Made by a program: the position numbers and the translations under genes | Shown here: positions 1 through 62,398 of the stretch, piece by piece | How the letters are laid out: every line of letters starts with the position of its first letter | Numbering within the stretch: position 1 is the first letter of the stretch | From: Streptosporangiales bacterium | GTDB taxonomy: Bacteria > Actinomycetota > Actinomycetes > Streptosporangiales > Streptosporangiaceae | Direction of reading: 5' to 3' | Length of the DNA: 62,398 nucleotides | NCBI GenBank assembly: GCA_009380095.1 | Contig: WHSL01000006.1 | Coordinates: 1-62,398, forward strand | Notes under the pieces: model-generated | The model's database searches: none | What the model was told of the DNA's origin: nothing | What the model saw: the letters and a program-made list of their open reading frames with translations, nothing else

Positions 1-78
1 GCCCGCGCACGGACGCGGTCCCGCGCAGATCAGGGCGTCCTGGGAATAGCGGCGGTGGACCCGGGAATTCCCTTCAGC

Positions 79-489
79 ATGGATCTGGCAAGCGCTCGCG
101 ACTTCTGCCGGACGCATCATCGTGCCGTCCTGGCCACCCACCGGCGGGACGGCCTCCCGCAGATGTCCCCCGTGACGGTCGGCGTCGACGCCGCCGGGGA
201 CATCGTGATCAGCACGCGGCAGGCCGCGGTTAAGGCCCGCAACCTGCGCCGTGATCCCCGCGCCTCGCTCGTGGTGATGACCGACCGGTTCTTCGGCGAG
301 TGGGTCCAGATCGAGGGCACCGCCGAGATCATCGAGCTGCCCGAGGCGATGGAGCCGCTCGTCGACTACTACCGGTCGATCTCCGGCGAGCACCCCGACT
401 GGGACGACTACCGCCGCGCCATGGAGCGCGACGAGCGCGTCCTCGTCAAGATCAAACCACTCCGCGCCGGCCCCAACGTCAGCGGCTGA
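79..489 (+). CDS. PPOX-class (F420/FMN-type) oxidoreductase
   Basis: A 136-residue protein of the pyridoxamine-phosphate-oxidase-like split-barrel fold. The opening residues followed by HRAVLATHRRDGLPQMSPV match the first strands of actinobacterial PPOX-class F420-dependent enzymes. The central RNLRRDPRASLVV and WVQIEGTAEI segments are the usual cofactor-barrel strands. It probably reduces a small substrate with F420H2 or FMN in the cytoplasm; the substrate cannot be read from sequence. I chose the ATG at 79 because family members begin with a similar MDL..ARDF helix; an in-frame GTG at 55 would add eight residues. A strong hairpin follows the stop. Family call firm, substrate and exact cofactor unknown. 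Confidence 0.85.
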   Translation: MDLASARDFCRTHHRAVLATHRRDGLPQMSPVTVGVDAAGDIVISTRQAAVKARNLRRDPRASLVVMTDRFFGEWVQIEGTAEIIELPEAMEPLVDYYRSISGEHPDWDDYRRAMERDERVLVKIKPLRAGPNVSG

Positions 490-499
490 CCCAAATGTG

Positions 500-532
500 G
501 AGGGCGCGGTTCCCGAGGACCGCGCCCTTCCC
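500..532 (+). terminator. Bidirectional terminator hairpin
   Basis: AGGGCGCGGT (501-510) pairs perfectly with ACCGCGCCCT (519-528) around an 8-base loop, followed by a short pyrimidine run. It lies between the convergent ends of the PPOX gene and the Bax-inhibitor-like gene and could serve both. Confidence 0.75.
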
Positions 533-558
533 TTACGTACTCCAGGCCTGACGGCCGG

Positions 559-1425
559 TCAGTCCTCCCCGGCGAAGTAGCTGAGGAAGCGCAGCACCTC
601 CAGGTAGATCCAGACCAACGTGAGCACGAGCCCGAAGGCGCACTGCCACGCGAACTTCTCCGGCACGCCGGCGCGCACGCCGTCCTCGATCTGCTTGAAG
701 TCCAGCGCGAGGAAAAACGCCCCGACGAGGATCATGATGATCGAGAAGCCCCAGCCGAGCGGGCTGTCCGTACGGATCCCGATGCCGCCGTCGACGAAGA
801 TGCCGACGACCATGTTCACCACCATGAGCGCGACGCCCGCGATGGCGGCGCCGACCACGACCTTGGTGAACGTGGGCGTGACCCGGATGGCCCGGATCGA
901 GTAGAGCCCGAGCATGACGGCGAAGATGAAGACCGTGCCGAGCACGGCCTGCGTCACGATGCCGTTGAAGGCACTGTTGAACACGTGGCTGATCACGCCC
1001 AGCGCCACGCCCTCGAGCGCGGCGTAGGAGAGGATCAGCGCGGGGTTGGTGCTCTGCTTGAACGAGGCGATCAGGCCGAGCACCAGGGCGCCGATCATCG
1101 CGACGATCGCGACGCCGATGCCGAGGTTCAGCCACCAGGCGGCGGCGCCCGTGGCGACGAGCACGAGCAGCGTCATGGCCGTGCGGATCAGGACGTCGTC
1201 CAGCGTCATGGCCCGCGTGCCGGGAGGCGCGCCGGGCGGCATCTGGCCGGGCTGCGCGTACGGGTCGCCGTAGCCGCCCTGGCCGTATCCTTGCTGCGCG
1301 TAGGGCTGCTGCCCGTACGACGGCCTGTTGTACATGTCGTTGAGCTGCTGCGAGCTCGGAGGTGGCGCGGCGGCGGGCCCGAATGGGCTGCGCCGACCGC
1401 CGAATACGGGGTTCCTGCTCCGCAT
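559..1425 (-). CDS. Bax inhibitor-1/YccA family membrane protein
   Basis: A 288-residue protein. Residues 1-70 are a proline/glutamine/tyrosine/glycine-rich cytoplasmic tail (NRPSYGQQPYAQQGYGQGG region) typical of actinobacterial members. The rest forms about seven hydrophobic helices, ending in an acidic FAGED tail. The family (YccA, YetJ) contains pH-sensitive calcium-leak channels and FtsH modulators; its role here is not established. The ATG at 1425 has an AAAGG element just upstream. It is transcribed alone, towards the terminator shared with the PPOX gene. Confidence 0.85.
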   Translation of the reverse strand: MRSRNPVFGGRRSPFGPAAAPPPSSQQLNDMYNRPSYGQQPYAQQGYGQGGYGDPYAQPGQMPPGAPPGTRAMTLDDVLIRTAMTLLVLVATGAAAWWLNLGIGVAIVAMIGALVLGLIASFKQSTNPALILSYAALEGVALGVISHVFNSAFNGIVTQAVLGTVFIFAVMLGLYSIRAIRVTPTFTKVVVGAAIAGVALMVVNMVVGIFVDGGIGIRTDSPLGWGFSIIMILVGAFFLALDFKQIEDGVRAGVPEKFAWQCAFGLVLTLVWIYLEVLRFLSYFAGED

Positions 1426-1695
1426 GGTCCAGCCTTTCAGGCGAGCACTTCTGCCTGGAGCCTAACGTTCGAGGGCTCCGTTTGGGTTCCGGTCAGGGCG
1501 GACATCTTCGCCGGGGCGGTCCTTACCCCGGGTCACGAGATGGGCACGGTGCGGGCAATTCGACCTATCCGCACAATTGACACTCACGCCGCAATCGTCA
1601 ACAAGGTTGGCGCATCCTCCGAATCCCGAGCACGGGCCCGCACCGTCACAAGAAAACGAAAGTCATCCGGGGCAATGGCGATCGGACGTTTCCTC

Positions 1696-1772
1696 TGGTA
1701 CCCCCGGTCGGACTCGAACCGACACTTGAGACCCTTTTAGGGGGCCCGCCTCTACCGTTGGGCCACGGGGGC
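1696..1772 (-). tRNA. tRNA with apparent UAA anticodon and short variable loop (identity uncertain)
   Basis: The minus strand folds as a full cloverleaf with encoded CCA. The acceptor is GCCCCCG/CGGGGGT, T8 is present, the D-stem is GCC/GGC and the D-loop contains GG. The anticodon stem GGCCC/GGGTC encloses the loop CCTAAAA, and the T-arm is GTCGG-TTCGAGT-CCGAC. Position 33 is C instead of the near-universal U. In that register the anticodon is UAA, which reads UUA leucine codons. However, the variable region is only about six bases, whereas bacterial leucine tRNAs have a long variable arm. The gene is therefore a well-preserved tRNA of unclear identity. It could be an atypical tRNA conserved in this lineage or a mutated copy that no longer decodes normally. 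Confidence 0.75.
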
Positions 1773-1972
1773 GCGGCAATCATACCCGCAGCTCAGCGGG
1801 GTGACACGCGGACGGAAAATGCGAACACATTTCAAATCCAGGAAACGCGATTTACGTGCGCACTCCTGTGCTCAATTGCCTAATCTGCCCACCGAATGAC
1901 ACCCCCGAAATCGAGTTAGGACGCAACCCGAAGGGTACCTCAAGATCAACTTGTCACCTTCCGCAAAGGGAA

Positions 1973-2007
1973 GGAGCCCCTCCGTACCTGTGGTACCGAG
2001 AGGCTCC
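1973..2007 (-). terminator. Terminator hairpin after ndh
   Basis: GGAGCC (1973-1978) pairs with GGCTCC (2002-2007), CTC with GAG, and GTACC with GGTAC around a 3-base loop, with two single mismatches. The hairpin lies about 34 bases beyond the NADH dehydrogenase stop. There is no clear U-run, as is common in GC-rich actinomycetes. Nothing else recognisable was seen between 1773 and 2040. Confidence 0.65.
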
Positions 2008-2040
2008 ATACACTTCCCACACGTCGGGACGGTTACACTC

Positions 2041-3369
2041 TCAGCCGACCTTCCTGAGCCGGCCGTCGTACACCTGCGGCCGCGTGGCCGCCTCGAACTC
2101 CTCGCGCGGCCGTTCCAGGCCACCGAGCGCGATGAACTCCCGGCGGAAGAACAGCGCCAGCGTCCAGTCGGCCATCACCCGCACCTTGCGGTTGAGAGTC
2201 GGCACCCGGCTCAGGTGGTACGTGCGGTGTAGGAACCACGCGAGCAGCCCCTTCGCCTTGAACCCGTACACGTTGGCCACGCCGAGGTGCAGGCCCAGCC
2301 CGGCGACGGACCCGGCGTAGCTGTGCCGGTACGGCTTCAGCGGCCGTCCGCGCAGCGACGCCACCACGTTGCCGGCGAGCACCTTGGACTGCCGTACGGC
2401 GTGCTGGGCGTTCGGCGCGCAGAACGCGCCCGGCTCGGTGAGGTCCGGTACGGCGGCGTTGTCGCCGGCGGTGAACGCGCCGGTCAGCCCGTCGATGGTG
2501 AGGTACTCGGTGGCCTTGATCCGACCCCGCTCGTCCAGCGGCAGGTCACCGGCGCCGACCACCGGGCTCGGCTTCACCCCGGCCGTCCACACCAGCGTCG
2601 CGGAGTCGAACATGGTGCCGTCGCTCAGCTTGATCCGCTGCCCCTCGGCCGACTCCAGCCGGGTGTTCAGCCGGATGTCCACGCCGCGGCCGCGCAGCTG
2701 GCCCAGCGTCCAGCGGCCCATCTCCGGGCCGACCTCGGGGAGGATCCGGTCGCTGGCCTCCACCAGCATCCACCGCATGTCCTCGGGGCGGACGTTCCGG
2801 TACAGCTTGGAGGCGTCGCGGGCCATGTCCTCCAGTTCGGCGATGGCCTCGACCCCGGCGAAGCCGGCGCCCACGAAGACGAAGCTGAGCGCCTTGCGGC
2901 GCACCTCCTCGCTCTGCGAGGAGTCCGCGATCGCGAGCTGCTGCAGCACGTGGTTCCGCAGGTGGATTGCCTCGCCCACGGTCTTGAAGCCGATGCCGTG
3001 CTCGGCCAGCCCGGGCACCGGGAGCGTACGGGAGACCGACCCGGCCGCCATCACCAGCACGTCGTACGACAGCTCGCGCCCGGGGCCGATCTCCGGCTGG
3101 AACTCGGCCGTCCGGTTCGCGTGGTCGACGCGCACGATCCGGCCGTTGAGGATCTCGGCCTTGTCCAGCACGCGGCGCAGCGGGACGACGACGTGCCGCG
3201 GGGACAGGTTGCCGGCCGCCGCCTCGGGGAGGAACGGCTGGTAGGTCATGTAGGAGTTGGGGTCGACCACAGTGATCGTGGCCTCCCCCTTGCGCAGCTT
3301 CCGCTGCAGGCGCAGGGCCGTGTACAGGCCGACGTAGCCGCCGCCGACCACAAGGATGCGGGAGTTCAT
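2041..3369 (-). CDS. ndh: Type II NADH dehydrogenase (NAD(P)/FAD-dependent oxidoreductase)
   Basis: A 442-residue flavoprotein that would move electrons from NADH to menaquinone without pumping protons. The N-terminus ILVVGGGYVGLYTALRLQRK is the FAD-binding GxGxxG Rossmann motif. A second dinucleotide motif, FVFVGAGFAGVEAIAELEDM, lies near residue 170 and binds NAD(H). The AFTAGDNAAVP segment near residue 305 is the usual C-terminal FAD-contacting GD motif. The C-terminal part, with FLHRTYHL and WTLALFFRREF, is the membrane-associated region of NDH-2 enzymes. Length and motif order are normal. It stands alone with its own terminator. Confidence 0.88.
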   Translation of the reverse strand: MNSRILVVGGGYVGLYTALRLQRKLRKGEATITVVDPNSYMTYQPFLPEAAAGNLSPRHVVVPLRRVLDKAEILNGRIVRVDHANRTAEFQPEIGPGRELSYDVLVMAAGSVSRTLPVPGLAEHGIGFKTVGEAIHLRNHVLQQLAIADSSQSEEVRRKALSFVFVGAGFAGVEAIAELEDMARDASKLYRNVRPEDMRWMLVEASDRILPEVGPEMGRWTLGQLRGRGVDIRLNTRLESAEGQRIKLSDGTMFDSATLVWTAGVKPSPVVGAGDLPLDERGRIKATEYLTIDGLTGAFTAGDNAAVPDLTEPGAFCAPNAQHAVRQSKVLAGNVVASLRGRPLKPYRHSYAGSVAGLGLHLGVANVYGFKAKGLLAWFLHRTYHLSRVPTLNRKVRVMADWTLALFFRREFIALGGLERPREEFEAATRPQVYDGRLRKVG

Positions 3370-3575
3370 CGTCGATTCCTGCCTCTGTGGGTCTCTGGAA
3401 GGACTGCCACTCTTCTCACCTCGGTACGCGGCGATCGTCGTTTCCTGGCGAAGAATTGTCGATCTTCACTCTTCGGCTCGATGACTCCATCGTCGTCTCG
3501 CTTGTGCATTCTTTCACAAGGGTCAGCGCAAACCGCGGCGGGGTCATTCCCACGGAGGGGACCTGAAACGGCGGA

Positions 3576-4388
3576 TCAGCCGGCGGCGGCCTTCGCCCTG
3601 GTGAAGACGGTATCGAGCATGTCCTCGGTGACCCGGCCGGTGAAGGTGTTCTGCTGGCTGGGGTGGTAGCAGCCGAGCAGGTGGGTGGGGTGGCCGGTCC
3701 CCGGCCGGGGGCCGAGGGTGACCTCGGCGCCGTGGCCGAAGGCGGGTCGGGGTGGCGGGGGCAGGGCGTAGCCGGCCTGGCGGAGCGCGGGCCAGAGCGC
3801 CTGCCAGCCGTACCCGCCGAGCACCACGATCGCCCGGACATGGTCGGCGACGGCGATGAGCTCGTGGGCCAGCCAGGGGGCGCAGGTGTCGCGCTCCTCG
3901 GGGGTCGGCTTGTTGGCGGGCGGGGCGCAGCGGACCGCCGCCATCACCCGGGTGCCGATCAGCCGCTGCCCGTCCCCCGCGTGCGTGCTCTCCGGCCGCG
4001 CGGCGAGGCCCACCCGGTGCAGCGAGGCGAACAGCCAGTCGCCGCTGCGGTCGCCGGTGAAGATGCGGCCCGTACGGTTGCCGCCGTGTGCCGCCGGGGC
4101 CAGGCCCACGATGAGGATGCGGGGCTCGTCGGCGCCCCAGCCGGGTATGGGGCGGCCCCAGTACCGCTCGTCCGCGTGCGCGCGGCGCTTCTCCACCGCC
4201 ACCCGCTCGCGCCACTCCACCAGGCGCGGGCAGGCCCGGCACACCGACTCCCGCGCCGCCAACTCCCCCACCCCGGACGCCCCGGCAGCCAGCCGCCGCA
4301 CCTCATCCGCGTCGTGCGCGACGGGGGTGCCCTGGGTGGCGGGATCGCCGGGCCAGCCGGTCCCCGGCGCGATGAAACGCTCACTCAT
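3576..4388 (-). CDS. Family 5 uracil-DNA glycosylase (UdgB-type)
   Basis: A 270-residue base-excision repair enzyme. CRACPRL near residue 42 and the later C...C pair ([20 protein letters not shown]) supply the four cysteines of the Fe-S cluster found in family 4/5 glycosylases. [21 protein letters not shown] is the family-5 motif 1, with alanine where family 4 has glutamate. The late HPSQQNTF holds the conserved histidine. Family 5 enzymes remove uracil and often hypoxanthine. The open frame extends upstream to 4787 inside araC, but homology starts at the ATG at 4388. That ATG overlaps the araC-type stop by 8 bases, so the two are translationally coupled. Confidence 0.85.
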
Positions 4389-5259
4389 GATCGCCTCGGT
4401 TGCGGTGGCGTTGTGGACTGATCCCGCGGGCTCGCTTGAAGGCGGTGCTGAACGCGAATGCGCTGCCATAACCGACCTGACGGGCGATGGAGTCGATCGT
4501 GGTGTCCGAGTTCTTGAGGAGATCGGCGGCCAGGTCGATTCGCCACTCGGTGAGGTAAGCCATGGGTGGCATGCCGACGAGGCCGGTGGAGCGGCGGGCC
4601 AGCGTCGCTCGCGACACCCCGGTCCGCCCGGCGAGCGCGGCCACCGTCCAGGGATGGTCCGGATGGCCGTGGATGAGTCGCAGGACGGGCCCGACGACCG
4701 GATCCCCGTTGGCTCGGTACCGGGGCGGCGCATCGGCATCGGGCCTGGTGAACCAGGCGCGGAGGATGGCGACCAGCAGGAGGTCAAGAAGTCGTTCGAG
4801 CACGAGATCTTGGCCCGGCTCGTTTCGCACGGTCTCCTCGGCGAGTCGCGACACCAGCGCGGACTCGCCGTGGGCGGCCCTGGGGATGACGAGAAGCGGC
4901 GGCAACGCGCTGAGCAGGTGTGTGGCGATCTCGCCTGGTCGCCGGTATTTGCCGATCAGCAGCACCGACGAGCCGTCCGCGCCGTCATCCCGGCCCTCGA
5001 CAGACGACCCCGGCCGGCGCGGAGCCGCCCGAGGTCGCGGACACGGGGGTGCGCACCTGGGCCAAGGGCCTGCGCACCGGTACAGTCGGACCGCATCGCC
5101 GGCACTGGGAACGACCCACGGCATCCCGCGCAGGACCGCCACCACGCTGAGCGGTGCCCTGTCTCGTACCTGCACCGACCAGGGTGAGCTCTGGATGGTC
5201 CGCAGCACGAACGCGCCCCTGGCCCTGGCTCCATCGAGCAAGATCGACAAGGGGTCCAC
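4381..5259 (-). CDS. AraC-family regulator with divergent cupin domain
   Basis: A 292-residue regulator. The N-terminus ([21 protein letters not shown]) and [26 protein letters not shown] match the cupin-type sensor domain of actinobacterial AraC regulators. The C-terminal 100 residues carry both helix-turn-helix elements ([20 protein letters not shown] and [21 protein letters not shown]). Between them lies an arginine/proline-rich stretch (about residues 63-95) that does not look like the family and is shorter than expected, so the sensor may be damaged. Such regulators usually control a divergently encoded NmrA-type oxidoreductase; only a stump of that gene remains, starting at 5343. It overlaps the uracil-DNA glycosylase start. 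Confidence 0.75.
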
Positions 5260-5342
5260 CGGCGTAGTGTAAGACGCACCCGTATGGACCTGCGAGTCTC
5301 GGCAATGGCCCGTAGCCCCGGCGTTCCCGTGGACTGTGAGTC

Positions 5343-5404
5343 ATGACAGCGACTTCACCGACAACGCTGGTCCTCGCGGGGACGGGGAAGACCGGACGCC
5401 GCGT
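5343..5404 (+). pseudogene. 5' remnant of NmrA-like NAD(P)-binding oxidoreductase
   Basis: Only the first ~20 codons of a recognisable gene remain. TTLVLAGTGKTGRRVV is the beta1-GxxGxxGR-helix start of NmrA/SDR-type NAD(P)H-binding proteins. Around 5400-5425 the frame runs straight into the antisense of the decayed pilin-like gene. NmrA-type genes are commonly found divergent from cupin-AraC regulators, as here, so the identification by neighbour is consistent. The remainder of the gene is absent. Confidence 0.65.
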
Positions 5405-6092
5405 CGTGTCCGGGCTCGTAGCGCGTGACCTTCCGGAGGGGGATGTCGCGAAACTCCTCCAGGACGTCCTCGTCCAGGAAGAACGCGTCTCCGTACTCGT
5501 CGCGGATCTCCTCCTGGGCCGACTCGACCCGATCCCTCCACTCCTCGTACTGCTCCTCGGACTCGAAGTCGCCGCGCTGCTGGTCCTCGCCGGTCCACAT
5601 GTAGTCGCCACCGACCGTGGCGTTGAGCCCGATGCCGCCGACCTGCGCGCCGAAGCCACCCCGGAGGTCGAGGCCCTGGGAGTTCCCTTGGCTGGTGGTG
5701 ACGGAGTAGCCGCCCTCCGGAGTCTCGGTGAGGTTGGTGGATTCGCGGTCCTCCTCCGCGTAGAGCACCACCTTCGTGCGCTGGACGCTCTCGTCCAGCT
5801 ACCCGCGGACCGTGCAGGAGTTGATGTCCGGCGTGCCGGGCGGTGGGGCCTTCGCCGGGGCGCACTTGCCGCCGACCACGCGGCAGACGGCGGCCTCGAG
5901 ATCGGTGGGCAGCAGGCGGTATCCCCCGGCGCCGACGAAGATGCCGGTGAGCACGGCGACGGCCACCAGGGTCAGGCCGACGTACTCGAGCATGCCCTGG
6001 CCGAGATCGGTGCGCCCAAGATCACGTAAGGTGACGGGCCGGTTGCGCCCTCGCCATGCGCCATACAGTGGCGGGTTGAAACCGGTTCTCAC
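5405..6092 (-). pseudogene. Decayed partial copy of the pilin-like/beta-rich surface protein
   Basis: The reading frame matches the 781-residue neighbour from its pilin-like segment (GQGMLEYVGLTLVAVAVLTGIF) through CRVVGG, PGTPDINSCTVR and GGDYMWTGEDQ to EEFRDIP, then stops matching near 5420. Three lesions are visible. The frame is one base off relative to the ATG at 6057 that corresponds to the neighbouring lipoprotein start. An in-frame TAG lies at 5801-5799, where the intact gene has a sense codon after SCTVR. The entire 3' half is missing, abutting the NmrA stump. The first ~15 codons resemble the lipoprotein start (ITTRDLERT versus VTLRDLGRT), so the copy joins the lipoprotein's beginning directly to the pilin-like domain. 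Confidence 0.75.
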
Positions 6093-6123
6093 AGGGCCCA
6101 GGGGCCCAATCCGGGACGCCCTC

Positions 6124-6141
6124 TTGTCACGTGATTGACAA
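6124..6141. promoter_or_regulatory. Palindrome TTGTC-N8-GACAA (copy 1)
   Basis: TTGTC (6124-6128) and GACAA (6137-6141) form an inverted repeat with an 8-base spacer. The same arms and spacing recur at 9226-9243, at the equivalent position upstream of the intact lipoprotein gene. It is probably a shared operator. Confidence 0.5.
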
Positions 6142-6163
6142 ACGGGCGTCCCGAATCGCCGGG

Positions 6164-8509
6164 TCAGTCGCCGGCCTCACACTCCACCCAGGGCACCATC
6201 TCCCCGGTCTGCGGATCGCGGTACGTCGCGTCCTCCAGGTCCATCGTCTGAGTGGACGTGGTGTTCTGGTACGCGCCCAGCTCGATGATGAACGAACCGG
6301 ACAGGTCGGTGCCGTCGGTCTCCCGCGCGCTGTCGTAGTGCTGCTCGGTGACGACCGTGTCCGGCCGGTCGTACATCGGGGCGATGTCCACCGCCGCGTT
6401 GAGCCGCTCCTCGAAGTCGCCGTGGATGTAGTCGTCCATGACGTCGGCGTCACCCGGCTCCAGCGGGATCGTGGTGGTGGTCACGACCACGTCGCCGTCG
6501 GAGAGCTCCTTGCCGGCGAAGCCGCCCGCGCCCTGCTCGTTGTCGGACTCGGTGCGGCCGGAGGAGCCGGGCGACTGGCGGCCGCCCGGCTCGATGGTGT
6601 AGCCGACGCCGATCCCGCCCTCGATGTGGTACTGGGTGGTCCGGGTGACGACGAGCTCGGTCGGGTTCCCGTCGGCGTCGTACTTGACCTCCATGACGTT
6701 CTCCGACTGCCACTTGGGCGCCACGCTCGCCTCCGGCCCCAGGCCCTGGAGGTCGACGGAGACGCCCAGCGAGAGGGCGAACTCGTCGCTGATCACGCGG
6801 TACTCGCTGGTCGTCCGGTTGCCCTCGGCGTCGTAGTGCTCACCGGTGCCGATCAGGTGCGACTCGCTGTACCCGGCGCCGACGCCCAGCTCGGCCTCGA
6901 GGCCCTTGACGCCGGTGGAGCCCTCGTCGAAGCCGACCGACGCCTCCGCATCGATGCCGACCGTGTCGCCGTCGGCGTGCATCCGGGAGTAGGGCAGCCC
7001 CATGTCCGCGGCGACCTGCCGAGGCACGTCCTGGAACTCCTCCCACTCCTCGTCGGACATGTCGAAGATGTCGCCGCCCGCGTCCTCCAGGAAGTCCTGG
7101 TAGGCGTTGTCCACCGCCTCCTGGAACTCCGCCTGCTGCTCGTCGCTCTCGAACTGCACCTGGGTCTGGTCCTGCCCGGTCCACAGGTAGCCGCCGCCGA
7201 TGCTGGCGCCGATGCCGATGCCGTTGACCTTGACGCCGACGCCCAGCCGTACGTCGAAGCCGGAGGCGTCGGAGTCGCCCTCGGTCACCGAGATGTTGCC
7301 GTCGGGGCCCTCGGCGACGTTGACGCTGTCCTTGTCCTCGTCGGACCAGATGAGGACCTTCGTGCGCTCGACGTGTTCCTCGAGGTCGGCCCGGACGGTG
7401 CAGGAGTTCACGTCCGGCGTGCCGGGGATCTCGGCCGCGGACACCGGGCAGTCGCCGCTGACGACGCGGCAGATCGCGTACTCCAGCCGGGGCGGCAGCA
7501 GGTGGTAGGCGCCGGACGTGACGAAGATCCCGGTGATCACGGCGACCGCCACGAGGGTCAGGCCGACGTACTCGATCATGCCCTGGCCGCTGTCGCCGCT
7601 GAAGACCAGGTCTCCCCGGACCCCGGACGCCCGGCGGCGGCCGCCGGTCAGCGCGCGCAGGCCCGCCGCGACGAGTCCGCCGAGCAGGCCGCCCGCCACC
7701 AGCGCCGCCCACTCCAGCGCCCCCACGGTGCGCAGCGCCGCGAGACCGCTCACCGGCAGCGCGAGCAGGGTGCCGGCGCCCAGCACCACCGGCAGCGTGA
7801 GGGCTCCGGTCAGCGCCCACCACGGAGACCGACTCCTGGGCAGCGCGACCACGCCGAGCAGGCCGCCGATGGCCGCGCCCACCCCCGCCGCCAGCGGCGA
7901 CCACGTGGTCACCGCGTTGAGGCGGGCGAGGACGTCATCGGTGATGCCGCCCACCGGCCCGGCCAGGTCGGCGGGGACCAGCATCTCGATGAGCGTCAGC
8001 CGTACGGCCAGCAGGGCGATCAGCCCGGTGGCGCCGGCCAGCAGCGGCACGGCCAGCAGCGGGAACCGGGCGGTGGCCCGGCCGGTCAGCACGCCAAGCA
8101 CGACGGCGACCTCGAGCACACCGATGCCGGCCAGCCAGCGCGCGAGCGACCCCTCGCCCTCCATCAGCGGCGCCATCAGCACGATCGGGGTGAGCAGCCC
8201 GAGGGTCACGCCCGCCGTGAGGCAGGCGGGGCGGGCCTCGTCGAGCGTCCCCCGCGTCCACAGGCCGGTCTCGGTCTCCCACCCGGGACGGCCCACCGGC
8301 GGGGTGCCGAACCAGGCCGCGGCCGCCGCCGCGAGCAGCCAGACGGCGACGCCGTACGGGGCCGTGGTGGCGGCGAACCCGCCGTCGGCGGCCAGCAGCG
8401 CGTCCTGCCCGCCGCTGCCCACGGGGCTGCGCAGCAGGATCAGTCCGAGGGCCGCTCCGAGCGCCGCGAGCAGGCCGGCGGCGTAGGGCTTCGTACGCAG
8501 GTCCATCAT
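6164..8509 (-). CDS. Multispanning membrane protein fused to a pilin-like segment and beta-rich extracellular domain (unknown function)
   Basis: This 781-residue protein is not one I can name. Residues 1-295 contain about eight hydrophobic helices. Near residue 315, SGDSGQGMIEYVGLTLVAVA resembles the processing site and hydrophobic stalk of Flp/TadE-type pilins (G-Q-G-x-x-EY). It is followed by a cysteine pair in CRVVSGDCP and another cysteine in VNSCTVR. The remaining ~430 residues are acidic, lack hydrophobic helices and show alternating GVGVKVNGIGIGASIGGGY-like and LGVGAGYSESHLIGTGEHYD-like strands, suggesting a beta-rich surface domain. The ATG overlaps the lipoprotein stop (ATGA), so the pair is co-translated. 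It may be a surface fibre or adhesin; this is inference. Confidence 0.65.
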   Translation of the reverse strand: MMDLRTKPYAAGLLAALGAALGLILLRSPVGSGGQDALLAADGGFAATTAPYGVAVWLLAAAAAAWFGTPPVGRPGWETETGLWTRGTLDEARPACLTAGVTLGLLTPIVLMAPLMEGEGSLARWLAGIGVLEVAVVLGVLTGRATARFPLLAVPLLAGATGLIALLAVRLTLIEMLVPADLAGPVGGITDDVLARLNAVTTWSPLAAGVGAAIGGLLGVVALPRSRSPWWALTGALTLPVVLGAGTLLALPVSGLAALRTVGALEWAALVAGGLLGGLVAAGLRALTGGRRRASGVRGDLVFSGDSGQGMIEYVGLTLVAVAVITGIFVTSGAYHLLPPRLEYAICRVVSGDCPVSAAEIPGTPDVNSCTVRADLEEHVERTKVLIWSDEDKDSVNVAEGPDGNISVTEGDSDASGFDVRLGVGVKVNGIGIGASIGGGYLWTGQDQTQVQFESDEQQAEFQEAVDNAYQDFLEDAGGDIFDMSDEEWEEFQDVPRQVAADMGLPYSRMHADGDTVGIDAEASVGFDEGSTGVKGLEAELGVGAGYSESHLIGTGEHYDAEGNRTTSEYRVISDEFALSLGVSVDLQGLGPEASVAPKWQSENVMEVKYDADGNPTELVVTRTTQYHIEGGIGVGYTIEPGGRQSPGSSGRTESDNEQGAGGFAGKELSDGDVVVTTTTIPLEPGDADVMDDYIHGDFEERLNAAVDIAPMYDRPDTVVTEQHYDSARETDGTDLSGSFIIELGAYQNTTSTQTMDLEDATYRDPQTGEMVPWVECEAGD

Positions 8510-9159
8510 CCGCCGTCCTCGGTCACGCGGATCGTCGAGATCACCGCGTCGATCTGCGGCCGCGCCGCGTCGTACGCCGCCGCCGGGTAGACGAGGCGGA
8601 TGTCCGCGATCTCCTGGCGGCTCACCCGTATGTACACGTCCACCTGCCGGATCGGCAGCGTGGCCTGGCCCGCCGACGCCGTGTACGCCTGGCGGAGCAC
8701 GTACGCCTCGCGCCCGCCGGCCTCGATCCGCTTCCGCTCCAGCACCTGGCCGTCGCGCTGCGTCTTGGCCACGCCCGCGTAGTGGTCCACCAGGGACGTG
8801 ACCGACTGCTGCTCGCGCTCCACGATCGCCGCGAACGTGCCCTGCGGCAGTCCGCCGGGGGTCCGCGGCCCGGCGACCTCGAAGTCCGCGCCGGGGATCA
8901 GCCGCCGGTTCTTGGGCGGGGCCTTCCAGCCCTCGGGATAACCGGCCCGCAGGCCGTCGTCCGTGTAGACGGCCATGCCGTCCGGGACCTCGCCACCGCC
9001 GGCGTCGCCGGAGCCGAACACGTCACCCACGCCGCAGCCGGCGGCCGACGCCGCGATGGCCAGCGCGACCGGCGCCGTACGGGCCGCCCGTCTGAGGCGC
9101 GCGCCCGTCACGGTCCGTTCAAGATCACGTGTGGTGATCGGCTGGTTCCATTTCGCCAT
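8506..9159 (-). CDS. Putative lipoprotein coupled to the pilin-like gene
   Basis: A 217-residue protein. A charged leader (MAKWNQPITTRDLERT...) is followed by a short hydrophobic stretch ending AIAASAAGCG, a plausible lipobox. The mature part (GMAVYTDDGLRAGYPEGW...) resembles actinobacterial LpqN/PsbP-like substrate-binding-type lipoproteins: a single alpha/beta domain ending with DAVISTIRV. The leader before the hydrophobic part is unusually long for a lipoprotein. I chose the ATG at 9159 rather than the upstream extension to 9210 because the duplicated copy near 6057 conserves the ATGGCG start. Its stop overlaps the next gene, so lipoprotein and membrane protein are probably partners. Confidence 0.65.
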   Translation of the reverse strand: MAKWNQPITTRDLERTVTGARLRRAARTAPVALAIAASAAGCGVGDVFGSGDAGGGEVPDGMAVYTDDGLRAGYPEGWKAPPKNRRLIPGADFEVAGPRTPGGLPQGTFAAIVEREQQSVTSLVDHYAGVAKTQRDGQVLERKRIEAGGREAYVLRQAYTASAGQATLPIRQVDVYIRVSRQEIADIRLVYPAAAYDAARPQIDAVISTIRVTEDGG

Positions 9160-9225
9160 GAGGCGACACTGGCGTGCCGGGCCGCGTTCTCCCAGGGCCC
9201 AGGGACCCAATCAGGCCGCGCCCGC

Positions 9226-9243
9226 TTGTCCCCTAGAGGACAA
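9226..9243. promoter_or_regulatory. Palindrome TTGTC-N8-GACAA (copy 2)
   Basis: TTGTCC (9226-9231) and GGACAA (9238-9243) form an inverted repeat upstream of the lipoprotein gene. The flanking CAGGGCCCAGGGACCCAATC stretch is nearly identical to that beside the site at 6124, so the whole promoter segment is duplicated. Confidence 0.55.
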
Positions 9244-9308
9244 CGGCCTGAAAACTTCCGGTACGGAAGTGGACCGGAAGAACCCCGGCCGGGGTGCCGG
9301 GGCCTGAG

Positions 9309-10226
9309 TCAGGCGATCGACCAGGCGATGCCGTCGAGGATGTCGTGCTCGCTGACGAGCACCTCGGGCATGCCGAGCCGCCGGGTGACCCGGTCCAGGA
9401 TGAGCGAGCCCGCGCCGATCACGTCCACCCGGCCCGGGTGCATGACCGGGATCTCCGCGCGCTCCGCGTGCGTGGCGGCCAGCAGCTCGCCGGTCACCCG
9501 GTGCACGTCGGCGGCGGCGATGCGGGAGTGGTGCAGGGTGTCGGAGTCGTACGCGGGCAGGTTCAGCGCGATGCCGGAGACCGTGGTCACGGTGCCGGCC
9601 AGCCCGACCAGGCTGCGCGCCTCGGCCAGCGGCACCGTCTCCGCGGCCAGCCGGATCGCGGCGTCGATGTCCGCGGTGGCGGCCGCGATCTGCTCGCGCG
9701 TGGGCGGGTCGGCGGTGAAGTGGCGCTCGGTGAGCCGTACGCAGCCGATGTCCACGGACCGGGCCGCGGCCACCCCCGCGGCGCCCAGCACGAACTCCGT
9801 CGAGCCGCCGCCGATGTCCACGACCAGGTACGGCGTGGGCTCCGTGGTCAGCTCCCGGGTCGCGCCGGTGAAGGAGAGTTCCGCCTCCTCGTCCCCGGTG
9901 ATCACCTCGGGGTCGACGCCGAGGATGGACCTGACGCCGGCCACGAACTCCGCGCGGTTGGCGGCGTCGCGGGTGGCGCTGGTGGCGACCATCCGTACGG
10001 CCGTGGCGCCGCGGGCGTCGATCGCCTTCACGTACGTGCGCAGCGCGGTGAAAGTGCGTTCCAGCGCCTCGGGGGCGAGCCGGCCGGTCCGGTCCACGCC
10101 CTGACCGAGCCGGACGATCTCCATCCGGCGCTCCAGGTCGGTGAGCCGCCCCGTCTCCGGGTCGGTGTCGGCCACCAGCAGCCGGATCGAGTTCGTACCG
10201 CAGTCGATCGCGGCGACGCGGGTCAC
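9309..10226 (-). CDS. ppx: Ppx/GppA family exopolyphosphatase
   Basis: A 305-residue ASKHA-fold phosphatase that hydrolyses polyphosphate or pppGpp. VAAIDCGTNSIRLLVAD is the first phosphate-binding loop. YLVVDIGGGSTEFVLG near residue 130 is the second, and GLAGTVTTVSG the later glycine loop. It is of the short form without an HD domain, the normal type in actinobacteria. The GTG start at 10226 overlaps the DUF501 stop (GTGA). The conserved order eno-ftsB-DUF501-ppx supports the call. Confidence 0.9.
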   Translation of the reverse strand: MTRVAAIDCGTNSIRLLVADTDPETGRLTDLERRMEIVRLGQGVDRTGRLAPEALERTFTALRTYVKAIDARGATAVRMVATSATRDAANRAEFVAGVRSILGVDPEVITGDEEAELSFTGATRELTTEPTPYLVVDIGGGSTEFVLGAAGVAAARSVDIGCVRLTERHFTADPPTREQIAAATADIDAAIRLAAETVPLAEARSLVGLAGTVTTVSGIALNLPAYDSDTLHHSRIAAADVHRVTGELLAATHAERAEIPVMHPGRVDVIGAGSLILDRVTRRLGMPEVLVSEHDILDGIAWSIA

Positions 10227-10747
10227 GGGGCCTCCTCTTCGACGTGGGTGCCGGCGACGGTCACGCACGGGCCGTTCGCCCACCAGGGTTCGAGCCGATC
10301 CAGCGTCTCGCGGCCCAGGGGATTGTCGCCGGGCCGGGCCAGCTCGTGGGCCGCGAGCGCGTGCAGGCACTTCACCCGCTCCGGCATGCCTCCGGCGCTC
10401 TGCGTGCCCGGGGGCAGGGGTTCCATCCCGTGCCGTCGTGCCGCGACGTCGCGGCGGCGCAGGTAGGCGTCGTGTGCGGCGGCGTACGCGCGGGTGAGCT
10501 CGGGGTCGTCGGCGAGCCGGGTGGCCATCTCCTTCATCACGCCCTCGGCCTCCAGCCGGCCGATCGCCGAGGCCGCGCGCGGGCAGGTCAGGTAGTAGAG
10601 GGTGGGGAACGGGGTGCCGTCCTCCAGCCGGGGGGCGGTCTCCACCACGTCGGGCAGGCCGCACGGGCAGCGGTGCGCCACCTCGGCCCTGCCCCGTACC
10701 GGCCGCCCCAGCTCGGCTTCCACCGCGGCGACGTCGCTCGCCTCCAT
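10223..10747 (-). CDS. DUF501 domain-containing protein
   Basis: A 174-residue conserved actinobacterial protein of unknown function. Visible hallmarks are RGRAEVAHRCPCGLPDVVET, FPTLYYLTCPRAASAIGRLE and GGMPERVKCLHALAAHELA. The CPCG, TCP and KCLH cysteine/histidine residues could bind a metal. It sits between ftsB and ppx as in mycobacteria (between Rv1024 and Rv1026). I placed the start at the ATG at 10747; a longer frame reaches 10786 but adds a non-conserved arginine-rich leader. Confidence 0.85.
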   Translation of the reverse strand: MEASDVAAVEAELGRPVRGRAEVAHRCPCGLPDVVETAPRLEDGTPFPTLYYLTCPRAASAIGRLEAEGVMKEMATRLADDPELTRAYAAAHDAYLRRRDVAARRHGMEPLPPGTQSAGGMPERVKCLHALAAHELARPGDNPLGRETLDRLEPWWANGPCVTVAGTHVEEEAP

Positions 10748-10835
10748 CACCGGCCCACCCGGCGGTCGTGCGGAGCGCCGCCCCACGCACGGTCTCCGAC
10801 GAGGCCCTTCCCGCTGAACGGGGAGCGGCGGCGGG

Positions 10836-11459
10836 TCATGGGGTTTCCTTCGGGGTCGGCGAGGGCGAGCGGCCGGAGCCCGGGGAGGCCGTGGCCGAGG
10901 GGGACGGGGACGTGGTCGGGAGGCGGGAGGAGGGGCGCAGGCCGAGGCTCTCCCCGCCCGGCCGCGGCTTGGTCCGGTCGGCCGCCTCCACGGAGCGCCA
11001 GAGCGTCGCGAACCAGGGGTCGCGGCGCTGCTGCTCGCGCTGCTCGCCGGCCGCCCGGACGCCGCCGTCCACGATCACGTAGCACTTCTCGCCCGGATAG
11101 CAGTAGTGCAGCCGGCGGCGCGCCTCACGCTCGATGTACTTCGGGTCCTGCAGCTCGCGCTTGCGCCGTTCCAGCTTTTCCACCCGCTTGCGCAGCTGGT
11201 CCTCCTCCGCCTGCAGCGCCGCGATCTGCCGCCGCTGCGCGATGTACTCCCGCAGCGGATAGGCGAGGCTCAGCGCTATCGCGCAGACCACGATGGCGAG
11301 GATCGCGGCCCGGCTGGTCAGCGCTGGGCGCCTGAAGGACGGGCCGGGCTCGGCCTCCCGCTCCTTGCGGCCACGCGCGGCGGTGCGCTTGGGGCGCGCG
11401 GCGGCGTCCCGGCCCCCGCCGGAGCGGGTGCCGGGCTCGTCCGGCCGGCGCGGTGCCAT
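10836..11459 (-). CDS. FtsB/DivIC-family septum formation protein
   Basis: A 207-residue bitopic division protein. A basic, disordered N-terminal tail (residues 1-48) precedes one transmembrane helix (AAILAIVVCAIALSLAYPL). A coiled coil follows (IAALQAEEDQLRKRVEKLER), then the family's YIEREARRRLHYCYPGEKCY motif. The C-terminal 70 residues are low-complexity Pro/Ser. FtsB-like proteins bind FtsL/FtsQ in the divisome. It follows eno by 7 bases in the expected operon. The two cysteines in YCYPGEKCY may form a disulfide outside the membrane. Confidence 0.85.
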   Translation of the reverse strand: MAPRRPDEPGTRSGGGRDAAARPKRTAARGRKEREAEPGPSFRRPALTSRAAILAIVVCAIALSLAYPLREYIAQRRQIAALQAEEDQLRKRVEKLERRKRELQDPKYIEREARRRLHYCYPGEKCYVIVDGGVRAAGEQREQQRRDPWFATLWRSVEAADRTKPRPGGESLGLRPSSRLPTTSPSPSATASPGSGRSPSPTPKETP

Positions 11460-11466
11460 CGCCGGC

Positions 11467-12801
<1,335 letters not shown>

Positions 12802-12897
12802 CTAAGAGGGCCGGTGCTCGGGCCACGGATGGGCTCGGGAGGAGCCTAACGCTCCAGCCCGCACCGCCATCGGCGCACCGCCGTGATGCGGTGAGAT

Positions 12898-12914
12898 CGG
12901 GGGCTCTACCCCCG
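12898..12914 (-). terminator. Possible terminator hairpin after mazG
   Basis: CGGGGG (12898-12903) pairs with CCCCCG (12909-12914) around a 5-base loop, about 90 bases past the mazG stop and upstream of eno. There is no U-run. The rest of 12775-13001 shows no gene and should contain the eno promoter. Confidence 0.4.
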
Positions 12915-13001
12915 CTTGCCCCGGGTTCACGAGGTACGTCCGGGCGTGCCGTCGCCCCGCCGGCGTGGTCGGCCTGCGGCCGGTGGCTCGGGGCCGGCGG
13001 G

Positions 13002-14057
13002 TCAGATGCGGGAGTGCCAGTCCTCCGCGGAGAGCGCGCGTGGGTCGCCGCCCTCGGCGCGGACCGCCTCCTCCACCGCGCGGATCCGTTCCCGGAACCG
13101 GCGCGCGGCCTCCCGCAGGTCCATCTCCGGGTCGGCGCCGGCCTGCCGCTCCCGCGCCACCGCGCCGAACAGCTCGCCGCCCGGCCCGCCGTCGTCCCCG
13201 GTCAGCTCCTCCGGCACGCCGTTGCGCACGGCCCGCTTCTGCAGCGCGTACGCCAGCAGGACCGCGGGCTGGGCGAACGGCACCCCGCCGAGCATCGAGT
13301 CGTCGGTGCCGCCGTTCTTCTCCGCGCGCTCCGCCGCCTTGATCGTCTCCCAGTTGGCGCGGACGTCGTCGGTGCCCGCCACGTCGACGCCGGCGAACAC
13401 GTGCGGGTGCCGGCGGACCAGCTTGTCCACGATGCCGGCCGCAACGTCGTCGATCGTGAAGCCGCCGCCGTCGGTGCGCTCCTCCGCGACGCGGGAGTGG
13501 AAGGCCACCTGGAGCAGCACGTCGCCGAGCTCCTCGCGCAGCGCCGCCGCGTCGCCGGACTCGATCGCCTCGACGGTCTCGTACGCCTCCTCGATGAGGT
13601 ACTTGGCCAGCGACGCGTGGGTCTGCTCGCGGTCCCACGGGCAGTGCCGGCGCAGCGCGTCCATCGTCGCCACCAGGTCGAGCAGCCGGGCGCCGGGCAG
13701 ATCGTACGAGCCGTGCAGCACCTCGATCTCCGGAGGATCGGCGGCGTCCATGGCGGGGCCGGTGGTGAGCATGCCGACCTCGCGCAGCACCGCCTCGTCG
13801 CCCTCCGGCGCGCCGAGCCAGAGCACGGTGCCCGTGGCGGATCCGGTCAGCTCCAGCAGCACCCGCGCCACCTGGGCGGGCGGGCCGTCGATCACCTCGG
13901 GCTCCACCCCGGCCTCGCGCAGGTACGGCAGCTGAGGGTGTTCCGCCGAGCCCGTACGGACCGCCGCGGCGGCGCGCAGCTCGCGCCAGGCCGGCCAGGT
14001 CAGCAGCCCGGGCGCCACCCGGTGGGTGGTGGCGAGCAGCAGCAGCCTGCCGGACAC
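13002..14057 (-). CDS. mazG: MazG-family nucleoside triphosphate pyrophosphohydrolase
   Basis: A 351-residue house-cleaning NTPase. Residues 120-215 hold the MazG fold: MDALRRHCPWDREQTHASLA, YLIEEAYETVEAIESGD and LREELGDVLLQVAFHSRVAEE provide the EExxE and ExxD magnesium ligands. A second region (KLVRRHPHVFAGV...NWETIKAAE) completes the canonical domain. The first 110 residues resemble a reduced tetrapyrrole-methylase-like segment, common in actinobacterial MazG. Its neighbours eno and mfd are conserved. Confidence 0.9.
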   Translation of the reverse strand: MSGRLLLLATTHRVAPGLLTWPAWRELRAAAAVRTGSAEHPQLPYLREAGVEPEVIDGPPAQVARVLLELTGSATGTVLWLGAPEGDEAVLREVGMLTTGPAMDAADPPEIEVLHGSYDLPGARLLDLVATMDALRRHCPWDREQTHASLAKYLIEEAYETVEAIESGDAAALREELGDVLLQVAFHSRVAEERTDGGGFTIDDVAAGIVDKLVRRHPHVFAGVDVAGTDDVRANWETIKAAERAEKNGGTDDSMLGGVPFAQPAVLLAYALQKRAVRNGVPEELTGDDGGPGGELFGAVARERQAGADPEMDLREAARRFRERIRAVEEAVRAEGGDPRALSAEDWHSRI

Positions 14058-14070
14058 GCGGACTCCTCGA

Positions 14071-14739
14071 TCAGCCGGCCCGCGAGAGCCGGTCGTCGGT
14101 CTCCACCAGCCGCAGGCTGGACGGCTGGAAGTCGCCGTACCTCGGGTCGGCGGTGACGCCGATGTCCTCCGCGATCGGCCGCAGCAACGCCGTCAGCCGC
14201 TGCCACCGCTTCTGCAGCTCGGCGTCGAGCTCCTCCTGCGACCTGACCTGCGGCATCGGACCGAGGAACTTGTCCGAGATAAGCGAGAAGCGGACATAGG
14301 CCTGCGTCTCCGACGGGGGCAGCGGCGTGACCAGCACGTCCCTCGGCAGTGTGGACCGGTTCTTCTGCATGTACGCGTCGGTCTCGCTCCGCGAGATCGT
14401 CACGCCTCTCCGCTCCGCCAGCGTGTCGGCGAGCCGGAAGAGGATCAGCTGGTTGAGCATGTCCCGAGGCAGGCGCAGGTCCGGCACCTCGTTCGGCCGC
14501 TGCACGCGCATCGCGGCGATCTGATCGAGCTGCCCCTCGAGCTCCGTGCCCTTGATCGCCTCATGCCACTGGGCGACCCGCTTGTCCAGCTCCGCCGTGG
14601 TGATGCGGTCGTCACCGACGATCGCGGCGGCCCCGGCCTTCACCGGGCCACAGGCCACGAGCGCGGCGCCGGCGGCGAGCGCCACCACCGCCGTCGTCAC
14701 CCGGCGACGGGCACCCTTGCCCAGTGCGCTACCGAACAC
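14071..14739 (-). CDS. SurA N-terminal-domain lipoprotein
   Basis: A 222-residue exported protein. A signal peptide with lipobox (VVALAAGAALVACGP) is followed by AAIVGDDRITTAELDKRV, the typical SurA_N beginning. A helical chaperone-type region comes next (LRLPRDMLNQLILFRLADTLAERRGVTIS). There is no parvulin domain after it. It probably assists folding or trafficking of exported proteins. It is just upstream of mazG (13 bases between genes), where mycobacteria carry the lipoprotein LpqU; I do not claim that they are orthologues. Confidence 0.8.
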   Translation of the reverse strand: MFGSALGKGARRRVTTAVVALAAGAALVACGPVKAGAAAIVGDDRITTAELDKRVAQWHEAIKGTELEGQLDQIAAMRVQRPNEVPDLRLPRDMLNQLILFRLADTLAERRGVTISRSETDAYMQKNRSTLPRDVLVTPLPPSETQAYVRFSLISDKFLGPMPQVRSQEELDAELQKRWQRLTALLRPIAEDIGVTADPRYGDFQPSSLRLVETDDRLSRAG

Positions 14740-14856
14740 GAGGTCGTCCCTTCTCCATCAACGTCGGGCCCAGTCTGCCGCACACCTCCGACAGAAACGA
14801 ACTCAGGCCCGATCTCGGACGGCCTGCCTCCGTATTGATTGTCGTAAGAAGTGGAG

Positions 14857-15751
14857 ACTGCCGGAGAAGAGCCTGTGGTTCTTCACCCAGATCCTGGGGC
14901 TCACCGAGAACGGGCGCGACGGCGACTCGGTGTACCTGCGGACGTGGGACGACTACGAGCACCACAGCCTCAAGCTGACCGCCCACTCCACCTCCGGGAT
15001 CCGCCGGACCGCGCTGCGGGCCGCGAGCCAGGAGGCGCTCGAACGCCGGGTCAAGGCGATCGAGGCGGCCGGGCTCGGCGTCGGCTGGGCCGACGGGGAC
15101 GCGGGGATCGGGCCCACGTACCGGTTCACCGATCCCGACGGGCACGACTTCGAGCTCTACTGGGAGAGCGAGTGGTACGACCCGCCGGAGCATCTGCGGC
15201 CGTCGCTGAAGAACCAGGCGCAGGCGTACCCGGGCCGCGGCGTCAGCGTACGGCGCCTGGACCACGTCAACTTCCTCGCCGCCGCGACCGAGCCGAACGG
15301 TGACTTCGTCCGGGACGTCCTCGGCGGCCGGGTCACCGAGCAGATCCGCCTCGACTCCGGCAAGATCAGCGCGCAGTGGCTGCACTTCGCGACGAAGTCC
15401 TACGACCTCGTCTACACCGAGGACTGGACCGGCCGGAACGGCCGCCTGCACCACATCGCGTTCGCCCCCGACACCCGCGAGGACATCCTCCGCGCCGCCG
15501 ACATCTGCCTCGACAACGGCGTGTTCATCGAGACCGGCCCGCACAAGCACGCCATCCAGCAGACGTTCTTCCTGTACGTCTACGAGCCCGGCGGCAACCG
15601 CATCGAACTCTGCAACCCCGTCGCCCGCCTCATCCTCGCCCCCGACTGGCGCCCCATCACCTGGACCGAGGCCGAACGCGCCAAAGGCCAAGCCTGGGGC
15701 CTCAAAACCATCGACTCCTTCCACACCCACGGCACCCCATCCGCAGACTGA
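14857..15751 (+). pseudogene. 5'-truncated extradiol catechol dioxygenase (VOC superfamily)
   Basis: The frame encodes most of a catechol 2,3-dioxygenase: SLWFFTQILGLTENGRDGDS (first VOC half), TDPDGHDFELYWESEW, then the metal half. The iron ligands are seen in RLDHVNFLA, RLHHIAFAP and GGNRIELCN. The protein should start about 18-20 residues earlier with a HLGHVELLTP-like strand, but that part is missing. No ATG, GTG or TTG is available in frame before the homology; the frame merely stays open into the SurA-like gene's antisense. Homology ends with the stop at 15751. The catalytic half is intact, so loss is recent or a non-standard start is used. Confidence 0.7.
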
Positions 15752-15767
15752 CCGCTCCTGGGCCCTG

Positions 15768-16202
15768 TCAGTCGGCGAGCCACTGATCGGCGAGCACGCG
15801 CGCCTCGTCGAGGAAAGCGTCGAGCTCGGCATCCGGGAGTTGTTCATCCATGATCAAGCCGACGAGCAGGATGGTGAAGTGCTCACCGCGCACCCGCGGG
15901 CCGATGTCGTCGATCTCCTCGTCGGTGAACGTCGCCAGCAGCAGGCGCTCCGCCGTACGGGGGTCCAGCTCCTCGGTGAGCCCGTGGCGTGCGCGCAAAT
16001 TACCGACGAAGGTCACGACATCGGCGGGTGTCCCTGTCTTACTGAATCGGCGGTCGGCGGCCGTGAAGAACGCGGCCGAGAGCAGCGCGCCACGAGCCTG
16101 ACGGCCGGTGCGGTCGAGGGTCTCGCCGGTCCGGGTGTACTCGGCTGTGTCTCCGGTGAGCAAGGCCCGGATCGACGCCACGACATCGGGGGTAACCCTC
16201 AT
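15768..16202 (-). CDS. Hypothetical protein, helical, all-cytoplasmic
   Basis: A 144-residue protein I do not recognise. It is largely helical with no signal peptide or membrane segment. Runs such as RTGRQARGALLSAAFFTAADRRF and TPADVVTFVGNLRARH recall small conserved actinomycete proteins often found next to antitoxin-like or regulatory genes, but no function can be stated. The ATG at 16202 overlaps the stop of the upstream gene (ATGA), so the two are made together. Confidence 0.6.
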   Translation of the reverse strand: MRVTPDVVASIRALLTGDTAEYTRTGETLDRTGRQARGALLSAAFFTAADRRFSKTGTPADVVTFVGNLRARHGLTEELDPRTAERLLLATFTDEEIDDIGPRVRGEHFTILLVGLIMDEQLPDAELDAFLDEARVLADQWLAD

Positions 16203-16708
16203 TTCTGATTGCTCCCTCTGAGCCTGTCGACCCGGCGTGTGAGTTCCGCCGCGACTATACCCAGCGTTAGAAGAGCGGAGGCCACGCTTCCCGCATCCAC
16301 GTCACTGAGGTGTGGATTGCTCATCACCGGTCCACGGTCAGGCCTTGTCTGCGTGTGGGCCTGGCCGTCTGGACGCGGGCCGAACATCTTGTCAACAGCA
16401 TTGACGATCTTCGCAGAGGCGTCGGAGACCTCGTCGTAGCTCTCGACGACGACCTGCCGGATCTTGTCGGTGCGACGAGTCTTATCCGGATCGGGCTCGG
16501 TGAGTTCTTCCCCGTCGGGCAGATCGTCGAGCCGGTCGACGCCCTTGGCCCACTCGGGGGGATCGAGTTCGACCTCGCTCCAGCGGAACCGCTCCACGGG
16601 AGCATTGGTGAGGTGCCGGCCCGGTTCGGCGAGACCCCTGGGCCGTTGCTCACGGAGCTCCTGCTCGGGCCGGTCCGTCCCCTCGGGGCGCCGGTTCAGC
16701 TCCGGCAT
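16199..16708 (-). CDS. Hypothetical protein coupled to its downstream neighbour
   Basis: A 169-residue charged protein, rich in Pro, Glu and Arg over residues 1-80 and probably disordered there. A short amphipathic/hydrophobic stretch near residue 145 (SVASALLTLGIVAAELTRRV) is too weak to call transmembrane. The middle part RRTDKIRQVVVESYDEVSDASAKIVNAVDKMF looks helical. I do not recognise a family. The stop overlaps the next start, which suggests an interacting pair. Confidence 0.5.
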   Translation of the reverse strand: MPELNRRPEGTDRPEQELREQRPRGLAEPGRHLTNAPVERFRWSEVELDPPEWAKGVDRLDDLPDGEELTEPDPDKTRRTDKIRQVVVESYDEVSDASAKIVNAVDKMFGPRPDGQAHTQTRPDRGPVMSNPHLSDVDAGSVASALLTLGIVAAELTRRVDRLRGSNQK

Positions 16709-16826
16709 CCGCGCGCATCCGATCCCATACCGCGATCACCCGGTCGCCCACTGTCACACCTGGCATTCCAGCTTAGCCCTGCCGATTCCGGGACGGGTCC
16801 CGGTTGGGCGGGGGAGACTTGGGGGC

Positions 16827-17486
16827 ATGCGGTGGTGGCGTAGGCGTGAGGGTGGGGGGCGGCCGGCGGGGACGCGGAGTTATGGGGAGTGGCGGTACTA
16901 CGCGGAGAGTGTCGAGGGCAGTGAGTGTGTGGTGGACCGGAAGGACGGGGGTGCGGTCTACGAGGTGTACTGGGTCAAGAGTGAGGCGGTCGCGCTTGAG
17001 TATCTGCGTCGCAGGGACGTCCGCGAGGAGCAGTACTACGTGATCGTGGAGACGCCGGAACGCAACCTGGGGCGCGACATGGTCATGATCTTCGACGAGG
17101 CAGATGGCGCCATGCTGGAGATCCCCTCGCGTACGCCGTTGCCGGAGCTGCGGGCGTCGGCGACGCACTGCTCGCGCTGCGGATATCCCATTCTTCCCTG
17201 CACGCTCGTGGGCCCGGGGTGTACGGATCCGGACTGCGGGCACGCGATGCACGTCAACGACTTCGCGCAGAGCACCTTCGAGGTGATCGTCGGGGGATTC
17301 GGATACCGCTGCATCTCCTGTGACAGCGCCGCCTGCCGGGCGTGTTACGAGGCCACGGGCGAGAAGGTCTCGTCCACCGCGGCCTTCCGGCCCGCCGCGA
17401 ATCCCGATCTGCCGCACCCGGGCGGCGACGTTCGCGTCTTCCTCTGCTGGGCCTGCGACAGCCCGGTCACCGCGTTCAGCGAGTGA
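16827..17486 (+). CDS. Hypothetical cysteine-rich protein
   Basis: A 219-residue protein with a basic leader (MRWWRRREGG). A globular part follows containing VYEVYWVKSEAVALEYLRRR. The C-terminal half has several paired cysteines: HCSRCGYP, CTDPDCGH, CISCDSAACRACYE and LCWACD. This spacing suggests two or more zinc-ribbon-like knuckles. The ATG at 16827 follows a GGGGGAGA ribosome-binding site. It is divergent from the preceding hypothetical pair. Function unknown. Confidence 0.6.
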   Translation: MRWWRRREGGGRPAGTRSYGEWRYYAESVEGSECVVDRKDGGAVYEVYWVKSEAVALEYLRRRDVREEQYYVIVETPERNLGRDMVMIFDEADGAMLEIPSRTPLPELRASATHCSRCGYPILPCTLVGPGCTDPDCGHAMHVNDFAQSTFEVIVGGFGYRCISCDSAACRACYEATGEKVSSTAAFRPAANPDLPHPGGDVRVFLCWACDSPVTAFSE

Positions 17487-18077
17487 TCAGGCGCCGAACG
17501 CATAGCGGACGAAGAGCCCCGAGTCCCTCACCTTCGGGATGAGCGACGCCAGCTTGGCGAAGAGCCGCCACCCCGCGAACAGCTGCGGCGTCTCCGCGAC
17601 CAGCGCCAGCCCGCTCACCGAGTCCGTGCACCGCAGCGCGGGATTGACCCGTACGAGGTCGTCGGGCGCGTCGATCGCCCAGTAAATGGTAGTTCGGCCG
17701 CTCAGGAAAGATCTTCCGTCGCACCTCGACGACGCCGGGGTAGTCGACGTCGTCCAGGTCACCCCGGGTCCTGGGTCGACCCGCCAGACCCGTGGGTCCA
17801 GTCCCGCGCCGAGATGCAGCACGACCGCCCGCTCGTGCCGGGCCAGAAACTCCGACGCCCAGTCGTCGAAGTGCTTCGCGCGGCTGCTCACGGCGATCGG
17901 GATGTTCCTCGGGTTGAGCTTCAGCCGGGCCCAGTCGTAGTCGACCTTGTCGTACGCCTCCGCCGCGACCGCGTCGCCCAGGATCGGATCCGTGCCCCGC
18001 GCGTCGTGCGCCAGCCCGTACAGCATGATCAGCGACGTCCCCATCGCCTCGTCCAACCGCACCTTGACGTCTGCCAT
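17487..18077 (-). pseudogene. Broken class I SAM-dependent methyltransferase (PPM1/LCM family)
   Basis: The start, MADVKVRLDEAMGTSLIMLY, and VVLHLGAGLDPRVWRVDPGP (SAM-binding loop) are typical of the leucine-carboxyl-methyltransferase-like family of actinomycetes. After PGVTW the expected DDVDYPGVVEVRRKIFPERP continues only in another frame, showing a single-base deletion near 17754. Shortly after NYHLLG (about 17683) the frame returns to the original. The family's next ~70 residues are absent, and the C-terminal end IPKVRDSGLFVRYAFGA follows. So there is a frameshift and an internal deletion. It lies 8 bases after the TetR gene. Confidence 0.75.
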
Positions 18078-18085
18078 GTCCGCAC

Positions 18086-18847
18086 CTACTCCGTTCGGCC
18101 GGCCGCGGCGGCGGTCCGGGCCCGCGTGCCGGGCGATGGTTCGGGGATGGAGTCCGTGAGCTCGGCCGCCCACTGCCGGCCGAGCTCGGCGAGTTCCGCC
18201 GCCGCGGCCCGCAGCGTGGCGGGGGACGGCTCGTCCGCGGGCTCGAAGGCCCGGCGCACGGTGGTGGCCAGGGCGTCCGCACGGGCCTGAAGATCCAGCT
18301 CCGCGCCCGGCATCCCACCGGCCGCCGGCATCGCGCCCTCGAGCAGGTACGCGCCGAGTACCACGGCGGAGACGCGGTGCAGCACCGCCGGATCCGCCTC
18401 CGGGTCGTCGGCCAGCAGCCCGTGCCGGTGCAGCAGGGCCATATACCGCACCATCGTCTCGACCTTGCCGGCGGCGAAGCGCGCCCCGGTCTCACCCGCC
18501 AGGACCTCGCCGAGCACGGCTTGGTCGGCGGTGGCCAGCGCCTTGGCCAGCGGTCTGCGCATGGTCATCAGAAACGTCCGGCGCAGGTGGCGGTGGAGCC
18601 TGACCTCCGCCGGGTCGGCGGCCAGCGCGGCGCTGTGCTCGACGGCCATCCGGGCGCTGTCGCGGGCGATCACGGCTCCGAACAGCTCCCGCTTGCTCGG
18701 CCGGTAGAGGTAGACCGTGCCCTTGCCGACCTGGGCCTGGGCCGCGACCTCGTCGATGGTGACCTTGCGATAGCCGTAGGAGATCAGCAGTGCCTCCGCG
18801 GCGTCGAGGATGCGCCGCCGCTTGTCCTGCTCCACGGTCACCACCAT
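18086..18847 (-). CDS. TetR-family transcriptional regulator
   Basis: A 253-residue repressor. The N-terminal helix-turn-helix is clear: KRRRILDAAEALLISYGYRKVTIDEVAAQAQVGKGTVYLYRPSKRE in segments (residues 9-55). The ligand-binding part is helical with a low-complexity Ala/Arg-rich end. A perfect 10-bp-arm inverted repeat lies immediately upstream of its start and is very probably its own operator. The only gene in its transcription unit is the broken methyltransferase, which suggests the regulator has lost its target. Confidence 0.85.
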   Translation of the reverse strand: MVVTVEQDKRRRILDAAEALLISYGYRKVTIDEVAAQAQVGKGTVYLYRPSKRELFGAVIARDSARMAVEHSAALAADPAEVRLHRHLRRTFLMTMRRPLAKALATADQAVLGEVLAGETGARFAAGKVETMVRYMALLHRHGLLADDPEADPAVLHRVSAVVLGAYLLEGAMPAAGGMPGAELDLQARADALATTVRRAFEPADEPSPATLRAAAAELAELGRQWAAELTDSIPEPSPGTRARTAAAAGRTE

Positions 18848-18854
18848 TCGGAAC

Positions 18855-18887
18855 GACTGACTGACCGAATTGGTACTTCAGTCAGTC
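18855..18887. promoter_or_regulatory. Operator-like inverted repeat before TetR gene
   Basis: GACTGACTGA (18855-18864) and TCAGTCAGTC (18878-18887) are perfect inverted copies separated by 13 bases. It ends 8 bases upstream of the TetR start codon, the usual place for autoregulation. Confidence 0.75.
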
Positions 18888-18936
18888 TGGTCACGACGGA
18901 GGCCGGCGTCAAGGCGCGCCCGGCCCCGACGCCGGC

Positions 18937-21900
18937 TCACTTCGCGGCGGTCGTCTCCATGGAGTCGAGGAACATGGCCTGGACCAGGTCGTTCGCCCAC
19001 GTGAGGAGCGGGAGGTCGCGGAGCGGCTTACCGCCCAGCGTGGCCGTCTTGGGGGTCGGCACCAGGAGGGTGTCGACCTGGGGCTTGTAGACGGCCTTGG
19101 GGTAGAGGCGGTTGAGCCGTACGGTCTGCGACTCGCGCAGCCGCACCGGCGCGAACCGGACGTGCTGCCCCTGCAGCGTGACGTCGGTGAGCCCGGCACG
19201 CCGCGCCCGCGTACGGAACCGCGCCACCTCCAGCAGGTTGGCGACCGGCTCGGGCAGCGGCCCGTACCGGTCCTCCAGCTCCTCCCGTACGGCGGCGATC
19301 TCGTCGTCGTCCTGCACGCCCGCGATGCTCCGGTACGCCTCCAGCCGCAGCCGCTCCCCCGGCGCGTAGTCGTGCGGGATGTGCGCGTTGACCGGGAGCT
19401 CCACCTTCGTATCCGGCGTCTCCGCCGGCCCGTCGCCCTTCAGCTCGCGGACCGCCTCGCCAACCATCCGGACATACAGGTCGAAGCCGACACCGGCGAT
19501 CGTCCCGGACTGCTCCGCGCCGAGGATGTTACCCGCGCCGCGGATCTCCAGGTCCTTCATGGCCACGTACATGCCGGCGCCCATCTCGGTGTGCTGCGCG
19601 ATCGTGGACAGCCGCTCGTACGCGGTCTCGGTCATGGTCCGCTCGGGCGAGTACAGGAAGTACGCGTACGCGCGCTCCCGCCCGCGCCCGACCCGGCCAC
19701 GCAGCTGGTGCAGCTGGGACAGCCCGTACATGTCCGCCCGGTCCACGATCAGCGTGTTCGCGTTCGGCACGTCCAGCCCGGACTCCACGATCGTGGTGCA
19801 CACGAGCACGTCGAAGTTCTTCTCCCAGAAGTCGACCATGACCCGCTCGAGCTGGTGCTCGTTCATCTGGCCGTGCGCGGCGGCGACCCGCGCCTCCGGC
19901 ACCAGCTCGGACAGCCGCGTCGCCACCTTCTGGATCGAGGCGACCCGGTTGTGCACGAAGAACACCTGGCCCTCGCGCATCAGCTCGCGCCGGATGGCCG
20001 CGGCGATCTGCTTCTCGTCGTACGGCCCCACGAACGTCAGCACCGGATGCCGCTCCTCCGGCGGGGTGAGGATCGTGGTCATCTCCCGGATGCCGGTGAT
20101 CCCCATCTCCAGCGTGCGCGGGATCGGCGTGGCCGACATGGACAGCACGTCCACCTGCGTCCGCATCCGCTTGAGGAACTCCTTGTGCTCCACCCCGAAG
20201 CGCTGCTCCTCGTCCACGATCACCAGGCCGAGCCGCTTGAACCGGGTGGCCGGGGAGAGCAGCCGGTGCGTGCCGATCACCACGTCCACCGCGCCGTCGG
20301 CGAGCCCGCGCAGCGTCACCTCCACCTCCTTGTCGGTCTGGAAGCGGGACAGCGCCTTCACCACGATCGGGAACGAGGCGTACCGCTCAGAGAAGGTGGA
20401 CATGTGCTGCTGGACCAGCAGGGTGGTCGGCACGAGCACCGCGGCCTGCTTGCCGTCCTGCACGGCCTTGAACGCCGCGCGCACCGCCACCTCGGTCTTC
20501 CCATAGCCCACGTCACCGCAGATGAGCCGGTCCATCGGGATCGGCTTGCGCATGTCGGCCTTGACGTCCTCGATGGCGGCGAGCTGGTCGGGCGTCTCCA
20601 CGTACGGGAAGGCGTCCTCCAGCTCCCGCTGCCACGGCGTGTCGGGGCCGAACGCGTACCCCGGCGAGGCCTGGCGGGCGGAGTAGAGCCGGATCAGCTC
20701 GCCGGCGATCTCCTTGACCGCCTTGCGCGCCCGGCTCTTGGTCTTCGCCCAGTCGGCGCCGCCCATCCGGGACAGCGTCGGCATCTCGCCGCCCACGTAC
20801 CGGGTGACCTGGTCGAGCTGGTCGGTAGGGACGTAGAGCCGGTCGCCGGGCTGGCCGCGCTTGCTCGGCGCGTACTCGATCACCACGTACTCGCGGGTGG
20901 CGCCCTGCACGGTGCGCTGGATCATCTCCACGTACCGGCCCACACCGTGCTGCTCGTGCACGACGTGGTCGCCGGCCTTGAGCTGCAGCGGGTCGATGGT
21001 GTTGCGGCGCTTGCTCGGCATCCGCCGCGCGTCCTTGGTCGACGACCGCTGGCCGACCAGGTCGGACTCGGTGAGCAGCACCGTGCGCACCGCCGGCCAG
21101 ACGAAGCCGTGCTCGATCTGCGCGCAGGTCACGTGCGCGAGCGCCGGCTCCGGCGGCTCGGGCAGGTCATCGGCGAGGCGGGCGCCGAGCCCGTCCCCGC
21201 GCAGCACCTCCACGATGCGCTCGGCCGGGCCGTGCCCCTCGGTGACCAGCACCACGCGCCAGTTCTCGTGCAGCCAGCCCTTGATGTCGCCGAGCGCGCG
21301 CACCGTGTCGCCGCGGTACGCCTCCGCGGCGTGCGCGCCGACCACCACGGCCGCGCCGTCCTCGTCGTCGAGCTCGTCGCCCGGCTGGAACGGGGTGATC
21401 GACCACCACGGGATGCCCAGCCCGGCCGCGTCGGAGCGGATCTCCGCGATGGACTTGTACGCCGCCGCGCCGAGGTCGATCGGGGCCGCGCCGCCGGCCG
21501 CCGCGCTGATCCAGGAGGCCTGCAGGAACTCCTGGCTGGTCTCGACCAGCTCGGCCGCCCGGGTACGGATCCGCTCAGGATCGCAGGCGACCATGTGCGC
21601 GCCGGCCGGCAGGTGGTCGAACAGCAGCTCCATGCGCTCCGCGAGCACCGGGGCGAAGGCCTCCATGCCCTCGACCGCCACCCCCTCGGCCATCTGCCCG
21701 AGCACGTCGGCGAGCTGCGGATACTGCTCGGCGAGCTTGCCCGCGCGGTCCCGTACGGTCTCGGTGAGCAGCAGCTCGCGGCAGGGCGGCGCGTACAGCC
21801 CGTCCTCGGCGACCTCCAGGCTGCGCTGGTCGGCGACCTTGAAATACCGGATGTCCTCCACCGTGTCGCCCCAGAACTCCAGCCGCAGCGGGTGCTCCTC

Positions 21901-22524
21901 CGTGGGCGGGAAGACGTCCACGATGCCGCCGCGAACCGCCAGGTCGCCGCGGTGTTCGACGAGGTCGGCACGGCCGTAGCCGGCCTCCACCAGACGGGCG
22001 ACCAGGTCCTCGGGGTCGAGGTCGTCGCCGGCCCGGACGCGGACCGGCCGCAGGTCGCCGAGCCCGGCCACGATCGGCTGCAGCACGCTGCGCACCGGCG
22101 CCACCACCACGCGCAGCGGCGCGGTCAACGGGTCGGTTGGGTCGGGGTGGGCGAGCCGGCGCAGCACCGCCAGCCGCTGCCCGACCGTGTCGGAGCGTGG
22201 GGAGAGCCGCTCGTGCGGCAGCGTCTCCCAGGCGGGGAACAGCGCCACCGACTCCGGGGAGAGCACCGCGCCGAGCGCGGCCACCAGGTCCTCGGCCTCG
22301 CGGCCCGTCGCGGTGACCGCGAGCACCGGCCGGCCGGCGCCGCGCGGGCCGGGCGCGGCGAGCGCGCCGACCAGGAACGGCCGCAGGCCGGGCGGGCCGA
22401 CGAAGTCGGCATGGGTGACGGGCACGGCGGACGGCGCGGCGTCCCCGGTGCCGCGGGCCAGGTCGAGGGCGCCGGAGAGCGCGGGGTCGTCGATGAGGAC
22501 GTCGAGAAGACCGGTGAGACTCAT
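18937..22524 (-). CDS. mfd: Transcription-repair coupling factor Mfd
   Basis: A 1195-residue ATP-dependent translocase that removes stalled RNA polymerase and recruits UvrA. The N-terminal UvrB-like domains (FPAWETLPHERLSPRSD) are present, then the RNA-polymerase-interacting CarD-like domain near residues 500-570 (LKAGDHVVHEQHGVGRYVEM). Helicase motifs follow: MDRLICGDVGYGKTEVAVRA (Walker A), VIVDEEQRFGVEHKE (DEEQ box), SATPIPRTLEM and QLRGRVGRGRERAYAY. The C-terminal TRCF domain ends the protein. Length is normal. It anchors the conserved mazG-mfd block. Confidence 0.96.
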   Translation of the reverse strand: MSLTGLLDVLIDDPALSGALDLARGTGDAAPSAVPVTHADFVGPPGLRPFLVGALAAPGPRGAGRPVLAVTATGREAEDLVAALGAVLSPESVALFPAWETLPHERLSPRSDTVGQRLAVLRRLAHPDPTDPLTAPLRVVVAPVRSVLQPIVAGLGDLRPVRVRAGDDLDPEDLVARLVEAGYGRADLVEHRGDLAVRGGIVDVFPPTEEHPLRLEFWGDTVEDIRYFKVADQRSLEVAEDGLYAPPCRELLLTETVRDRAGKLAEQYPQLADVLGQMAEGVAVEGMEAFAPVLAERMELLFDHLPAGAHMVACDPERIRTRAAELVETSQEFLQASWISAAAGGAAPIDLGAAAYKSIAEIRSDAAGLGIPWWSITPFQPGDELDDEDGAAVVVGAHAAEAYRGDTVRALGDIKGWLHENWRVVLVTEGHGPAERIVEVLRGDGLGARLADDLPEPPEPALAHVTCAQIEHGFVWPAVRTVLLTESDLVGQRSSTKDARRMPSKRRNTIDPLQLKAGDHVVHEQHGVGRYVEMIQRTVQGATREYVVIEYAPSKRGQPGDRLYVPTDQLDQVTRYVGGEMPTLSRMGGADWAKTKSRARKAVKEIAGELIRLYSARQASPGYAFGPDTPWQRELEDAFPYVETPDQLAAIEDVKADMRKPIPMDRLICGDVGYGKTEVAVRAAFKAVQDGKQAAVLVPTTLLVQQHMSTFSERYASFPIVVKALSRFQTDKEVEVTLRGLADGAVDVVIGTHRLLSPATRFKRLGLVIVDEEQRFGVEHKEFLKRMRTQVDVLSMSATPIPRTLEMGITGIREMTTILTPPEERHPVLTFVGPYDEKQIAAAIRRELMREGQVFFVHNRVASIQKVATRLSELVPEARVAAAHGQMNEHQLERVMVDFWEKNFDVLVCTTIVESGLDVPNANTLIVDRADMYGLSQLHQLRGRVGRGRERAYAYFLYSPERTMTETAYERLSTIAQHTEMGAGMYVAMKDLEIRGAGNILGAEQSGTIAGVGFDLYVRMVGEAVRELKGDGPAETPDTKVELPVNAHIPHDYAPGERLRLEAYRSIAGVQDDDEIAAVREELEDRYGPLPEPVANLLEVARFRTRARRAGLTDVTLQGQHVRFAPVRLRESQTVRLNRLYPKAVYKPQVDTLLVPTPKTATLGGKPLRDLPLLTWANDLVQAMFLDSMETTAAK

Positions 22525-22685
22525 GTCCCCTACTTCGGAGCAGCACGAAAACCCCGAGTCCGGCCGGACAGGGGGTCAAGGCCTACAACCCTACGACCCA
22601 CCACCGACATTCCACGCCGCGCTACCCACCCTCAACGGACGGCACCAGCGCCACCCCGGACGCCACCCCCGACCCCACAATTGGG

Positions 22686-23408
22686 TCAGAGGACCCGGGC
22701 GAAGTGGTGTTCGGGTTTGCGGAGGACGAAGGCGATCTCGTCGTGACCGACGGCCCGCGCGCCACGCCGGGTCCGCGCCACCAGCCACGAGGCCAGCTCC
22801 AGCCTCCGGGTGGGGACGGTGGCCCGCGCCGACCGCTCCTCGGCGACCACCAGTCCGCGCATCACGCAGTACCCGTGCACGCCCTCGCGGGAGGCCACGG
22901 CCTCGTACACGGCGCGCGGCGGGTGCACCTCGCCCGGGCGCAGCCCGCGCCGCAGCACCGTGGGCAGGGTGCGGTCGAGGATGCCGAACACGCAGTCCCG
23001 GTCGTACATGCGCAACAGCAGCAGCCCACCCGGCCGCACCGCGGCGACCAGCCGGTCCAGCACGAGCTCCGCGTGCTCGATGCGTTCCAGCAGGTGGGAG
23101 CTGTGCACGAGGTCGAAGGTACGGGGCGGCAGCGGCGCGGTGCGCAGGTCGCCGAGCGCCCAGGAGTCGAGGTCGGCGCGCTCTTCGGCGTGCCGCCGGT
23201 ACGGCTCCTCGTCGACGTCGATCCCCACCACGTGCAGCGCCGCCCGCCCGCGCTGGGACACCCCTTCAACCGGCAGCCCGCCGCGGCCGCAGCCCGCGTC
23301 GAGCACCTCGATCGTGCGGTCCGGGTGATCGTCGACGTACTGCCGGAATCGGCGCTGGAACAGCTCGTCGATCACGTTCGGCACGCCTGCGGTACGCAAC
23401 TCGGTCAC
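22686..23408 (-). CDS. Class I SAM-dependent methyltransferase
   Basis: A 240-residue methyltransferase. VLDAGCGRGGLPVEGV is motif I, VGIDVDEEPYRRH motif II, and FDLVHSSHLLERIEHAELVL plus VRPGGLLLLRMYDRD complete the Rossmann core. The substrate is not evident. Lying between mfd and the adenylylsulfate kinase at the edge of the polysaccharide locus, it might methylate a sugar, but nothing in the sequence shows this. 22525-22685 upstream of mfd holds only a small GTCCGGCCGGAC palindrome. Confidence 0.8.
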   Translation of the reverse strand: MTELRTAGVPNVIDELFQRRFRQYVDDHPDRTIEVLDAGCGRGGLPVEGVSQRGRAALHVVGIDVDEEPYRRHAEERADLDSWALGDLRTAPLPPRTFDLVHSSHLLERIEHAELVLDRLVAAVRPGGLLLLRMYDRDCVFGILDRTLPTVLRRGLRPGEVHPPRAVYEAVASREGVHGYCVMRGLVVAEERSARATVPTRRLELASWLVARTRRGARAVGHDEIAFVLRKPEHHFARVL

Positions 23409-23522
23409 GAATCCGCAGCGTAGTCATCTGATCGCGTACTGTCGCGCACTCGCGCGGAAAACACCCAAGAGATGCCCATGACCTGCGGGTCCGGGCGACA
23501 CGGCAGGACCGCGGCACCGGGG

Positions 23523-25010
23523 TCAGTCTCGCGCGGGGACCCAGCCGCCCTCGGTCAGCCGCTCCAGCACCCGCGCCACCGCCTCCTCCGCCGTGAGCTC
23601 GGAGGTGTCGACCACGAGGTCGGCGTCGGCCGGCACCTCGTACGGCGACGAGATGCCGGTGAAGTCCGGGATCTGGCCGACCCGCGCCTTGGCGTACAGC
23701 CCCTTGCGGTCCCGCCGCTCGCACACCTCCAGCGGCGTCGCCACGTGCACCAGCACGAAGTCGCCGGCCGCCGCCACCATCGCGCGCACCTCGTCGCGGG
23801 TGGCCGCGTACGGGGCGATGGGCGCGCAGATCGCCACCCCACCATGCCGGGTGATCTCCGCCGCCACGTACCCGATGCGCCGGATGTTGAGGTCCCGGTC
23901 GGCGCGGGAGAAGGTCAGCCCGGCGGAGAGCAGCGAGCGCACCACGTCCCCGTCCAGCAGCGTCACCGTGCGCCCGGCGTCGGTGATCGCCTCGGCGAGC
24001 CCGCGCGCCAGCGTCGACTTCCCCGAGCCGGACAGACCGGTGAAGAACACGGTCAGCCCCCGCTCCGAGCGCGGCGGCCGGTCGGCGCGCAGCTCGCGCG
24101 CCACCGCGGGCGGGGTGAACCAGTCGGGCAGCTCCTGGCCCGCGTCCAGCAGCTCGGCGACCCGTTCCTCCGGCAGCTCCTCGCGGGCGTGGTCGTGCTC
24201 GACCCGGTCCGCGGGCCGCCACACCTCCACGGCCGTGTCGTACACCCACGCCGGCGCGGGCACGACCTTCAGCGGCGTCTCCCCGGCGACCTGCTCGGGG
24301 GTGCCGGACTCCTCGGTGAGGAGCAGGTGCGTGGCCCCGTACGCGGCCGCGACGTACGCGTCCAGCACGGGGTCGGCGTGCCGCAGTGGCACCGGCACCA
24401 CCAGCGTGCCGGGCGGCAGCTCGGGGCGGGCGGCGAGCACCGCGCGGGTGGTGAGCTCGGGCCGCGCGCCGGCCACCACGGTCAGCACCAGCACCCGGGC
24501 GTCGAGCCGCTCCGCGACGTGCCGGAGCCGGCCCAGCGCGCGCCGGTGCAGCGGCCGCCGGGCGACCAGGGCGAGCACGGGCCCGTCGCCGAGCTCGGCA
24601 CGGGCCTCCGCCGGGGTCCGGCGCAGCCGCCGGAACGGGCCGTGCGCGGGCGGCTTCAGCGTCCGTACCGGGCCGGCCACGAGCCGCCCGTGCGTGCCGG
24701 GACGGCTCTCGGTGACCGTGAGCAGGGCCAGCGGCACGCCCTCGGGGTCGTTGAGCACCAGCCGCGGCGCGCCGTCGGCGTCGTCGGGCAGCTCCAGGGT
24801 GATCGGCACCGGCCAGGGGGTGCCGTCGGCCAGCCGCCCCGCCGCCGCCACCGTCGCCGCGTCGGCCGCGCCGAGGAAGCCGATGAGCGGCCGGAAGGCG
24901 CCGCCGAGCAGCATCTCCAGGTCGGCGAGGGCCTCCGGCGCGAGGGCACGGCCGGGCAGTTCGCGCAACTCCCCGGGGAGCTCAGAGGTGGCCTGCGTCG
25001 TCACGCTCAC
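23523..25010 (-). CDS. cysC: Adenylylsulfate kinase with degenerate ATP-sulfurylase-like N-terminal domain
   Basis: A 495-residue two-part protein. Residues 310-495 are a complete APS kinase: FFTGLSGSGKSTLARGLAEA (P-loop), LLDGDVVRSLLSAGL, NIRRIGYVAAEI and KGLYAKARVGQIPDFTGIS. It phosphorylates APS to PAPS. Residues 1-300 follow the PUA-like plus ATP-sulfurylase layout, but the expected QxRNPxHxxH catalytic motif reads VARRPLHRRALG, so sulfurylase activity is unlikely. Such fusions can act as APS kinases with a structural sulfurylase domain. It would use APS from the CysDN proteins encoded 18 kb away and feed the local sulfotransferases. Confidence 0.88.
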   Translation of the reverse strand: MSVTTQATSELPGELRELPGRALAPEALADLEMLLGGAFRPLIGFLGAADAATVAAAGRLADGTPWPVPITLELPDDADGAPRLVLNDPEGVPLALLTVTESRPGTHGRLVAGPVRTLKPPAHGPFRRLRRTPAEARAELGDGPVLALVARRPLHRRALGRLRHVAERLDARVLVLTVVAGARPELTTRAVLAARPELPPGTLVVPVPLRHADPVLDAYVAAAYGATHLLLTEESGTPEQVAGETPLKVVPAPAWVYDTAVEVWRPADRVEHDHAREELPEERVAELLDAGQELPDWFTPPAVARELRADRPPRSERGLTVFFTGLSGSGKSTLARGLAEAITDAGRTVTLLDGDVVRSLLSAGLTFSRADRDLNIRRIGYVAAEITRHGGVAICAPIAPYAATRDEVRAMVAAAGDFVLVHVATPLEVCERRDRKGLYAKARVGQIPDFTGISSPYEVPADADLVVDTSELTAEEAVARVLERLTEGGWVPARD

Positions 25011-25208
25011 TCCGATCCTAGGTCCCCACCCATTTGGCTAGAGGCTACGGCCGCGTTGCCGGCACCGCACGTCGGGGCGGCGACACGTGGGGGCGCTCGC
25101 GTGCCGATGCAGCACCTTGAGTGGGCGTATGGCTACGGTGAGTGACATGAAGTCCGGCGATTCTTCTCCCCCGCGCCGTGGGACCGTGCCGCGTCCGCGG
25201 GGCGGGGA

Positions 25209-26114
25209 GTGACCGCCCGCGTCGCGGTCGTGATCCTCTCCCACCGAGCCCCCGATCAGCTGCGGCGTCTGGTACGGCGGGTGGGCGAAGGCGGCGCCGC
25301 CGTGCCCGTCGTCCACCACGACCCCGGCGGTGAGCCGCTGACCTGCGGCCTTCCCGGCGCATTGCGGGTGCCGGCGCCGGTGCGCTGCGGCTGGGGGCGG
25401 CCGTCCATCGTGATCGCGGTACGGCGCTGCCTGGGGTTCGTCCGTGCCGAGCTGCCCGAGGTGCGCTGGACGTTGCTGGTCTCCGGTCAGGACTACCCGT
25501 TGCGGCCACTTCCGGACATCGCGGCGGAGCTCGCCGCGTCGCCGTACGACGCCTACCTGCGCCACTTCCCCCTCGGCGACCCGGCCGCGGACGTGCACCC
25601 CTGGCAGGCCGTCTGCCGCCGCCGCTACCTGCGGTCCGTACGGATCCCGGGCACCGCGCGCGCCCTGCCGCTGCCGTTCCGCCGGCGCCAGCCGTGGCCG
25701 CCCGGGACCACGCTGTACGCGGGCGGCCTGTGGGCGAACCTGAGCACGGCCGCGGTGGCCAAGGTGCTGGACTCGCCGCTCGCCCCGGAGGTGCTCCACT
25801 ACCTGCGCCGCGCGCCGATCCCGGACGAGGCCGCGGTGCCCACGCTGGCGCTGAACGGCGCCCCGGCGCTGCGCGTCGCCCCGGACAACCGGCGCTACGT
25901 CCGGTGGGACCGGGGCTCGTCGCACCCCCGCGTCCTCGGCCCCGCCGACCTCGAGGCGCTGAGCGGCAGCGACGCGTTCTTCGCCCGCAAGCTGGACCTC
26001 GCCGCGCACCCCGGCCTGGCCGACCGGATCGACGACCTGGCCTCCCGCCGCAGACCGCGGGCCCGGACACGTCCCGTGACCGATAACGCACCGAAGGCGG
26101 CCAAAGGTGTGTAA
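25209..26114 (+). CDS. Core-2/I-branching-type glycosyltransferase (GT14-like)
   Basis: A 301-residue glycosyltransferase. VAVVILSHRAPDQLRRLVRRV and LLVSGQDYPLRP match the beta-1,6-N-acetylglucosaminyltransferase-like (branch) family. YLRHFPLGD and YAGGLWANLS continue the fold, and the second half has VPTLALNG and RYVRWDRGSSHPRVL. It would add a sugar, often as a branch, to the growing polysaccharide. The GTG start at 25209 overlaps the stop of a 21-codon upstream frame beginning at 25147 (GTGA). It is first in the rightward polysaccharide gene set. Confidence 0.78.
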   Translation: MTARVAVVILSHRAPDQLRRLVRRVGEGGAAVPVVHHDPGGEPLTCGLPGALRVPAPVRCGWGRPSIVIAVRRCLGFVRAELPEVRWTLLVSGQDYPLRPLPDIAAELAASPYDAYLRHFPLGDPAADVHPWQAVCRRRYLRSVRIPGTARALPLPFRRRQPWPPGTTLYAGGLWANLSTAAVAKVLDSPLAPEVLHYLRRAPIPDEAAVPTLALNGAPALRVAPDNRRYVRWDRGSSHPRVLGPADLEALSGSDAFFARKLDLAAHPGLADRIDDLASRRRPRARTRPVTDNAPKAAKGV

Positions 26115-26180
26115 TTTGCCGGATTTCGCGACGATCCTTCAGTAATCGGCACGAACGGTAAACCGCGTGGCGGACTCGCA

Positions 26181-26196
26181 CGTCTTGCCCAAGACG
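26181..26196. promoter_or_regulatory. Palindrome in the leader of the polysaccharide operon
   Basis: CGTCTTG-CC-CAAGACG is a perfect palindrome, further bracketed by GACTC and GAGTC. It lies between the GT14 stop and the Wzz-like start. It could end the first gene or be an operator for the second. No U-run follows. Confidence 0.4.
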
Positions 26197-26329
26197 ACGG
26201 CGGAGTCGGCCGGCGGCCGATAGCCTTTCTACCTGGATAATGAGCCTTCTGTGTCTCGGGGGGCCACGACGATCAACGCGTTCACAAGGCGGTCGCATCG
26301 CCGGGGCCGGAAAGGAGCTGGCTAACCGT

Positions 26330-28063
26330 ATGGAGTCACAGCCGTCCGGTGCCATCGAGCTCACCGACTACGCCGTCATGCTGCGGCGCCGCTGGTGGGT
26401 CGTCGTGCTGGCCACACTCGCGGGCGGCCTGCTCGCCGCCGTCGCCATGGTCGTGCTGCCGAAGTCGTACGAGTCCAGCGCCTGGGTCCAGGTCAGCCCC
26501 GTCAACAGCACCAGCGGCGAGGGCGGGAAGGACGAGGTCAACCTCGACACCCAGGCCCAGCTGGTGAAGTCGGCGACGGTGGGGCAGGCGGCACTCGACG
26601 CGATGAAGAGCAACGAGCCCTATGTCGACGCCATCGAGCGGGTGGAGGTCGAGGTGCCTCCCAACAGCCAGGTCCTGACCATCACGTACGGCGACGAGAC
26701 GCCGCAGCTCGCGCAGCAGGGCGCGCACGCGTTCGCGCAGGCGTACCTGGACAACCGGGCGGCGCAGGCGCGGCAGAAGATCCGCAACGAGATCCAGGCC
26801 CTCCAGGCCGAGCTGCGCGAGCGCGGCAAGGAGCTGGACCGCTGGGCCAGCCGGGCCGGCACCGCGACCTCCGGCTCCACCGAGAAGGTGCTCGCCGACA
26901 CCCAGCTGCAGGTGGTCAAGAACGACATCGCGCAGATCAACGCGAAGCTCAGCCCGCTGAACACGGCGCTCACCAACATCACCCCGGGCGAGATCATCAC
27001 CGACTCCACACTGCCGGAGTCCGCGAGCAGCCCGATCCCGATCCTGTGGCTGGGCAGCGGCCTGATGATGGGCCTGCTCGCCGGCCTGATGCTCGCCTAC
27101 GTACGGGACCGCAGCGACAAGTACCTGCGCAGCGCGCGGGACGTCGAGCGGGTGGCCGACCTGCCGGTGCTGCTCAGCCTGCGCGGCAGCCGGAACCAGG
27201 GCGAGATCGGCCTGCTCCCCGCGCGCAGCCGGGCCGGCCAGAGCTTCCACGAGCTGTGCCACTCGATCACCGCGACGCTCGGGCACGGCAGCCACGTCAT
27301 CCTCGTCACCGGCGCCGCCGGCGGCCGCGGCGGCAACGTCGTGGCGGCCAACTTCGCGGCCGGCCTGGCGCGCACCGAGTCGGGCGTGCTGCTGGTCTGT
27401 GCCGACCTGCACTCCGACACCACCAGCCGGCTGCTCGACCTGCAGGACGGCCCGGGGCTGTCCGAGGTGCTGCTGGACCGGGCGGAGCTGTCCCGGGTGG
27501 AGCAGCGCTCCCCCGAGCTCGCCTCGCTGCGGGTCATCCCGCCCGGCATGGACGGCGAGCTGGCCTCCGACTTCCTGCAGCGCGACGCGATGGCGCAGCT
27601 CATCGGCCGTCTCCGGGAGACCGCGAGGTACGTGGTGATCGAGGCGCCGTCCACCTCGGCCGGCGCCGACGCGCAGGCCATCGCCGACGCCTCGGACGCC
27701 GCGCTGGTCGTCGTCGAGCTGCCCCGCACCCACCGCGACCAGGTCACCGAGGGCGTGCGGCAGCTGGACCGGATGGGCACCGCGGTGCTCGGCGCGGTCG
27801 TGCTGCCGTACCAGGGCCGGAGCACGCCACCGCGCCGGCCGGGGCCCGGCCCGCGCGCCCCCAGGCCGCGCCCGGTGTACCCGCAGCAGCAGGACGACTA
27901 CGGCCCCGTACAGCAGCCCGCGCCGCCGCAGCCGCGCAACGACCAGACCCGCGAGTTCCCGCAGATCAGGACCGACGGCGTGGACCGCGACCTGGGCGAG
28001 CCGGTGTGGCCGAAGCGCGGCGCCACGCTGTCCGACGAATCCTCCGACCGCCCGGGTCGTTAA
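26330..28063 (+). CDS. Wzz-type chain-length regulator fused to a degenerate BY-kinase-like ATPase
   Basis: A 577-residue polysaccharide co-polymerase. Residues 10-40 (YAVMLRRRWWVVVLATLAGG) are the first membrane helix of the Wzz domain. A coiled periplasmic-side region follows (IRNEIQALQAELRERGKELD), then a second helix (PILWLGSGLMMGLLAGLMLA). The rest resembles the CpsD/tyrosine-kinase ATPase, but the expected Walker A reads VTGAAGGRGGNVVAAN with no GK[ST]. The Walker A' aspartate region reads LLVCADLHSD. The tail is Pro/Gln-rich with few tyrosines. AAAGGAG precedes the ATG. It sets chain length with the Wzy-like neighbour. Confidence 0.82.
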   Translation: MESQPSGAIELTDYAVMLRRRWWVVVLATLAGGLLAAVAMVVLPKSYESSAWVQVSPVNSTSGEGGKDEVNLDTQAQLVKSATVGQAALDAMKSNEPYVDAIERVEVEVPPNSQVLTITYGDETPQLAQQGAHAFAQAYLDNRAAQARQKIRNEIQALQAELRERGKELDRWASRAGTATSGSTEKVLADTQLQVVKNDIAQINAKLSPLNTALTNITPGEIITDSTLPESASSPIPILWLGSGLMMGLLAGLMLAYVRDRSDKYLRSARDVERVADLPVLLSLRGSRNQGEIGLLPARSRAGQSFHELCHSITATLGHGSHVILVTGAAGGRGGNVVAANFAAGLARTESGVLLVCADLHSDTTSRLLDLQDGPGLSEVLLDRAELSRVEQRSPELASLRVIPPGMDGELASDFLQRDAMAQLIGRLRETARYVVIEAPSTSAGADAQAIADASDAALVVVELPRTHRDQVTEGVRQLDRMGTAVLGAVVLPYQGRSTPPRRPGPGPRAPRPRPVYPQQQDDYGPVQQPAPPQPRNDQTREFPQIRTDGVDRDLGEPVWPKRGATLSDESSDRPGR

Positions 28064-28117
28064 GGGGCTCCGCCGCATGAGGGACGCTACGGCGCGACGC
28101 CCCGGCGGAGTGCCCAG

Positions 28118-29557
28118 GTGACCGCCGCCACGGCGTTTCCGATCGTCACCGGGGCGCGTCCGGCCCGGGAGCGCCGGCTCCAACGACTCCGGCGGATCGG
28201 TGGCCGGCTGCTGCCGCCGGGCTGGCCGCTGGCCGGCCTGATCCTGGCCTTCCCCCTGTGGTGGCTGCTCGGCCTCGGCCAGTTCATCTTCTGGATCATG
28301 GCCGTGCCGATGCTGCTCGACCTGCTGCGCCGGCCGACGATCAAGGCGCCACCCGGGTTCGGGCTGTGGGCGCTGTTCCTGATCTGGACGGCCATCGGCG
28401 GGCTGTTCATCAACATGACGCCGACCGACACGCTCGCGGGCTCCGCCGGGATACTCGGCTACCTGATGCGGGAGATCAACTACCTGGTGGTGACGATCGC
28501 CCTGCTGTACGCCGGGAACCTGACCCAGCACGAGCTGCCCAACCGCCGGCTGGTGAAGCTGCTCGGCTGGCTCGGCATCGTCACCGTGGCGGGCGGCCTG
28601 CTCGGCACGTTCGCGCCCGGCTTCTCCGTGACCTCGCCGCTGGAGATGGTGCTGCCTGCCGGGCTGGCCGCCAACGAGTTCATGCAGACCCTGGTCCGCC
28701 CCGAGGCGGCGCAGATCATGGACGTGCTGGGCTACTCCGCGCCGCGCCCGAAGGCCCCCTGGGAGTACACGAACTCCTGGGGCAACAACCTCTCCCTGCT
28801 GCTGATCTGGCTGGTCATCGGCTGGTGGACGATGGGCGGCCGGGTGCAGCGCTGGATCTGCGCCATCGCCCTGACCCTCGCGGTGATCCCCATCGTCTAC
28901 TCGCTGAACCGCGGCCTCTGGGTCGGCCTGGCCATCTGCGCCGCCTTCGTGGCGTGGCGGTTCCTGCGCGGCGGGCGGGTGCTGACGCTCATCGTGCTGG
29001 CCTTCGTCACCCTGCTCGTGGGTGTCGGCGTGATGGCCTCGCCGCTGTTCGGCGTGGTGCAGGGCCGGCTGGCCAACCCGCACAGCGACTCCGGCCGCGC
29101 GGTGGCGAGCATGGCCGCCGTACGGGCCGCCAACGAGTCGCTCTTCCTCGGCTGGGGCAGCACTCGCGAGGCGCTCGGCAGCGGCCAGTCGATCGCGGTG
29201 GGCAAGACCGCCGACTGCCCGCAGTGCGGCAACAACGTGGTCGGCAACAACGGCCAGCTCTGGCTGCTGCTGATCTCCAACGGCTACGCCGGCGCGCTGC
29301 TGTACTACCTGTTCTTCGTGCAGGCGCTGTTCCGCTACCGGCATGATCAGTCGGCCATCGGAGTGGGCGCCAAGCTCACCCTGATCCTTCCGTTCCTCTA
29401 CATGTTCCTGTACTCGTCGCTGACCGCGCCGCTGTTCATCACCATGCTGGCGCTCGCCCTGCTGTGGCGGAACGACATGGAGACGCGTACGGCGGCCCGG
29501 CTGCTGGCCGCGACGCGGCGGGCCCGGGTGGTCCGGCAGGGGAGGAAGGCCGTATGA
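28118..29557 (+). CDS. O-antigen ligase/polymerase-like membrane protein (Wzy-type)
   Basis: A 479-residue protein with about eleven hydrophobic helices and the long periplasmic loop of the Wzy/WaaL superfamily (around residues 310-390, containing GRAVASMAAVRAANESLFLGW). It would polymerise lipid-linked repeat units on the outer face of the membrane. A CPQCGNN sequence in the loop, with a C-x-x-C pair, is unusual. It is 54 bases after the Wzz-like gene and its stop overlaps the next start by four bases (ATGA). Confidence 0.8.
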   Translation: MTAATAFPIVTGARPARERRLQRLRRIGGRLLPPGWPLAGLILAFPLWWLLGLGQFIFWIMAVPMLLDLLRRPTIKAPPGFGLWALFLIWTAIGGLFINMTPTDTLAGSAGILGYLMREINYLVVTIALLYAGNLTQHELPNRRLVKLLGWLGIVTVAGGLLGTFAPGFSVTSPLEMVLPAGLAANEFMQTLVRPEAAQIMDVLGYSAPRPKAPWEYTNSWGNNLSLLLIWLVIGWWTMGGRVQRWICAIALTLAVIPIVYSLNRGLWVGLAICAAFVAWRFLRGGRVLTLIVLAFVTLLVGVGVMASPLFGVVQGRLANPHSDSGRAVASMAAVRAANESLFLGWGSTREALGSGQSIAVGKTADCPQCGNNVVGNNGQLWLLLISNGYAGALLYYLFFVQALFRYRHDQSAIGVGAKLTLILPFLYMFLYSSLTAPLFITMLALALLWRNDMETRTAARLLAATRRARVVRQGRKAV

Positions 29558-30750
29558 CCGGACCATCCGCGTCGCGGGCCGCGTACCTGGCGGAGCTGAC
29601 CGGGCTGCTGTGGCCGACCCCGGCGCGCACCGTGCGCGGCCCCGGCCCTGGGCCGGGCTACCTGCTGGTGCCCTCGGCCGCCGACCCGCGCATGGTGCTC
29701 CCGTACGGTTCCCGCCGCGCGGCCGCCGCGGCGGTGCTCGGCTTCAACAAGGACCGCTCCCCCGGCACCCGGCTCCGCTCCCAGCTGCTGGCGTACGCGC
29801 TGCGCTGCGGGCTCGGGCGGCTCGCGCTGCGCGACCGGCTGACCGTCCTGCCCGAGCCGGGCGGCACCACCATCGAGGACGCGCTCACCGACGCGCTGGG
29901 CCGGCCGGTGGTGGCGGCGCTGCACGTGGGCCCCGCGCGGGCCAACCGCAAACCGGTGCTGCAGCTGCTCACCCCGGCGGGCCGGACCGTCGGGTTCGCC
30001 AAGCTCGGCGCGTCACCGCTGACCGCGCGGCTGGTCCGGGCCGAGACGGCGGCGCTGCGCCGACTCGCCGCCGCGGAGCTGCGGGCAGTACGGGTGCCCA
30101 GGGTGCTGCACGAGGGCACCTGGCAGGGCGCCCCGCTGCTCGTCCAGGAGGCGCTCCCGGTGTGGCGGCGGCGCGGCGCGCTGGGACCGGCCCGGCTGGC
30201 CGCGGCCATGGCGGAGGTGGCGCGCGCGACCGGGACCCGTACCGAGGAGCTCGCCGAGGGCGCGGCGGCCACGCTCGCCGACGGGGTGGCGGCGCTGCCC
30301 GTACGGCCCGAGCGCACCGCGCTGCTGGCCGCCCTGGACCGGCTGCGCGACCGCGCGGCGGGGGCGAAGCTACCGATGGGCGCCTGGCACGGCGACTGGA
30401 CCCGGTGGAACATGGCACCGCTCCGCGACGAGCTGCTGGTCTGGGACTGGGAGCGGTTCACCGACGGCGTCCCGGTCGGCTTCGACGCCCTCCACCACCA
30501 CCTGCAGGACGCGGTCTCCACGGCCGGCCGCGACCCGGCCGCCGCCGCGCACGGCCTGCTCGCCGCCGCACCCGGACTGCTGGCCCGGATGGACGTGCCC
30601 GCGCCGGCGCGGCATCCTGTGACCGCGCTCTACCTGATCGAACTCGCCACGCGATACCTCGAGGACCGGCAGGCCGAGGCGGGTTCCCCGCTCGGCCACG
30701 TGGACCGGTGGCTGCTCCCCGCGCTGAGCCGCCATCTCTCCGGCGACTAA
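29554..30750 (+). CDS. Kinase-like phosphotransferase (APH/choline-kinase fold) in the polysaccharide operon
   Basis: A 398-residue protein. The C-terminal half has the aminoglycoside-phosphotransferase-type catalytic core: MGAWHGDWTRWNMAP (H-G-D-x4-N) and LLVWDWERFTDG (metal-binding D). Upstream are a lysine-containing strand (VGFAKLGASPLTARLVRAE) and PLLVQEALP. The first 120 residues are not recognised. It may phosphorylate a sugar or polyol during repeat-unit synthesis; no antibiotic role is suggested by the context. Translationally coupled to the Wzy-like gene. Confidence 0.7.
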   Translation: MTGPSASRAAYLAELTGLLWPTPARTVRGPGPGPGYLLVPSAADPRMVLPYGSRRAAAAAVLGFNKDRSPGTRLRSQLLAYALRCGLGRLALRDRLTVLPEPGGTTIEDALTDALGRPVVAALHVGPARANRKPVLQLLTPAGRTVGFAKLGASPLTARLVRAETAALRRLAAAELRAVRVPRVLHEGTWQGAPLLVQEALPVWRRRGALGPARLAAAMAEVARATGTRTEELAEGAAATLADGVAALPVRPERTALLAALDRLRDRAAGAKLPMGAWHGDWTRWNMAPLRDELLVWDWERFTDGVPVGFDALHHHLQDAVSTAGRDPAAAAHGLLAAAPGLLARMDVPAPARHPVTALYLIELATRYLEDRQAEAGSPLGHVDRWLLPALSRHLSGD

Positions 30751-30816
30751 TGGGATGTCTGAGCCCTCCACCGGAGGCGCTCTGCACGACAGCTCTTCAC
30801 AGGCAAAGGACGATTT

Positions 30817-31683
30817 GTGAGCACCAAGGTACCGGCGCCGCTGCAGGAGGCCGCGCGCGCCGCGACCCGCGTGGCCGGCCGGCTGTCCGCACCGGCCCGG
30901 ATGCTGCCCGCGTTCCTCATCGTGGGCGCGCAGCGCGCGGGCACGACCTCGCTGTTCAAGGCGCTGATCCAGCACCGGCACGTGCTGCGGCCGCCGCTGC
31001 ACAAGGGGGTGCACTACTTCGACACCGACCACCACCGGGGGATGGCGTGGTATCGGGGGCACTTCCCGCTGCTGCGCACCGCCCGGCGCATCGAGGCCGC
31101 CACCGGCACCGCCCCGGTGACCGGGGAGTCCAGCCCGTACTACATGTTCCATCCGCTGGCGGCCGAGCGGATCGCCCGGGACCTGCCGGGGGTCAAGGTG
31201 ATCGTGGCGCTGCGCGACCCGGTGGAGCGCGCGTACTCGGCCTTCACCCACGAGCGGGCGCGCGGCTTCGAGCCGGAGGCCGACTTCGCGCGGGCGCTGG
31301 CGCTGGAGGAGGAGCGCCTGGCCGGGCAGGCGGAGCGGCTCGCCGCGGATCCGGCCGCGCGCAGTATGGCGCACCAGCACAACGGCTATCGGGCCCGCGG
31401 CCGCTACATCGAGCAGTTGGAGCGGCTGGAGCGGATCTTCACCCGGGAGCGCATGTTCGTCGTGCAGAGCGAGGACTTCTTCTCCGAGCCCGAGCCGATC
31501 TTCGCCGACCTGGAACGCTTCCTCGGCATCCCCGCGGCCTCGGACATCGCCTTCGAGCGGCACAACGCCCGCCCCCGCTCGCCGATGCCGGAGAGCCTGC
31601 GCGCGGAGCTCACCGAACACTTCGAGCCGTACGACGAGCGGCTGGCGACCTGGCTGGGAGGGACGCCTTCTTGGCGCAAGTAG
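30817..31683 (+). CDS. Sulfotransferase (heparan-sulfate-type)
   Basis: A 288-residue PAPS-dependent sulfotransferase. The 5'-phosphosulfate-binding loop is FLIVGAQRAGTTSLFKALIQ. The 3'-phosphate-binding element is VIVALRDPVERAYSAFTHER. KGVHYFDTDHHRGMAWYRGH and GESSPYYMFHP match the glycosaminoglycan N-/O-sulfotransferase-like group, and FVVQSEDFFSEP is the late conserved strand. No signal peptide is seen, so it should act on lipid-linked or nucleotide-linked sugar in the cytoplasm. It overlaps the flippase start by 13 bases. Confidence 0.88.
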   Translation: MSTKVPAPLQEAARAATRVAGRLSAPARMLPAFLIVGAQRAGTTSLFKALIQHRHVLRPPLHKGVHYFDTDHHRGMAWYRGHFPLLRTARRIEAATGTAPVTGESSPYYMFHPLAAERIARDLPGVKVIVALRDPVERAYSAFTHERARGFEPEADFARALALEEERLAGQAERLAADPAARSMAHQHNGYRARGRYIEQLERLERIFTRERMFVVQSEDFFSEPEPIFADLERFLGIPAASDIAFERHNARPRSPMPESLRAELTEHFEPYDERLATWLGGTPSWRK

Positions 31684-33251
31684 CGACGGGCCACGCGGGC
31701 GGGGCCGAGTCCGGGGACGGCCCGGGCGGCACCGGCCTGCGCGGCGTCGCCCGCGGCGGGCTGCTCAACCTCGTCGGCGCGGTGGTGTCGACGCTGCTCA
31801 ACGTGCTCATCGTGGTCGCGGTGACCCGAGGGTTCAGCCAGGCCGAGGCCGGCGTCTTCTTCTCCGCGACCTCGGTGTTCCTGATCGTGCTGGCCGCGGC
31901 GAACCTCGGCACCTCCACCGGGCTCGTGTACTTCATCAGCGGGTTCCGCGCCAGGCGGGCCACCGGGCTGATCCCCCGGCTGCTCCGGGTCTCGCTCACC
32001 CCGGTCGCGGTGGTCTCGGCGCTCGTCGCGGCGGCCATGTACGCCTGGGCGGACCCACTGGCCGGCGCGCTGGTGACCGGGGACTCCGACACCGCGCACA
32101 CGGCGGACTACGTCCGAATGCTCGCGCTGTTCATCCCGTTCGCGGTGATCAGCGAGGCGGCGCTGGCCGGGACGCGCGGGTTCCGCGACATGCGGGCCAC
32201 CGTGCTGCTCGACAAGATCGGCCGGCCGACCGGGCAGGTCGTGCTGCTCGCCGCGGTCGCGCTCGGCGGCTCGGCGGGGCTGCTGGCGGTGGCGTGGGCG
32301 GGGCCGTACCTGCCGGTGGCCGTGCTCGCCGGGTGGTGGCTGTGGCGGCTGACCCGCCGCGCCGTACGGGCCCCGCAGCCCGCCGGCGGGACAGGCCCCG
32401 AGCCGAGCGCGGACGCCCGTACGGTCTGGGGCTTCACGGCCCCCCGCTCGATCGCGAACATCGCCCAGATGGGCATCCAGCGACTCGGCATCGTGCTCGT
32501 CGCCGCGCTGGAGGGCGCCCCGCAGGCGGCACTGTTCACCGCCGCCACCCGGTTCGTCGTGGTCGGCCAGTTCGGCCAGCAGGCGATCGGCACGGCCGTG
32601 CAGCCGCGGCTGGCCGAGCAGCTCGCGGTGGGCGAGCGCGCGGCCGCGAAGCGGCTCTATCAGGTCTCCACGGCCTGGCTGGTGCTGGTGACCTGGCCGC
32701 TGTACTGGCTGTCCATCGTGTTCGCGCCGCTCGCGCTGTCCCTGTTCGGGGAGGGCTACCAGGAGGGCAAGAGCGCGATGGTGCTGATGTCCGCCGCGAT
32801 GCTGCTGGCCAGCGGCTGCGGGATCGTCGACGCGGTGCTCACCATGGCCGGCCGGACCGGCTGGAACCTCGCCAACAACCTCGCCGCGCTGGCCGTCTCC
32901 GCGGGCCTGTCGTTGCTGCTCATCCCCACGTACGGGGGGCTCGGCGCGGCGATCGGCTGGGCGGCCGCCATCGCGGTGCGCAACCTGCTGCCGCTGTTCC
33001 AGCTCGCCCGGCACCTGCGGCTGCACCCGTTCAGCGCCGCGAGCGGCGTGGCCTGCGCGCTCTCCACGGTGTGGTTCGGCGTGCTGCCGTTCGCGGTGCG
33101 CGCGGCCGCCGGGGACGGCCTGCTCGCCGCTGCCGGCGCGGTGCTGGCCGGCGGCGCGGGCACGGCGGCGTCCCTCTGGTACTTCCGCCGCACCCTGCAC
33201 CTCGACGAGTTCCCGCTGCCCCCGGCGCTGGCCCGCCGGTTCGGCGGCTGA
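31671..33251 (+). CDS. Polysaccharide flippase (Wzx/MOP superfamily)
   Basis: A 526-residue transporter with about 13-14 transmembrane helices, starting GLLNLVGAVVSTLLNVLIVV and ending in a basic cytoplasmic tail. Features such as TRGFSQAEAGVFFSATSVFL and GFTAPRSIANIAQMGIQRLG fit the oligosaccharidyl-lipid flippase family. It would move lipid-linked repeat units across the membrane for the Wzy-like polymerase. I chose the TTG at 31671 because GGGAGGG lies about 9 bases upstream and it precedes the first helix. It ends 3 bases before the convergent secreted-protein gene. Confidence 0.85.
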   Translation: MAQVATGHAGGAESGDGPGGTGLRGVARGGLLNLVGAVVSTLLNVLIVVAVTRGFSQAEAGVFFSATSVFLIVLAAANLGTSTGLVYFISGFRARRATGLIPRLLRVSLTPVAVVSALVAAAMYAWADPLAGALVTGDSDTAHTADYVRMLALFIPFAVISEAALAGTRGFRDMRATVLLDKIGRPTGQVVLLAAVALGGSAGLLAVAWAGPYLPVAVLAGWWLWRLTRRAVRAPQPAGGTGPEPSADARTVWGFTAPRSIANIAQMGIQRLGIVLVAALEGAPQAALFTAATRFVVVGQFGQQAIGTAVQPRLAEQLAVGERAAAKRLYQVSTAWLVLVTWPLYWLSIVFAPLALSLFGEGYQEGKSAMVLMSAAMLLASGCGIVDAVLTMAGRTGWNLANNLAALAVSAGLSLLLIPTYGGLGAAIGWAAAIAVRNLLPLFQLARHLRLHPFSAASGVACALSTVWFGVLPFAVRAAAGDGLLAAAGAVLAGGAGTAASLWYFRRTLHLDEFPLPPALARRFGG

Positions 33252-33254
33252 CGG

Positions 33255-35834
33255 TCAGGCGGGGCCGAGCAGCACCGTCCACATCAGCCCGCGCGAGGCG
33301 GCGTCGGTCGTCGCGGTGAGCCCGCCGTACGTCCCCGTGGGCACAGGACCCGCGGAGTCCGCGAGCAGCGTGCTCACCCGGCCGGAGCCGGCGCCGATCG
33401 CGGTGGACCGTACGGTCACCCCGGCGGGCGCCGTCCACAGAGTGGTGGACGAGGACTTGTCCGCCCAGTACGAGACCGCCCAGCGCCCGCCGGCACCGAC
33501 CGCCACCTCGGGCGTGCGGTGCGCGGTGGTGACCGCCGGGTCCACGAACGACGCGGACTCCACCACCGGGGAGCCGGCCGCGGTCCCGTCGTAGGCCGCG
33601 AGCCGCAGGTCCACCTTGGCGAAGGCGGAGACCGCGACGGCGACCTCGCTCCCGGCGTCGGACGCGGTCGCCTCGCGCCGCCACACGGTGGAGGTGGCGC
33701 CGCCCGTGGTGGCGGTGCCGACCTGGGTCCAGCCCGCCGGCGGGGTCACCGTGACCGCCGTGCTGTTGACGGTGCCGAACAGCAACATGCCGTCGCCGGC
33801 CTCGACCTCGGACGGCACGGTCACCGTCGCGCGCAGCGTGTTGGCGTTGTATCCGGCGCCGGCCCGGTACGCGATCGGGTCGGGCGCGGTCCGTCCGGCG
33901 TTCAGGAAGACGGCGCGGCCGCGCCAGTCCCCCGCGTCCACCTGCACGGTGGTGCCGCCCACCGGGACGCCGTCCACGAAGTCCGTACGGCGCAGCCGGC
34001 CGGTCGCCTCGTCGACGGAGTAGAGCTTGCCATCGTGCGCGAACATGCCGGCCACGCCGCTCCACGCCAGCCCCGGCAGGTCACCCGCGGCCTGCCACTC
34101 CTGCGCGCCGACCGTGTCGCTCTCCGGGTTGAAGTACCGGTAGTACAGCGCCGAGGTGCCGGCGGTGTAGTAGATCCGGCCGTCCGCGTAGAACATGCCG
34201 CGCACCGAGGCGAGCCGGGTGTGCCAGTCGGACATCCGGACCAGCCGGTCCGCCGTGTCGATCTTGGTGGGCGCGCCGGCTGTGGTGCCGTCGAACGTCC
34301 GGCGGTACAGCTCGCCGTCGGCCGAGCCGTGGTACAGGGTCCCGCCGAGCATGAACGCGCCGCGCGCCGTACGCCAGTCGAGCCCCGTGGTGGTCAGCTC
34401 GTCGGGGGTGCCCGCGGTGCTGCCGTCGAACGTACGGCGCCGCAGCCGGTCGGCCGGGTCCGTCCCCGCCCCCGCCGTGTAGACCTCGCCCGGCAGCTCG
34501 CCGGGCACGTATGCCGGCAACGGCCCGCCCCCGGCCAGCGGCAGGAAGGCGAGCCTGCGGTGCGTCTCGCCGGCGAACTGCTCGGTGTCGCTGCCCACCC
34601 AGAGGCCGTCCGGGGTCACGGTCAGGTCGTAGACGGCGACGCCGCGGTCCTTGCCCGGGTTCCAGCCGAACGTCATGCCGTTGGCCGGGTCGACCGCCGC
34701 GATGCCGGAGCGCTCCACCGCGCCCTGGCAGGCCCGGTCGGCGCAGAACGGGTTGTTCAGCCAGCGCTGGTGACCGCCCAGGTAGACGACCGGGCCGGAG
34801 ATGGCGACCGCGGTCAGCGTGTCGCCGCCGGTGTAGTTCACCCAGGTCGGCTGTACGGCGGTGCCGGAGGCGTCCGTCTCGAAGCGGGCCGCCGTGTCGC
34901 AGAGCGTGCCGGCGGAGTACGCCCCCGTGGTGACGACGACGTAGTACGACCCGTCGGGGGCGAACGCCACGTCGCGCATGTACGTGTCGAACGAGCTGGA
35001 GCAGCCCGGCTCGTACCGCGGGGTGTAGACATCGGCCACGGCCGCGGTCCCGCCGGAGAGGTCGAGCACGGCGAACTGCTCCCGCTTCAGCCCGTCGGCC
35101 TGGTCGAAGTTGCCGATCAGCACCATCCGCGCGCCGTCCGGCGAGACGTCCATCTTCCACACGCCGATGTTGACGTCCCCGGGCTGGTGCGTGCCGGTCA
35201 GCTTGACGTTCAGGAACGCGCCGAGCGCGCCGGTGTCCGGGTCGAGCGCGGCGAGGCCCGTACGGTTCGCGGTCGCGCTCGCGACGTTGTTGAACACGCC
35301 GCCGATGTAGAGCCGGCCGGAGGCCAGCTTCATGTCCTTGATCACGCCGTCCAGGGCGGGCACGGTGAACCCCGGCACGCGCCGGCCGTCCGCCAGCCGC
35401 AGCCGCGCGAGGCTCTTGGACCGGACCCCGTTCACGTTGACGAACCGGCCGCCCAGGTAGACCGACTCCCCGTCCGCCGACGGCACCAGCACGCTCACCT
35501 CGCCGTCCACCGCGGGCGTGAACGAGGTGTCCAGCGCGCCGGTGTCCGCGTCGAACGCGAACGCGTTGCCGCGCGGCACGTCCGTGCCGCCGGGGAGCCG
35601 TACGGCCGTGAAGTTCCCGCCGACCACGATCCGGTCGCCGATCCGCACGATCGCGTGCACGTCGCCGTCCTGGACGTGCGGGGTGAAGTCGGCGGGGTCG
35701 GCCGAGACGATCCCGCCGTGGGTGACCGGATCCGCCGCGGCGCTCGCTGGCGCCGCCGGGCTCAGCACGAGCGCGGCCGCAACCACCGCCGCCGCGGTGA
35801 GGAACCGGGACATGCGGGACAGAGGGGAGGACAT
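33255..35834 (-). CDS. Large secreted repeat (beta-propeller-like) protein
   Basis: An 859-residue exported protein. A signal peptide (FLTAAAVVAAALVLSPAAPASA) is followed by repeats of the type IVVGGNFTAVRLPGG, VYLGGRFVNVNGV, LYIGGVFNNVAS and VYLGGHQRW. These are characteristic of delta-60/kelch-like propeller repeats in secreted actinobacterial proteins. The middle part has repeated Tyr/Arg units (LYRRTFDGTTAG, LRRRTFDGSTAG). The last ~200 residues form a separate beta-sandwich-like domain (VTPPAGWTQVGTATTGGA). It is convergent with the flippase. It probably binds or coats the polysaccharide outside the cell; function unproven. Confidence 0.7.
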   Translation of the reverse strand: MSSPLSRMSRFLTAAAVVAAALVLSPAAPASAAADPVTHGGIVSADPADFTPHVQDGDVHAIVRIGDRIVVGGNFTAVRLPGGTDVPRGNAFAFDADTGALDTSFTPAVDGEVSVLVPSADGESVYLGGRFVNVNGVRSKSLARLRLADGRRVPGFTVPALDGVIKDMKLASGRLYIGGVFNNVASATANRTGLAALDPDTGALGAFLNVKLTGTHQPGDVNIGVWKMDVSPDGARMVLIGNFDQADGLKREQFAVLDLSGGTAAVADVYTPRYEPGCSSSFDTYMRDVAFAPDGSYYVVVTTGAYSAGTLCDTAARFETDASGTAVQPTWVNYTGGDTLTAVAISGPVVYLGGHQRWLNNPFCADRACQGAVERSGIAAVDPANGMTFGWNPGKDRGVAVYDLTVTPDGLWVGSDTEQFAGETHRRLAFLPLAGGGPLPAYVPGELPGEVYTAGAGTDPADRLRRRTFDGSTAGTPDELTTTGLDWRTARGAFMLGGTLYHGSADGELYRRTFDGTTAGAPTKIDTADRLVRMSDWHTRLASVRGMFYADGRIYYTAGTSALYYRYFNPESDTVGAQEWQAAGDLPGLAWSGVAGMFAHDGKLYSVDEATGRLRRTDFVDGVPVGGTTVQVDAGDWRGRAVFLNAGRTAPDPIAYRAGAGYNANTLRATVTVPSEVEAGDGMLLFGTVNSTAVTVTPPAGWTQVGTATTGGATSTVWRREATASDAGSEVAVAVSAFAKVDLRLAAYDGTAAGSPVVESASFVDPAVTTAHRTPEVAVGAGGRWAVSYWADKSSSTTLWTAPAGVTVRSTAIGAGSGRVSTLLADSAGPVPTGTYGGLTATTDAASRGLMWTVLLGPA

Positions 35835-36306
35835 GCGCGCGATCGTAACCCCAGGCCACAGGCGTACGGACCGGCCGGTTCCGGTCAGAGACCGGCGCTG
35901 TCGCCGTGTCAACGGACCGGCCGTCTCACGCGTCCTAGATGTGCCCGGCGATTTCGCGCCACTCGAGGAATCGCCGCCGTCGCGGCGTGCGGTGCCGTCC
36001 TTGCCGCACGGCCGAGAGCTGGTGAGCAGCGGACCCTTCCCTGTGGCCGTCCGCTGCGCACGCATGACGCCGGGCCCTCCACCGGACCGGGGACGAGGCT
36101 TCCCGCCCGCTCGGTCCGGTGGTGTCCGGCCGCCGGAAATCCCGGGTGTTACCCGGTTTTATGCGCCGTCGCGGCGTACACGCGAGTATCGCCGCGGCAC
36201 CGGGCCGCCGGAGACCCCGGTGGAAGGATGAGCCTCGGCATCGGCCTTCCCTCGCACGCGGGCGGTGCCCGGATCTGCCGCCTAACGTGTGAAAGAGCGT
36301 GTCTGT
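35835..36306. other. Intergenic region between divergent secreted-protein genes
   Basis: About 470 bases with no convincing gene. It should hold the promoters of the secreted repeat protein (leftward) and the GH26-like operon (rightward). The only clear structure is the hairpin at 36142-36160. Confidence 0.5.
36142..36160 (+). terminator. Intrinsic-terminator-like hairpin in the leader of the GH26 gene
   Basis: CCGGGT (36142-36147) pairs with ACCCGG (36151-36156) around a 3-base loop and is followed by TTTT. No rightward gene ends nearby, so it may attenuate the operon beginning at 36307 rather than end one. Confidence 0.4.
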
Positions 36307-37383
36307 ATGCAGGGTCGGGGCCGGCTCATCGCCGCGGTCATGACCACCCTGATCGTCGTCTCCGTGACGGTGCTCGCCACGCTGGCGACGCGGAAGCTGG
36401 CGTCGAGCAACCCCGGCACGCCGCTGCCGTCCGGCACGCCGTCACCCTCGGTCTCCACCACCCCGGGCCCCACGCCCACGCCGTTCCCCAGGCCCGCGCG
36501 CGGGCCGCATCCGCCGGACCGGGGGGCCTACCTGGGAGCCTGGGTGCAGCCGTGGATGGGCCACACGGCGGAGGACCGGATCACCGCGCTCACCCTGTAC
36601 GAGGGCATGGTGGGCCGCCGTCTCGACGTCGCGCACTTCTTCCGCAAGCAGGACAGGATGTTCCCCGGCCACGAGGAGCGACAGTCCATCGCGGGCGGGC
36701 GCATGGTGCTGATCTCCTGGGCGGGCGGCCCGTCCGCGGACGTGCGCTCGGGAAAGCTGGACGAGCTGCTGCGCGACCGCGCACGACGGGTACGGGACCT
36801 CGGCGTACCGGTCTTCCTGCGCTGGCGCTGGGAGATGGAGCGGCCCGACCTGGCGTCCAGCGCGGGCCCGCCGCGGGACTACATCGCCGCGTGGAAGCGC
36901 GCGCGCCGGATCTTCGCCGAGGAGGGCGCGGCCAACGCGGGCTGGGTGTGGTGCCCGACCGCGTACGGCTTCGGGCTGGGCCGCGCGCAGCCGTTCTACC
37001 CCGGGGACGACCAGGTGGACTGGATCTGCGCGGACGCCTACTCCGACGAGGGGAAGCGGCCGCTGGAGACCGCGCTGAAGGAGTTCCTCGACTGGGCCAA
37101 GGACCATCCGGACAAACCGATCATGATCGGCGAGTACGGGGCCACCGACCACGGCGGCCGCCGCGCCGCCTGGCTACGCGAGGTCGGAGCCATGGCCAAG
37201 CGCCGGCCGCAGATCAAGGCCCTTGTATATTTCGATTCGAACTTCGAGAAAAACGGACATGTCTGGCCGTACACTCTCCGGGATTCCCCCGCATCCCTGG
37301 ACGCGCTCCGTGGCCTGCTGGCCGACCCGTATTTCAACCCTCGGCGGTTGCCCGCCGAGCGTCGGCCGACCGCAACCCCCTAG
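36307..37383 (+). CDS. GH26-like secreted glycoside hydrolase
   Basis: A 358-residue protein anchored or secreted by an N-terminal hydrophobic helix (LIAAVMTTLIVVSVTVLAT) and a Pro/Thr-rich linker. The catalytic domain has LGAWVQPWMG at its start, FLRWRWEMERPDL carrying the acid/base glutamate of GH26, and PIMIGEYGATDHGG carrying the nucleophile glutamate. GH26 enzymes cleave beta-mannans or related glycans. In the polysaccharide locus it may trim or release the product. I preferred the ATG at 36307 to the GTG at 36289. Confidence 0.75.
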   Translation: MQGRGRLIAAVMTTLIVVSVTVLATLATRKLASSNPGTPLPSGTPSPSVSTTPGPTPTPFPRPARGPHPPDRGAYLGAWVQPWMGHTAEDRITALTLYEGMVGRRLDVAHFFRKQDRMFPGHEERQSIAGGRMVLISWAGGPSADVRSGKLDELLRDRARRVRDLGVPVFLRWRWEMERPDLASSAGPPRDYIAAWKRARRIFAEEGAANAGWVWCPTAYGFGLGRAQPFYPGDDQVDWICADAYSDEGKRPLETALKEFLDWAKDHPDKPIMIGEYGATDHGGRRAAWLREVGAMAKRRPQIKALVYFDSNFEKNGHVWPYTLRDSPASLDALRGLLADPYFNPRRLPAERRPTATP

Positions 37384-37392
37384 GGAGTCCGC

Positions 37393-37848
37393 ATGACGTC
37401 TCGCGCGTTGCTGGTCGGTTCCAGCGGCGGGCATCTGGCCCAGCTTCTCGCGCTGCGCCCCTGGTGGGACGGGCGGGAGCGCACGTGGGTCACGTTCCGT
37501 ACACCGGACGCGGAGTCGCTGCTGGCGGGTGAGCACACGGTGTGGGCGCACCACCCGACCACGCGCAACATCCCGAACCTGATCCGCAACACACTTCTCG
37601 CGGTGCGGCTGCTGGCCCGGTCCCGTCCCGACGTGGTGATCTCCACCGGCGCGGGGGTGGCCTTCCCGTTCTTCGTGCTGGCCCGGCTGCTCCGGGTGCC
37701 CACGGTCTACATCGAGGTGTACGACCGCATCGACACCCCGACGCTGACCGCCCGGCTGTGCCGCCCGTTCACATCGCTGTTCCTCGTGCAGTGGGAGGAA
37801 CAGCGGCGTTTCGCCCGAGACTCCGTGGTCGTGGGGAACCTGTTGTGA
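37393..37848 (+). CDS. Alg14/PssD-like glycosyltransferase subunit
   Basis: A 151-residue membrane-associated protein. ALLVGSSGGHLAQLLALRPW is the Alg14/PssD start. VVISTGAGVAFPFFVLARLL is its membrane-facing helix, and VPTVYIEVYDRIDTPTLTARL matches the conserved FIES-like region. Alone it is inactive in known systems; it recruits a catalytic Alg13/PssE partner, here encoded directly after with a GTGA overlap. Together they add a second sugar to the lipid-linked intermediate. Confidence 0.85.
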   Translation: MTSRALLVGSSGGHLAQLLALRPWWDGRERTWVTFRTPDAESLLAGEHTVWAHHPTTRNIPNLIRNTLLAVRLLARSRPDVVISTGAGVAFPFFVLARLLRVPTVYIEVYDRIDTPTLTARLCRPFTSLFLVQWEEQRRFARDSVVVGNLL

Positions 37849-39353
37849 GCGAGCCATCCGCAGAAGCGCTTCCGCTGGTGCTGGTGACGGTCGGGACCGA
37901 CCACCACGCCTTCGCCCGGCTGGTCGGCTGGGCCGACCGATGGGCCGCCGACCGCGGGCACGTACGGGTCCTGGTGCAGCACGGGGCCAGCATTGCCCCT
38001 TCGCACGCGGCCGGCCGCGCCTTCCTCGACCACGGTGAGCTGCAGGAGGCCATGGCGAGCGCGGTCGCGGTCGTCACGCACGGCGGGCCGGCCACCATCA
38101 CCGAGGCCCGGCGCACCGGGCACCTGCCGATCGTGGTGCCGCGCGACCCCGGCCTGGGCGAGCACGTGGACGACCACCAGCAGCGCTTCGTCACCCGGCT
38201 GGCGGCGGCGGGGCTGGTCCGGGCCTGCGCGTCGGAGGAGGAGCTGCGCGAGCTGCTGGACGACGCGCTCAAGGCGCCCGAGCGGCACCGGATCGGCACG
38301 CCCGAGGCGGCGGCCGAGGGGCAGGCGCCGGTGCCCGCCGCCGTACGGCGGGCCGGGGAGCTCATCGACACGCTGGTGGCGGCGCGCCGCGGGCCGGTCG
38401 AGGCGGCCGTCGTGGAGGACGACGCCGGCGAGCCCGCGGACGGCGACTGGCCCTCGGTGACCGTGGTGATCCCCACCCGCGACCGGCCGGAGCTGCTCCG
38501 CGCCACGCTGGAGGCGATCCGGGCGCAGGACTACCCGGGGCCGGTGGAGTGCCTCGTCGTGTACGACCAGAGCGACCCGGACCACACGCTGGAGGACGCC
38601 GGTCCGGAGCGGCAGGTCCGGGTCATCGTCAACGAGCGCAGCGCCGGGCTGGCCGGGGCGCGCAACACCGGGGTGCTGGCCACCACGGCCCCGTACGTGG
38701 CGTTCTGCGACGACGACGACCTGTGGCTGCGCGGCAAGCTGCGCGCGCAGGTCCGCACGCTGCTCGCCGACCCGTCCGCGGAGCTCGTCTGCTGCGGCAT
38801 CCGGGTCGCCTACGACGGCACCGAGGTGGACCGGCCGCTGGCGCTCACCCAGGTGTCCCTGAACGACCTGCTGCGGTCCCGGCTCACCGAGCTGCACCCC
38901 TCCACCTTCGTGATGCGGCGGGACGCGCTGGTGGACGGCTTCGGGCTCGTCAGCGAGGAGATCCCCGGCAGCTACGGGGAGGACTACGAGTTCCTGCTGC
39001 GCGCGGCCCGGCGCGGCGGCGTGCGCAACGTCCCCGAGGTCGGCGTGCGGGTGCTCTGGCACCGCAGGTCGTACTTCACCAGCCGCTGGGAGACCATCTC
39101 CACGGCGCTCACCTGGCTGCTCGACCGCTACCCGGAGTTCCGCCTGGAACCCCGCGGCCACGCCCGCGTCGCCGGACAGATCGCCTTCGCCGAGGCCGCC
39201 CGCGGCCGCCGTGCGGCGGCGCTGCGCTGGGCGTGGCGTACGGTCCGGTCGCACCCCGCCGAGGCCCGCGCCCATCTCGCCCTTGCCGTCGCCTGCGGCC
39301 TCCCCGCCGACGCCATCCTCCGCCAACTGCATAAACGAGGCCGCGGCATCTGA
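37845..39353 (+). CDS. Alg13/PssE-like domain fused to a GT2 glycosyltransferase
   Basis: A 502-residue bifunctional protein. Residues 10-170 are the Alg13/PssE catalytic half (LVLVTVGTDHHAFARLVGWA, VVTHGGPATITEARRTGHLP, VVPRDPGLGEHVDDHQ). After a linker, residues 200-430 are a GT-A family 2 enzyme (VTVVIPTRDRPELLRATLEA, GLAGARNTGVLATTAPYVAF, CDDDDLW DxD site, SYGEDYEFLLRAAR). The fusion places two consecutive sugar-adding steps in one chain. The GTG start overlaps the PssD-like stop, so both subunits are co-translated. Confidence 0.82.
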   Translation: MSEPSAEALPLVLVTVGTDHHAFARLVGWADRWAADRGHVRVLVQHGASIAPSHAAGRAFLDHGELQEAMASAVAVVTHGGPATITEARRTGHLPIVVPRDPGLGEHVDDHQQRFVTRLAAAGLVRACASEEELRELLDDALKAPERHRIGTPEAAAEGQAPVPAAVRRAGELIDTLVAARRGPVEAAVVEDDAGEPADGDWPSVTVVIPTRDRPELLRATLEAIRAQDYPGPVECLVVYDQSDPDHTLEDAGPERQVRVIVNERSAGLAGARNTGVLATTAPYVAFCDDDDLWLRGKLRAQVRTLLADPSAELVCCGIRVAYDGTEVDRPLALTQVSLNDLLRSRLTELHPSTFVMRRDALVDGFGLVSEEIPGSYGEDYEFLLRAARRGGVRNVPEVGVRVLWHRRSYFTSRWETISTALTWLLDRYPEFRLEPRGHARVAGQIAFAEAARGRRAAALRWAWRTVRSHPAEARAHLALAVACGLPADAILRQLHKRGRGI

Positions 39354-39399
39354 CCAACCGGCACTCCCAACACGATGCGCCACGCTAACATTACTCAGC

Positions 39400-40299
39400 G
39401 TGCACGATCTCGGGGGGGATCCGCACGGGGACGGCCATCGGCTGGTCTTCGTGGGGGGTTTGCATCGCAGCGGTACGACACTCCTGGCGCGCTGCCTCGC
39501 GGCGCATCCGGAGGTGAGCGGCTTCGCGGGGACGGGGGTCCCGGAGGACGAGGGCCAGCACCTGCAGAGCGTCTATCCCACGGCGCGCGCGTACGGCGGG
39601 CCGGGCAGGTTCGCCCGCCACCCGGGCGCGCACCGTACGGAGCGGCACGCCGCCGACCCGGGCGCCGAGGCGGCGGAGCTGCTGCGCCAGTGGCGCCCGC
39701 ACTGGGACCTGCGGCGGCCCGTCCTGGTGGAGAAGTCGCCGCCCAACCTGGTCATGACCCGCTACCTGCAGGCGCTGTTCCCGCAGGCCAGGTTCGTGAT
39801 GGTGGTCCGGCATCCGGTCACGGTCACGCTGGCCACCGCGCGCTGGCGGCGCCGCAGCCCGCTGGGCCGGCTCTTCGACAACTGGTTCCACGGCCACGCG
39901 CTGCTGACCGGCGACGCGGAGCGGCTGTCCCGGCTGCACGTGGTGCGGTACGAGCGGCTCGTCGCCGACCCGGCCGCCGTGCTCGGCGAGGTCGGCGCGT
40001 TCCTCGGGCTCGGCGGCACGGTGCCGGGCGACGCCGTCAACCCCGCGCGCAGCGACCGGTACCGCCGCCAGTGGGAGGCCATGGCCGGCTCCTCCCGGCC
40101 CTGGCGGCGGCTCGCGCACGCCCGCCTCGTCCACCGCTACGAGTCCGCGGCCCGCGCGCACGGCTACAGCCTCGCCGATCTCGACCACCTCGCCCCCGGT
40201 ACGTGGCCGCTCCCGGTAGATTGCCGGTCATGTTCGGCGGGAGCGACACCGAAGGTGCCGGGGGGCCGCGACGGCGCCGTCCGGTCCGCCTCGCGCTGA
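39400..40299 (+). CDS. Sulfotransferase family protein
   Basis: A 299-residue sulfotransferase. LVFVGGLHRSGTTLLARCLA is the PAPS 5'-phosphosulfate loop. RFVMVVRHPVTVTLATARWR is the 3'-phosphate-binding segment, and LHVVRYERLVADPAAVLGEV the typical late strand. VLVEKSPPNLVMTRYLQALF is also conserved in the family. The GTG at 39400 immediately precedes the first strand. The 3' end overlaps the next gene by 70 bases in another frame, an unusually long overlap. Confidence 0.83.
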   Translation: MHDLGGDPHGDGHRLVFVGGLHRSGTTLLARCLAAHPEVSGFAGTGVPEDEGQHLQSVYPTARAYGGPGRFARHPGAHRTERHAADPGAEAAELLRQWRPHWDLRRPVLVEKSPPNLVMTRYLQALFPQARFVMVVRHPVTVTLATARWRRRSPLGRLFDNWFHGHALLTGDAERLSRLHVVRYERLVADPAAVLGEVGAFLGLGGTVPGDAVNPARSDRYRRQWEAMAGSSRPWRRLAHARLVHRYESAARAHGYSLADLDHLAPGTWPLPVDCRSCSAGATPKVPGGRDGAVRSASR

Positions 40300-41369
40300 T
40301 CGTCCTCCTGGTGCTCGCGCTGCCGGCGGGCTTCGTCGCCTGCCGCGCCGCCGAGCGCTCCACCGCCGGCCCGGCTCCGCCGCCGCGGCCCTCGGACATC
40401 CCGTCCACGCTCGGCGGCAGCGCGTCCCCCGAGGCGACCGACAAGGGCTGGCACAAGCCGAAGCCGCCCGCGAAGAAGTGCAAGGTGACCGCGATCGCCG
40501 AGCCCACCTGCGGCGCATGGTGGGGGATCAGCCTGGGCGAGTACGAGCTGACCGGCCTGGAGCGCACCGTCGGGCGCAAGTTCGACATCGTGTACGAGTG
40601 GCACGGCGTGGACCAGCCCGCGGTGCCCACCGACGGCGAGCTCGCTCGGTCGCGTCAGGGGCGCTTCCTGCACGTGAACGTGGAGGCCCGGCGCTTCCTC
40701 CAGCCGGGGCACCCCGCGGTGCGCTATTCGGAGATCATCAACGGCCACTTCGACGGCCCGCTAAAGGCGCAGGCGAAGCGCTTCGGCAAGGCCGGCCAGA
40801 AGGTCTTCGTCACCTTCGACCACGAGGCCGACGCCAAGACCCGGTACAACGTGCGCGGCACGCCGGCGGAGTTCGTCGCGGCCTGGCGGCACATCGTGGA
40901 CCTCTACCGGAAGCACGGCGCGGACAACGTGGTCTTCGTGTGGAACGTCACCGGCTGGTCCGGCAACTTCGGGAAGCTGCCGGGACTGTGGCCGGGCAAC
41001 GACTACGTCGACTGGCTGAGCTGGGAGGGCTACAACATGTCCGCCTGCCGGCCGGAGCAGAAGGCGGTGCTGAGCTTCGACGCCGCGGTCCGCCCGATGT
41101 ACGACTGGGTGCAGCGGCACGGGCCCGATCATGGCATCGACCGGGACAAGCCCGTGATGATCAGCGAGATGGGCACGACCAGCCTCGGCGGCCATACCGC
41201 GGACTGGTACCGCGCCATCCCCGGCACGCTGCGCGACCTGCCGCGCATCCGCGCCGTGAAGCTGTGGAACGAGCGGGTCGGCCCGTGTGACTTCCGCCTG
41301 CCGGTGACAGGCGGCCTCGGGGCTTTCACGGCCGCGGGCGCGGATCCGTACCTCAACCACGCCCACTGA
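40230..41369 (+). CDS. Second GH26-like secreted protein
   Basis: A 379-residue exported protein. A short basic start and hydrophobic helix (RLALIVLLVLALPAGFVACRA) include a cysteine that could be a lipobox (GFVAC). A Pro-rich linker follows. The domain shows VFVTFDHEADAKTRYNVRGT with the acid/base glutamate, VVFVWNVTGWSGNF, and PVMISEMGTTSLGGHTADWY with the nucleophile glutamate. The cysteines of KKCKVTAIAEPTCGAWW may pair. It is a paralogue in type, not a close copy, of the GH26-like protein at 36307. It starts inside the sulfotransferase gene. Confidence 0.72.
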   Translation: MFGGSDTEGAGGPRRRRPVRLALIVLLVLALPAGFVACRAAERSTAGPAPPPRPSDIPSTLGGSASPEATDKGWHKPKPPAKKCKVTAIAEPTCGAWWGISLGEYELTGLERTVGRKFDIVYEWHGVDQPAVPTDGELARSRQGRFLHVNVEARRFLQPGHPAVRYSEIINGHFDGPLKAQAKRFGKAGQKVFVTFDHEADAKTRYNVRGTPAEFVAAWRHIVDLYRKHGADNVVFVWNVTGWSGNFGKLPGLWPGNDYVDWLSWEGYNMSACRPEQKAVLSFDAAVRPMYDWVQRHGPDHGIDRDKPVMISEMGTTSLGGHTADWYRAIPGTLRDLPRIRAVKLWNERVGPCDFRLPVTGGLGAFTAAGADPYLNHAH

Positions 41370-41377
41370 CGCGCCGG

Positions 41378-42301
41378 TCAGTAGTCGTAGCGGCGCCGGA
41401 GGGGGAGCGTCAGGAGCGAGACGAGGGCGCGCCGGGCGGCGCCGGGGGCGGTGCGCCAGGCCTCGTCGGCCCGCACCGCCAGCTCGCCGGTACGGAACCG
41501 CATGGGATTGCCGGAGACGGTGTGCGTGGGGGTGAGCCGGGCGACCCCGCCCTCCAGGGTCCCGGCGGGCACCTCGGGGACTCCGGCGAAGCGCGCCGCC
41601 TGCCTGAGGTGGCCGGACGGGTCCGCCACGAAGTCCTCGTACCGGATCCGGAGCGTCGGCACGCCGCGGGCGGCGAGCCGGTCGAACGCGGTGTTCTGTG
41701 CCAGCCAGTGCGCGGCCGCCTCCGGCGGCCGGTACGTGGCCATGAACTGCTCGGGACTGGTGGGGGTGGCGTCCGGCCGCGGTATCCGCTTGGTCCAGGC
41801 GTACGCCACCGCGCGCGGGTCCCGTACGACGTGCAGCACGCGCAGGTCGACGCCGTCGGCCCAGCGGAGGCAGGCGGCCAGCGAGGCGTGCTTGCTGGAG
41901 TCCACCACCGCGGGCGCCCCGGACACCTCCCTGACCGCCGCGTAGAGCCGCAGGTACGGCTCCGTGTAGCGCTCCACCCCGGCCCGCAGCGACGCGCCGA
42001 GCGTGGCGCCGGTGAGCCGGGGAAGGAAGCGCGTACGGTCCACCGCGCCCTTCAGCTCCGCCACCGTCGCGGGGTCGACCCGGTCCCAGCCGCCGAACGC
42101 GACCTCCCCCACCTTGCCCCAGAACGGGCAGGCGGAGAACGCCTCGCCGCAGCCGCACGGCTCGTCGTCGACGAGCGCGCGCCGCCACATGTGCACGGTC
42201 TCGCCGATCGAGCACACGCCGGGCAGCTCGCCGAGGAGCCGCTCGAGCAGGGTCGAGCCGCTGCGGCCGAGGCCGCCCACGAAGACGACGACCGGCGCCA
42301 C
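41378..42301 (-). CDS. Sulfotransferase family protein
   Basis: A 307-residue sulfotransferase. VVFVGGLGRSGSTLLERLLG is the PAPS loop, VLHVVRDPRAVAYAWTKRIP the 3'-phosphate-binding region and LRIRYEDFVADPSGHLRQAA the late strand. A CGCGEAFSACPFW cluster after the first helix is found in one bacterial subgroup of this family. It follows cysN by 4 bases, so the enzyme is co-transcribed with the genes that make its donor. Confidence 0.87.
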   Translation of the reverse strand: MAPVVVFVGGLGRSGSTLLERLLGELPGVCSIGETVHMWRRALVDDEPCGCGEAFSACPFWGKVGEVAFGGWDRVDPATVAELKGAVDRTRFLPRLTGATLGASLRAGVERYTEPYLRLYAAVREVSGAPAVVDSSKHASLAACLRWADGVDLRVLHVVRDPRAVAYAWTKRIPRPDATPTSPEQFMATYRPPEAAAHWLAQNTAFDRLAARGVPTLRIRYEDFVADPSGHLRQAARFAGVPEVPAGTLEGGVARLTPTHTVSGNPMRFRTGELAVRADEAWRTAPGAARRALVSLLTLPLRRRYDY

Positions 42302-42305
42302 GGCC

Positions 42306-43574
42306 TCAGCGCGCCTCGGTGATCATGCCGGCCCCGACGGTGGCGTTGGTGCTCTCGTCTACGAGGATGAAGCCGCCGGTGAACCGGTTGCGCTTGTACT
42401 CGTCCGCGAACAGCGGGTGCGTGACGCGCAGGCTCACCCGGCCGATCTCGTTCAGCCCCAGCCGGTCCGCGCCCTCGTCCCGGTGCAGCGTGTTCACGTC
42501 TAGCCGGTAGTGCAGGTCGCGCACCATGGCGCGGGCCGACCGGGTGGTGTGCTTGATGGCCAGCTTGGCCCGCGGAGTGAGCGCGCGCTCGTCGCTCATC
42601 CAGCACACCATGGCCTCGATGTCCTGCGTGACGTGCGGCTGGTTGTTCGGCCGGCACAGCATGTCGCCGCGCGAGATGTCGATCTCGTCCTCCAGCAGCA
42701 CCGTCACCGACATCGGCGGGAAGGCCTCGTCCACCGGGCCGTCCATGGTCTCGATGCGGGCGATCCTGGTGGTCAGCCCGGAGGGCAGGTGCATGATCTC
42801 GTCGCCGGGCTTGAGCACGCCCCCGGCCACCTGGCCGGCGTAGCCGCGGTAGTCGTGGAACCGCGGGTCCGTGGCGCGCTGCGGGCGGATCACGTACTGC
42901 ACGGGGAACCGTACGTCGATCAGGTTGCGGTCCGAGGCGATGTGCACGTTCTCCAGGTGGTGCAGGAGCGACGGGCCGTCGTACCACGGCATGTTGGGCG
43001 ACCTGTCGACGACGTTGTCGCCGTGCAGCGCGGAGATCGGCACGAACGTCAGGTCCGCCACGTCGAGCTTGGCGGCGAACCGGGTGAAGTCATCCCGGAT
43101 CCGCTCGAAGGTCTCCCGGTCGTAGTCCACCAGGTCCATCTTGTTGACCGCCACCACCAGGTGCGGCACCTGCAGCAGGGTGGCCAGGAAGGCGTGCCGC
43201 CGGCTCTGCTCCAGCAGCCCCTTGCGCGCGTCCACCAGGATGATGGCCAGGTCGGAGGTGGAGGCCCCGGTCACCATGTTGCGGGTGTACTGCACGTGCC
43301 CCGGGGTGTCCGCGATGATGAACTTCCGCTTGGGGGTGGCGAAGTACCGGTACGCGACGTCGATCGTGATGCCCTGCTCGCGCTCGGCCCGCAGGCCGTC
43401 GGTGAGCAGCGCGAGGTTGGTCTGCTCCTCGCCGCGCGCCAGGCTCGTCCGCTCCACGGCCTCGAGCTGGTCCTCGAAGATCGACTTGGAGTCGTACAGC
43501 AGCCGCCCGATCAGCGTGCTCTTCCCGTCGTCGACGGACCCCGCGGTGGCGAACCTCAGAATGTCCATGGTCAC
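42306..43574 (-). CDS. cysN: Sulfate adenylyltransferase GTPase subunit CysN
   Basis: A 422-residue GTPase that drives APS formation with CysD. FATAGSVDDGKSTLIGRLLYD is G1, ERTSLARGEEQTNLALLTDG and EREQGITIDVAYRYF contain G2, and IIADTPGHVQYTRNMVTGAS is G3. VVAVNKMDLVDYD is G4. The beta-barrel domains follow (RFPVQYVIRPQ, FTGGFILVDESTNATVGAGMI). It is the CysN-only form without a C-terminal APS kinase, consistent with a separate cysC at 23523. cysQ-cysD-cysN-sulfotransferase form one operon. Confidence 0.95.
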   Translation of the reverse strand: MTMDILRFATAGSVDDGKSTLIGRLLYDSKSIFEDQLEAVERTSLARGEEQTNLALLTDGLRAEREQGITIDVAYRYFATPKRKFIIADTPGHVQYTRNMVTGASTSDLAIILVDARKGLLEQSRRHAFLATLLQVPHLVVAVNKMDLVDYDRETFERIRDDFTRFAAKLDVADLTFVPISALHGDNVVDRSPNMPWYDGPSLLHHLENVHIASDRNLIDVRFPVQYVIRPQRATDPRFHDYRGYAGQVAGGVLKPGDEIMHLPSGLTTRIARIETMDGPVDEAFPPMSVTVLLEDEIDISRGDMLCRPNNQPHVTQDIEAMVCWMSDERALTPRAKLAIKHTTRSARAMVRDLHYRLDVNTLHRDEGADRLGLNEIGRVSLRVTHPLFADEYKRNRFTGGFILVDESTNATVGAGMITEAR

Positions 43575-43686
43575 TGGTCGCTCACCTGCCTCACTCCCTC
43601 CGCGACCGCCGCAGTGGGAACGGGGTTCGGCGAGGCGAAGGGGCGGCGACCACTCCGCTCGCTGCGTCCGGTTCGCTCCGTCGTCA

Positions 43687-44613
43687 TCAGAAGTAGCCCT
43701 CCCGCTTGCGGTCCTCCATGGCGGCCTCGCTGGTCCGGTCGTCGGCGCGGGTCTGGCCGCGCTCGGTGATCCGGGTGGCGGCGATCTCCGCGATCACCTC
43801 GTCGATCGCCACCGCGGTGGACTTCACCGCGCCGGTGCAGGTCATGTCGCCGACGGTGCGGTAGCGCACGGTGGCCTCGAACACCGGCTCGTCCTCGCCG
43901 CGGGCGACGTACGGGTTGTCCGCCAGCAGGATGCCGTCCCGCTCGAACACCGCGCGCGGGTGCGAGAAGTAGACCGACGGGATCTCCAGGCCCTCGCGCT
44001 TGATGTAGTCCCAGATGTCCAGCTCGGTCCAGTTGGACAGCGGGAACGTACGGATGTGCTCCCCGCGCCGGATCCGCCCGTTGAACAGGTTCCACAGCTC
44101 GGGCCGCTGGTTCTTCGGGTCCCACTGGCCGAACTCGTCGCGGAAGGAGAACACCCGCTCCTTGGCCCGGGCCTTCTCCTCGTCGCGCCGGGCGCCGCCG
44201 AACGCGACGTCGAACTCGTGCTCCTCGATGGCGTCCAGCAGCGCCGTGGTCTGCAGCCGGTTGCGGCTGGCCCAGCGGCCCGCCTCCTCGGTCACCTTGC
44301 CCGCGTCGATGGCGGCCTGCACGGACGCGACCACCAGCCGTACGCCCAGCTCCTCGACCCGCCGGTCGCGGAAGTCGAGCACCTCCGGGAAGTTGTGGCC
44401 GGTGTCCACGTGCATCACCGGGAACGGCAGCGGTGCCGGCCAGAACGCCTTCTCCGCCAGCCGGAGCATGACGATGGAGTCCTTGCCGCCGGAGAACAGC
44501 AGCACCGGCCGCTCGAACTCCGAGACCACCTCGCGGAAGATGTGGATGGACTCGGCCTCGAGCACGTCGAGCTGCGAGAGCATGTAATCGCTTCGGAGCA
44601 TGGAGAAACCCAT
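43687..44613 (-). CDS. cysD: Sulfate adenylyltransferase subunit CysD
   Basis: A 308-residue PP-loop ATPase. VLLFSGGKDSIVMLRLAEKA is the SGGxDS pyrophosphate-binding loop. VMHVDTGHNFPEVLDFRD, FGGARRDEEKARAKERVFSF and FPLSNWTELDIWDYI are diagnostic for CysD. It activates sulfate to adenylylsulfate with CysN. The start is at 44613 or the in-frame ATG at 44601; the frame stays open to 44808, but that extension lies inside cysQ and is not conserved. It begins 17 bases after cysQ. Confidence 0.95.
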   Translation of the reverse strand: MGFSMLRSDYMLSQLDVLEAESIHIFREVVSEFERPVLLFSGGKDSIVMLRLAEKAFWPAPLPFPVMHVDTGHNFPEVLDFRDRRVEELGVRLVVASVQAAIDAGKVTEEAGRWASRNRLQTTALLDAIEEHEFDVAFGGARRDEEKARAKERVFSFRDEFGQWDPKNQRPELWNLFNGRIRRGEHIRTFPLSNWTELDIWDYIKREGLEIPSVYFSHPRAVFERDGILLADNPYVARGEDEPVFEATVRYRTVGDMTCTGAVKSTAVAIDEVIAEIAATRITERGQTRADDRTSEAAMEDRKREGYF

Positions 44614-44630
44614 CGGTGCGGCGGTCTCGG

Positions 44631-45410
44631 TCAGGAAGGTGCGACGTCCCGAACCCCGGTCAGCAGCATCGCTCCGAGCTCGGGTCGGCTGACCAGGATA
44701 TCGGGCAGGTAGGGGTCGGCCTGGTTGTAGGTCAGGGGTGTCCCGTCGATCCTGGTGGCGTGCGCCCCCGCGGCCTGCACGACCGCGACGGGAGCGGCGG
44801 AGTCCCACTCGTACTGGCCGCCGGCGTGCAGGTAGGCGTCGACCGTGCCCTGCAGCACCGCGGCGATCTTGGCGCCGGCCGAGCCCATCGGGACGAGCTC
44901 GGCCCCCACGCCCTCCTCGTCGAGCCGGCGGGCGAGATCCTCCACCAGCGCGGGCGCGCGGGTACGGCTGGCGGCGATGCGGACCGGCCCGCCGTCACGC
45001 GCCGGCAGGGCGGGCGGGTCGTACGTGCCGAGCGTGCGGCCCTGCGCCGGCAGCGCCACCGCGCCCGCGGTGAGCCGCCCGGCCTCCCAGAGCGCGACGT
45101 GCACGGCCCAGTCCGTACGGCCCTCCTCGGCGAACTCGCGCGTGCCGTCCAGCGGGTCGACGATCCACACCCGGGTGGCGGCGAGCCGGGCCGGATCGTC
45201 CTTGCCCTCCTCGGACAGCACGGCGTCACCCGGCCGGGTGCGTGCGAGCGCGGCCATCAGGTACTCGTGCGACTCCCGGTCGCCGGTGTCGCGGAGCACC
45301 CTGGGGTCGGCGAAGCCCGCCTTGTCGCGCAGCCGCAACAGCAGCTCGCCCGCATCCGTGGCCAGATCGCGGGCGAGCTCGTGATCGTCTCGCACGTTGG
45401 AGTTCGTCAT
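44631..45410 (-). CDS. cysQ: 3'(2'),5'-bisphosphate nucleotidase CysQ
   Basis: A 259-residue inositol-monophosphatase-fold enzyme that destroys PAP, the inhibitory by-product of sulfotransferases. DAVLSEEGKDDPARL, VWIVDPLDGTREFAEEGRTD (DPLDGT metal site) and HAGGQYEWDSAAPVAVVQAA (WDxA) are all present. Having this gene first in the cysDN-sulfotransferase operon supports use of PAPS for sulfation rather than only for cysteine synthesis. Confidence 0.92.
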   Translation of the reverse strand: MTNSNVRDDHELARDLATDAGELLLRLRDKAGFADPRVLRDTGDRESHEYLMAALARTRPGDAVLSEEGKDDPARLAATRVWIVDPLDGTREFAEEGRTDWAVHVALWEAGRLTAGAVALPAQGRTLGTYDPPALPARDGGPVRIAASRTRAPALVEDLARRLDEEGVGAELVPMGSAGAKIAAVLQGTVDAYLHAGGQYEWDSAAPVAVVQAAGAHATRIDGTPLTYNQADPYLPDILVSRPELGAMLLTGVRDVAPS

Positions 45411-45462
45411 TGCGCAATTGTCCCCGAAGTGATCATGCCTCCCGGAACGGGAGGAGGAGGGT

Positions 45463-46926
45463 TCAGTAGGCTCCGGAGCCTCGTACGACGGCGGACCAGG
45501 TCTTCCAGAGGATCTGTAGATCGAGGGCGAGCGACCAGTTCTCCACGTAACGCAGGTCGAGGCGGACCGATTCCTCCCAGGACAGGTCGGCTCGGCCGCT
45601 CACCTGCCACAGGCCGGTCATGCCCGGCTTGACCACCAGCCGGCGGCGCACGTCGTCGCCGTACGAGGCCACCTCGGCGGCCAGCGGCGGGCGCGGGCCG
45701 ACCAGCGACATGTCGCCGAACAGCACGTTGAACAGCTGGGGCAGCTCGTCCATCGAGTACCGGCGCAGGAAGGCGCCGACCCGGGTGACCCGGGGATCTT
45801 TCTTGATCTTGAAGAGCACGCCGTCGTGCTCGTTGTTCAGCTCCAGGTCGGCGCGGAGCCGCTCGGCGTCGGCGACCATGGTGCGGAACTTGAAGACCGT
45901 GAACTCCTCGCCGGCCTTGCCCACCCGGGTCTGCCGGAACAGTGCCGGCCCGTGGCTGGTGGCGCGGATGATCACCGTGAGCACCAGGAACACCGGCGAG
46001 AGCACCAGCAGCGCCAGCGCGGCGGCGACCCGGTCGAACAGGCTCTTCACCAGCTGCCTGCCGCCGACGAGCTCCGGGTGCTCCACGTGCAGCAGCGGCA
46101 GCCCCGCCACCGGGCGGATCGTGGTGCGCGGGCCGGCCACGTCCATCAGCGCGGGCGCCACGCACAGGTCCGTGCCGGTCTTCTCCAGCCGCCAGGCCAG
46201 CCGGCGCAGCGCGAGACCGTCCATCTCCGGGCAGGCCAGCACGGCCACCGTGTCCGCCGCGGAGCGGTCCACCGCGTCCACGACCTCGGAGAAGTCGCCG
46301 AGCACCGGGACCCCGTCGATGTCGGAGACCGGGCCGAAGCTCCAGGACACCGGCAGGCAGACGGCGGCGACCTGCATGCCGTGGTGCGTCTCCCGGCGGA
46401 ACTGGCTGATCAGATCCTTCACGGCGGCGCGGTGGCCGACCGCGACGACCCGGCGCATGCACCGGCCCTGCGCGCGCATCCGGTGCAGCCGCTTGCGCAG
46501 CGCGTAGCGGCCCAGCAGGCCGAGCAGGGTGACCGTGGGCAGCGCGATGACCACGTACCCACGGGCCAGGTCGGTCTTGGTCGCGTACGCCACGATGGCG
46601 ACGGTGGCGGTGAGCGAGACGCCCGCCTGGAGCACCCGGCGGAACTCGTCCGACCCGATGCCGAAGAAGCGCGGCTCGTACGCCCGGACCAGCGCCACGG
46701 TGCCGAGCCAGATGAACGGCAGGGCCGCGGTGATGATCGCGTACGGGAGGGCGAAGCCGCCGGTCGGGTTGTCGAAGCGCCAGAGCAGGGCGAGCACGCC
46801 CGCGGCCAGCGCGCAACAGAAGTCCACGAGGAGCGCCCACCGGATGTAGTGGGCCTCCCATCGGGTGGCCTGCCGCGCGACAGGCGTCTGAACCACACTG
46901 ATGTGCAGATCGTCGACGACCGCCAT
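45463..46926 (-). CDS. Polyprenyl glycosylphosphotransferase (WbaP/CpsE-type sugar transferase)
   Basis: A 487-residue initiating enzyme that moves a sugar-1-phosphate to undecaprenyl phosphate. The N-terminal half has four to five membrane helices and a CoA-binding-like domain (RVVAVGHRAAVKDLISQFRR). A further helix (RVAAALALLVLSPVFLVLTV) precedes the catalytic part: VFKFRTMVADAERL, VGAFLRRYSMDELPQLFNVL, GDMSLVGPRPPLAAEV and RLVVKPGMTGLWQVSGRAD. The start follows a long intergenic region. It supplies the first step of the polysaccharide pathway. Confidence 0.93.
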   Translation of the reverse strand: MAVVDDLHISVVQTPVARQATRWEAHYIRWALLVDFCCALAAGVLALLWRFDNPTGGFALPYAIITAALPFIWLGTVALVRAYEPRFFGIGSDEFRRVLQAGVSLTATVAIVAYATKTDLARGYVVIALPTVTLLGLLGRYALRKRLHRMRAQGRCMRRVVAVGHRAAVKDLISQFRRETHHGMQVAAVCLPVSWSFGPVSDIDGVPVLGDFSEVVDAVDRSAADTVAVLACPEMDGLALRRLAWRLEKTGTDLCVAPALMDVAGPRTTIRPVAGLPLLHVEHPELVGGRQLVKSLFDRVAAALALLVLSPVFLVLTVIIRATSHGPALFRQTRVGKAGEEFTVFKFRTMVADAERLRADLELNNEHDGVLFKIKKDPRVTRVGAFLRRYSMDELPQLFNVLFGDMSLVGPRPPLAAEVASYGDDVRRRLVVKPGMTGLWQVSGRADLSWEESVRLDLRYVENWSLALDLQILWKTWSAVVRGSGAY

Positions 46927-47326
46927 GCGACCCCCTCACCGCTTCCGGATGACCGTGCAGAGCCACCCGACCCGCAGCATCATAGAGCCCGGAACGCACT
47001 TTTGTCGGCAGTTATACCGAGGTGCAATTCTCGGACGCTTGAAGGGGATTGTCGGGTAATGCCGATCACTCGGTACGAGAGTACGGGACACGCGGCGCAG
47101 CAGGGGGTAGCGACACAGGTCAACGCGGCGATGGGCCCGCCTGCCGCGAGAAATGTCGGATTCCTTACAACGCTTTGTGTCCACCGCATGTAAACCGAAC
47201 GGACCGCTCGCGCGTCATACACTCCGCACACAATTGCGGGGAAGGATTTCCTGGCCGCCGGGCCTGGGCGTGCGCGCGAAAACCCTTCCCACTAAATGTC
47301 GCACGGGGCGGTGTCCGGCGGGCCGG
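46927..47326. other. Intergenic region between the sugar transferase and pth
   Basis: About 400 bases, with lower GC than the surroundings and no convincing gene. It should contain the promoter of the sugar transferase gene. Short AT-rich patches occur near 46990-47060 and 47150-47230. No clear RNA element was recognised. Confidence 0.5.
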
Positions 47327-47905
47327 TCAGCCCGCGTGGTAACGGTTCTGGGCCGGCTCCAGGCCCTCGGTGAGCACCGCCTCGGCGGCGTCGGCCGCGC
47401 GGTCCACGAGGAACGGGAGTTCCTTGCGCTCGGCGGCGGAGAAGTCCTTGAGCACGTACGCGGCCGGATCCATGCGGCCGGGCGGGCGGCCGATGCCGAA
47501 CCGCACCCGCAGGTAGTCGGGACCGCCGAGGGAGCGGCTCAGCGAGCGCAGCCCGTTGTGCCCGCCCGGGCCGCCGCCGAGCTTCAGCCGCAGCGTGCCG
47601 TACGGCAGGTCGAGCTCGTCGTGCACCACGACCACCCGGTCCAGCGGGATCTTGTAGAAGTCCCGCACCGCCACGGTGGGGCCGCCGGAGAGGTTCATGT
47701 AGGTCATCGGCTTCACCAGCACGACGGGGCGCCCGGCCATCCGCCCCTCCGCGGTCTCGGCGCGGGACCGGTGCCGCTTGAAGCGCGCGCCGATGCGCTC
47801 GGCGAGCAGGTCGGCCACCATGAAGCCTGCGTTGTGCCGGTTGCCGGCGTACTCCGGGCCGGGGTTGCCCAGCCCGACGACCATCCAGCGCTCCTCGGTA
47901 CTCAC
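47327..47905 (-). CDS. pth: Peptidyl-tRNA hydrolase
   Basis: A 192-residue enzyme that recycles tRNA from stalled peptidyl-tRNA. [20 protein letters not shown] carries the catalytic histidine. [35 protein letters not shown] (catalytic Asp) and GHNGLRSL complete the signature. I chose the GTG at 47905; the frame extends to 47986 without conservation. It follows rplY as in most actinobacteria. Confidence 0.95.
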
Positions 47906-48010
47906 CGCTTCCCGTCCCCCTGTCCGGCGGCTTCCCGTCAGGCGGCCGCGTAGCAGACGAAGGACGCCGCCATCCGTGTCCGGCATGGCGACGTCCTCAC
48001 CGGCCCGGCC

Positions 48011-48043
48011 GCGCGGGGTGCGCCGCTGGTGCGCACCCCGCGC
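48011..48043 (-). terminator. Terminator hairpin after rplY
   Basis: GCGCGGGGTGCGC (48011-48023) pairs perfectly with GCGCACCCCGCGC (48031-48043) around a 7-base loop, 27 bases past the rplY stop. Very stable, no U-run. Confidence 0.75.
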
Positions 48044-48070
48044 CGGCGGGGCCTTCTGGTTCGGTGGCGA

Positions 48071-48754
48071 CTACTCCTGCTCGCCGGAGGCGGCCTCGCC
48101 GCCCTCGGCGGCCTCGGCGGCCTCACCCTCGGCCTCGGCGGCCTCCGCCGGGGCCTCGGCGGCCTCGGCCTCACCGGTCGCCTCGGCCAGCTCCGCCTCG
48201 AGCTGCTCGGCGGTGCGCTCCGGCACTACGTGCAGGACCAGGGCCTCGGGGTCGGTGGACAGCTCGGTGCCGCTGGGCAGGGTCAGCTCGGCTGCGGAGA
48301 TCTGCGCGCCCACCTCGAGGCCCTCGATGCTGATCTCGATCTGCTGCGGGATGTGCGTGGCCTCGGCCTCGATGGCGACCTGGACGAGCTGCTGGTCGAG
48401 CATGCCACCGGGGGCGATCTCACCGCTCAGCTCGATCGGGATCTCCACCACGACCTTCTCGCCGCTCTTCACCAGCAGCAGGTCGATGTGCTCGAGGAAG
48501 CCCTTGATCGGGTCGCGCTGCACCCCCTTGGGGAGGGCGAGCTCGGACCCGCCGCCGGAGAGGCCCTCGACGCGCAGCAGCACGTTCGGGGTCTTCAGGG
48601 CCAGCATCAGGTCGTGGCCCGGCAGGCTGATGTGCTGGGGATCGGTGCCGTGACCGTAGAGGACGGCAGGCACCTTGCCGGCCCGGCGGGTGCGACGGGC
48701 GGCACCCTTACCGAACTCGGTGCGCGGCTCGGCGGCGATGCGTACCTCGGACAC
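48071..48754 (-). CDS. rplY: 50S ribosomal protein L25/general stress protein Ctc
   Basis: A 227-residue CTC-form L25. RIAAEPRTEFGKGAARRTRR and VPAVLYGHGTDPQHISLPGH form the 5S-rRNA-binding domain. The C-terminal Ctc/TL5 domain follows (VEIPIELSGEIAPGGMLDQQ). The last 45 residues are an acidic Ala/Glu-rich tail. The GTG start at 48754 has GAGGAG about 8 bases upstream. It has its own strong terminator. Confidence 0.95.
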   Translation of the reverse strand: MSEVRIAAEPRTEFGKGAARRTRRAGKVPAVLYGHGTDPQHISLPGHDLMLALKTPNVLLRVEGLSGGGSELALPKGVQRDPIKGFLEHIDLLLVKSGEKVVVEIPIELSGEIAPGGMLDQQLVQVAIEAEATHIPQQIEISIEGLEVGAQISAAELTLPSGTELSTDPEALVLHVVPERTAEQLEAELAEATGEAEAAEAPAEAAEAEGEAAEAAEGGEAASGEQE

Positions 48755-48937
48755 GGCGATACTCCTCGTGCGGCGCGTTGGTGCGGATTTGCTGTGGCGC
48801 GTTGGGCCGTGCGCGGCCACCCTGAGCTCCGCTGGAGAGGGCGCGACAAGCGCACGTAGCCATCGCAGTTTAGCCGAGGTTTACCGTGGATGCTCACTCG
48901 GCGTCCGGGCGGACGGGTAAGGGGCGGAAACCCCGAA

Positions 48938-48965
48938 GCCGCGGCGGGTGCTCCCCCGCCGCGGC
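48938..48965 (-). terminator. Terminator hairpin after prs
   Basis: GCCGCGGCGGG (48938-48948) pairs perfectly with CCCGCCGCGGC (48955-48965) around a 6-base loop, 25 bases past the prs stop. Confidence 0.75.
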
Positions 48966-48990
48966 GTCCGGACTTCCGGCCCGGGATGCC

Positions 48991-49968
48991 TCAGGCGTCG
49001 CCGTCGAACAGGCTGGTCACCGAGCCGTCGCTGAACACCTCGTTGATCGCGCGGGCGAGCAGCGGCGCGATGGACAGCACGGTCAGCTTGTCGAACCGGT
49101 GGTCCTCCCGCACCGGCAGCGTGTTGGTGATGACCACCTCGGAGATCCGGGAGTTCTTCAGCCGGTCCACCGCGGGGCCGGAGAGCAGCCCGTGCGTGGC
49201 GGTGGCCACGACCTTCGCCGCGCCCTGCTCGAACAGCGCGTCCGCCGCCTTCACGATCGTGCCGCCGGTGTCGATCATGTCGTCCACGATCACGCAGGTA
49301 CGGCCCTCGACCTCGCCGACGACCTCGAACACCTTGACCTGGTTGGCGACGTCGGGGTCGCGCCGCTTGTGGATGATCGCCAGCGGCGAGCCCAGCCGGT
49401 CGGTCCAGCGCTCCGCCACCCGGACCCGGCCCGCGTCCGGCGCGACTACCGTGACCTGGGAGGTGTCCAGCTTGGACTGCACGTAGTCGGCGAGGATGGG
49501 CAGCGCGAAGAGGTGGTCCACGGGGCCGTCGAAGAACCCCTGGATCTGCGAGGTGTGCAGGTCGACGACCATCAGCCGGTCCGCGCCCGCCGTACGGAAC
49601 AGGTCCGCCATGAGCCGCGCGGAGATCGGCTCCCGGCCGCGCGACTTCTTGTCCTGGCGGGCGTACCCGAAGACCGGCGCGACCACGGTGATGCGCTTGG
49701 CGGAGGCCCGCTTCAGCGCGTCGACCATGATCAGCTGTTCCATGATCCATTGGTTGATGGGCGCGGTGTGACTCTGCAGGACGAAGGCGTCACAGCCGCG
49801 TACGGACTCCAGATAGCGGACGAAGATCTCACCGTTGGCGAAGTCGTGCAGTTTCGACGGCGTGGGCTCGATCCCCAGGCACTCGGCGACCTCGTCGGCA
49901 AGTTCGGGGTAGCCCCGGCCGGAGAAGAGCATCAGCTTCTTCTCCCCCGTCGCCTTGATCCCGGTCAC
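48991..49968 (-). CDS. prs: Ribose-phosphate pyrophosphokinase
   Basis: A 325-residue PRPP synthetase. LMLFSGRGYPELADEVAECL, FANGEIFVRYLESVRG and VFGYARQDKKSRGREPISAR (ATP loop) are conserved. VVDLHTSQIQGFFDGPVDHL carries the PRPP signature region, and CVIVDDMIDTGGTIVKAADA is the ribose-5-phosphate loop. The GTG start at 49968 is 10 bases after glmU. PRPP feeds nucleotide, His, Trp and decaprenyl-arabinose pathways. Confidence 0.96.
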   Translation of the reverse strand: MTGIKATGEKKLMLFSGRGYPELADEVAECLGIEPTPSKLHDFANGEIFVRYLESVRGCDAFVLQSHTAPINQWIMEQLIMVDALKRASAKRITVVAPVFGYARQDKKSRGREPISARLMADLFRTAGADRLMVVDLHTSQIQGFFDGPVDHLFALPILADYVQSKLDTSQVTVVAPDAGRVRVAERWTDRLGSPLAIIHKRRDPDVANQVKVFEVVGEVEGRTCVIVDDMIDTGGTIVKAADALFEQGAAKVVATATHGLLSGPAVDRLKNSRISEVVITNTLPVREDHRFDKLTVLSIAPLLARAINEVFSDGSVTSLFDGDA

Positions 49969-49978
49969 AGCGGTTCCC

Positions 49979-51436
49979 CTAGTCTTTTCGGTGTTCGGAT
50001 CTCTCGGCGTCCTCGCCGCGCGCCCGCTTGGCCGCGTCGGCCGAGGCGGTCCCGGAGCGCCGTCGCTCGACCCACCCCTCGATGTTGCGCTGTTGCCCAC
50101 GGGCGACGCCGAGCGCCCCGGGCGGCACGTCCTTGGTGATCACCGAACCGGCGGCGGTGTACGCCCCGTCGCCGATGGTCAGCGGGCCGACGAGCATGGT
50201 GTCGCTGCCGACCCGTACGTGGTCTCCGACCTTCGTCTTGTGCTTCGCGACCCCGTCGTAATTGACGAAGACCGTGGAGGCACCGATGTTGCTCCCGCTG
50301 CCGATCTCGGCGTCGCCGACATAGGTGAGATGCGGGATCTTGGTCCCCTCGCCGACGACCGCGTTCTTCATCTCCACGTACGTCCCCGCCTTGGCCCGGG
50401 CCCCGAGCCGGGTGCCCGGCCGCAGGTAGGCGTACGGTCCCACGCTCGCGCCGGGACCGATCTCGGCCCCGTCCGCGACCGCGTTGACCAGGGTGGCCTC
50501 CGCGCCGACGGTCGTGTCGGTGAGCACCACGCCGGGGCCGACGTGCGCGCCCTCGCCGATGTGGGTGGCGCCGCGGAGCTGGGTGTTCGGCTCGATGACC
50601 GCGTCCCGCTCGAACGTGACGGTGACATCGATCCAGGCGGTGCGCGGGTCCACGAACGTGACGCCCGCCCGCATCCAGCCGTTGAGCAGCCGCTCGTTGA
50701 GCATCCGCCGCGCCTCGGCGAGTTGCACCCGGTCGTTGACGCCCTGCAGCTCCACCCAGTCCTCGGCGATGGCCGCGCCGACCTTGTGGCCGTCGCCGCG
50801 GAGGATCGCGATCGCGTCGGTGAGGTACTCCTCGCCCTTGGTGTTGTCGCTGCCGATGCGCTTCACGACGTCGCCGAGGAGTCCGCCGTCGAAGGCGTAC
50901 ATGCCGGTGTTGATCTCGTGGATCCCTTGCTGCGCCGGCGTGGTCTCCTTCTCCTCGACGATCTCGGCGAAGTCGCCGGACTCGTCGCGGACGATGCGCC
51001 CGTAGCCGTGCGGATCGGGCACCTGGACGCTGAGCACGGTGACCGCGTTGCCGCCCGCCTCGTGCGCCGCGAGGAGCTCGGCGAAGATCTCGCCGCGGAG
51101 CAGCGGGTGGTCGCCGTTGGTCACCAGGACGGTGCCGCGCGGGATGCCGGCGGTCTCGGCCACCTGCCGTACGGCGTTGCCGGTGCCTCTCTGATCGGCC
51201 TGCACCACCGTCTCCGCGCCGGGGGCGATCTCGGCGAGGTGGGCGCGGACCTGATCACGGCCGTACCCCACGACGACGATCGTGCGCTCCGGTTCGAGGT
51301 GGCCGGTGGCGGCGAGCACATGCCCGAGCATGCTGCGGCCGCAGAGGTCATGAAGGATCTTGGGTTGCCGAGACTTCATACGGGTGCCCTCGCCCGCTGC
51401 GAGGACGATGACGGCAGCCGGGCGGCTCACGCTCAC
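49979..51436 (-). CDS. glmU: Bifunctional GlmU (GlcNAc-1-P uridylyltransferase/acetyltransferase)
   Basis: A 485-residue enzyme making UDP-GlcNAc for peptidoglycan and, potentially, the polysaccharide locus. The N-terminal pyrophosphorylase domain shows VIVLAAGEGTRMKSRQPKIL, VTNGDHPLL and EINTGMYAFDG. The C-terminal left-handed beta-helix acetyltransferase shows VGPYAYLRPGTRLGARAKAG, YVEMKNAVVGEG and GASTVFVNYDGVAKHKTKVG. The GTG at 51436 has GAGGAG upstream; a second GTG at 51430 is possible. The frame remains open far upstream but outside homology. Confidence 0.95.
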   Translation of the reverse strand: MSVSRPAAVIVLAAGEGTRMKSRQPKILHDLCGRSMLGHVLAATGHLEPERTIVVVGYGRDQVRAHLAEIAPGAETVVQADQRGTGNAVRQVAETAGIPRGTVLVTNGDHPLLRGEIFAELLAAHEAGGNAVTVLSVQVPDPHGYGRIVRDESGDFAEIVEEKETTPAQQGIHEINTGMYAFDGGLLGDVVKRIGSDNTKGEEYLTDAIAILRGDGHKVGAAIAEDWVELQGVNDRVQLAEARRMLNERLLNGWMRAGVTFVDPRTAWIDVTVTFERDAVIEPNTQLRGATHIGEGAHVGPGVVLTDTTVGAEATLVNAVADGAEIGPGASVGPYAYLRPGTRLGARAKAGTYVEMKNAVVGEGTKIPHLTYVGDAEIGSGSNIGASTVFVNYDGVAKHKTKVGDHVRVGSDTMLVGPLTIGDGAYTAAGSVITKDVPPGALGVARGQQRNIEGWVERRRSGTASADAAKRARGEDAERSEHRKD

Positions 51437-51615
51437 TGGCGGAGGCTCCTCGGAGTCGCTGGTGGATGGCGAACGCGGGCGAAGCGACCGGCACCGCGTG
51501 CTGACCCGGACACCCGCCCGACACCGGCAGGATACCGCCGAGCCGCCGCCACCCAAGTACCCGGCCAAGTCCGGTCCCCAGCTCAGTGGTGGGGGCCGGG
51601 CAGGCCGTACATCTG

Positions 51616-51687
51616 CTCCCGGGCGAGGATTCGAACCTCGAACAAGTGGACCAAAACCACCCATCTTGCCAATTAGACGACCCGGGA
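51616..51687 (-). tRNA. tRNA-Gln (anticodon UUG)
   Basis: The minus strand forms a complete cloverleaf. The acceptor is TCCCGGG/CCCGGGA with G discriminator, the anticodon stem-loop is GGTGG-TTTTGGT-CC..., and the T-arm is CGAGG-TTCGAAT-CCTCG. The loop places TTG at 34-36 after U33. CCA is not encoded. It lies upstream of glmU. Confidence 0.92.
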
Positions 51688-51900
51688 TCGGATCAGCCGC
51701 AGCGCTTCGCGTCGTTACAGCCTCCACGCCGAGGATACCGAGCGCGCGGGCTGGGTAGGCGCAGGACCGTCGGGGCGCTGTGGGATGCGTCATAGCGGAC
51801 CCTATGGTCGAAAGAGGTGCTCGTACGCCGTCGCAACGGCAATCCCGCAGAAACCCCACAGAGTATGGCCATCCACAACGAAGTGCCGCCGGGGTCACTG

Positions 51901-51919
51901 TTAGGTAAGCCTTACCCGA
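51901..51919. promoter_or_regulatory. Iron-box-like site (DtxR/IdeR family) upstream of desaturase
   Basis: TTAGGTAAGCCTTACCCGA matches 15 of 19 positions of the DtxR/IdeR-type consensus TTAGGTTAGCCTAACCTAA, with an intact GGTAAG-C-CTTACC dyad. It lies about 85 bases before the desaturase start. No other gene is near it. Confidence 0.5.
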
Positions 51920-51941
51920 CCCCCCGTGCGGACACTTGCCA

Positions 51942-51973
51942 AACCTACGGCTCCGTAGGTTACGTTGGCGTAA
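51942..51973. promoter_or_regulatory. Overlapping palindromes in the desaturase promoter
   Basis: AACCTACGG-CT-CCGTAGGTT (51942-51961) is a perfect inverted repeat. TTACG-TTGG-CGTAA (51960-51973) overlaps its end. Both sit 30-60 bases before the desaturase ATG. The TetR gene just downstream of the desaturase is the natural candidate to bind. Confidence 0.65.
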
Positions 51974-52003
51974 GAAAGCAGTCGAGAGAACACAGGTGAG
52001 CCC

Positions 52004-52966
52004 ATGACCCCACCACCCACCGCCCTGGCCGAGTCCGAGGTACCGAAGACACGCACCACGAGGCCGGACCTCGATCCCGATCCCACGGGCAACGGCGAAC
52101 GGGCGCTGGTCCTGACGTTCGTGATCGTGCCTCTGCTCGCGCTTGCGGCCGCCGTACCGGTGGCGTGGGCGCAGGGAGGAATCGGCCTGTCCGACATCGT
52201 GATCGGGGCGGTCTTCTACGTCGTCTCCGGGCTCGGCGTCACCGTCGGGTTCCACCGCTACTTCACCCACGGCGCGTTCAAGGCCAAGCGCGGCCTGCGC
52301 ATCGCGCTGGCGATCGCCGGATCGCTGTCCATCGAGGGCTCCGTCGCCAAGTGGGTCGCCGACCACCGGCGCCACCACAAGTACTCCGACCAGGAGGGCG
52401 ACCCGCACTCCCCATGGCGGTTCGGCAAGGGCCTCAAGCCGCTGCTCAAGGGCCTGGCCTGGGCGCACATCGGATGGATGCTCACGGATGAGAAGACCAA
52501 CGTCCAGCGGTTCGCCCCGGACCTGGTCGCCGACAAGGACATCCGTCGCGTCGACAAGGCCTTCCCGGTCCTCGTCGCGATCACGCTGCTGCTGCCCGCC
52601 GTGATCGGCGGCCTGTGGACGATGTCGCTCGGCGGCGCGATCTCCGCCTTCTTCTGGGCCAGTCTCGTACGGGTCTGCCTGCTGCACCACGTGACCTGGT
52701 CGATCAACTCGATCTGCCACGTGTTCGGCGAGGAGGAGTTCGAGGCCCGGGACATGTCCCGCAACGTGTGGTGGCTGGCCATCCCGTCGTTCGGCGAGTC
52801 CTGGCACAACCTGCACCACGCGGACCCGACCTGCGCCCGGCACGGCGTGTTGAAGGGGCAGATCGACTCCAGCGCCCGCACCATCTGGGTGCTCGAGAAG
52901 TTCGGCTGGGCGTACGACGTTCGCTGGCCGAAGGCGGAGCGTCTGGCCGCCAAGCGCATTGCCTGA
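52004..52966 (+). CDS. Acyl-CoA/fatty acid delta-9-type desaturase
   Basis: A 320-residue membrane di-iron desaturase. The three histidine boxes are VGFHRYFTHGAF, ADHRRHHKYSDQ and SWHNLHHADP, and hydrophobic helices flank them (LVLTFVIVPLLALAAAVPVA, LLHHVTWSINSICHVFG). It would introduce a double bond in acyl chains of membrane lipids. It starts at the ATG at 52004 (AGGTGA upstream) and is followed 16 bases later by a TetR gene. Its upstream region carries several palindromes, so it appears tightly regulated. Confidence 0.92.
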   Translation: MTPPPTALAESEVPKTRTTRPDLDPDPTGNGERALVLTFVIVPLLALAAAVPVAWAQGGIGLSDIVIGAVFYVVSGLGVTVGFHRYFTHGAFKAKRGLRIALAIAGSLSIEGSVAKWVADHRRHHKYSDQEGDPHSPWRFGKGLKPLLKGLAWAHIGWMLTDEKTNVQRFAPDLVADKDIRRVDKAFPVLVAITLLLPAVIGGLWTMSLGGAISAFFWASLVRVCLLHHVTWSINSICHVFGEEEFEARDMSRNVWWLAIPSFGESWHNLHHADPTCARHGVLKGQIDSSARTIWVLEKFGWAYDVRWPKAERLAAKRIA

Positions 52967-52982
52967 TCGCCATGATGAGGAT

Positions 52983-53636
52983 GTGAGTCAGCCACCCTCG
53001 CGGTCACGCCGCAAGCGCATGACCGGAAAGCAACGCCGGGAGCAACTGCTCGACATCGGCCGCAAGCTCTTTGCCGAGCGGGGGTTCGATGGCACCTCGA
53101 TCGAGGAGATAGCGGCCGCGGCCGGGGTGTCCAAACCCGTCGTGTACGAGCACTTCGGCGGCAAGGAGGGGCTCTACGCGGTCGTCGTGGACCGGGAGAT
53201 GCAGCGCCTGCTGGGCATGGTCGCCGTCGCGTTGGAGGGCGGCCATGCCCGGATCAAGCTGGAACGCGCGGCCTTGGCGCTGCTGGCCTATATCGAGGAA
53301 CACAGCGAGGGTTTCCGGATCCTCGTCCGCGACTCGCACGCAGCCTCGGGCACCGGCAGCTTCGGCAGCCTGATCAGCGACATCGCCAGCCAGGTCGAGG
53401 GCATCATGGGCGACGAGTTCAAGTCCCGCGGGTACGAGCCCAAGCTCGCGCCCATGTACGCCCAGGCGCTCGTCGGCATGGTGGCGCTGACCGGCCAGTG
53501 GTGGCTGGAGGCCCGCAAGCCCAAGCGTGAGGTCGTCGCGGCCCACCTGGTCAACCTGGTCTGGAACGGCTTCACCGGTCTCGAGCAGAAGCCCAAGCTG
53601 ACCGTCCCGGTCTCCGAGAAGCGCAAGAAGAAGTAG
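52983..53636 (+). CDS. TetR-family regulator, probable lipid-gene repressor
   Basis: A 217-residue regulator. A basic leader (SRSRRKRMTGKQRREQ) precedes the helix-turn-helix (FDGTSIEEIAAAAGVSKPVVYEHFGGKEGL). The C-terminal domain (YIEEHSEGFRILVRDSH...) resembles actinobacterial TetR proteins controlling fatty-acid genes and the TetR next to glmU in mycobacteria. The tail is lysine-rich (SEKRKKK). The start is the GTG at 52983; ATG 53019 is the main alternative. It is co-transcribed with the desaturase and probably binds the palindromes before it. Confidence 0.85.
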   Translation: MSQPPSRSRRKRMTGKQRREQLLDIGRKLFAERGFDGTSIEEIAAAAGVSKPVVYEHFGGKEGLYAVVVDREMQRLLGMVAVALEGGHARIKLERAALALLAYIEEHSEGFRILVRDSHAASGTGSFGSLISDIASQVEGIMGDEFKSRGYEPKLAPMYAQALVGMVALTGQWWLEARKPKREVVAAHLVNLVWNGFTGLEQKPKLTVPVSEKRKKK

Positions 53637-53717
53637 CCGACAGGGCACGCCGGCCCTTCCGTCCCGGCACCGCCGGAGTCGCTGAGTACTCTGAGGTGTC
53701 TCCCCGGGAGGGCCCTT

Positions 53718-54614
53718 GTGCGTGTTCTCGTGACCTTCGTGCTCGCCGGTGCGCTGCTCGCGGCGGGCTGTTCGGCCTCGGGTGAGCCGTCCGCGGCCCC
53801 CGCCTCCACGCGCCCGCCCACCCCGACCCCCACGCCCGCAGCCCCCGCGCACTACCTGGCGCTCGGCGACTCGCTCGCGGTCGGCGTGCAGCGGACGGAA
53901 GCCGGGCTGCAGGGCACCGACAACGGGTATCCGGACATCCTGCACGCGCGGCTCAAGGAGGACGCGCCGGCGCTGGCGCTCACCAAGCTGGGCTGCGCGG
54001 GCGAGACCGCGGCCACGATGGTGGACGGCGGCCGGTGCACGTACGCGGCGAAGTCGCAGCTGGAGGCGGCCGAGGCGTTCCTCCGCGAGCATCGCGGGTC
54101 CGTCCGGCTGGTCACCCTCGACATCGGGGCCAACGACCTGGTGGGCTGCGCCCGGACCGGGGCGATCGACGAGTCCTGCGTGCGGACGGGTCTGCGGCGG
54201 GCCCGTACGCTGCTGCCGAAGATCGCGGACCGGCTGCGCGCGGCCGCCGGTCCGGACGTGCGCATCGTCGGCATGACGTACTACGACCCGTTCCTCGCGG
54301 CCTGGCTGCTCGGGCCGAGCGGCGAACGGGTGGCGCGGCGCTCCGTGAACAGCGTGAACGACCTCAACGACCTGCTGGTCCGCGCCTTCCGCGGGGCGGA
54401 CATCGGGGTCGCCGACGTCGCCGAGGCGTTCGACACGACGGAGTTCGACCGGACCGTCTCCTCCCGCGCCGCCGATGGGCGGGTCCCGCTCAATGTGGCG
54501 CGCGTCTGCGCCTGGACGACGATGTGCGGCGGCTCGGGCCGTACGCCCGACATCCACCCAAACGACCGCGGCTACCGCGAGATCGCCGAGACCTTCCTTC
54601 CCGAGGTTCGCTGA
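53718..54614 (+). CDS. SGNH/GDSL-family hydrolase lipoprotein
   Basis: A 298-residue exported esterase-like protein. The lipobox LLAAGCSASG follows a hydrophobic signal, then a Pro/Thr-rich spacer. YLALGDSLAVGVQ is block I with the nucleophile serine, LDIGANDLVGC is block III (GxND), and DIHPNDRGYREIAE is block V with the catalytic Asp-x-x-His. Cysteines around residues 95-160 may form disulfides. Substrates could be lipids or acetylated cell-wall glycans. GTG start. Confidence 0.87.
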   Translation: MRVLVTFVLAGALLAAGCSASGEPSAAPASTRPPTPTPTPAAPAHYLALGDSLAVGVQRTEAGLQGTDNGYPDILHARLKEDAPALALTKLGCAGETAATMVDGGRCTYAAKSQLEAAEAFLREHRGSVRLVTLDIGANDLVGCARTGAIDESCVRTGLRRARTLLPKIADRLRAAAGPDVRIVGMTYYDPFLAAWLLGPSGERVARRSVNSVNDLNDLLVRAFRGADIGVADVAEAFDTTEFDRTVSSRAADGRVPLNVARVCAWTTMCGGSGRTPDIHPNDRGYREIAETFLPEVR

Positions 54615-54623
54615 CGCCGGCGG

Positions 54624-55733
54624 TCAGCTCAGCGCGGCCTCGATCCGGCGGGCGAGGGCGATCAGGCGCTCCTCGCCGCCGTGCGGGCCGACCAGCTGCA
54701 GGGAGCTGCGGCCGGTGGGGAGGCGCGGCGCCGGTACGGGCAGCGCGAGCGCGGGGACGCCCGCCAGGTTGAACGGGAGCGTCAGCGCGGTCATCGGCAC
54801 CCCGCCCTCCTCGCCGAGCAGCGGCGGCGGCACCGTCATCGTCGGCAGCACCAGCGCCGGGTACCGCGCGAACAGCGCGTCGAGCTCCGCCTGAAAGTCG
54901 CGCTTGACCAGGTACGCCTTGTCGAGCCGGCCGTCGTCGATGCGCTCGCCCAGCTCGATCCGGCGCAGCATCCGCTCGCTCATCCGGTCCGGATACGCGG
55001 CGAGCGCGGCGTTCACCCGGGAGCCCTCCGCCATGATGAAATCGCCGCCGGCCTGGATGACGCCCTTCCAGTCGCGCAACTGCGCGTCCTCGGCGACGAT
55101 CCCGGCCGCCCGCAGCGCGGCGTCCACCGCGTCGTCGATCTCGGGGAGCACCTCGGGCCGCAGCCGCCCCAGCGTGCCGGTGACGGGGCTGTCGTCCGCG
55201 GTGAACCCCGGCTCCAGCAGGCGCATCCCGGCCTCCACTCCGGCCACGTCCCGGGCCAGCGGGCCGACCGTGTCGAGGGTGTCGGAGAGCGGGTAGACGC
55301 CGTCGGTGGGGATCCGGCCCACCGTGGTCTTCAGGCCGGTGAGGCCGCAGCAGGCGGCCGGGATCCGTACGGACCCGCCGGTGTCGGTGCCGTACGCCAC
55401 GTCGGCCTCGCCGAGCACCACCGCGACGGCCGATCCGCTGGAGGAGCCGCCCGGCACCCGCCGCGGGTCCAGCGGGTTCTCCGGCGTGCCGGTCCACGGG
55501 TTCACCCCGTCGGCGGCCCAGCACAGCTCCGTCAGGTTCGTCTTGCCCACGACGCGCGCGCCCTGGGCGCGGGCCGAGGCCACCACGGCGGCGTCCCGCT
55601 CGGCGGGGACGGCGCGGTCCGCCACCGCGGGGCAGGCCACGGTCGTGGGCGTGCCCGCCACGTCGATGCAGTCCTTGACCGCCAGCCGGATGCCGTCGCC
55701 GGAGGTGTCGAATCGGGTCAGCCAGATCGTCAC
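54624..55733 (-). CDS. Amidase signature family protein
   Basis: A 369-residue Ser-Ser-Lys amidase. RLAVKDCIDVAGTPTT carries the catalytic lysine. GGSSSGSAVAVVLGEADVAY and GTDTGGSVRIPAACCGLTGL carry the cis-serine and nucleophile serine of the amidase signature. It is shorter than most members (about 450 residues), with a reduced middle region. The substrate is not evident. It is convergent with the GDSL hydrolase gene, 9 bases apart. Confidence 0.88.
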   Translation of the reverse strand: MTIWLTRFDTSGDGIRLAVKDCIDVAGTPTTVACPAVADRAVPAERDAAVVASARAQGARVVGKTNLTELCWAADGVNPWTGTPENPLDPRRVPGGSSSGSAVAVVLGEADVAYGTDTGGSVRIPAACCGLTGLKTTVGRIPTDGVYPLSDTLDTVGPLARDVAGVEAGMRLLEPGFTADDSPVTGTLGRLRPEVLPEIDDAVDAALRAAGIVAEDAQLRDWKGVIQAGGDFIMAEGSRVNAALAAYPDRMSERMLRRIELGERIDDGRLDKAYLVKRDFQAELDALFARYPALVLPTMTVPPPLLGEEGGVPMTALTLPFNLAGVPALALPVPAPRLPTGRSSLQLVGPHGGEERLIALARRIEAALS

Positions 55734-55798
55734 AGACGATCATCCTGACGCCCGCCGGCACTCCGCGCCAGTGGCACGTCCGGCAGATGTGGCGCCCG

Positions 55799-56584
55799 TC
55801 AGAGCCGCTTGCGGGCCACCACGAAGATCCTCCGGAACGGGAGGACCGTGCCGTACGGCCGCGGCGGGTACGGCTCGCGCAGCCGCGTGGCGTACTCCGT
55901 GAGGAACTCCTCGCGGAGCGCGGGGTCCGTGAGCCGGTCCAGCACCGGCCGCAGCGCGGTGCCCTTGACCCACTCCACCACCGGGTCCTCCCCCTGCAGG
56001 ACGTGCAGGTACGTGGTCTCCCAGGCGTCCACGCGGCAGCCGAGCCCGGCGAGGGCGTCGAGGTAGCCGGCCGGGTCCCGTACCGGCCGCTCCAGGGCGA
56101 GGCCGCCGACCAGCTCGGACCAGCGCGGGGTGGCGCACTGCTCACGGATCAGCTCGTGGCTCGGCGCCTCGAAGTTGCCCGGCACCTGGAAGGCCAGCCA
56201 TCCGCCGGGGGTGAGCGCGTCCACCAGCCGGGGGAACCGGTCCACATGGTCGGGCACCCAGTGCAGCACCGCGTTGGAGACGATCACGTCCTGCGGCACT
56301 TCGGCGCGCCACCCCCGTACGTCGCCCACGCGGAAGGTCAGCCGGCCGGGGACCTCGTGCGGCCGTGCCTCCTCGATCATGGACGGGGAGCCGTCGACGC
56401 CCTCGATGATCGCGTCCGGCCACCGTTCGAGCAGGGTGGCGGTGAGCGCGCCGGAGCCGCAGCCGAGGTCGGTGACGTGCTTGGGGTCGGCGGCGGCGAC
56501 CTGGCCGAGCAGGTCGAAGAACGGCCGGGAGCGCTCGTCGCCGTACCGCGCGTACTGCTTGGGGTCCCACAGGTCTCTTGACAT
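55799..56584 (-). CDS. tam: Trans-aconitate 2-methyltransferase
   Basis: A 261-residue SAM-dependent methyltransferase. WDPKQYARYGDERSRPFFDL and VTDLGCGSGALTATLLERWP (motif I), VSNAVLHWVPDHVDRFPRL and GGWLAFQVPGNFEAPSHELI are the Tam signature. It methylates trans-aconitate, which relieves aconitase inhibition. The divergent MarR-family gene makes a pair like Streptomyces coelicolor tam-tamR. The ATG at 56584 lies inside an operator palindrome, which suggests a leaderless or near-leaderless mRNA. Confidence 0.92.
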   Translation of the reverse strand: MSRDLWDPKQYARYGDERSRPFFDLLGQVAAADPKHVTDLGCGSGALTATLLERWPDAIIEGVDGSPSMIEEARPHEVPGRLTFRVGDVRGWRAEVPQDVIVSNAVLHWVPDHVDRFPRLVDALTPGGWLAFQVPGNFEAPSHELIREQCATPRWSELVGGLALERPVRDPAGYLDALAGLGCRVDAWETTYLHVLQGEDPVVEWVKGTALRPVLDRLTDPALREEFLTEYATRLREPYPPRPYGTVLPFRRIFVVARKRL

Positions 56585-56626
56585 CAAGACGTATTTCACC
56601 CCTCGAACTATCTCGATGTCAAGAGA
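56574..56626. promoter_or_regulatory. Mirrored MarR-type operators between tam and tamR
   Basis: TCTCTTGACATC (56574-56585) and GATGTCAAGAGA (56615-56626) are perfect inverted copies. The left copy also forms the palindrome TCTTGA-CA-TCAAGA (56576-56589); the right forms TATCTC-N8-GAGATA (56609-56628). The tam ATG and the first possible tamR ATG (56616) lie inside the copies, so both frames open with Met-Ser-Arg-Asp. Confidence 0.8.
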
Positions 56627-56627
56627 T

Positions 56628-57131
56628 ATGATCGCCTCTGTGGAGGACGAGGTCGATCGGCTCGTCGCGGCCTGGCGCACCCAGCGGCCAGACCTCGACG
56701 TACGCCCCATCGAGGTGCTGAGTCGCGTTTCCCGGCTGGCCAGGCATCTCGACCTGGCGCGGCGCGGGGCGTTCGCCCAGCATGGGCTCGAACAGTGGGA
56801 GTTCGACGTGCTCGCCGCGCTCCGCCGGGCCGGGGAGCCGTACGAACTGAGCCCCGGGCGGCTGCTCCGCGACACGCTCGTCACCTCCGGCACCATGACG
56901 AATCGTATCGACCGGCTCACCCGGGCGGGGCTCGTGGAGCGGCGGCGGGATCCGCGTGACCGGCGCGGGGTGCTGGTGCGGCTCACTCCTCGCGGGCTGT
57001 CCCGGGTGGACGCCGCCTTCGAGGACCTGCTCGACCGGGAGCGCGATCTCCTCGACTCGCTCTCCGACCGGGACCGGGACCGGCTCTCCGCGCTCCTCCG
57101 CCCGCTCCTGGCGCCGTTCGACTCCGACTAA
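56628..57131 (+). CDS. tamR: MarR-family regulator TamR
   Basis: A 167-residue winged-helix regulator. EDEVDRLVAAWRTQRPDLDV and PIEVLSRVSRLARHLDLARR form the N-terminal helices. LEQWEFDVLAALRRAGEPYE to TLVTSGTMTNRIDRLTRAGL is the recognition region, and VERRRDPRDRRGVLVRLTPR the wing. In S. coelicolor the homologue senses citrate-cycle acids and controls tam and other cycle genes. Start uncertain: ATG 56616, ATG 56628 or GTG 56640 are all in frame. The first would begin inside the operator. It is convergent with the ABC-F gene. Confidence 0.88.
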   Translation: MIASVEDEVDRLVAAWRTQRPDLDVRPIEVLSRVSRLARHLDLARRGAFAQHGLEQWEFDVLAALRRAGEPYELSPGRLLRDTLVTSGTMTNRIDRLTRAGLVERRRDPRDRRGVLVRLTPRGLSRVDAAFEDLLDRERDLLDSLSDRDRDRLSALLRPLLAPFDSD

Positions 57132-57149
57132 TGGGAGCCGTGGGTGGCT

Positions 57150-58943
57150 CTAGTCGGAGAGCACGTCGGCCAGTTCCAGCCAGGTTTCCTCCAGGCGGTG
57201 GCGTTCGGCCACGAGCTCTTGGAGCTCGGTGTTGAGCTCACCGAGGCGGGCGTAGTCGGTGGCATTGGCGGCGAGCTGCTCGTGCAGCTTGGTCTCCTGT
57301 TGGCCGATGCGGTCCAGGCGGCGCTCCAGCCGCTGCATCTCCTTGCGGGCGGCGCGCAGGTCGCTCGTGGACGGCGGGGCGGGCTCGCCGTCGGCCGCCT
57401 CCTCGGCGGCGAGGTCGGCGGGGCTCATCTCCCAGGCCGCCTGGGGCGTTCCCGAGCGCTGGGCGCGACGCCGCTCCAGGTACTCCTCCACGCCTCCGGG
57501 CAGGTGGGCCAGCCCGCCATCGCCGAGCAGCGCGACCACGTGGTCGGTGGTGCGCTCGAGGAAGTACCGGTCGTGGCTGACCACGATGAGCGACCCGGGC
57601 CAGCCGTCGAGCAGGTCCTCCAGCTCGTTCAGGGTCTCGATGTCCAGGTCGTTGGTCGGCTCGTCGAGCATCAGCACGTTCGGCTCGTCCATGAGCAGCC
57701 GGAGCAGTTGCAACCGGCGCCGCTCCCCGCCGGACAGGTCGCCGACCGGCGTCCACTGCCGTTGCGAGCCGAAGCCGAAACGCTCCAGCATCTGCCCGGC
57801 GGAGAACTCCTTCTTGCCGAGGTGCACATACTGCCGCACCTCCTCCACGGCCTGCAGCACCCGGATGGACGGGTCGAGCTCGCGCAGCTCCTGGGAGAGG
57901 TACGCGGCCCGCACGGTCTTGCCGCGCGCCACCCGCCCCTCGTCCGGCGCGAGCGTGCCGTCCAGCAGCCGCAGCAGCGAGGTCTTCCCCGCCCCGTTCA
58001 CGCCGACCAGCCCGACCCGGTCGCCGGGACCGAGCTGCCAGGTCACGTGGTCGAGCAGGGTGCGGTCACCGACCTGGAAGGTCACGTCCTCCACGTCGTA
58101 CACGGTCTTGCCGAGACGGGCGGCGGCGAACCGCACCAGCTCCGCGTCGTCCCGCACCGGCGGCACGTCGGCGATCAGCGCGTTCGCCGCCTCCACCCGG
58201 AACTTGGGCTTGGAGGTGCGCGCCTGCGGCCCACGCCGGAGCCAGGCCAGCTCCTTGCGCATGAGGTTCTGCCGGCGTTCCTCCGTGGCGGCGGCGACCC
58301 GCTGACGCTCCGCCTTGGCCAGCACGTACGCGGCGTAGCCGCCCTCGTACCGGTGCACCTGCCCGTCCACGACCTCCCAGGTGCGGTTGGTCACCGCGTC
58401 CAGGAACCACCGGTCGTGGGTGACGACGATCAGCGCGCAGGCACGGTCCCGCAGGTGGGCGGCGAGCCAGTCGATGGCCTCGATGTCCAGATGGTTCGTG
58501 GGCTCGTCGAGCACGATCAGGTCGTGGTCCCCGGTCAGCAGCCCGGCCAGCGAGACCCGGCGCCGCTCCCCGCCGGACATGCCGGCGATCGGGGCGTCCA
58601 GGTCCCAGCCGGGCAGCAGGCCGCGCAGCACGTCGCGGACCCGGGCGTCGCCGGCCCACTCGTGTTCCGCCGCGTCGCCGAGCACCTGGTGCCGTACGGT
58701 CGACGCCTCGTCGAGCTCGTCTTGCTGCGCCAGCAGGCCGAGGCGGAGCCCGCGGGCGTGCGTCACCCGGCCCGAGTCGGGCTCGAGCAGCCCGGCCAGC
58801 ACGGTCACCAGCGTCGTCTTGCCCTCGCCGTTGCGCCCCACGACGCCGATCCGGTCGAAGGAGTCCACACCGAGCGAGACGCCGCGCAGCAGGGTGACGG
58901 GCCCGTAGCCGAGGAAGACGTTCTCGAGGTTGACCAGATTCAC
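57150..58943 (-). CDS. ABC-F family ATPase (Uup-like)
   Basis: A 597-residue soluble protein with two ATPase domains and no membrane part. The Walker A sequences are VVGRNGEGKTTLVTVLAG and LVGVNGAGKTSLLRLLDG. The signatures are MSGGERRRVSLAGLL and LSGGERRRLQLLRLL, with Walker B LIVLDEPTNHLD and VLMLDEPTNDLD. A linker of charged helices and a C-terminal coiled coil (KEMQRLERRLDRIGQQETKL) fit the Uup-type group, which acts on ribosomes or DNA. It lies between ispE and tamR, an order common in actinobacteria. Confidence 0.93.
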   Translation of the reverse strand: MNLVNLENVFLGYGPVTLLRGVSLGVDSFDRIGVVGRNGEGKTTLVTVLAGLLEPDSGRVTHARGLRLGLLAQQDELDEASTVRHQVLGDAAEHEWAGDARVRDVLRGLLPGWDLDAPIAGMSGGERRRVSLAGLLTGDHDLIVLDEPTNHLDIEAIDWLAAHLRDRACALIVVTHDRWFLDAVTNRTWEVVDGQVHRYEGGYAAYVLAKAERQRVAAATEERRQNLMRKELAWLRRGPQARTSKPKFRVEAANALIADVPPVRDDAELVRFAAARLGKTVYDVEDVTFQVGDRTLLDHVTWQLGPGDRVGLVGVNGAGKTSLLRLLDGTLAPDEGRVARGKTVRAAYLSQELRELDPSIRVLQAVEEVRQYVHLGKKEFSAGQMLERFGFGSQRQWTPVGDLSGGERRRLQLLRLLMDEPNVLMLDEPTNDLDIETLNELEDLLDGWPGSLIVVSHDRYFLERTTDHVVALLGDGGLAHLPGGVEEYLERRRAQRSGTPQAAWEMSPADLAAEEAADGEPAPPSTSDLRAARKEMQRLERRLDRIGQQETKLHEQLAANATDYARLGELNTELQELVAERHRLEETWLELADVLSD

Positions 58944-59011
58944 CTATGCATCACCACCTCGACCATTGTTCCGTGTCCGAGCGACCGAATACGCCGCCGA
59001 AAGATGAGGGC

Positions 59012-59923
59012 CTAGCCGAGCAGGGTGGCTCCGGGTACGGGCCCCTCCGCCCGCACCGCCTCCCGGCACACCCCCGCGTCGCGCAGCGCGACCGCCAGAT
59101 CGTCGGCGTTTTCGGCGTCCGCCGCCAGGAACGCGCAGGTGGGGCCAGAGCCGGAGACGAGCGAGCCGAGCGCGCCGTGCTCCCGGCCCGCCGTTAGGGT
59201 GCGGTCCAGGCTGGGGCGGAGCGCGAGCGCGGCGGGCTGTAGGTCGTTGGTGAGCCGCCCGCCGAGCGCCACCGCGTCCCCGGAGCGGAGCGCCGCCATC
59301 AGCGCCTCGTCCACCTGAGGCCAGGCGACGACCTCCTCATGGGCGGCACGGAGCCGGTCGCACTCGGCGTACACGGCCGCGGTGGACAGGCCGCCGTCGG
59401 CGAGCGCGAACACCCAGTGGAACGGTCCCGCGGCCACCGCCGGGGTCAGCCGCTCGCCGCGGCCGGTGCCCACCGCGGTGCCGCCCAGCAGCGCGAACGG
59501 GACGTCGCTGCCGACCCGCGCGGCGATCTCGGCGAGCCCGTCGCGGGACATGCCGATGCCCCAGAGCCTGTCGCAGGCGACGAGCGCCGCGGCGGCGTCG
59601 GCGCTGCCGCCCGCCATGCCGCCGGCCACCGGGATGGCCTTGCGGATCGCCAGCCGTACGCCGGACGGGGCGCCGGGCGCCTTGGCCAGCTCCTTGGCCG
59701 CCCGTACGGCAAGGTTGTCCTGGTCATCCGGGACGTGCTCGGCGCCGGTGCCGGTCACCGCGACGCCGAACACCCCGTCCGCGGCCGGTTCGGCGGTCAC
59801 CTCGTCGAACAGCGAGACGGCGTGGAAGATGTTGACGAGGTCGTGGTAGCCGTCGTCCCGTACGGGCCCGACGGCGAGCTGAAGGTTGACCTTCGCCGGC
59901 ACACGTACGGTCACTGTGGTCAC
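59012..59923 (-). CDS. ispE: 4-diphosphocytidyl-2-C-methyl-D-erythritol kinase
   Basis: A 303-residue GHMP kinase of the MEP isoprenoid pathway. VRVPAKVNLQLAVGPVRDDG is the N-terminal substrate motif, IPVAGGMAGGSADAAAALVA the ATP-binding PxxxGLGGGS-like loop, and LVSGSGPTCAFLAADAENAD the C-terminal GSGPT motif. Length is normal. The GTG at 59923 is chosen; the frame runs to 60067 without homology. It is divergent from the kinase gene, 208 bases apart. Confidence 0.94.
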   Translation of the reverse strand: MTTVTVRVPAKVNLQLAVGPVRDDGYHDLVNIFHAVSLFDEVTAEPAADGVFGVAVTGTGAEHVPDDQDNLAVRAAKELAKAPGAPSGVRLAIRKAIPVAGGMAGGSADAAAALVACDRLWGIGMSRDGLAEIAARVGSDVPFALLGGTAVGTGRGERLTPAVAAGPFHWVFALADGGLSTAAVYAECDRLRAAHEEVVAWPQVDEALMAALRSGDAVALGGRLTNDLQPAALALRPSLDRTLTAGREHGALGSLVSGSGPTCAFLAADAENADDLAVALRDAGVCREAVRAEGPVPGATLLG

Positions 59924-60131
59924 AACACCCGGATCGTACGCGGTACCGTCGCATGCGCGGCGTAAGCCGGGCCCGCGTGCGCGGGGACGGGTGTCACTCC
60001 CCCGCAGGGGAGCGCCCGGCCGGTGGAATCGTTGCCGAACCAGACATTGGGCTCGAAAAAACGGCACTGCGGTGGGTACGCGCCGGTGCGCACCGCTACC
60101 TTTGTGTGCCGAACCGTGTTGGCGTAGCGGC

Positions 60132-62144
60132 GTGAACGTACCCCGCGTGTGGAGGGCTGGGTTGCGGTTGGACGGGCTCCCGGATCAGGTCGAGCCGCTG
60201 GCGCCGGACGATCCGGTGGCCATCGGCCGGTACCGGCTGCTCGGGCGCCTGGGCAGCGGCGGCATGGGCACGGTTTACCTGAGTGAGGCCGAGGGCTCCG
60301 CCGCCGAGGGCGGCGGGCAGGTCGCGGTCAAGGTCATCCGCCCGGAGCTGGCCCTCGACGAGGCGACCCGCGCCCGGTTCCGCGACGAGATGGAGCACGC
60401 CCGGCGCGTGGCCTCGTTCTGCACGGCCCGGGTGATCGAGCACGGCACGTACCAGAACCGGCCGTTCATGGTCACCGACTACATCGCCGGCACGCCGCTG
60501 TCCCGTCAGGTCTCCTCCGGCGGCCCGCTCGAGCCCGCCACCCTGCACGGCGTCGCGCTCGGCGTCGCCGCGGCGCTCGCCGCGATCCACGGTGTGGGGC
60601 TGGTGCACCGGGACCTGAAGCCGGCCAACGTGATCCTCTCGCTGTCCGGCCCGCGCGTGATCGACTTCGGCATCGCCCGCGCGCTGGACGACGCCCGCGC
60701 CGGGCACACGCAGACCGGCATCGTGATGGGCAGCCCGGGCTGGATGGCACCGGAGCAGCTGCTCGAGGAGCGGGTCACCACCGCGGCGGACATCTTCGCG
60801 TGGGGCTGCCTGGTGGTCTACGCCGGCACCGGCAAGCACCCGTACGGCAACGGTGACGCGGTCACCCTCGGCCGTCGCGTGCTGTTCAGCGAGCCCGCCA
60901 TCGGCGATCTGCCGGAACCGATCCGCAGCCTCGTACAGGCCTCGCTGGTGCGGGACCCGGCGACCCGGCCCACCGCGCAGGACCTGCTGCTCGGCCTCGT
61001 CGGCGGCGGGGAGCTCGCACAGGACACGAACAAGGCCGTCAGCGAGGCGCTGCACCACACGTGGCGTCCGCCGGGCGGGCGACAGGACGGGCTCGTCGGG
61101 CGGCCGACCGCGTCGCCCGTTCCGCCGCCGCCCACCCAGGCTCCGCACGGGTCGCCCGCGGCTCCGGGACCGCCCGCTCAGGGACCGCCGCGGAGCATGG
61201 GTGTACCGCCGCCCGCGGCAGGGCCGCCGCCGAGCATCTCGCCCACCACGACCGGCCCGCCCGGAGGGCCGCTGCCCTCGGTGACCGCGTCGGGAGCTCC
61301 GGGCGCGCCCGGGGCCGGCGGCCCGGGCGCGGCGGGTCTCGGTGTGGCCGGTCCCGGCAGCGGCGGGCATCCCGTCATGCCCGGCACCGGGCCGCACCCG
61401 CCCATGCCCACCGGCCAGGCCACCGGGGGCAGCCCCTCCATGGCCGCCGCGGGCGCGGGGCCGGCGAAGGCGCCGGTGCCCGGTCCGCCCGTCGCGCCGC
61501 CCGGCCAGGGCGCGAGCACGTACGGCGCGCGCTCGTACGTCCCCCCGGCTCCGCCGCCGTCCCCGTTGCAGCGCCCGACTCCGGGCGCCCGCCGGTACAC
61601 GATGATCGCGCTGCTGATCCTCGTCGTGCTCGCGGTCATCGCCACGGTGGTGGCGATCGTCACCGACAACGCCCCCGGCTCGCTGGCCGCCGTACCGCCC
61701 TCCGGCGCACCCACCGTCATCGACAAGCAGGCCCAGGCCAGCCCGAAGGGGCGGGACTTCCCGCCCAAGGGCGCGGTCGTCACCGTCAACGACGGAGGGC
61801 TGCGCTTCGCCGTCTTCGAGCCGAGCTGCGGGCGCAAGATGTACGGGAGCCTGCGCGCGAACAACGGCTTCTGCGTGATTCCGGTGCAGGTGTACAACAC
61901 CGGCGGCAAGCCGGCGACGATCAAGCCGGAGCTGCAGCGGATGCGCGGGACCGACCGCGCGTGGATCACCGCCGAGCCGCCGCCCGCTTCGCTGCGCCGG
62001 AGCGAGTCGCTGTGGCAGGAGATCGGGCCCGGGCTCGTCGCCAAGGGGTACATCGTCTTCGCCCGCAACCGCAGCACGCGCCCGGCTCGGCTGAAGCTGC
62101 GGGCGAGTGAGGCCTCCGACGGCGTCAACGTCACCTTCGACTGA
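60132..62144 (+). CDS. Membrane-anchored Ser/Thr protein kinase
   Basis: About 670 residues. The kinase domain shows LLGRLGSGGMGTVYLSEAEG (P-loop), VAVKVIRPEL (lysine), GLVHRDLKPANVILSLSG (catalytic loop), VIDFGIARAL (DFG) and MGSPGWMAPEQLLEE. A 200-residue Pro/Gly-rich cytoplasmic linker leads to one membrane helix (MIALLILVVLAVIATVVAIV) and an extracellular domain ending SDGVNVTFD, with two cysteines. The start is GTG 60132 or, better supported by the GGAGGG at 60151, TTG 60162. The next gene, 17 bases on, is a second kinase. Confidence 0.9.
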   Translation: MNVPRVWRAGLRLDGLPDQVEPLAPDDPVAIGRYRLLGRLGSGGMGTVYLSEAEGSAAEGGGQVAVKVIRPELALDEATRARFRDEMEHARRVASFCTARVIEHGTYQNRPFMVTDYIAGTPLSRQVSSGGPLEPATLHGVALGVAAALAAIHGVGLVHRDLKPANVILSLSGPRVIDFGIARALDDARAGHTQTGIVMGSPGWMAPEQLLEERVTTAADIFAWGCLVVYAGTGKHPYGNGDAVTLGRRVLFSEPAIGDLPEPIRSLVQASLVRDPATRPTAQDLLLGLVGGGELAQDTNKAVSEALHHTWRPPGGRQDGLVGRPTASPVPPPPTQAPHGSPAAPGPPAQGPPRSMGVPPPAAGPPPSISPTTTGPPGGPLPSVTASGAPGAPGAGGPGAAGLGVAGPGSGGHPVMPGTGPHPPMPTGQATGGSPSMAAAGAGPAKAPVPGPPVAPPGQGASTYGARSYVPPAPPPSPLQRPTPGARRYTMIALLILVVLAVIATVVAIVTDNAPGSLAAVPPSGAPTVIDKQAQASPKGRDFPPKGAVVTVNDGGLRFAVFEPSCGRKMYGSLRANNGFCVIPVQVYNTGGKPATIKPELQRMRGTDRAWITAEPPPASLRRSESLWQEIGPGLVAKGYIVFARNRSTRPARLKLRASEASDGVNVTFD

Positions 62145-62161
62145 CCTGGCGGCCGGACCTT

Positions 62162-62398
62162 ATGGATCAGGCCGACCCGCCGACGGCGTTGCGGGCCGCC
62201 GATCCCGCCACCGTGGGGCCGTACCGGCTGATCGGCCGGATCGGTGAGGGCGGGATGGGGACGGTCTTCCTCGGCGCGCGCGGGGACGAGCGGTACGCGA
62301 TCAAGCTGATCCGGCCGGAGCTGGGGGCCGACGAGGGGTTCCGCTCCCGGTTCGCCGGTGAGGTCGCGAACGCCCGCAAGGTCGCCGCGTTCTGCACC
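62162..62398 (+). CDS. Ser/Thr protein kinase, 5' part (cut by window end)
   Basis: The first 79 codons are present: TVGPYRLIGRIGEGGMGTVF is the kinase P-loop, and RYAIKLIRPELGADEGFRSR carries the ATP-contacting lysine. The frame is open at the window edge. It closely follows the preceding kinase and shares the RPEL...FR..F element, so the two probably arose by tandem duplication. Confidence 0.88.
   Translation, partial: MDQADPPTALRAADPATVGPYRLIGRIGEGGMGTVFLGARGDERYAIKLIRPELGADEGFRSRFAGEVANARKVAAFCT

What the first reader, a model, noticed from the sequence alone, without database searches (positions are those of the whole stretch)
6164..9159. Unrecognised two-gene envelope system: lipoprotein plus pilin-like multispanning protein
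One chain joins about eight membrane helices, a Flp/TadE-like GQG..EY stalk and a 430-residue acidic beta-rich domain. It is translationally coupled to a lipoprotein. If the pilin-like site is cleaved, the beta domain could be released or assembled as a fibre. No prepilin peptidase or tad genes are in the window.
Basis: partly seen in the sequence, partly recalled or inferred. Interest (0 to 1): 0.7.

Follow-up and report, generated by a model that had tools for sequence, protein, structure and literature searches.

The report
Rearranged Tad-pilus cargo cassette
In this actinomycete a surface protein built on a pilus-type stalk, with its lipoprotein and membrane-protein partners, turns out to be a shuffled and fused copy of a widespread, uncatalogued gene cassette that shares its upstream DNA signal, and its stalk type, with pilus genes and toxin genes elsewhere in the genome.

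Summary
In detail: the 781-residue protein has about eight membrane helices, an internal prepilin-type stalk (SGDSG|QGMIEY) and an acidic beta-rich domain, and overlaps an upstream lipoprotein gene by 4 bp. The "two-gene system" reading is only partly right. Related genomes carry a conserved, uncatalogued operon: stalk-beta, lipoprotein, small multi-TM protein (of 43 beta genes, 38 have a partner downstream, none a lipoprotein upstream). In two genomes the window's 8-TM part is a separate third gene, so the window holds a permuted, read-through-fused copy, followed by a decayed paralogue sharing its promoter and leader. The stalk is a module: here and in relatives it carries NlpC/P60, SGNH esterase, PT-HINT pretoxin, Ntox28, colicin-E3-type and calpain domains. 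In all nine stalk-positive relatives a stalk gene lies 2-7 kb from tadB/tadC. A dyad, TTGGGYCYNNRGRCCC, precedes both window copies, flp genes and most stalk genes (12 of 17 exact genomic hits) and recurs across genera. Prepilin peptidase and a tad locus lie on other contigs. Most likely mechanism: surface cargo of the Tad machine, processed by prepilin peptidase. Whether the beta domain is a membrane-active toxin or a pilus accessory/adhesin is unresolved.

The parts
9195..9210 (-). Dyad TTGGGTCCCTGGGCCC, 36-51 bp upstream of the lipoprotein start
   Evidence: Exact pattern match; 0.01 matches expected in the window; same position relative to other stalk/flp genes
8506..9159 (-). Lipoprotein gene, 217 aa, Cys42 lipobox; belongs to the cassette lipoprotein family
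   Evidence: 37% and 32% identity to lipoproteins of the same cassette in G088 and G299
6164..8509 (-). 781-aa fusion of 8-TM part, class III stalk and beta domain
7622..8509 (-). 8-TM part (residues 1-296); a separate third gene in G088 and G299
7448..7609 (-). Flp-type stalk (residues 301-354) with site SGDSG|QGMIEY and Cys347/Cys354
6167..7447 (-). Beta-rich acidic exodomain (residues 355-781), Cys370 and Cys777 conserved
   Evidence: Profile built without it, stalk removed: E 2.4e-6; 33% identity to G088 relative, E 2e-59 with stalk; conserved Cys
6094..6109 (-). Second dyad TTGGGCCCCTGGGCCC, before the decayed paralogue
5355..6092 (-). Decayed paralogue: stalk and N-terminal part of a beta domain; leader ATG out of frame, in-frame TAG near 5800, truncated
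   Evidence: 52% identity to residues 300-498 with 1 TAG; sequence
9065..9252 (-). Promoter and leader of the lipoprotein gene, homologous to 5962-6155 of the decayed paralogue
   Evidence: Local alignment score 123 against at most 65 in 300 shuffles

Best explanation
This is a rearranged member of a conserved three-part cassette (stalk-beta exoprotein, lipoprotein, multi-TM protein) that belongs to the Tad/Flp type IVb pilus regulon of Streptosporangiales-type actinomycetes. The beta domain is carried across the membrane behind an Flp-type helix. A TadV-like prepilin peptidase probably cuts at SGDSG|QGMIEY, which would also free it from the fused 8-TM part, and the stalk then anchors it in the membrane or enters the Tad filament as a minor subunit. 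The lipoprotein and multi-TM protein act with it at the outer face of the membrane. Shown by sequence: modular stalk, conserved cassette, permutation and fusion, shared upstream dyad, presence and linkage of tad genes. Inferred: cleavage, use of the Tad machine, binding of a regulator to the dyad, and what the beta domain does outside.
For: Class III motif and positive-inside topology. The same stalk in front of NlpC/P60, SGNH, PT-HINT, Ntox28, Cytotoxic and calpain domains. tad locus and prepilin peptidase in the genome; stalk genes 2-7 kb from tadB/tadC in nine of nine stalk-positive relatives (positions); a cassette inside a tad operon in L187. Dyad upstream of stalk and flp genes here and in other genera. 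Conserved cassette: 38 of 43 beta genes followed by lipoprotein and/or TM partner. Separate TM gene in G088 and G299, with homology of all three parts to the window. Duplicated promoter/leader.
Against: No direct evidence of cleavage or of Tad dependence. The window protein does not match the Flp or TadE profiles. The internal site after eight TM helices is unusual. In the nearest relative (L210) the +5 Glu is not kept (DRGEGPVGY), so that stalk may not be processed. TadB/C and A24 peptidase are near-universal in the clade, so mere co-occurrence says little.
Confidence: 0.68

Rival explanations
1. Toxin-immunity cassette: the beta domain is a membrane-active antibacterial toxin displayed or delivered on the Tad stalk; the multi-TM protein and the lipoprotein are immunity proteins, by analogy with S. 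aureus TspA and its polytopic immunity protein TsaI. This is a refinement of the best explanation.
For: Same stalk on PT-HINT, Ntox28 and colicin-E3-type toxins; in G023 beta cassettes are interleaved with such toxins next to the tad locus; partners follow directly, often with 4-bp overlap; orphan partner genes occur; amphipathic strands, z 2.0-6.6 in all 31; TspA/TsaI precedent (PMC7456083).
Against: The beta domain is conserved over its full length, not swapped; cassettes are partly syntenic (beside purH in G000 and G037); no toxin fold or family detected; two partners of which either may be missing.
Confidence: 0.35
2. Tad accessory or adhesin: the beta domain is a pilus-tip or surface-adhesive part, and the lipoprotein and multi-TM protein are its assembly or anchoring factors. 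This is the alternative refinement of the best explanation.
For: Full-length conservation over 25 genera, invariant Cys, neighbours flp and TadG-like genes (L177, L184, L186, L187), shared dyad.
Against: Patchy: 70 of 299 genomes although T2SSF genes are near-universal; up to four tandem copies in one genome.
Confidence: 0.33
3. The pilin-like motif is coincidental in function: an uncleaved polytopic envelope sensor or anchor with an outer beta domain, independent of Tad.
For: Internal site after eight TM helices; no profile match to pilins; +5 Glu not kept in L210.
Against: Unfused relatives begin with a short basic leader and stalk, as prepilins do; shared dyad with flp; tad linkage.
Confidence: 0.15
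4. The fusion is an assembly or sequencing error, or a decaying gene.
For: The fusion is unique among the genomes searched; draft assembly of 413 contigs; decayed paralogue adjacent.
Against: One uninterrupted frame of 781 codons; promoter/leader homology shows a real duplication history; a single indel error cannot create the order lipoprotein - TM - stalk-beta.
Confidence: 0.06

Closest known systems
Flp / TadE / TadG pilins and pseudopilins (PF04964, PF07811, PF13400)
   Same: Class III site, single stalk helix, tad linkage, dyad shared with flp; TadG-like proteins of this clade also carry NlpC/P60 or SLT domains
   Different: Conserved Cys at the stalk end, large exodomains, internal site after eight TM helices in the window; no Pfam match for the window protein
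Polymorphic toxins with PT-HINT and variable C-terminal domains (PMC3482391; Flp pilins named once as a fused element in PMC12605009)
   Same: The same stalk is the N-terminal module of such toxins here
   Different: The window protein has no HINT or known toxin domain; its exodomain is one conserved family
TspA / TsaI of S. aureus (PMC7456083)
   Same: Exported protein with a genetically linked polytopic membrane partner
   Different: T7SS substrate, unrelated sequence; toxicity of the beta domain untested
Kil, the Tad-like killing apparatus of Myxococcus (PMC8460266)
   Same: Tad machinery in antagonism
   Different: That paper leaves the toxin route open; no stalk-toxin fusions are described in the passages read
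LpqN / PsbP-like lipoproteins (PF10738, PF18933)
   Same: Weak similarity of single cassette lipoproteins (E 5e-4 and 0.12)
   Different: The window lipoprotein itself gives no match

Membership tests
Type IVb (Flp/Tad) pilin or pilin-like protein | Class III site with Gly at -1 and Glu at +5 before one hydrophobic helix, basic leader | tested here: met
   G308 / E313, basic loop before it
Type IVb (Flp/Tad) pilin or pilin-like protein | Match to Flp_Fap, TadE or Tad profiles | tested here: not met
   No family at E up to 1 for the window protein; a relative with the same stalk matches Flp_Fap at 5.6e-7, below the cut-off
Type IVb (Flp/Tad) pilin or pilin-like protein | tad locus and prepilin peptidase in the genome | tested here: met
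   C261 tad locus and C6 peptidase; not on the window contig
Type IVb (Flp/Tad) pilin or pilin-like protein | Cleavage by prepilin peptidase and assembly into a filament | not testable with these tools
   Needs protein chemistry and mutants
Polymorphic toxin | HINT pretoxin or known toxin domain at the C-terminus | tested here: not met
   None in the window protein or its beta relatives, though present on sister stalk proteins
Polymorphic toxin | Immunity gene directly linked | tested here: inconclusive
   Linked lipoprotein and multi-TM partners in 38 of 43 cassettes, immunity function unknown
Stalk-beta / lipoprotein / multi-TM cassette (defined here) | Homologous beta domain, lipoprotein and multi-TM protein in one operon | tested here: met
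   All three parts match the cassettes in G088 and G299; order permuted and TM part fused in the window
LpqN/PsbP-like lipoprotein | Match to PF10738 or PF18933 | tested here: inconclusive
   No match for P0002; one relative each at E 0.12 and 5e-4

The most novel reading that the evidence does not exclude
Streptosporangiales use a Tad-type pilus as a delivery or display platform for an arsenal: one dyad-marked regulon couples the pilus to stalk-fused toxins, wall hydrolases and a new class of beta-domain membrane-active effectors with lipoprotein and membrane immunity partners.
Probability: 0.33. Interest if true: 0.82.

Novelty: new variant of a known kind. Interest (0 to 1): 0.62.

Why it matters
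A conserved cassette absent from Pfam, NCBIfam and PADLOC, a cross-genus upstream dyad, and one pilin stalk shared by toxins, wall hydrolases and beta-domain proteins make a testable case that Gram-positive Tad machines export or display diverse cargo. The permuted fusion in the window is the kind of Rosetta-stone event that argues the three partners work as one complex.

Tried and rejected
Pfam, NCBIfam and PADLOC gave nothing for the window proteins. A first named-genome scan found no relatives; a 20-row alignment had no usable conserved stretch; a tighter alignment found ten named loci. AlphaFold: window C-terminus pLDDT 40, rejected; Actinomadura hibisca homologue pLDDT 56, pTM 0.51, long antiparallel strands; its Foldseek hits are outer-membrane barrels at low TM-score (about 0.1-0.2 of the query), taken only as 'long beta meander'. 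PDB sequence search with the beta profile: none; with the lipoprotein profile the top hits, ribosomal protein L3, were judged chance. That the 8-TM part is related to the 4-TM partner family is not supported. Motif counts with mismatches are no better than the reversed-pattern control; only the exact form and its position are informative. Tad co-occurrence by presence alone is uninformative. An acidic/basic count was made on a concatenated file and is replaced.

Full report
What is there. The large protein has eight hydrophobic segments, a basic loop (GGRRRASGVRGD), a class III prepilin-type site (SGDSG|QGMIEY; G308 at -1, E313 at +5), a ninth helix, and 434 residues after the stalk Cys that are strongly acidic (91 D/E, 22 K/R). 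Positive-inside counts put the C-terminal domain outside. No curated family matches either protein.

The stalk is a module. The genome (6.09 Mb, 413 contigs) holds 20 stalk matches. They sit in front of different exodomains: NlpC/P60 (C316), SGNH/GDSL esterase (C68), PT-HINT pretoxin plus a C-terminal domain (C330), a short Pro- and Cys-rich tail (C402), and four further beta-domain proteins on C22. In relatives the same stalk carries PT-HINT many times, Ntox28, a colicin-E3-type Cytotoxic domain and a calpain-type peptidase. One relative, G007, has 22 stalk matches; its contig C15 has the same length, 208,283 bp, as NZ_PYGA01000015.1 of Murinocardiopsis flavida.

The tad connection. Contig C261 holds a tad locus: CpaB/RcpC, TadZ fused to a TadE segment, TadE, TadA, TadB, TadC, histidine kinase, LuxR-type response regulator, flp. 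A single A24 prepilin peptidase is on C6. In all nine stalk-positive relatives a stalk match lies about 2-7 kb from the tadB/tadC pair (positions); some of these matches are flp itself, but larger cargo genes are also close in most. In L187 a beta cassette sits inside the tad operon, between flp and a TadG-like gene.

A shared dyad. Upstream of the window lipoprotein, of the decayed paralogue, of three of the four C22 genes, of the C316, C68, C74 and C402 stalk genes and of the flp genes on C113, C261 and C353 lies TTGGGYCYNNRGRCCC. Of 17 exact hits in the genome (16 places, one counted on both strands) 12 are in this position; two more places are in the tad-related contig C316; two, on C310 and C311, are unassigned. 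A binomial estimate for 12 of 17 is 2e-38, but the pattern was derived from some of these sites, so it overstates the case. More independent support: in other genera the dyad scores at least 10 bits upstream of 35% of stalk genes against 5% of other genes, and many of those others are TadG-like or missed stalk genes. In the window there are two exact hits against 0.01 expected.

The beta cassette. A profile of the stalk-beta proteins matches in 70 of 299 genomes and 25 of 68 genera of the family (some weak hits are to the stalk part only). Named carriers include Nocardiopsis trehalosi, N. halophila, N. chromatogenes, N. endophytica, N. potens, Murinocardiopsis flavida, Actinomadura rayongensis, A. 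hibisca and Streptomyces sp. TP-A0874. Four cysteines are invariant in the ten-row alignment of the window and named loci. Of 43 non-redundant beta genes with enough downstream sequence, 26 are followed by the lipoprotein family, 33 by a small (about 130 aa) 4-TM protein and 38 by at least one of them; none has the lipoprotein upstream. Junctions to the lipoprotein are tight, mostly -4 to +20 bp.

The window copy is a permuted fusion. The window beta domain is divergent, but a 30-member profile made without it and tested without the stalk gives E 2.4e-6 (best of 200 shuffles 0.019). Its nearest relatives are in G088 (L210) and G299 (L211), where the order is stalk-beta, lipoprotein, separate multi-TM gene with a 4-bp overlap. 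All three parts match the window: stalk-beta 33 and 32% identity, lipoprotein 37 and 32%, TM part 38 and 34%. So the window order, lipoprotein and then 8-TM joined to stalk-beta, is a circular permutation with a read-through fusion. The region from dyad to leader of the lipoprotein gene (9065-9252) is homologous to that of the decayed paralogue (5962-6155; score 123 against at most 65 in 300 shuffles), and the lipoprotein N-terminus QPITTRDLERT mirrors the stalk leader RPVTLRDLGRT. The simplest history, which is inference, is tandem duplication of the cassette, loss of one stalk-beta body so that its promoter and leader now serve the lipoprotein, and fusion of the TM gene to the next stalk-beta gene; a further copy decayed (leader out of frame, in-frame TAG, truncation).

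How it most likely works. The protein inserts by its TM segments and stalk helix with the beta domain outside; prepilin peptidase cuts after G308, which separates the 8-TM part from the stalk-beta part and restores the state of the unfused relatives; the stalk then stays as an anchor or joins the Tad filament. Fusion in front of a class III site has a parallel in the TadZ-TadE fusion of the same genome's tad locus. What the beta domain does is open. The toxin reading is favoured by the company it keeps: the same stalk on pretoxins, downstream partners, orphan partners, amphipathic strands. The accessory/adhesin reading is favoured by full-length conservation, synteny (beside purH in G000 and G037) and neighbours such as flp and TadG. 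Structure prediction was too weak to decide. The confidences of these two refinements (0.35 and 0.33) subdivide the best explanation rather than compete with it.

What is known. The 2012 survey of polymorphic toxins has no mention of pilins, Flp or Tad in the text held (PMC3482391). One 2025 paper lists Flp pilins among elements fused to ARC toxin domains (PMC12605009). Kil of Myxococcus is a Tad-like killing apparatus whose toxin route is open (PMC8460266). I found no description of the cassette or of the dyad; the library is open-access only, so absence is weak evidence. Hence 'new variant of a known kind': pilin-type stalks and toxin fusions are known, the cassette and the regulon are, as far as I could search, not described.

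Noticed in passing
L073:5858-7513 (contig C261, minus); also L119:67-1674: TadZ-type ATPase fused in one frame to a TadE-type stalk, another case of a class III site deep inside a protein.
   Followed up: partly
L079:1465-2907 (C330, minus) and L112 around 5649-6845 (C203, plus): Stalk plus PT-HINT pretoxin in the own genome, and on C203 a similar stalk and HINT region split over frames with stops (broken copy).
   Followed up: partly
L009:550-1659 and L184:5075-6265: TadG-like proteins carrying a transglycosylase SLT or an NlpC/P60 domain, i.e. wall hydrolases on Tad parts.
   Followed up: partly
L008:735-1169 and 3800-4231; L116:7484-7882; L120:13497-13937: DUF3592-like membrane proteins recur beside beta cassettes; one was confirmed by Pfam, the others judged by similarity of length and sequence only.
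   Followed up: no
own-genome contigs C310:8922-8937 and C311:43574-43589: Exact dyad matches that are not near a recognised stalk or tad gene.
   Followed up: no
own-genome contig ends of C113, C149, C244, C261, C316, C353: Nearly identical flp pilin genes lie at contig ends, suggesting several flp copies whose repeats broke the assembly.
   Followed up: no
L008 (C22) and L116: Beta cassettes lie directly beside purH in two families of the order, so at least this location looks vertically inherited.
   Followed up: partly
L113:2834-4315 (C313, plus): Stalk plus Pro-rich region plus a C-terminal domain that resembles from memory CdiA-type nuclease tips; no Pfam match.
   Followed up: no

Follow-up and report, generated by a model that had tools for sequence, protein, structure and literature searches.

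A candidate locus for a sulfated extracellular polysaccharide of the wps-1 kind beside sulfate-activation genes in a Streptosporangiales bacterium

Gene content of the locus

The window, meaning the whole stretch of 62,398 nucleotides analyzed here, contains a candidate polysaccharide locus at positions 23523–46926. A preliminary description had listed Wzz, Wzy, Wzx and WbaP proteins, Alg14/Alg13, GT2 and GT14 transferases, CysD, CysN, APS kinase and CysQ, together with two GH26-like proteins and three sulfotransferases. All of these gene types are present, as borne out by Pfam and NCBIfam matches and by relatives, the sulfotransferases with Pfam E-values of 9.1e-15, 1.8e-26 and 3.3e-17. The features are as follows.

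23523–25010, minus strand: SatK, two-domain APS kinase (APS_kinase 1.5e-57, PUA_2 1.9e-17, ATP-sulfurylase 1.3e-11)
25209–26114, plus strand: GT14/Branch-type glycosyltransferase (Pfam Branch 3.4e-9)
26240–28063, plus strand: Wzz-type chain-length protein with BY-kinase-like domain, WpsK-like (Pfam Wzz 3.4e-9)
28118–29557, plus strand: Wzy-type polymerase, WpsJ-like (Wzy_C 4.5e-4, below cut-off; position in relatives)
29554–30750, plus strand: APH-fold small-molecule or sugar kinase, WpsI-like (HGDxxxxN motif, AlphaFold/Foldseek)
30817–31683, plus strand: sulfotransferase ST1, WpsH-like (Sulfotransfer_1 9.1e-15)
31671–33251, start approximate, plus strand: Wzx-type flippase, MatE family, WpsG-like (MatE 1.3e-8, above cut-off)
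33255–~35882, start approximate, minus strand: beta-propeller-like protein, apparent signal peptide (DUF5122 propeller 2.5e-4, below cut-off)
36289–37383, plus strand: GH26 glycoside hydrolase with N-terminal hydrophobic segment, WpsE-like (GH26 0.0015, below cut-off; profile A4)
37393–37848, plus strand: Alg14-like glycosyltransferase subunit (Pfam Alg14 2.1e-11)
37848–39353, start approximate, plus strand: Alg13-like domain fused to GT2 (Glyco_tran_28_C 2.2e-15, Glycos_transf_2 3.3e-24)
39400–40299, start approximate (ORF 39211–40299), plus strand: sulfotransferase ST2 (Sulfotransfer_3 1.8e-26)
40230–41369, start approximate, plus strand: second GH26-like glycoside hydrolase (profile only)
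41378–42301, minus strand: sulfotransferase ST3, WpsB-like by position (Sulfotransfer_3 3.3e-17)
42306–43574, minus strand: CysN, ATP sulfurylase GTPase subunit (TIGR02034 578 bits, cut-off 336; Pfam GTPase domain 1.3e-44)
43687–44613, start approximate, minus strand: CysD, ATP sulfurylase catalytic subunit (TIGR02039 442 bits, cut-off 397; PAPS_reduct 2.6e-45)
44631–45410, minus strand: CysQ-type 3'-phosphoadenosine 5'-phosphate phosphatase (Inositol_P 3.6e-35)
45463–46926, minus strand: WbaP/WcaJ-type polyprenyl glycosylphosphotransferase (Bac_transf 6.2e-68; TIGR03025 (EPS_sugtrans) above cut-off)

The Wzy assignment is upheld because its position is conserved in 79 of the best 80 of 528 loci. 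The BY-kinase-like domain of the Wzz-type protein lacks the P-loop lysine, and GxxxxGK[ST] was found in 0 of 90 sequences. As single sequences the GH26-like proteins are weak, the second having no Pfam match to GH26; the pair is upheld by profile A4 (28 sequences), whose match to 'Endoglucanase H', a set of GH26 structures, stands at 3.4e-47. CysQ scores under the NCBIfam curated cut-off (102 vs 229 bits), and its closest solved relative in a PDB search is the 3'-phosphoadenosine 5'-phosphate phosphatase 5djf (6.5e-74). The APH-fold kinase and the minus-strand beta-propeller-like protein, the latter with a relative in 40 of the best 80 of 528 loci, are additions to the earlier gene list. A methyltransferase gene at 22686–23408 adjoins mfd and lies outside the polysaccharide block, and an Rfam scan of the whole window gave one tRNA and nothing else.

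Sulfotransferases with intact PAPS-binding motifs and the PAPS genes are both present in the window. The motifs of ST1 are invariant in all 16 aligned orthologs. By its sequence, ST1 is related to heparan sulfate sulfotransferases, with PDB matches to 3rnl (1.1e-20) and heparan sulfate 3-O-sulfotransferase 5 (1e-13). ST3 has GRSG[ST]T in 87/87 and RDxRxVAxxW in 85/87 sequences, and gave a single weak PDB match (0.0081). The neighboring kinase keeps HGDxxxxN in 102 of 102 sequences; a sequence search of the PDB gave no match, and its AlphaFold model (pLDDT 95.3) was found by Foldseek to be most similar to fructosamine-3-kinase (8.5e-7) and also to glucosamine kinase (1.9e-6). The predicted kinase probably acts on a sugar. 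An intact kinase of this APH/fructosamine-kinase fold accompanies ST1 in every one of the best 80 of 528 loci, and such constant company suggests that the polysaccharide is phosphorylated as well as sulfated.

Sulfate activation and the two-domain APS kinase

SatK consists of a C-terminal APS kinase and an N-terminal degenerate ATP-sulfurylase-like domain, and its closest solved relative in a PDB search is 3cr8 (1.8e-96), which we take to be the Thiobacillus denitrificans enzyme. The APS kinase P-loop GxSGxGKST is intact in 53 of 53 SatK sequences. The canonical QxRNxxHxxH occurs in none of the 53, and its second histidine in one (L099), where both HxxH histidines are kept and Q and N are not. 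The sulfurylase-like domain is probably inactive, and SatK as a true bifunctional ATP sulfurylase/APS kinase was rejected on the missing motif. Two-domain APS kinases with an inactive sulfurylase-like domain are described for T. denitrificans and Entamoeba histolytica in the passages used here of PMC13213808. SatK resembles them in having an N-terminal sulfurylase-like domain with an altered motif and a C-terminal APS kinase, but it is actinobacterial and adjoins a polysaccharide locus.

The polysaccharide genes lie between SatK and CysD. The CysD in the window is the sole CysD over cut-off found in the genome and SatK the sole APS kinase, although, the assembly being 97.27% complete and in 413 contigs, a second cys copy may have gone undetected. 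Second cysD, cysN or cysC copies beside housekeeping ones were not found in this genome, and a duplicated, locus-owned PAPS supply was rejected on these single copies. A monomeric ATP sulfurylase elsewhere was likewise rejected, with 0 of 41 genomes having a match over the family cut-off. Among 26 genomes with an ST1 ortholog (E below 1e-80; G002, G014 and G033, with 37–43% matches, were counted as without), 24 have a single CysD and 25 a single APS kinase. Excluded from this count were weak CysD-profile matches below 50 bits, which were CysH and one short fragment, and weak APS-kinase matches of about 20–24 bits; a CysD of 364 bits in G028 was included although it is below cut-off.

CysH is encoded elsewhere in the genome and has the APS-reductase signature, its CC, CxxC and ECG[IL]H motifs being present in 30 of 30 loci examined; here it adjoins an ORF named by eye as sulfite/nitrite-reductase-like. 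From these sequences, PAPS appears to be made for sulfation only. The preliminary description had credited the locus with its own PAPS supply. Of its genes, APS kinase and CysQ alone can be called sulfation-specific, because CysH has an APS-reductase motif. CysDN would be shared with cysteine synthesis, since no other ATP sulfurylase was found and since the cys genes persist in relatives without polysaccharide genes. Additional sulfotransferases are encoded elsewhere in the same genome (C85, C203, C243), as they are away from the locus in 18 of 18 genomes tested; PAPS therefore has other users, which counts against the explanation preferred below.

Conservation, gene linkage and likeness to wps-1

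Relatives were compared in the best 80 of 528 loci, a set biased towards close ST1 relatives, in which the core block recurs in 17 genera. Wzy, kinase, ST1 and Wzx stand in this order in 71 of these best 80, and the arrangement is thus not one of chance; a second sulfotransferase is present in 66 and GH26 in 73. A sample of the phylum, with eight candidates scored per genome, gave matches at E <= 1e-50 in 23 of 296 genomes, the window's own included. The cluster comparison that the preliminary description had proposed thus found the gene set recurring across genera, and the contrary pattern it had named, cys genes and sulfotransferases absent and neighbors at random, was looked for among relatives and not seen.

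Linkage of the cys genes is more variable. Among the best 80 of 528 loci, 33 have a cys gene in the examined flank (31 of the 65 whose flank is 20 kb or longer) and 47 have none, 15 of the 80 having less than 20 kb of flank. SatK flanks 23 of these 80 loci, without CysD in Catellatospora, Dactylosporangium and Longispora. In 31 neighborhoods of other relatives, CysD shares the stretch in 17 and SatK in 19. Where both genes share a contig, ST1 lies less than 20 kb from CysD in 19 of 20 genomes and from APS kinase in 20 of 20. In relatives without polysaccharide genes or ST1, cysN-cysD-cysQ still adjoin pth and SatK adjoins mfd; G006, G007, G016 and G018, lacking ST1, have both groups on one stretch each (in G016 the smallest CysD–APS kinase distance, 1.8 kb, belongs to a separate cassette, and the mfd–pth pair is at 3.3 kb). 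The compact genome G010 retains only the kinase and ST1 of the locus, directly beside cysN, and its stretch gave no Wzx, Wzy or Wzz matches. Since cys genes persist without ST1 and are absent from many flanks, the co-location is partly an old chromosomal position.

The wps-1 cluster (wpsA–K) of Actinoplanes missouriensis was published in June 2026 (PMC13390465), and our comparison follows that paper's own description in the passages used here. Positions 26240–33251 have the order of wpsK-J-I-H-G, namely Wzz-Wzy-kinase-sulfotransferase-Wzx; also shared are GH26, GT2, a second sulfotransferase from another family and a Sat/APS-kinase-family gene at the Wzz end, here with one GT14 gene in between. 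By annotation, SatK belongs to the family of that gene, AMIS_7390. The window goes beyond wps-1 in WbaP, Alg14/Alg13, GT14, a third sulfotransferase, a second GH26 and the linked CysN, CysD and CysQ. The methyltransferase WpsF lies inside wps-1; the only methyltransferase seen here is the one beside mfd, outside the block. Of those window proteins that were scanned, none gave a Pfam match to WpsC (WecG/TagA/CpsF, GT26) or to WpsD (DUF4262), the latter dispensable in A. missouriensis. Catellatospora and Dactylosporangium, which like Actinoplanes belong to the Micromonosporaceae, share the gene order of the window (best 80 of 528). The locus is accordingly not unreported in kind, matching wps-1 by gene content and order, and as to novelty the preliminary description needs correcting, the same inference having been published with wps-1 (PMC13390465).

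In A. missouriensis, mutants deleted for WpsH, the kinase, Wzx, Wzy, Wzz or AMIS_7390 form defective sporangia, a result that the authors called "unexpected" for AMIS_7390, and macroscopic differences were seen in none of the mutants on either of the two agars (PMC13390465). The unchanged look of the AMIS_7390 mutant fits an APS kinase that is not needed for cysteine, and PAPS dedicated to sulfation offers an explanation for its sporangium defect. In the passages used, that study raises sulfated polysaccharides in actinomycetes without proof or demonstration of sulfate esters, and its text has no occurrence of PAPS or cysD.

Proposed pathway, alternatives and related systems

From the genes present, their conserved order and copy number, the state of the motifs and the CysH type we infer the following steps. 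WbaP would put the first sugar onto undecaprenyl phosphate, and the Alg14/Alg13, GT2 and GT14 enzymes would extend the unit, which the APH-fold kinase and the three PAPS-dependent sulfotransferases would decorate in the cytoplasm. Wzx would flip the unit, Wzy and Wzz would polymerize it, and the GH26 enzymes would trim the product outside. CysDN would activate sulfate to APS, the branch point, from which an APS-reductase-type CysH would reduce it directly or the two-domain APS kinase would convert it to PAPS, dedicated to sulfation; CysQ would clear the by-product PAP. We consider it likely that the whole explanation, a sulfated Wzx/Wzy extracellular polysaccharide of the wps-1 kind with CysDN common to cysteine synthesis and PAPS dedicated to sulfation, is correct. 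The product is perhaps also phosphorylated and may have a role at the spore or mycelial surface. The sulfated polysaccharide of the preliminary description thus stays the best reading, given the ST1 motifs and the recurrence of the gene set.

A serious contender, although we lean against it, is that housekeeping cys genes sit at an ancestral mfd–pth site and their proximity has no functional meaning, in which case the polysaccharide may still be sulfated. The persistence of cysN-cysD-cysQ/pth and SatK/mfd in relatives without ST1 and the 47 of the best 80 of 528 loci without a flanking cys gene agree with this, but the AMIS_7390 deletion resembles deletions of wps-1 genes (PMC13390465), SatK flanks 23 of those 80 loci, in some genera without nearby CysD, and compact G010 keeps just the kinase and ST1 right beside cysN. 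That same genome, having kinase and ST1 without Wzx, Wzy or Wzz matches in the stretch, would suit sulfotransferases acting on a lipid-linked sugar, a glycolipid or another glycoconjugate of the cell surface, the Wzy-made exopolysaccharide itself being unsulfated. We regard this as unlikely, as ST1 lies inside the Wzy-kinase-Wzx run in 71 of the best 80 of 528 loci and its solved relatives include sulfotransferases of a polysaccharide, heparan sulfate.

Least probable, and in our view very unlikely, is that SatK serves cysteine synthesis as a bifunctional ATP sulfurylase/APS kinase, the description given to its family in the A. missouriensis paper (PMC13390465). Its sulfurylase-like domain is retained and partly recognised (ATP-sulfurylase 1.3e-11), but QxRNxxHxxH is absent from all 53 sequences, with the second histidine in one, no match over the ATP sulfurylase cut-off was found in 41 genomes, and CysDN and an APS-reductase-type CysH are already in the genome. 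Under the preferred explanation there is a simple, testable proposal: SatK is an APS kinase that supplies the sulfotransferases with PAPS and is dispensable for cysteine, since CysH acts on APS itself. Were this right, sulfated matrix polysaccharides would be common among the actinobacterial families that industry uses, and with them a defined set made up of heparan-type bacterial sulfotransferases, a source of PAPS and a phosphatase for PAP; primary sulfur metabolism would also be tied to development. A broader reading, which we offer as a rather doubtful speculation, is an old and widespread actinobacterial polymer, sulfated and phosphorylated, made by heparan-type sulfotransferases with an obligatory APH-fold sugar kinase in a Wzx/Wzy pathway; in one lineage the sole sulfate-activation genes would be physically bound to the pathway, setting the partition of APS between cysteine and surface sulfation, and in many genera besides Actinoplanes the polymer would coat spores, sporangia or hyphae.

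A search of the CC-licensed PubMed Central literature for other actinomycete sulfated-polysaccharide loci gave only PMC13390465. Other systems are compared through the passages used of the papers cited. Synechan of Synechocystis is a sulfated exopolysaccharide whose cluster has sulfotransferases and Wzx/Wzy-type genes like the window, but it is cyanobacterial and is likened here by gene types; PAPS terms do not occur in that text (PMC8205485). In Vibrio sp. KMM 8419, the cluster for a capsule whose sulfated structure was determined, and where the combination of cys and sulfotransferase genes was called a hallmark, similarly has cysC, cysN, cysD and sulfotransferases among polysaccharide genes, but its cys genes are second copies, whereas ours are the only copies found, and it exports by an ABC transporter rather than the Wzx/Wzy route (PMC11641403). 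Frankia nodH concerns Nod factor sulfation (PMC5059922). In Mycobacterium tuberculosis, CysD/CysNC likewise place APS where the routes to CysH and to the sulfotransferases that use PAPS divide, but there the APS kinase is fused to CysN (PMC4373884), whereas the window has a free-standing CysN and its kinase is joined to the sulfurylase-like domain.

Gene content and conservation of the locus

The gene set that the preliminary description had listed for positions 23523-46926 is present, and most of it is placed by Pfam and NCBIfam, which assigned genes for Wzz, Wzx, Alg14, Alg13-GT2, GT14 and WbaP-type proteins, CysD, CysN, APS-kinase and CysQ-like proteins and three sulfotransferases. In Pfam, Wzy and the first GH26 protein each gave a single-sequence match under the cut-off, and the second GH26 protein, searched singly, gave no GH26 match; the pair is upheld by a 28-sequence profile including both window proteins, whose match to solved chains of GH26 'Endoglucanase H' reached 3.4e-47. 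The top solved relative of CysQ is a 3'-phosphoadenosine 5'-phosphate phosphatase (6.5e-74). Individual proteins considered here are:

23523-25010, minus strand: SatK, N-terminal sulfurylase-like domain and C-terminal APS kinase
26240-28063: Wzz protein, BY-kinase-like domain without P-loop lysine
29554-30750: APH-type kinase
30817-31683: sulfotransferase ST1
33255-35882, minus strand: apparent signal peptide, beta-propeller-like middle
ORF ending at 40299: sulfotransferase ST2
41378-42301, minus strand: sulfotransferase ST3

ST1 was matched at E <= 0.001 in 39 of 60 related genomes. The usual order within the window's family, from 31 ST1 neighbourhoods, is mfd - methyltransferase - SatK - Wzz - Wzy - kinase - ST1 - Wzx ... 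GT2 - ST3 - CysN - CysD - CysQ - WbaP - pth - rplY - prs - glmU; in a variant, SatK lies across mfd, on its far side. Of these 31 regions, several of which stop early at a contig boundary, 17 include CysD and 19 include SatK. Scanning named genomes gave 528 relatives, of which the best 80 were retained, from metagenome genomes and 17 named genera (Micromonospora, Glycomyces, Catellatospora, Dactylosporangium, Virgisporangium, Longispora, Actinomadura, Thermomonospora, Streptosporangium, Planobispora, Sphaerisporangium, Acrocarpospora, Nonomuraea, Allonocardiopsis, Blastococcus, Geodermatophilus and Modestobacter). These best 80 loci contain ST1 (80), the kinase (80), Wzy (79), Wzx (77), Wzz (76), GH26 (73), ST3-like (66) and GT2 (64) genes, with relatives of the 33255-35882 protein in the flank of 40. 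The cluster comparison proposed earlier recovered a conserved gene set, with Wzy-kinase-ST1-Wzx in order in 71 of the 80 and Wzz also in place in 68. Strong ST1-profile matches in genomes of the same phylum but another class (G314, G183, G105 and others) suggest that ST1-type genes may be spread wider than the window's class. One relative, G011, has six ST1-like genes in two tandem runs of three (C118:22183-24916 and C136:23664-26738).

Sulfotransferases, kinase and relation to wps-1

Among solved structures, ST1 is related to the sulfotransferase 3rnl (1.1e-20) and to heparan sulfate 3-O-/N-sulfotransferases (1e-13 to 3e-11), and its motifs GxQRxGTT and RDPxxRAxSA are unchanged in 16/16 sequences. 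ST3 relatives keep GRSG[ST]T (87/87) and RDxRxVAxxW (85/87). The 29554-30750 protein had no match in Pfam. Its AlphaFold model (mean pLDDT 95.3) resembles fructosamine-3-kinase (E 8.5e-7; TM-score 0.47 by query, 0.61 by target), as well as glucosamine kinase, maltokinase and aminoglycoside phosphotransferases, and HGDxxxxN occurs in all 102 relatives. Every one of the best 80 of the 528 loci has, together with ST1, an APH-fold kinase whose catalytic residues are intact, and this kinase is kept in the reduced loci of G006 and G007, where ST1 is gone. The locus is real and conserved and its polysaccharide product is probably sulfated; it is possibly phosphorylated as well. GxxxxGK[ST] is found in 0/90 relatives of the Wzz protein, which by sequence appears to be a pseudokinase-like Wzz.

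The window locus is a variant of the recently published wps-1 kind. In the available text of Tezuka and Ohnishi (PMC13390465), wps-1 of Actinoplanes missouriensis encodes WpsA (GT2), WpsB (sulfotransferase), WpsC (GT26), WpsD (DUF4262), WpsE (GH26), WpsF (methyltransferase), WpsG (Wzx), WpsH (heparan-type sulfotransferase), WpsI (kinase-like), WpsJ (Wzy) and WpsK (Wzz), and is adjoined by AMIS_7390, of the Sat/APS-kinase family. Compared by that published description, the core and its order are common to both; unlike wps-1, the window has no GT26 or DUF4262 match among its proteins scanned with Pfam, and it has in addition WbaP, Alg14/13, GT14, a third sulfotransferase, a second GH26 and linked cysNDQ. 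A sulfated polysaccharide was proposed as the wps-1 product and termed unverified by its authors. Most mutants had squashed sporangia, and the WpsB mutant had normal sporangia and lower spore release (PMC13390465). The breadth over genera and the constancy of the APH-type kinase in those best 80 loci are new here. Tezuka and Ohnishi also state that, among bacteria, only cyanobacteria have sulfated polysaccharides, a statement contradicted by the sulfated capsule described for Vibrio sp. KMM 8419, accompanied by a second cysC, cysN and cysD and sulfotransferases (PMC11641403, as available); this duplicated cys arrangement is absent from the window.

APS as the proposed branch point

CysH of the window's source genome lies on another contig (L089:9496-10269) and has paired cysteines, CxxC and ECGIH, the signature of APS reductases; the adjoining ORF looks sulfite/nitrite-reductase-like by eye. 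The APS-reductase-type motif was found in all 30 CysH loci examined (CysH matches in 41 genomes), and PAPS should therefore be dispensable for cysteine synthesis. CysDN would be common to cysteine synthesis and sulfation, and SatK and CysQ would serve sulfation. A similar logic, in which APS is where the routes to CysH and to PAPS-using sulfotransferases divide, is described for Mycobacterium tuberculosis in the part of PMC4373884 available, and would hold for the window too.

The APS kinase of SatK keeps GxSGxGKST in 53/53 sequences. In its sulfurylase-like domain the canonical QxRNxxHxxH occurs in 0/53 and the second histidine in 1/53; solved true ATP sulfurylase domains have QTRNPMHR(V/A)H, and 3cr8, the solved protein nearest to SatK, has QARQPMHRAQ. 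Entamoeba is reported to have an APS kinase joined to a sulfurylase-like domain that is inactive, and Thiobacillus denitrificans a protein of the same composition (PMC13213808, in part). The AMIS_7390 mutant had a severe defect, unexpected by the authors, who tie it to sulfur amino acids; PAPS and cysD have no occurrences in the paper's available text (PMC13390465). The degenerate domain of SatK is a new observation, as is the proposal that a dedicated PAPS branch may explain that phenotype.

Sulfate-activation genes in the source genome and its relatives

The locus had been described as having its own PAPS supply, a claim that we correct here. In the source genome (assembly 97.27% complete), a single APS kinase and a single CysD pass the cut-off, both inside the window. 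Among 41 genomes, 26 have an ST1 ortholog; of these, 24 carry just one CysD and 25 just one APS kinase. In same-contig cases, ST1 lies <20 kb from CysD in 19/20 and from APS kinase in 20/20. The 15 genomes without an ST1 ortholog have CysD and APS kinase genes too, no monomeric ATP sulfurylase was found over the cut-off in the 41, and G006, G007, G016 and G018 keep cysN-cysD-cysQ-pth and SatK on one stretch with polysaccharide genes mostly or wholly gone. The cys cluster is therefore the set with which the cell activates sulfate in general, and no extra one for the polysaccharide. Three other Sulfotransfer_3 genes lie in the source genome outside the window (C85:11981, C203:19007 and C243:36972), and sulfotransferase matches occur in 18/18 genomes tested, 12 of them without an ST1 ortholog; PAPS thus has other users.

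Loci L092 (G018) and L104 (G016) show a compact mfd/SatK and cysNDQ/pth arrangement with polysaccharide genes absent, and in L104 a membrane protein, TauE/SafE-like by eye, sits between cysN and SatK. In G016, additional cysD-cysN-APS-kinase cassettes (L105 and L106, on C11 and C5) adjoin Sulfotransfer_3 genes; these are a dedicated PAPS supply as first proposed for the window, in another genome.
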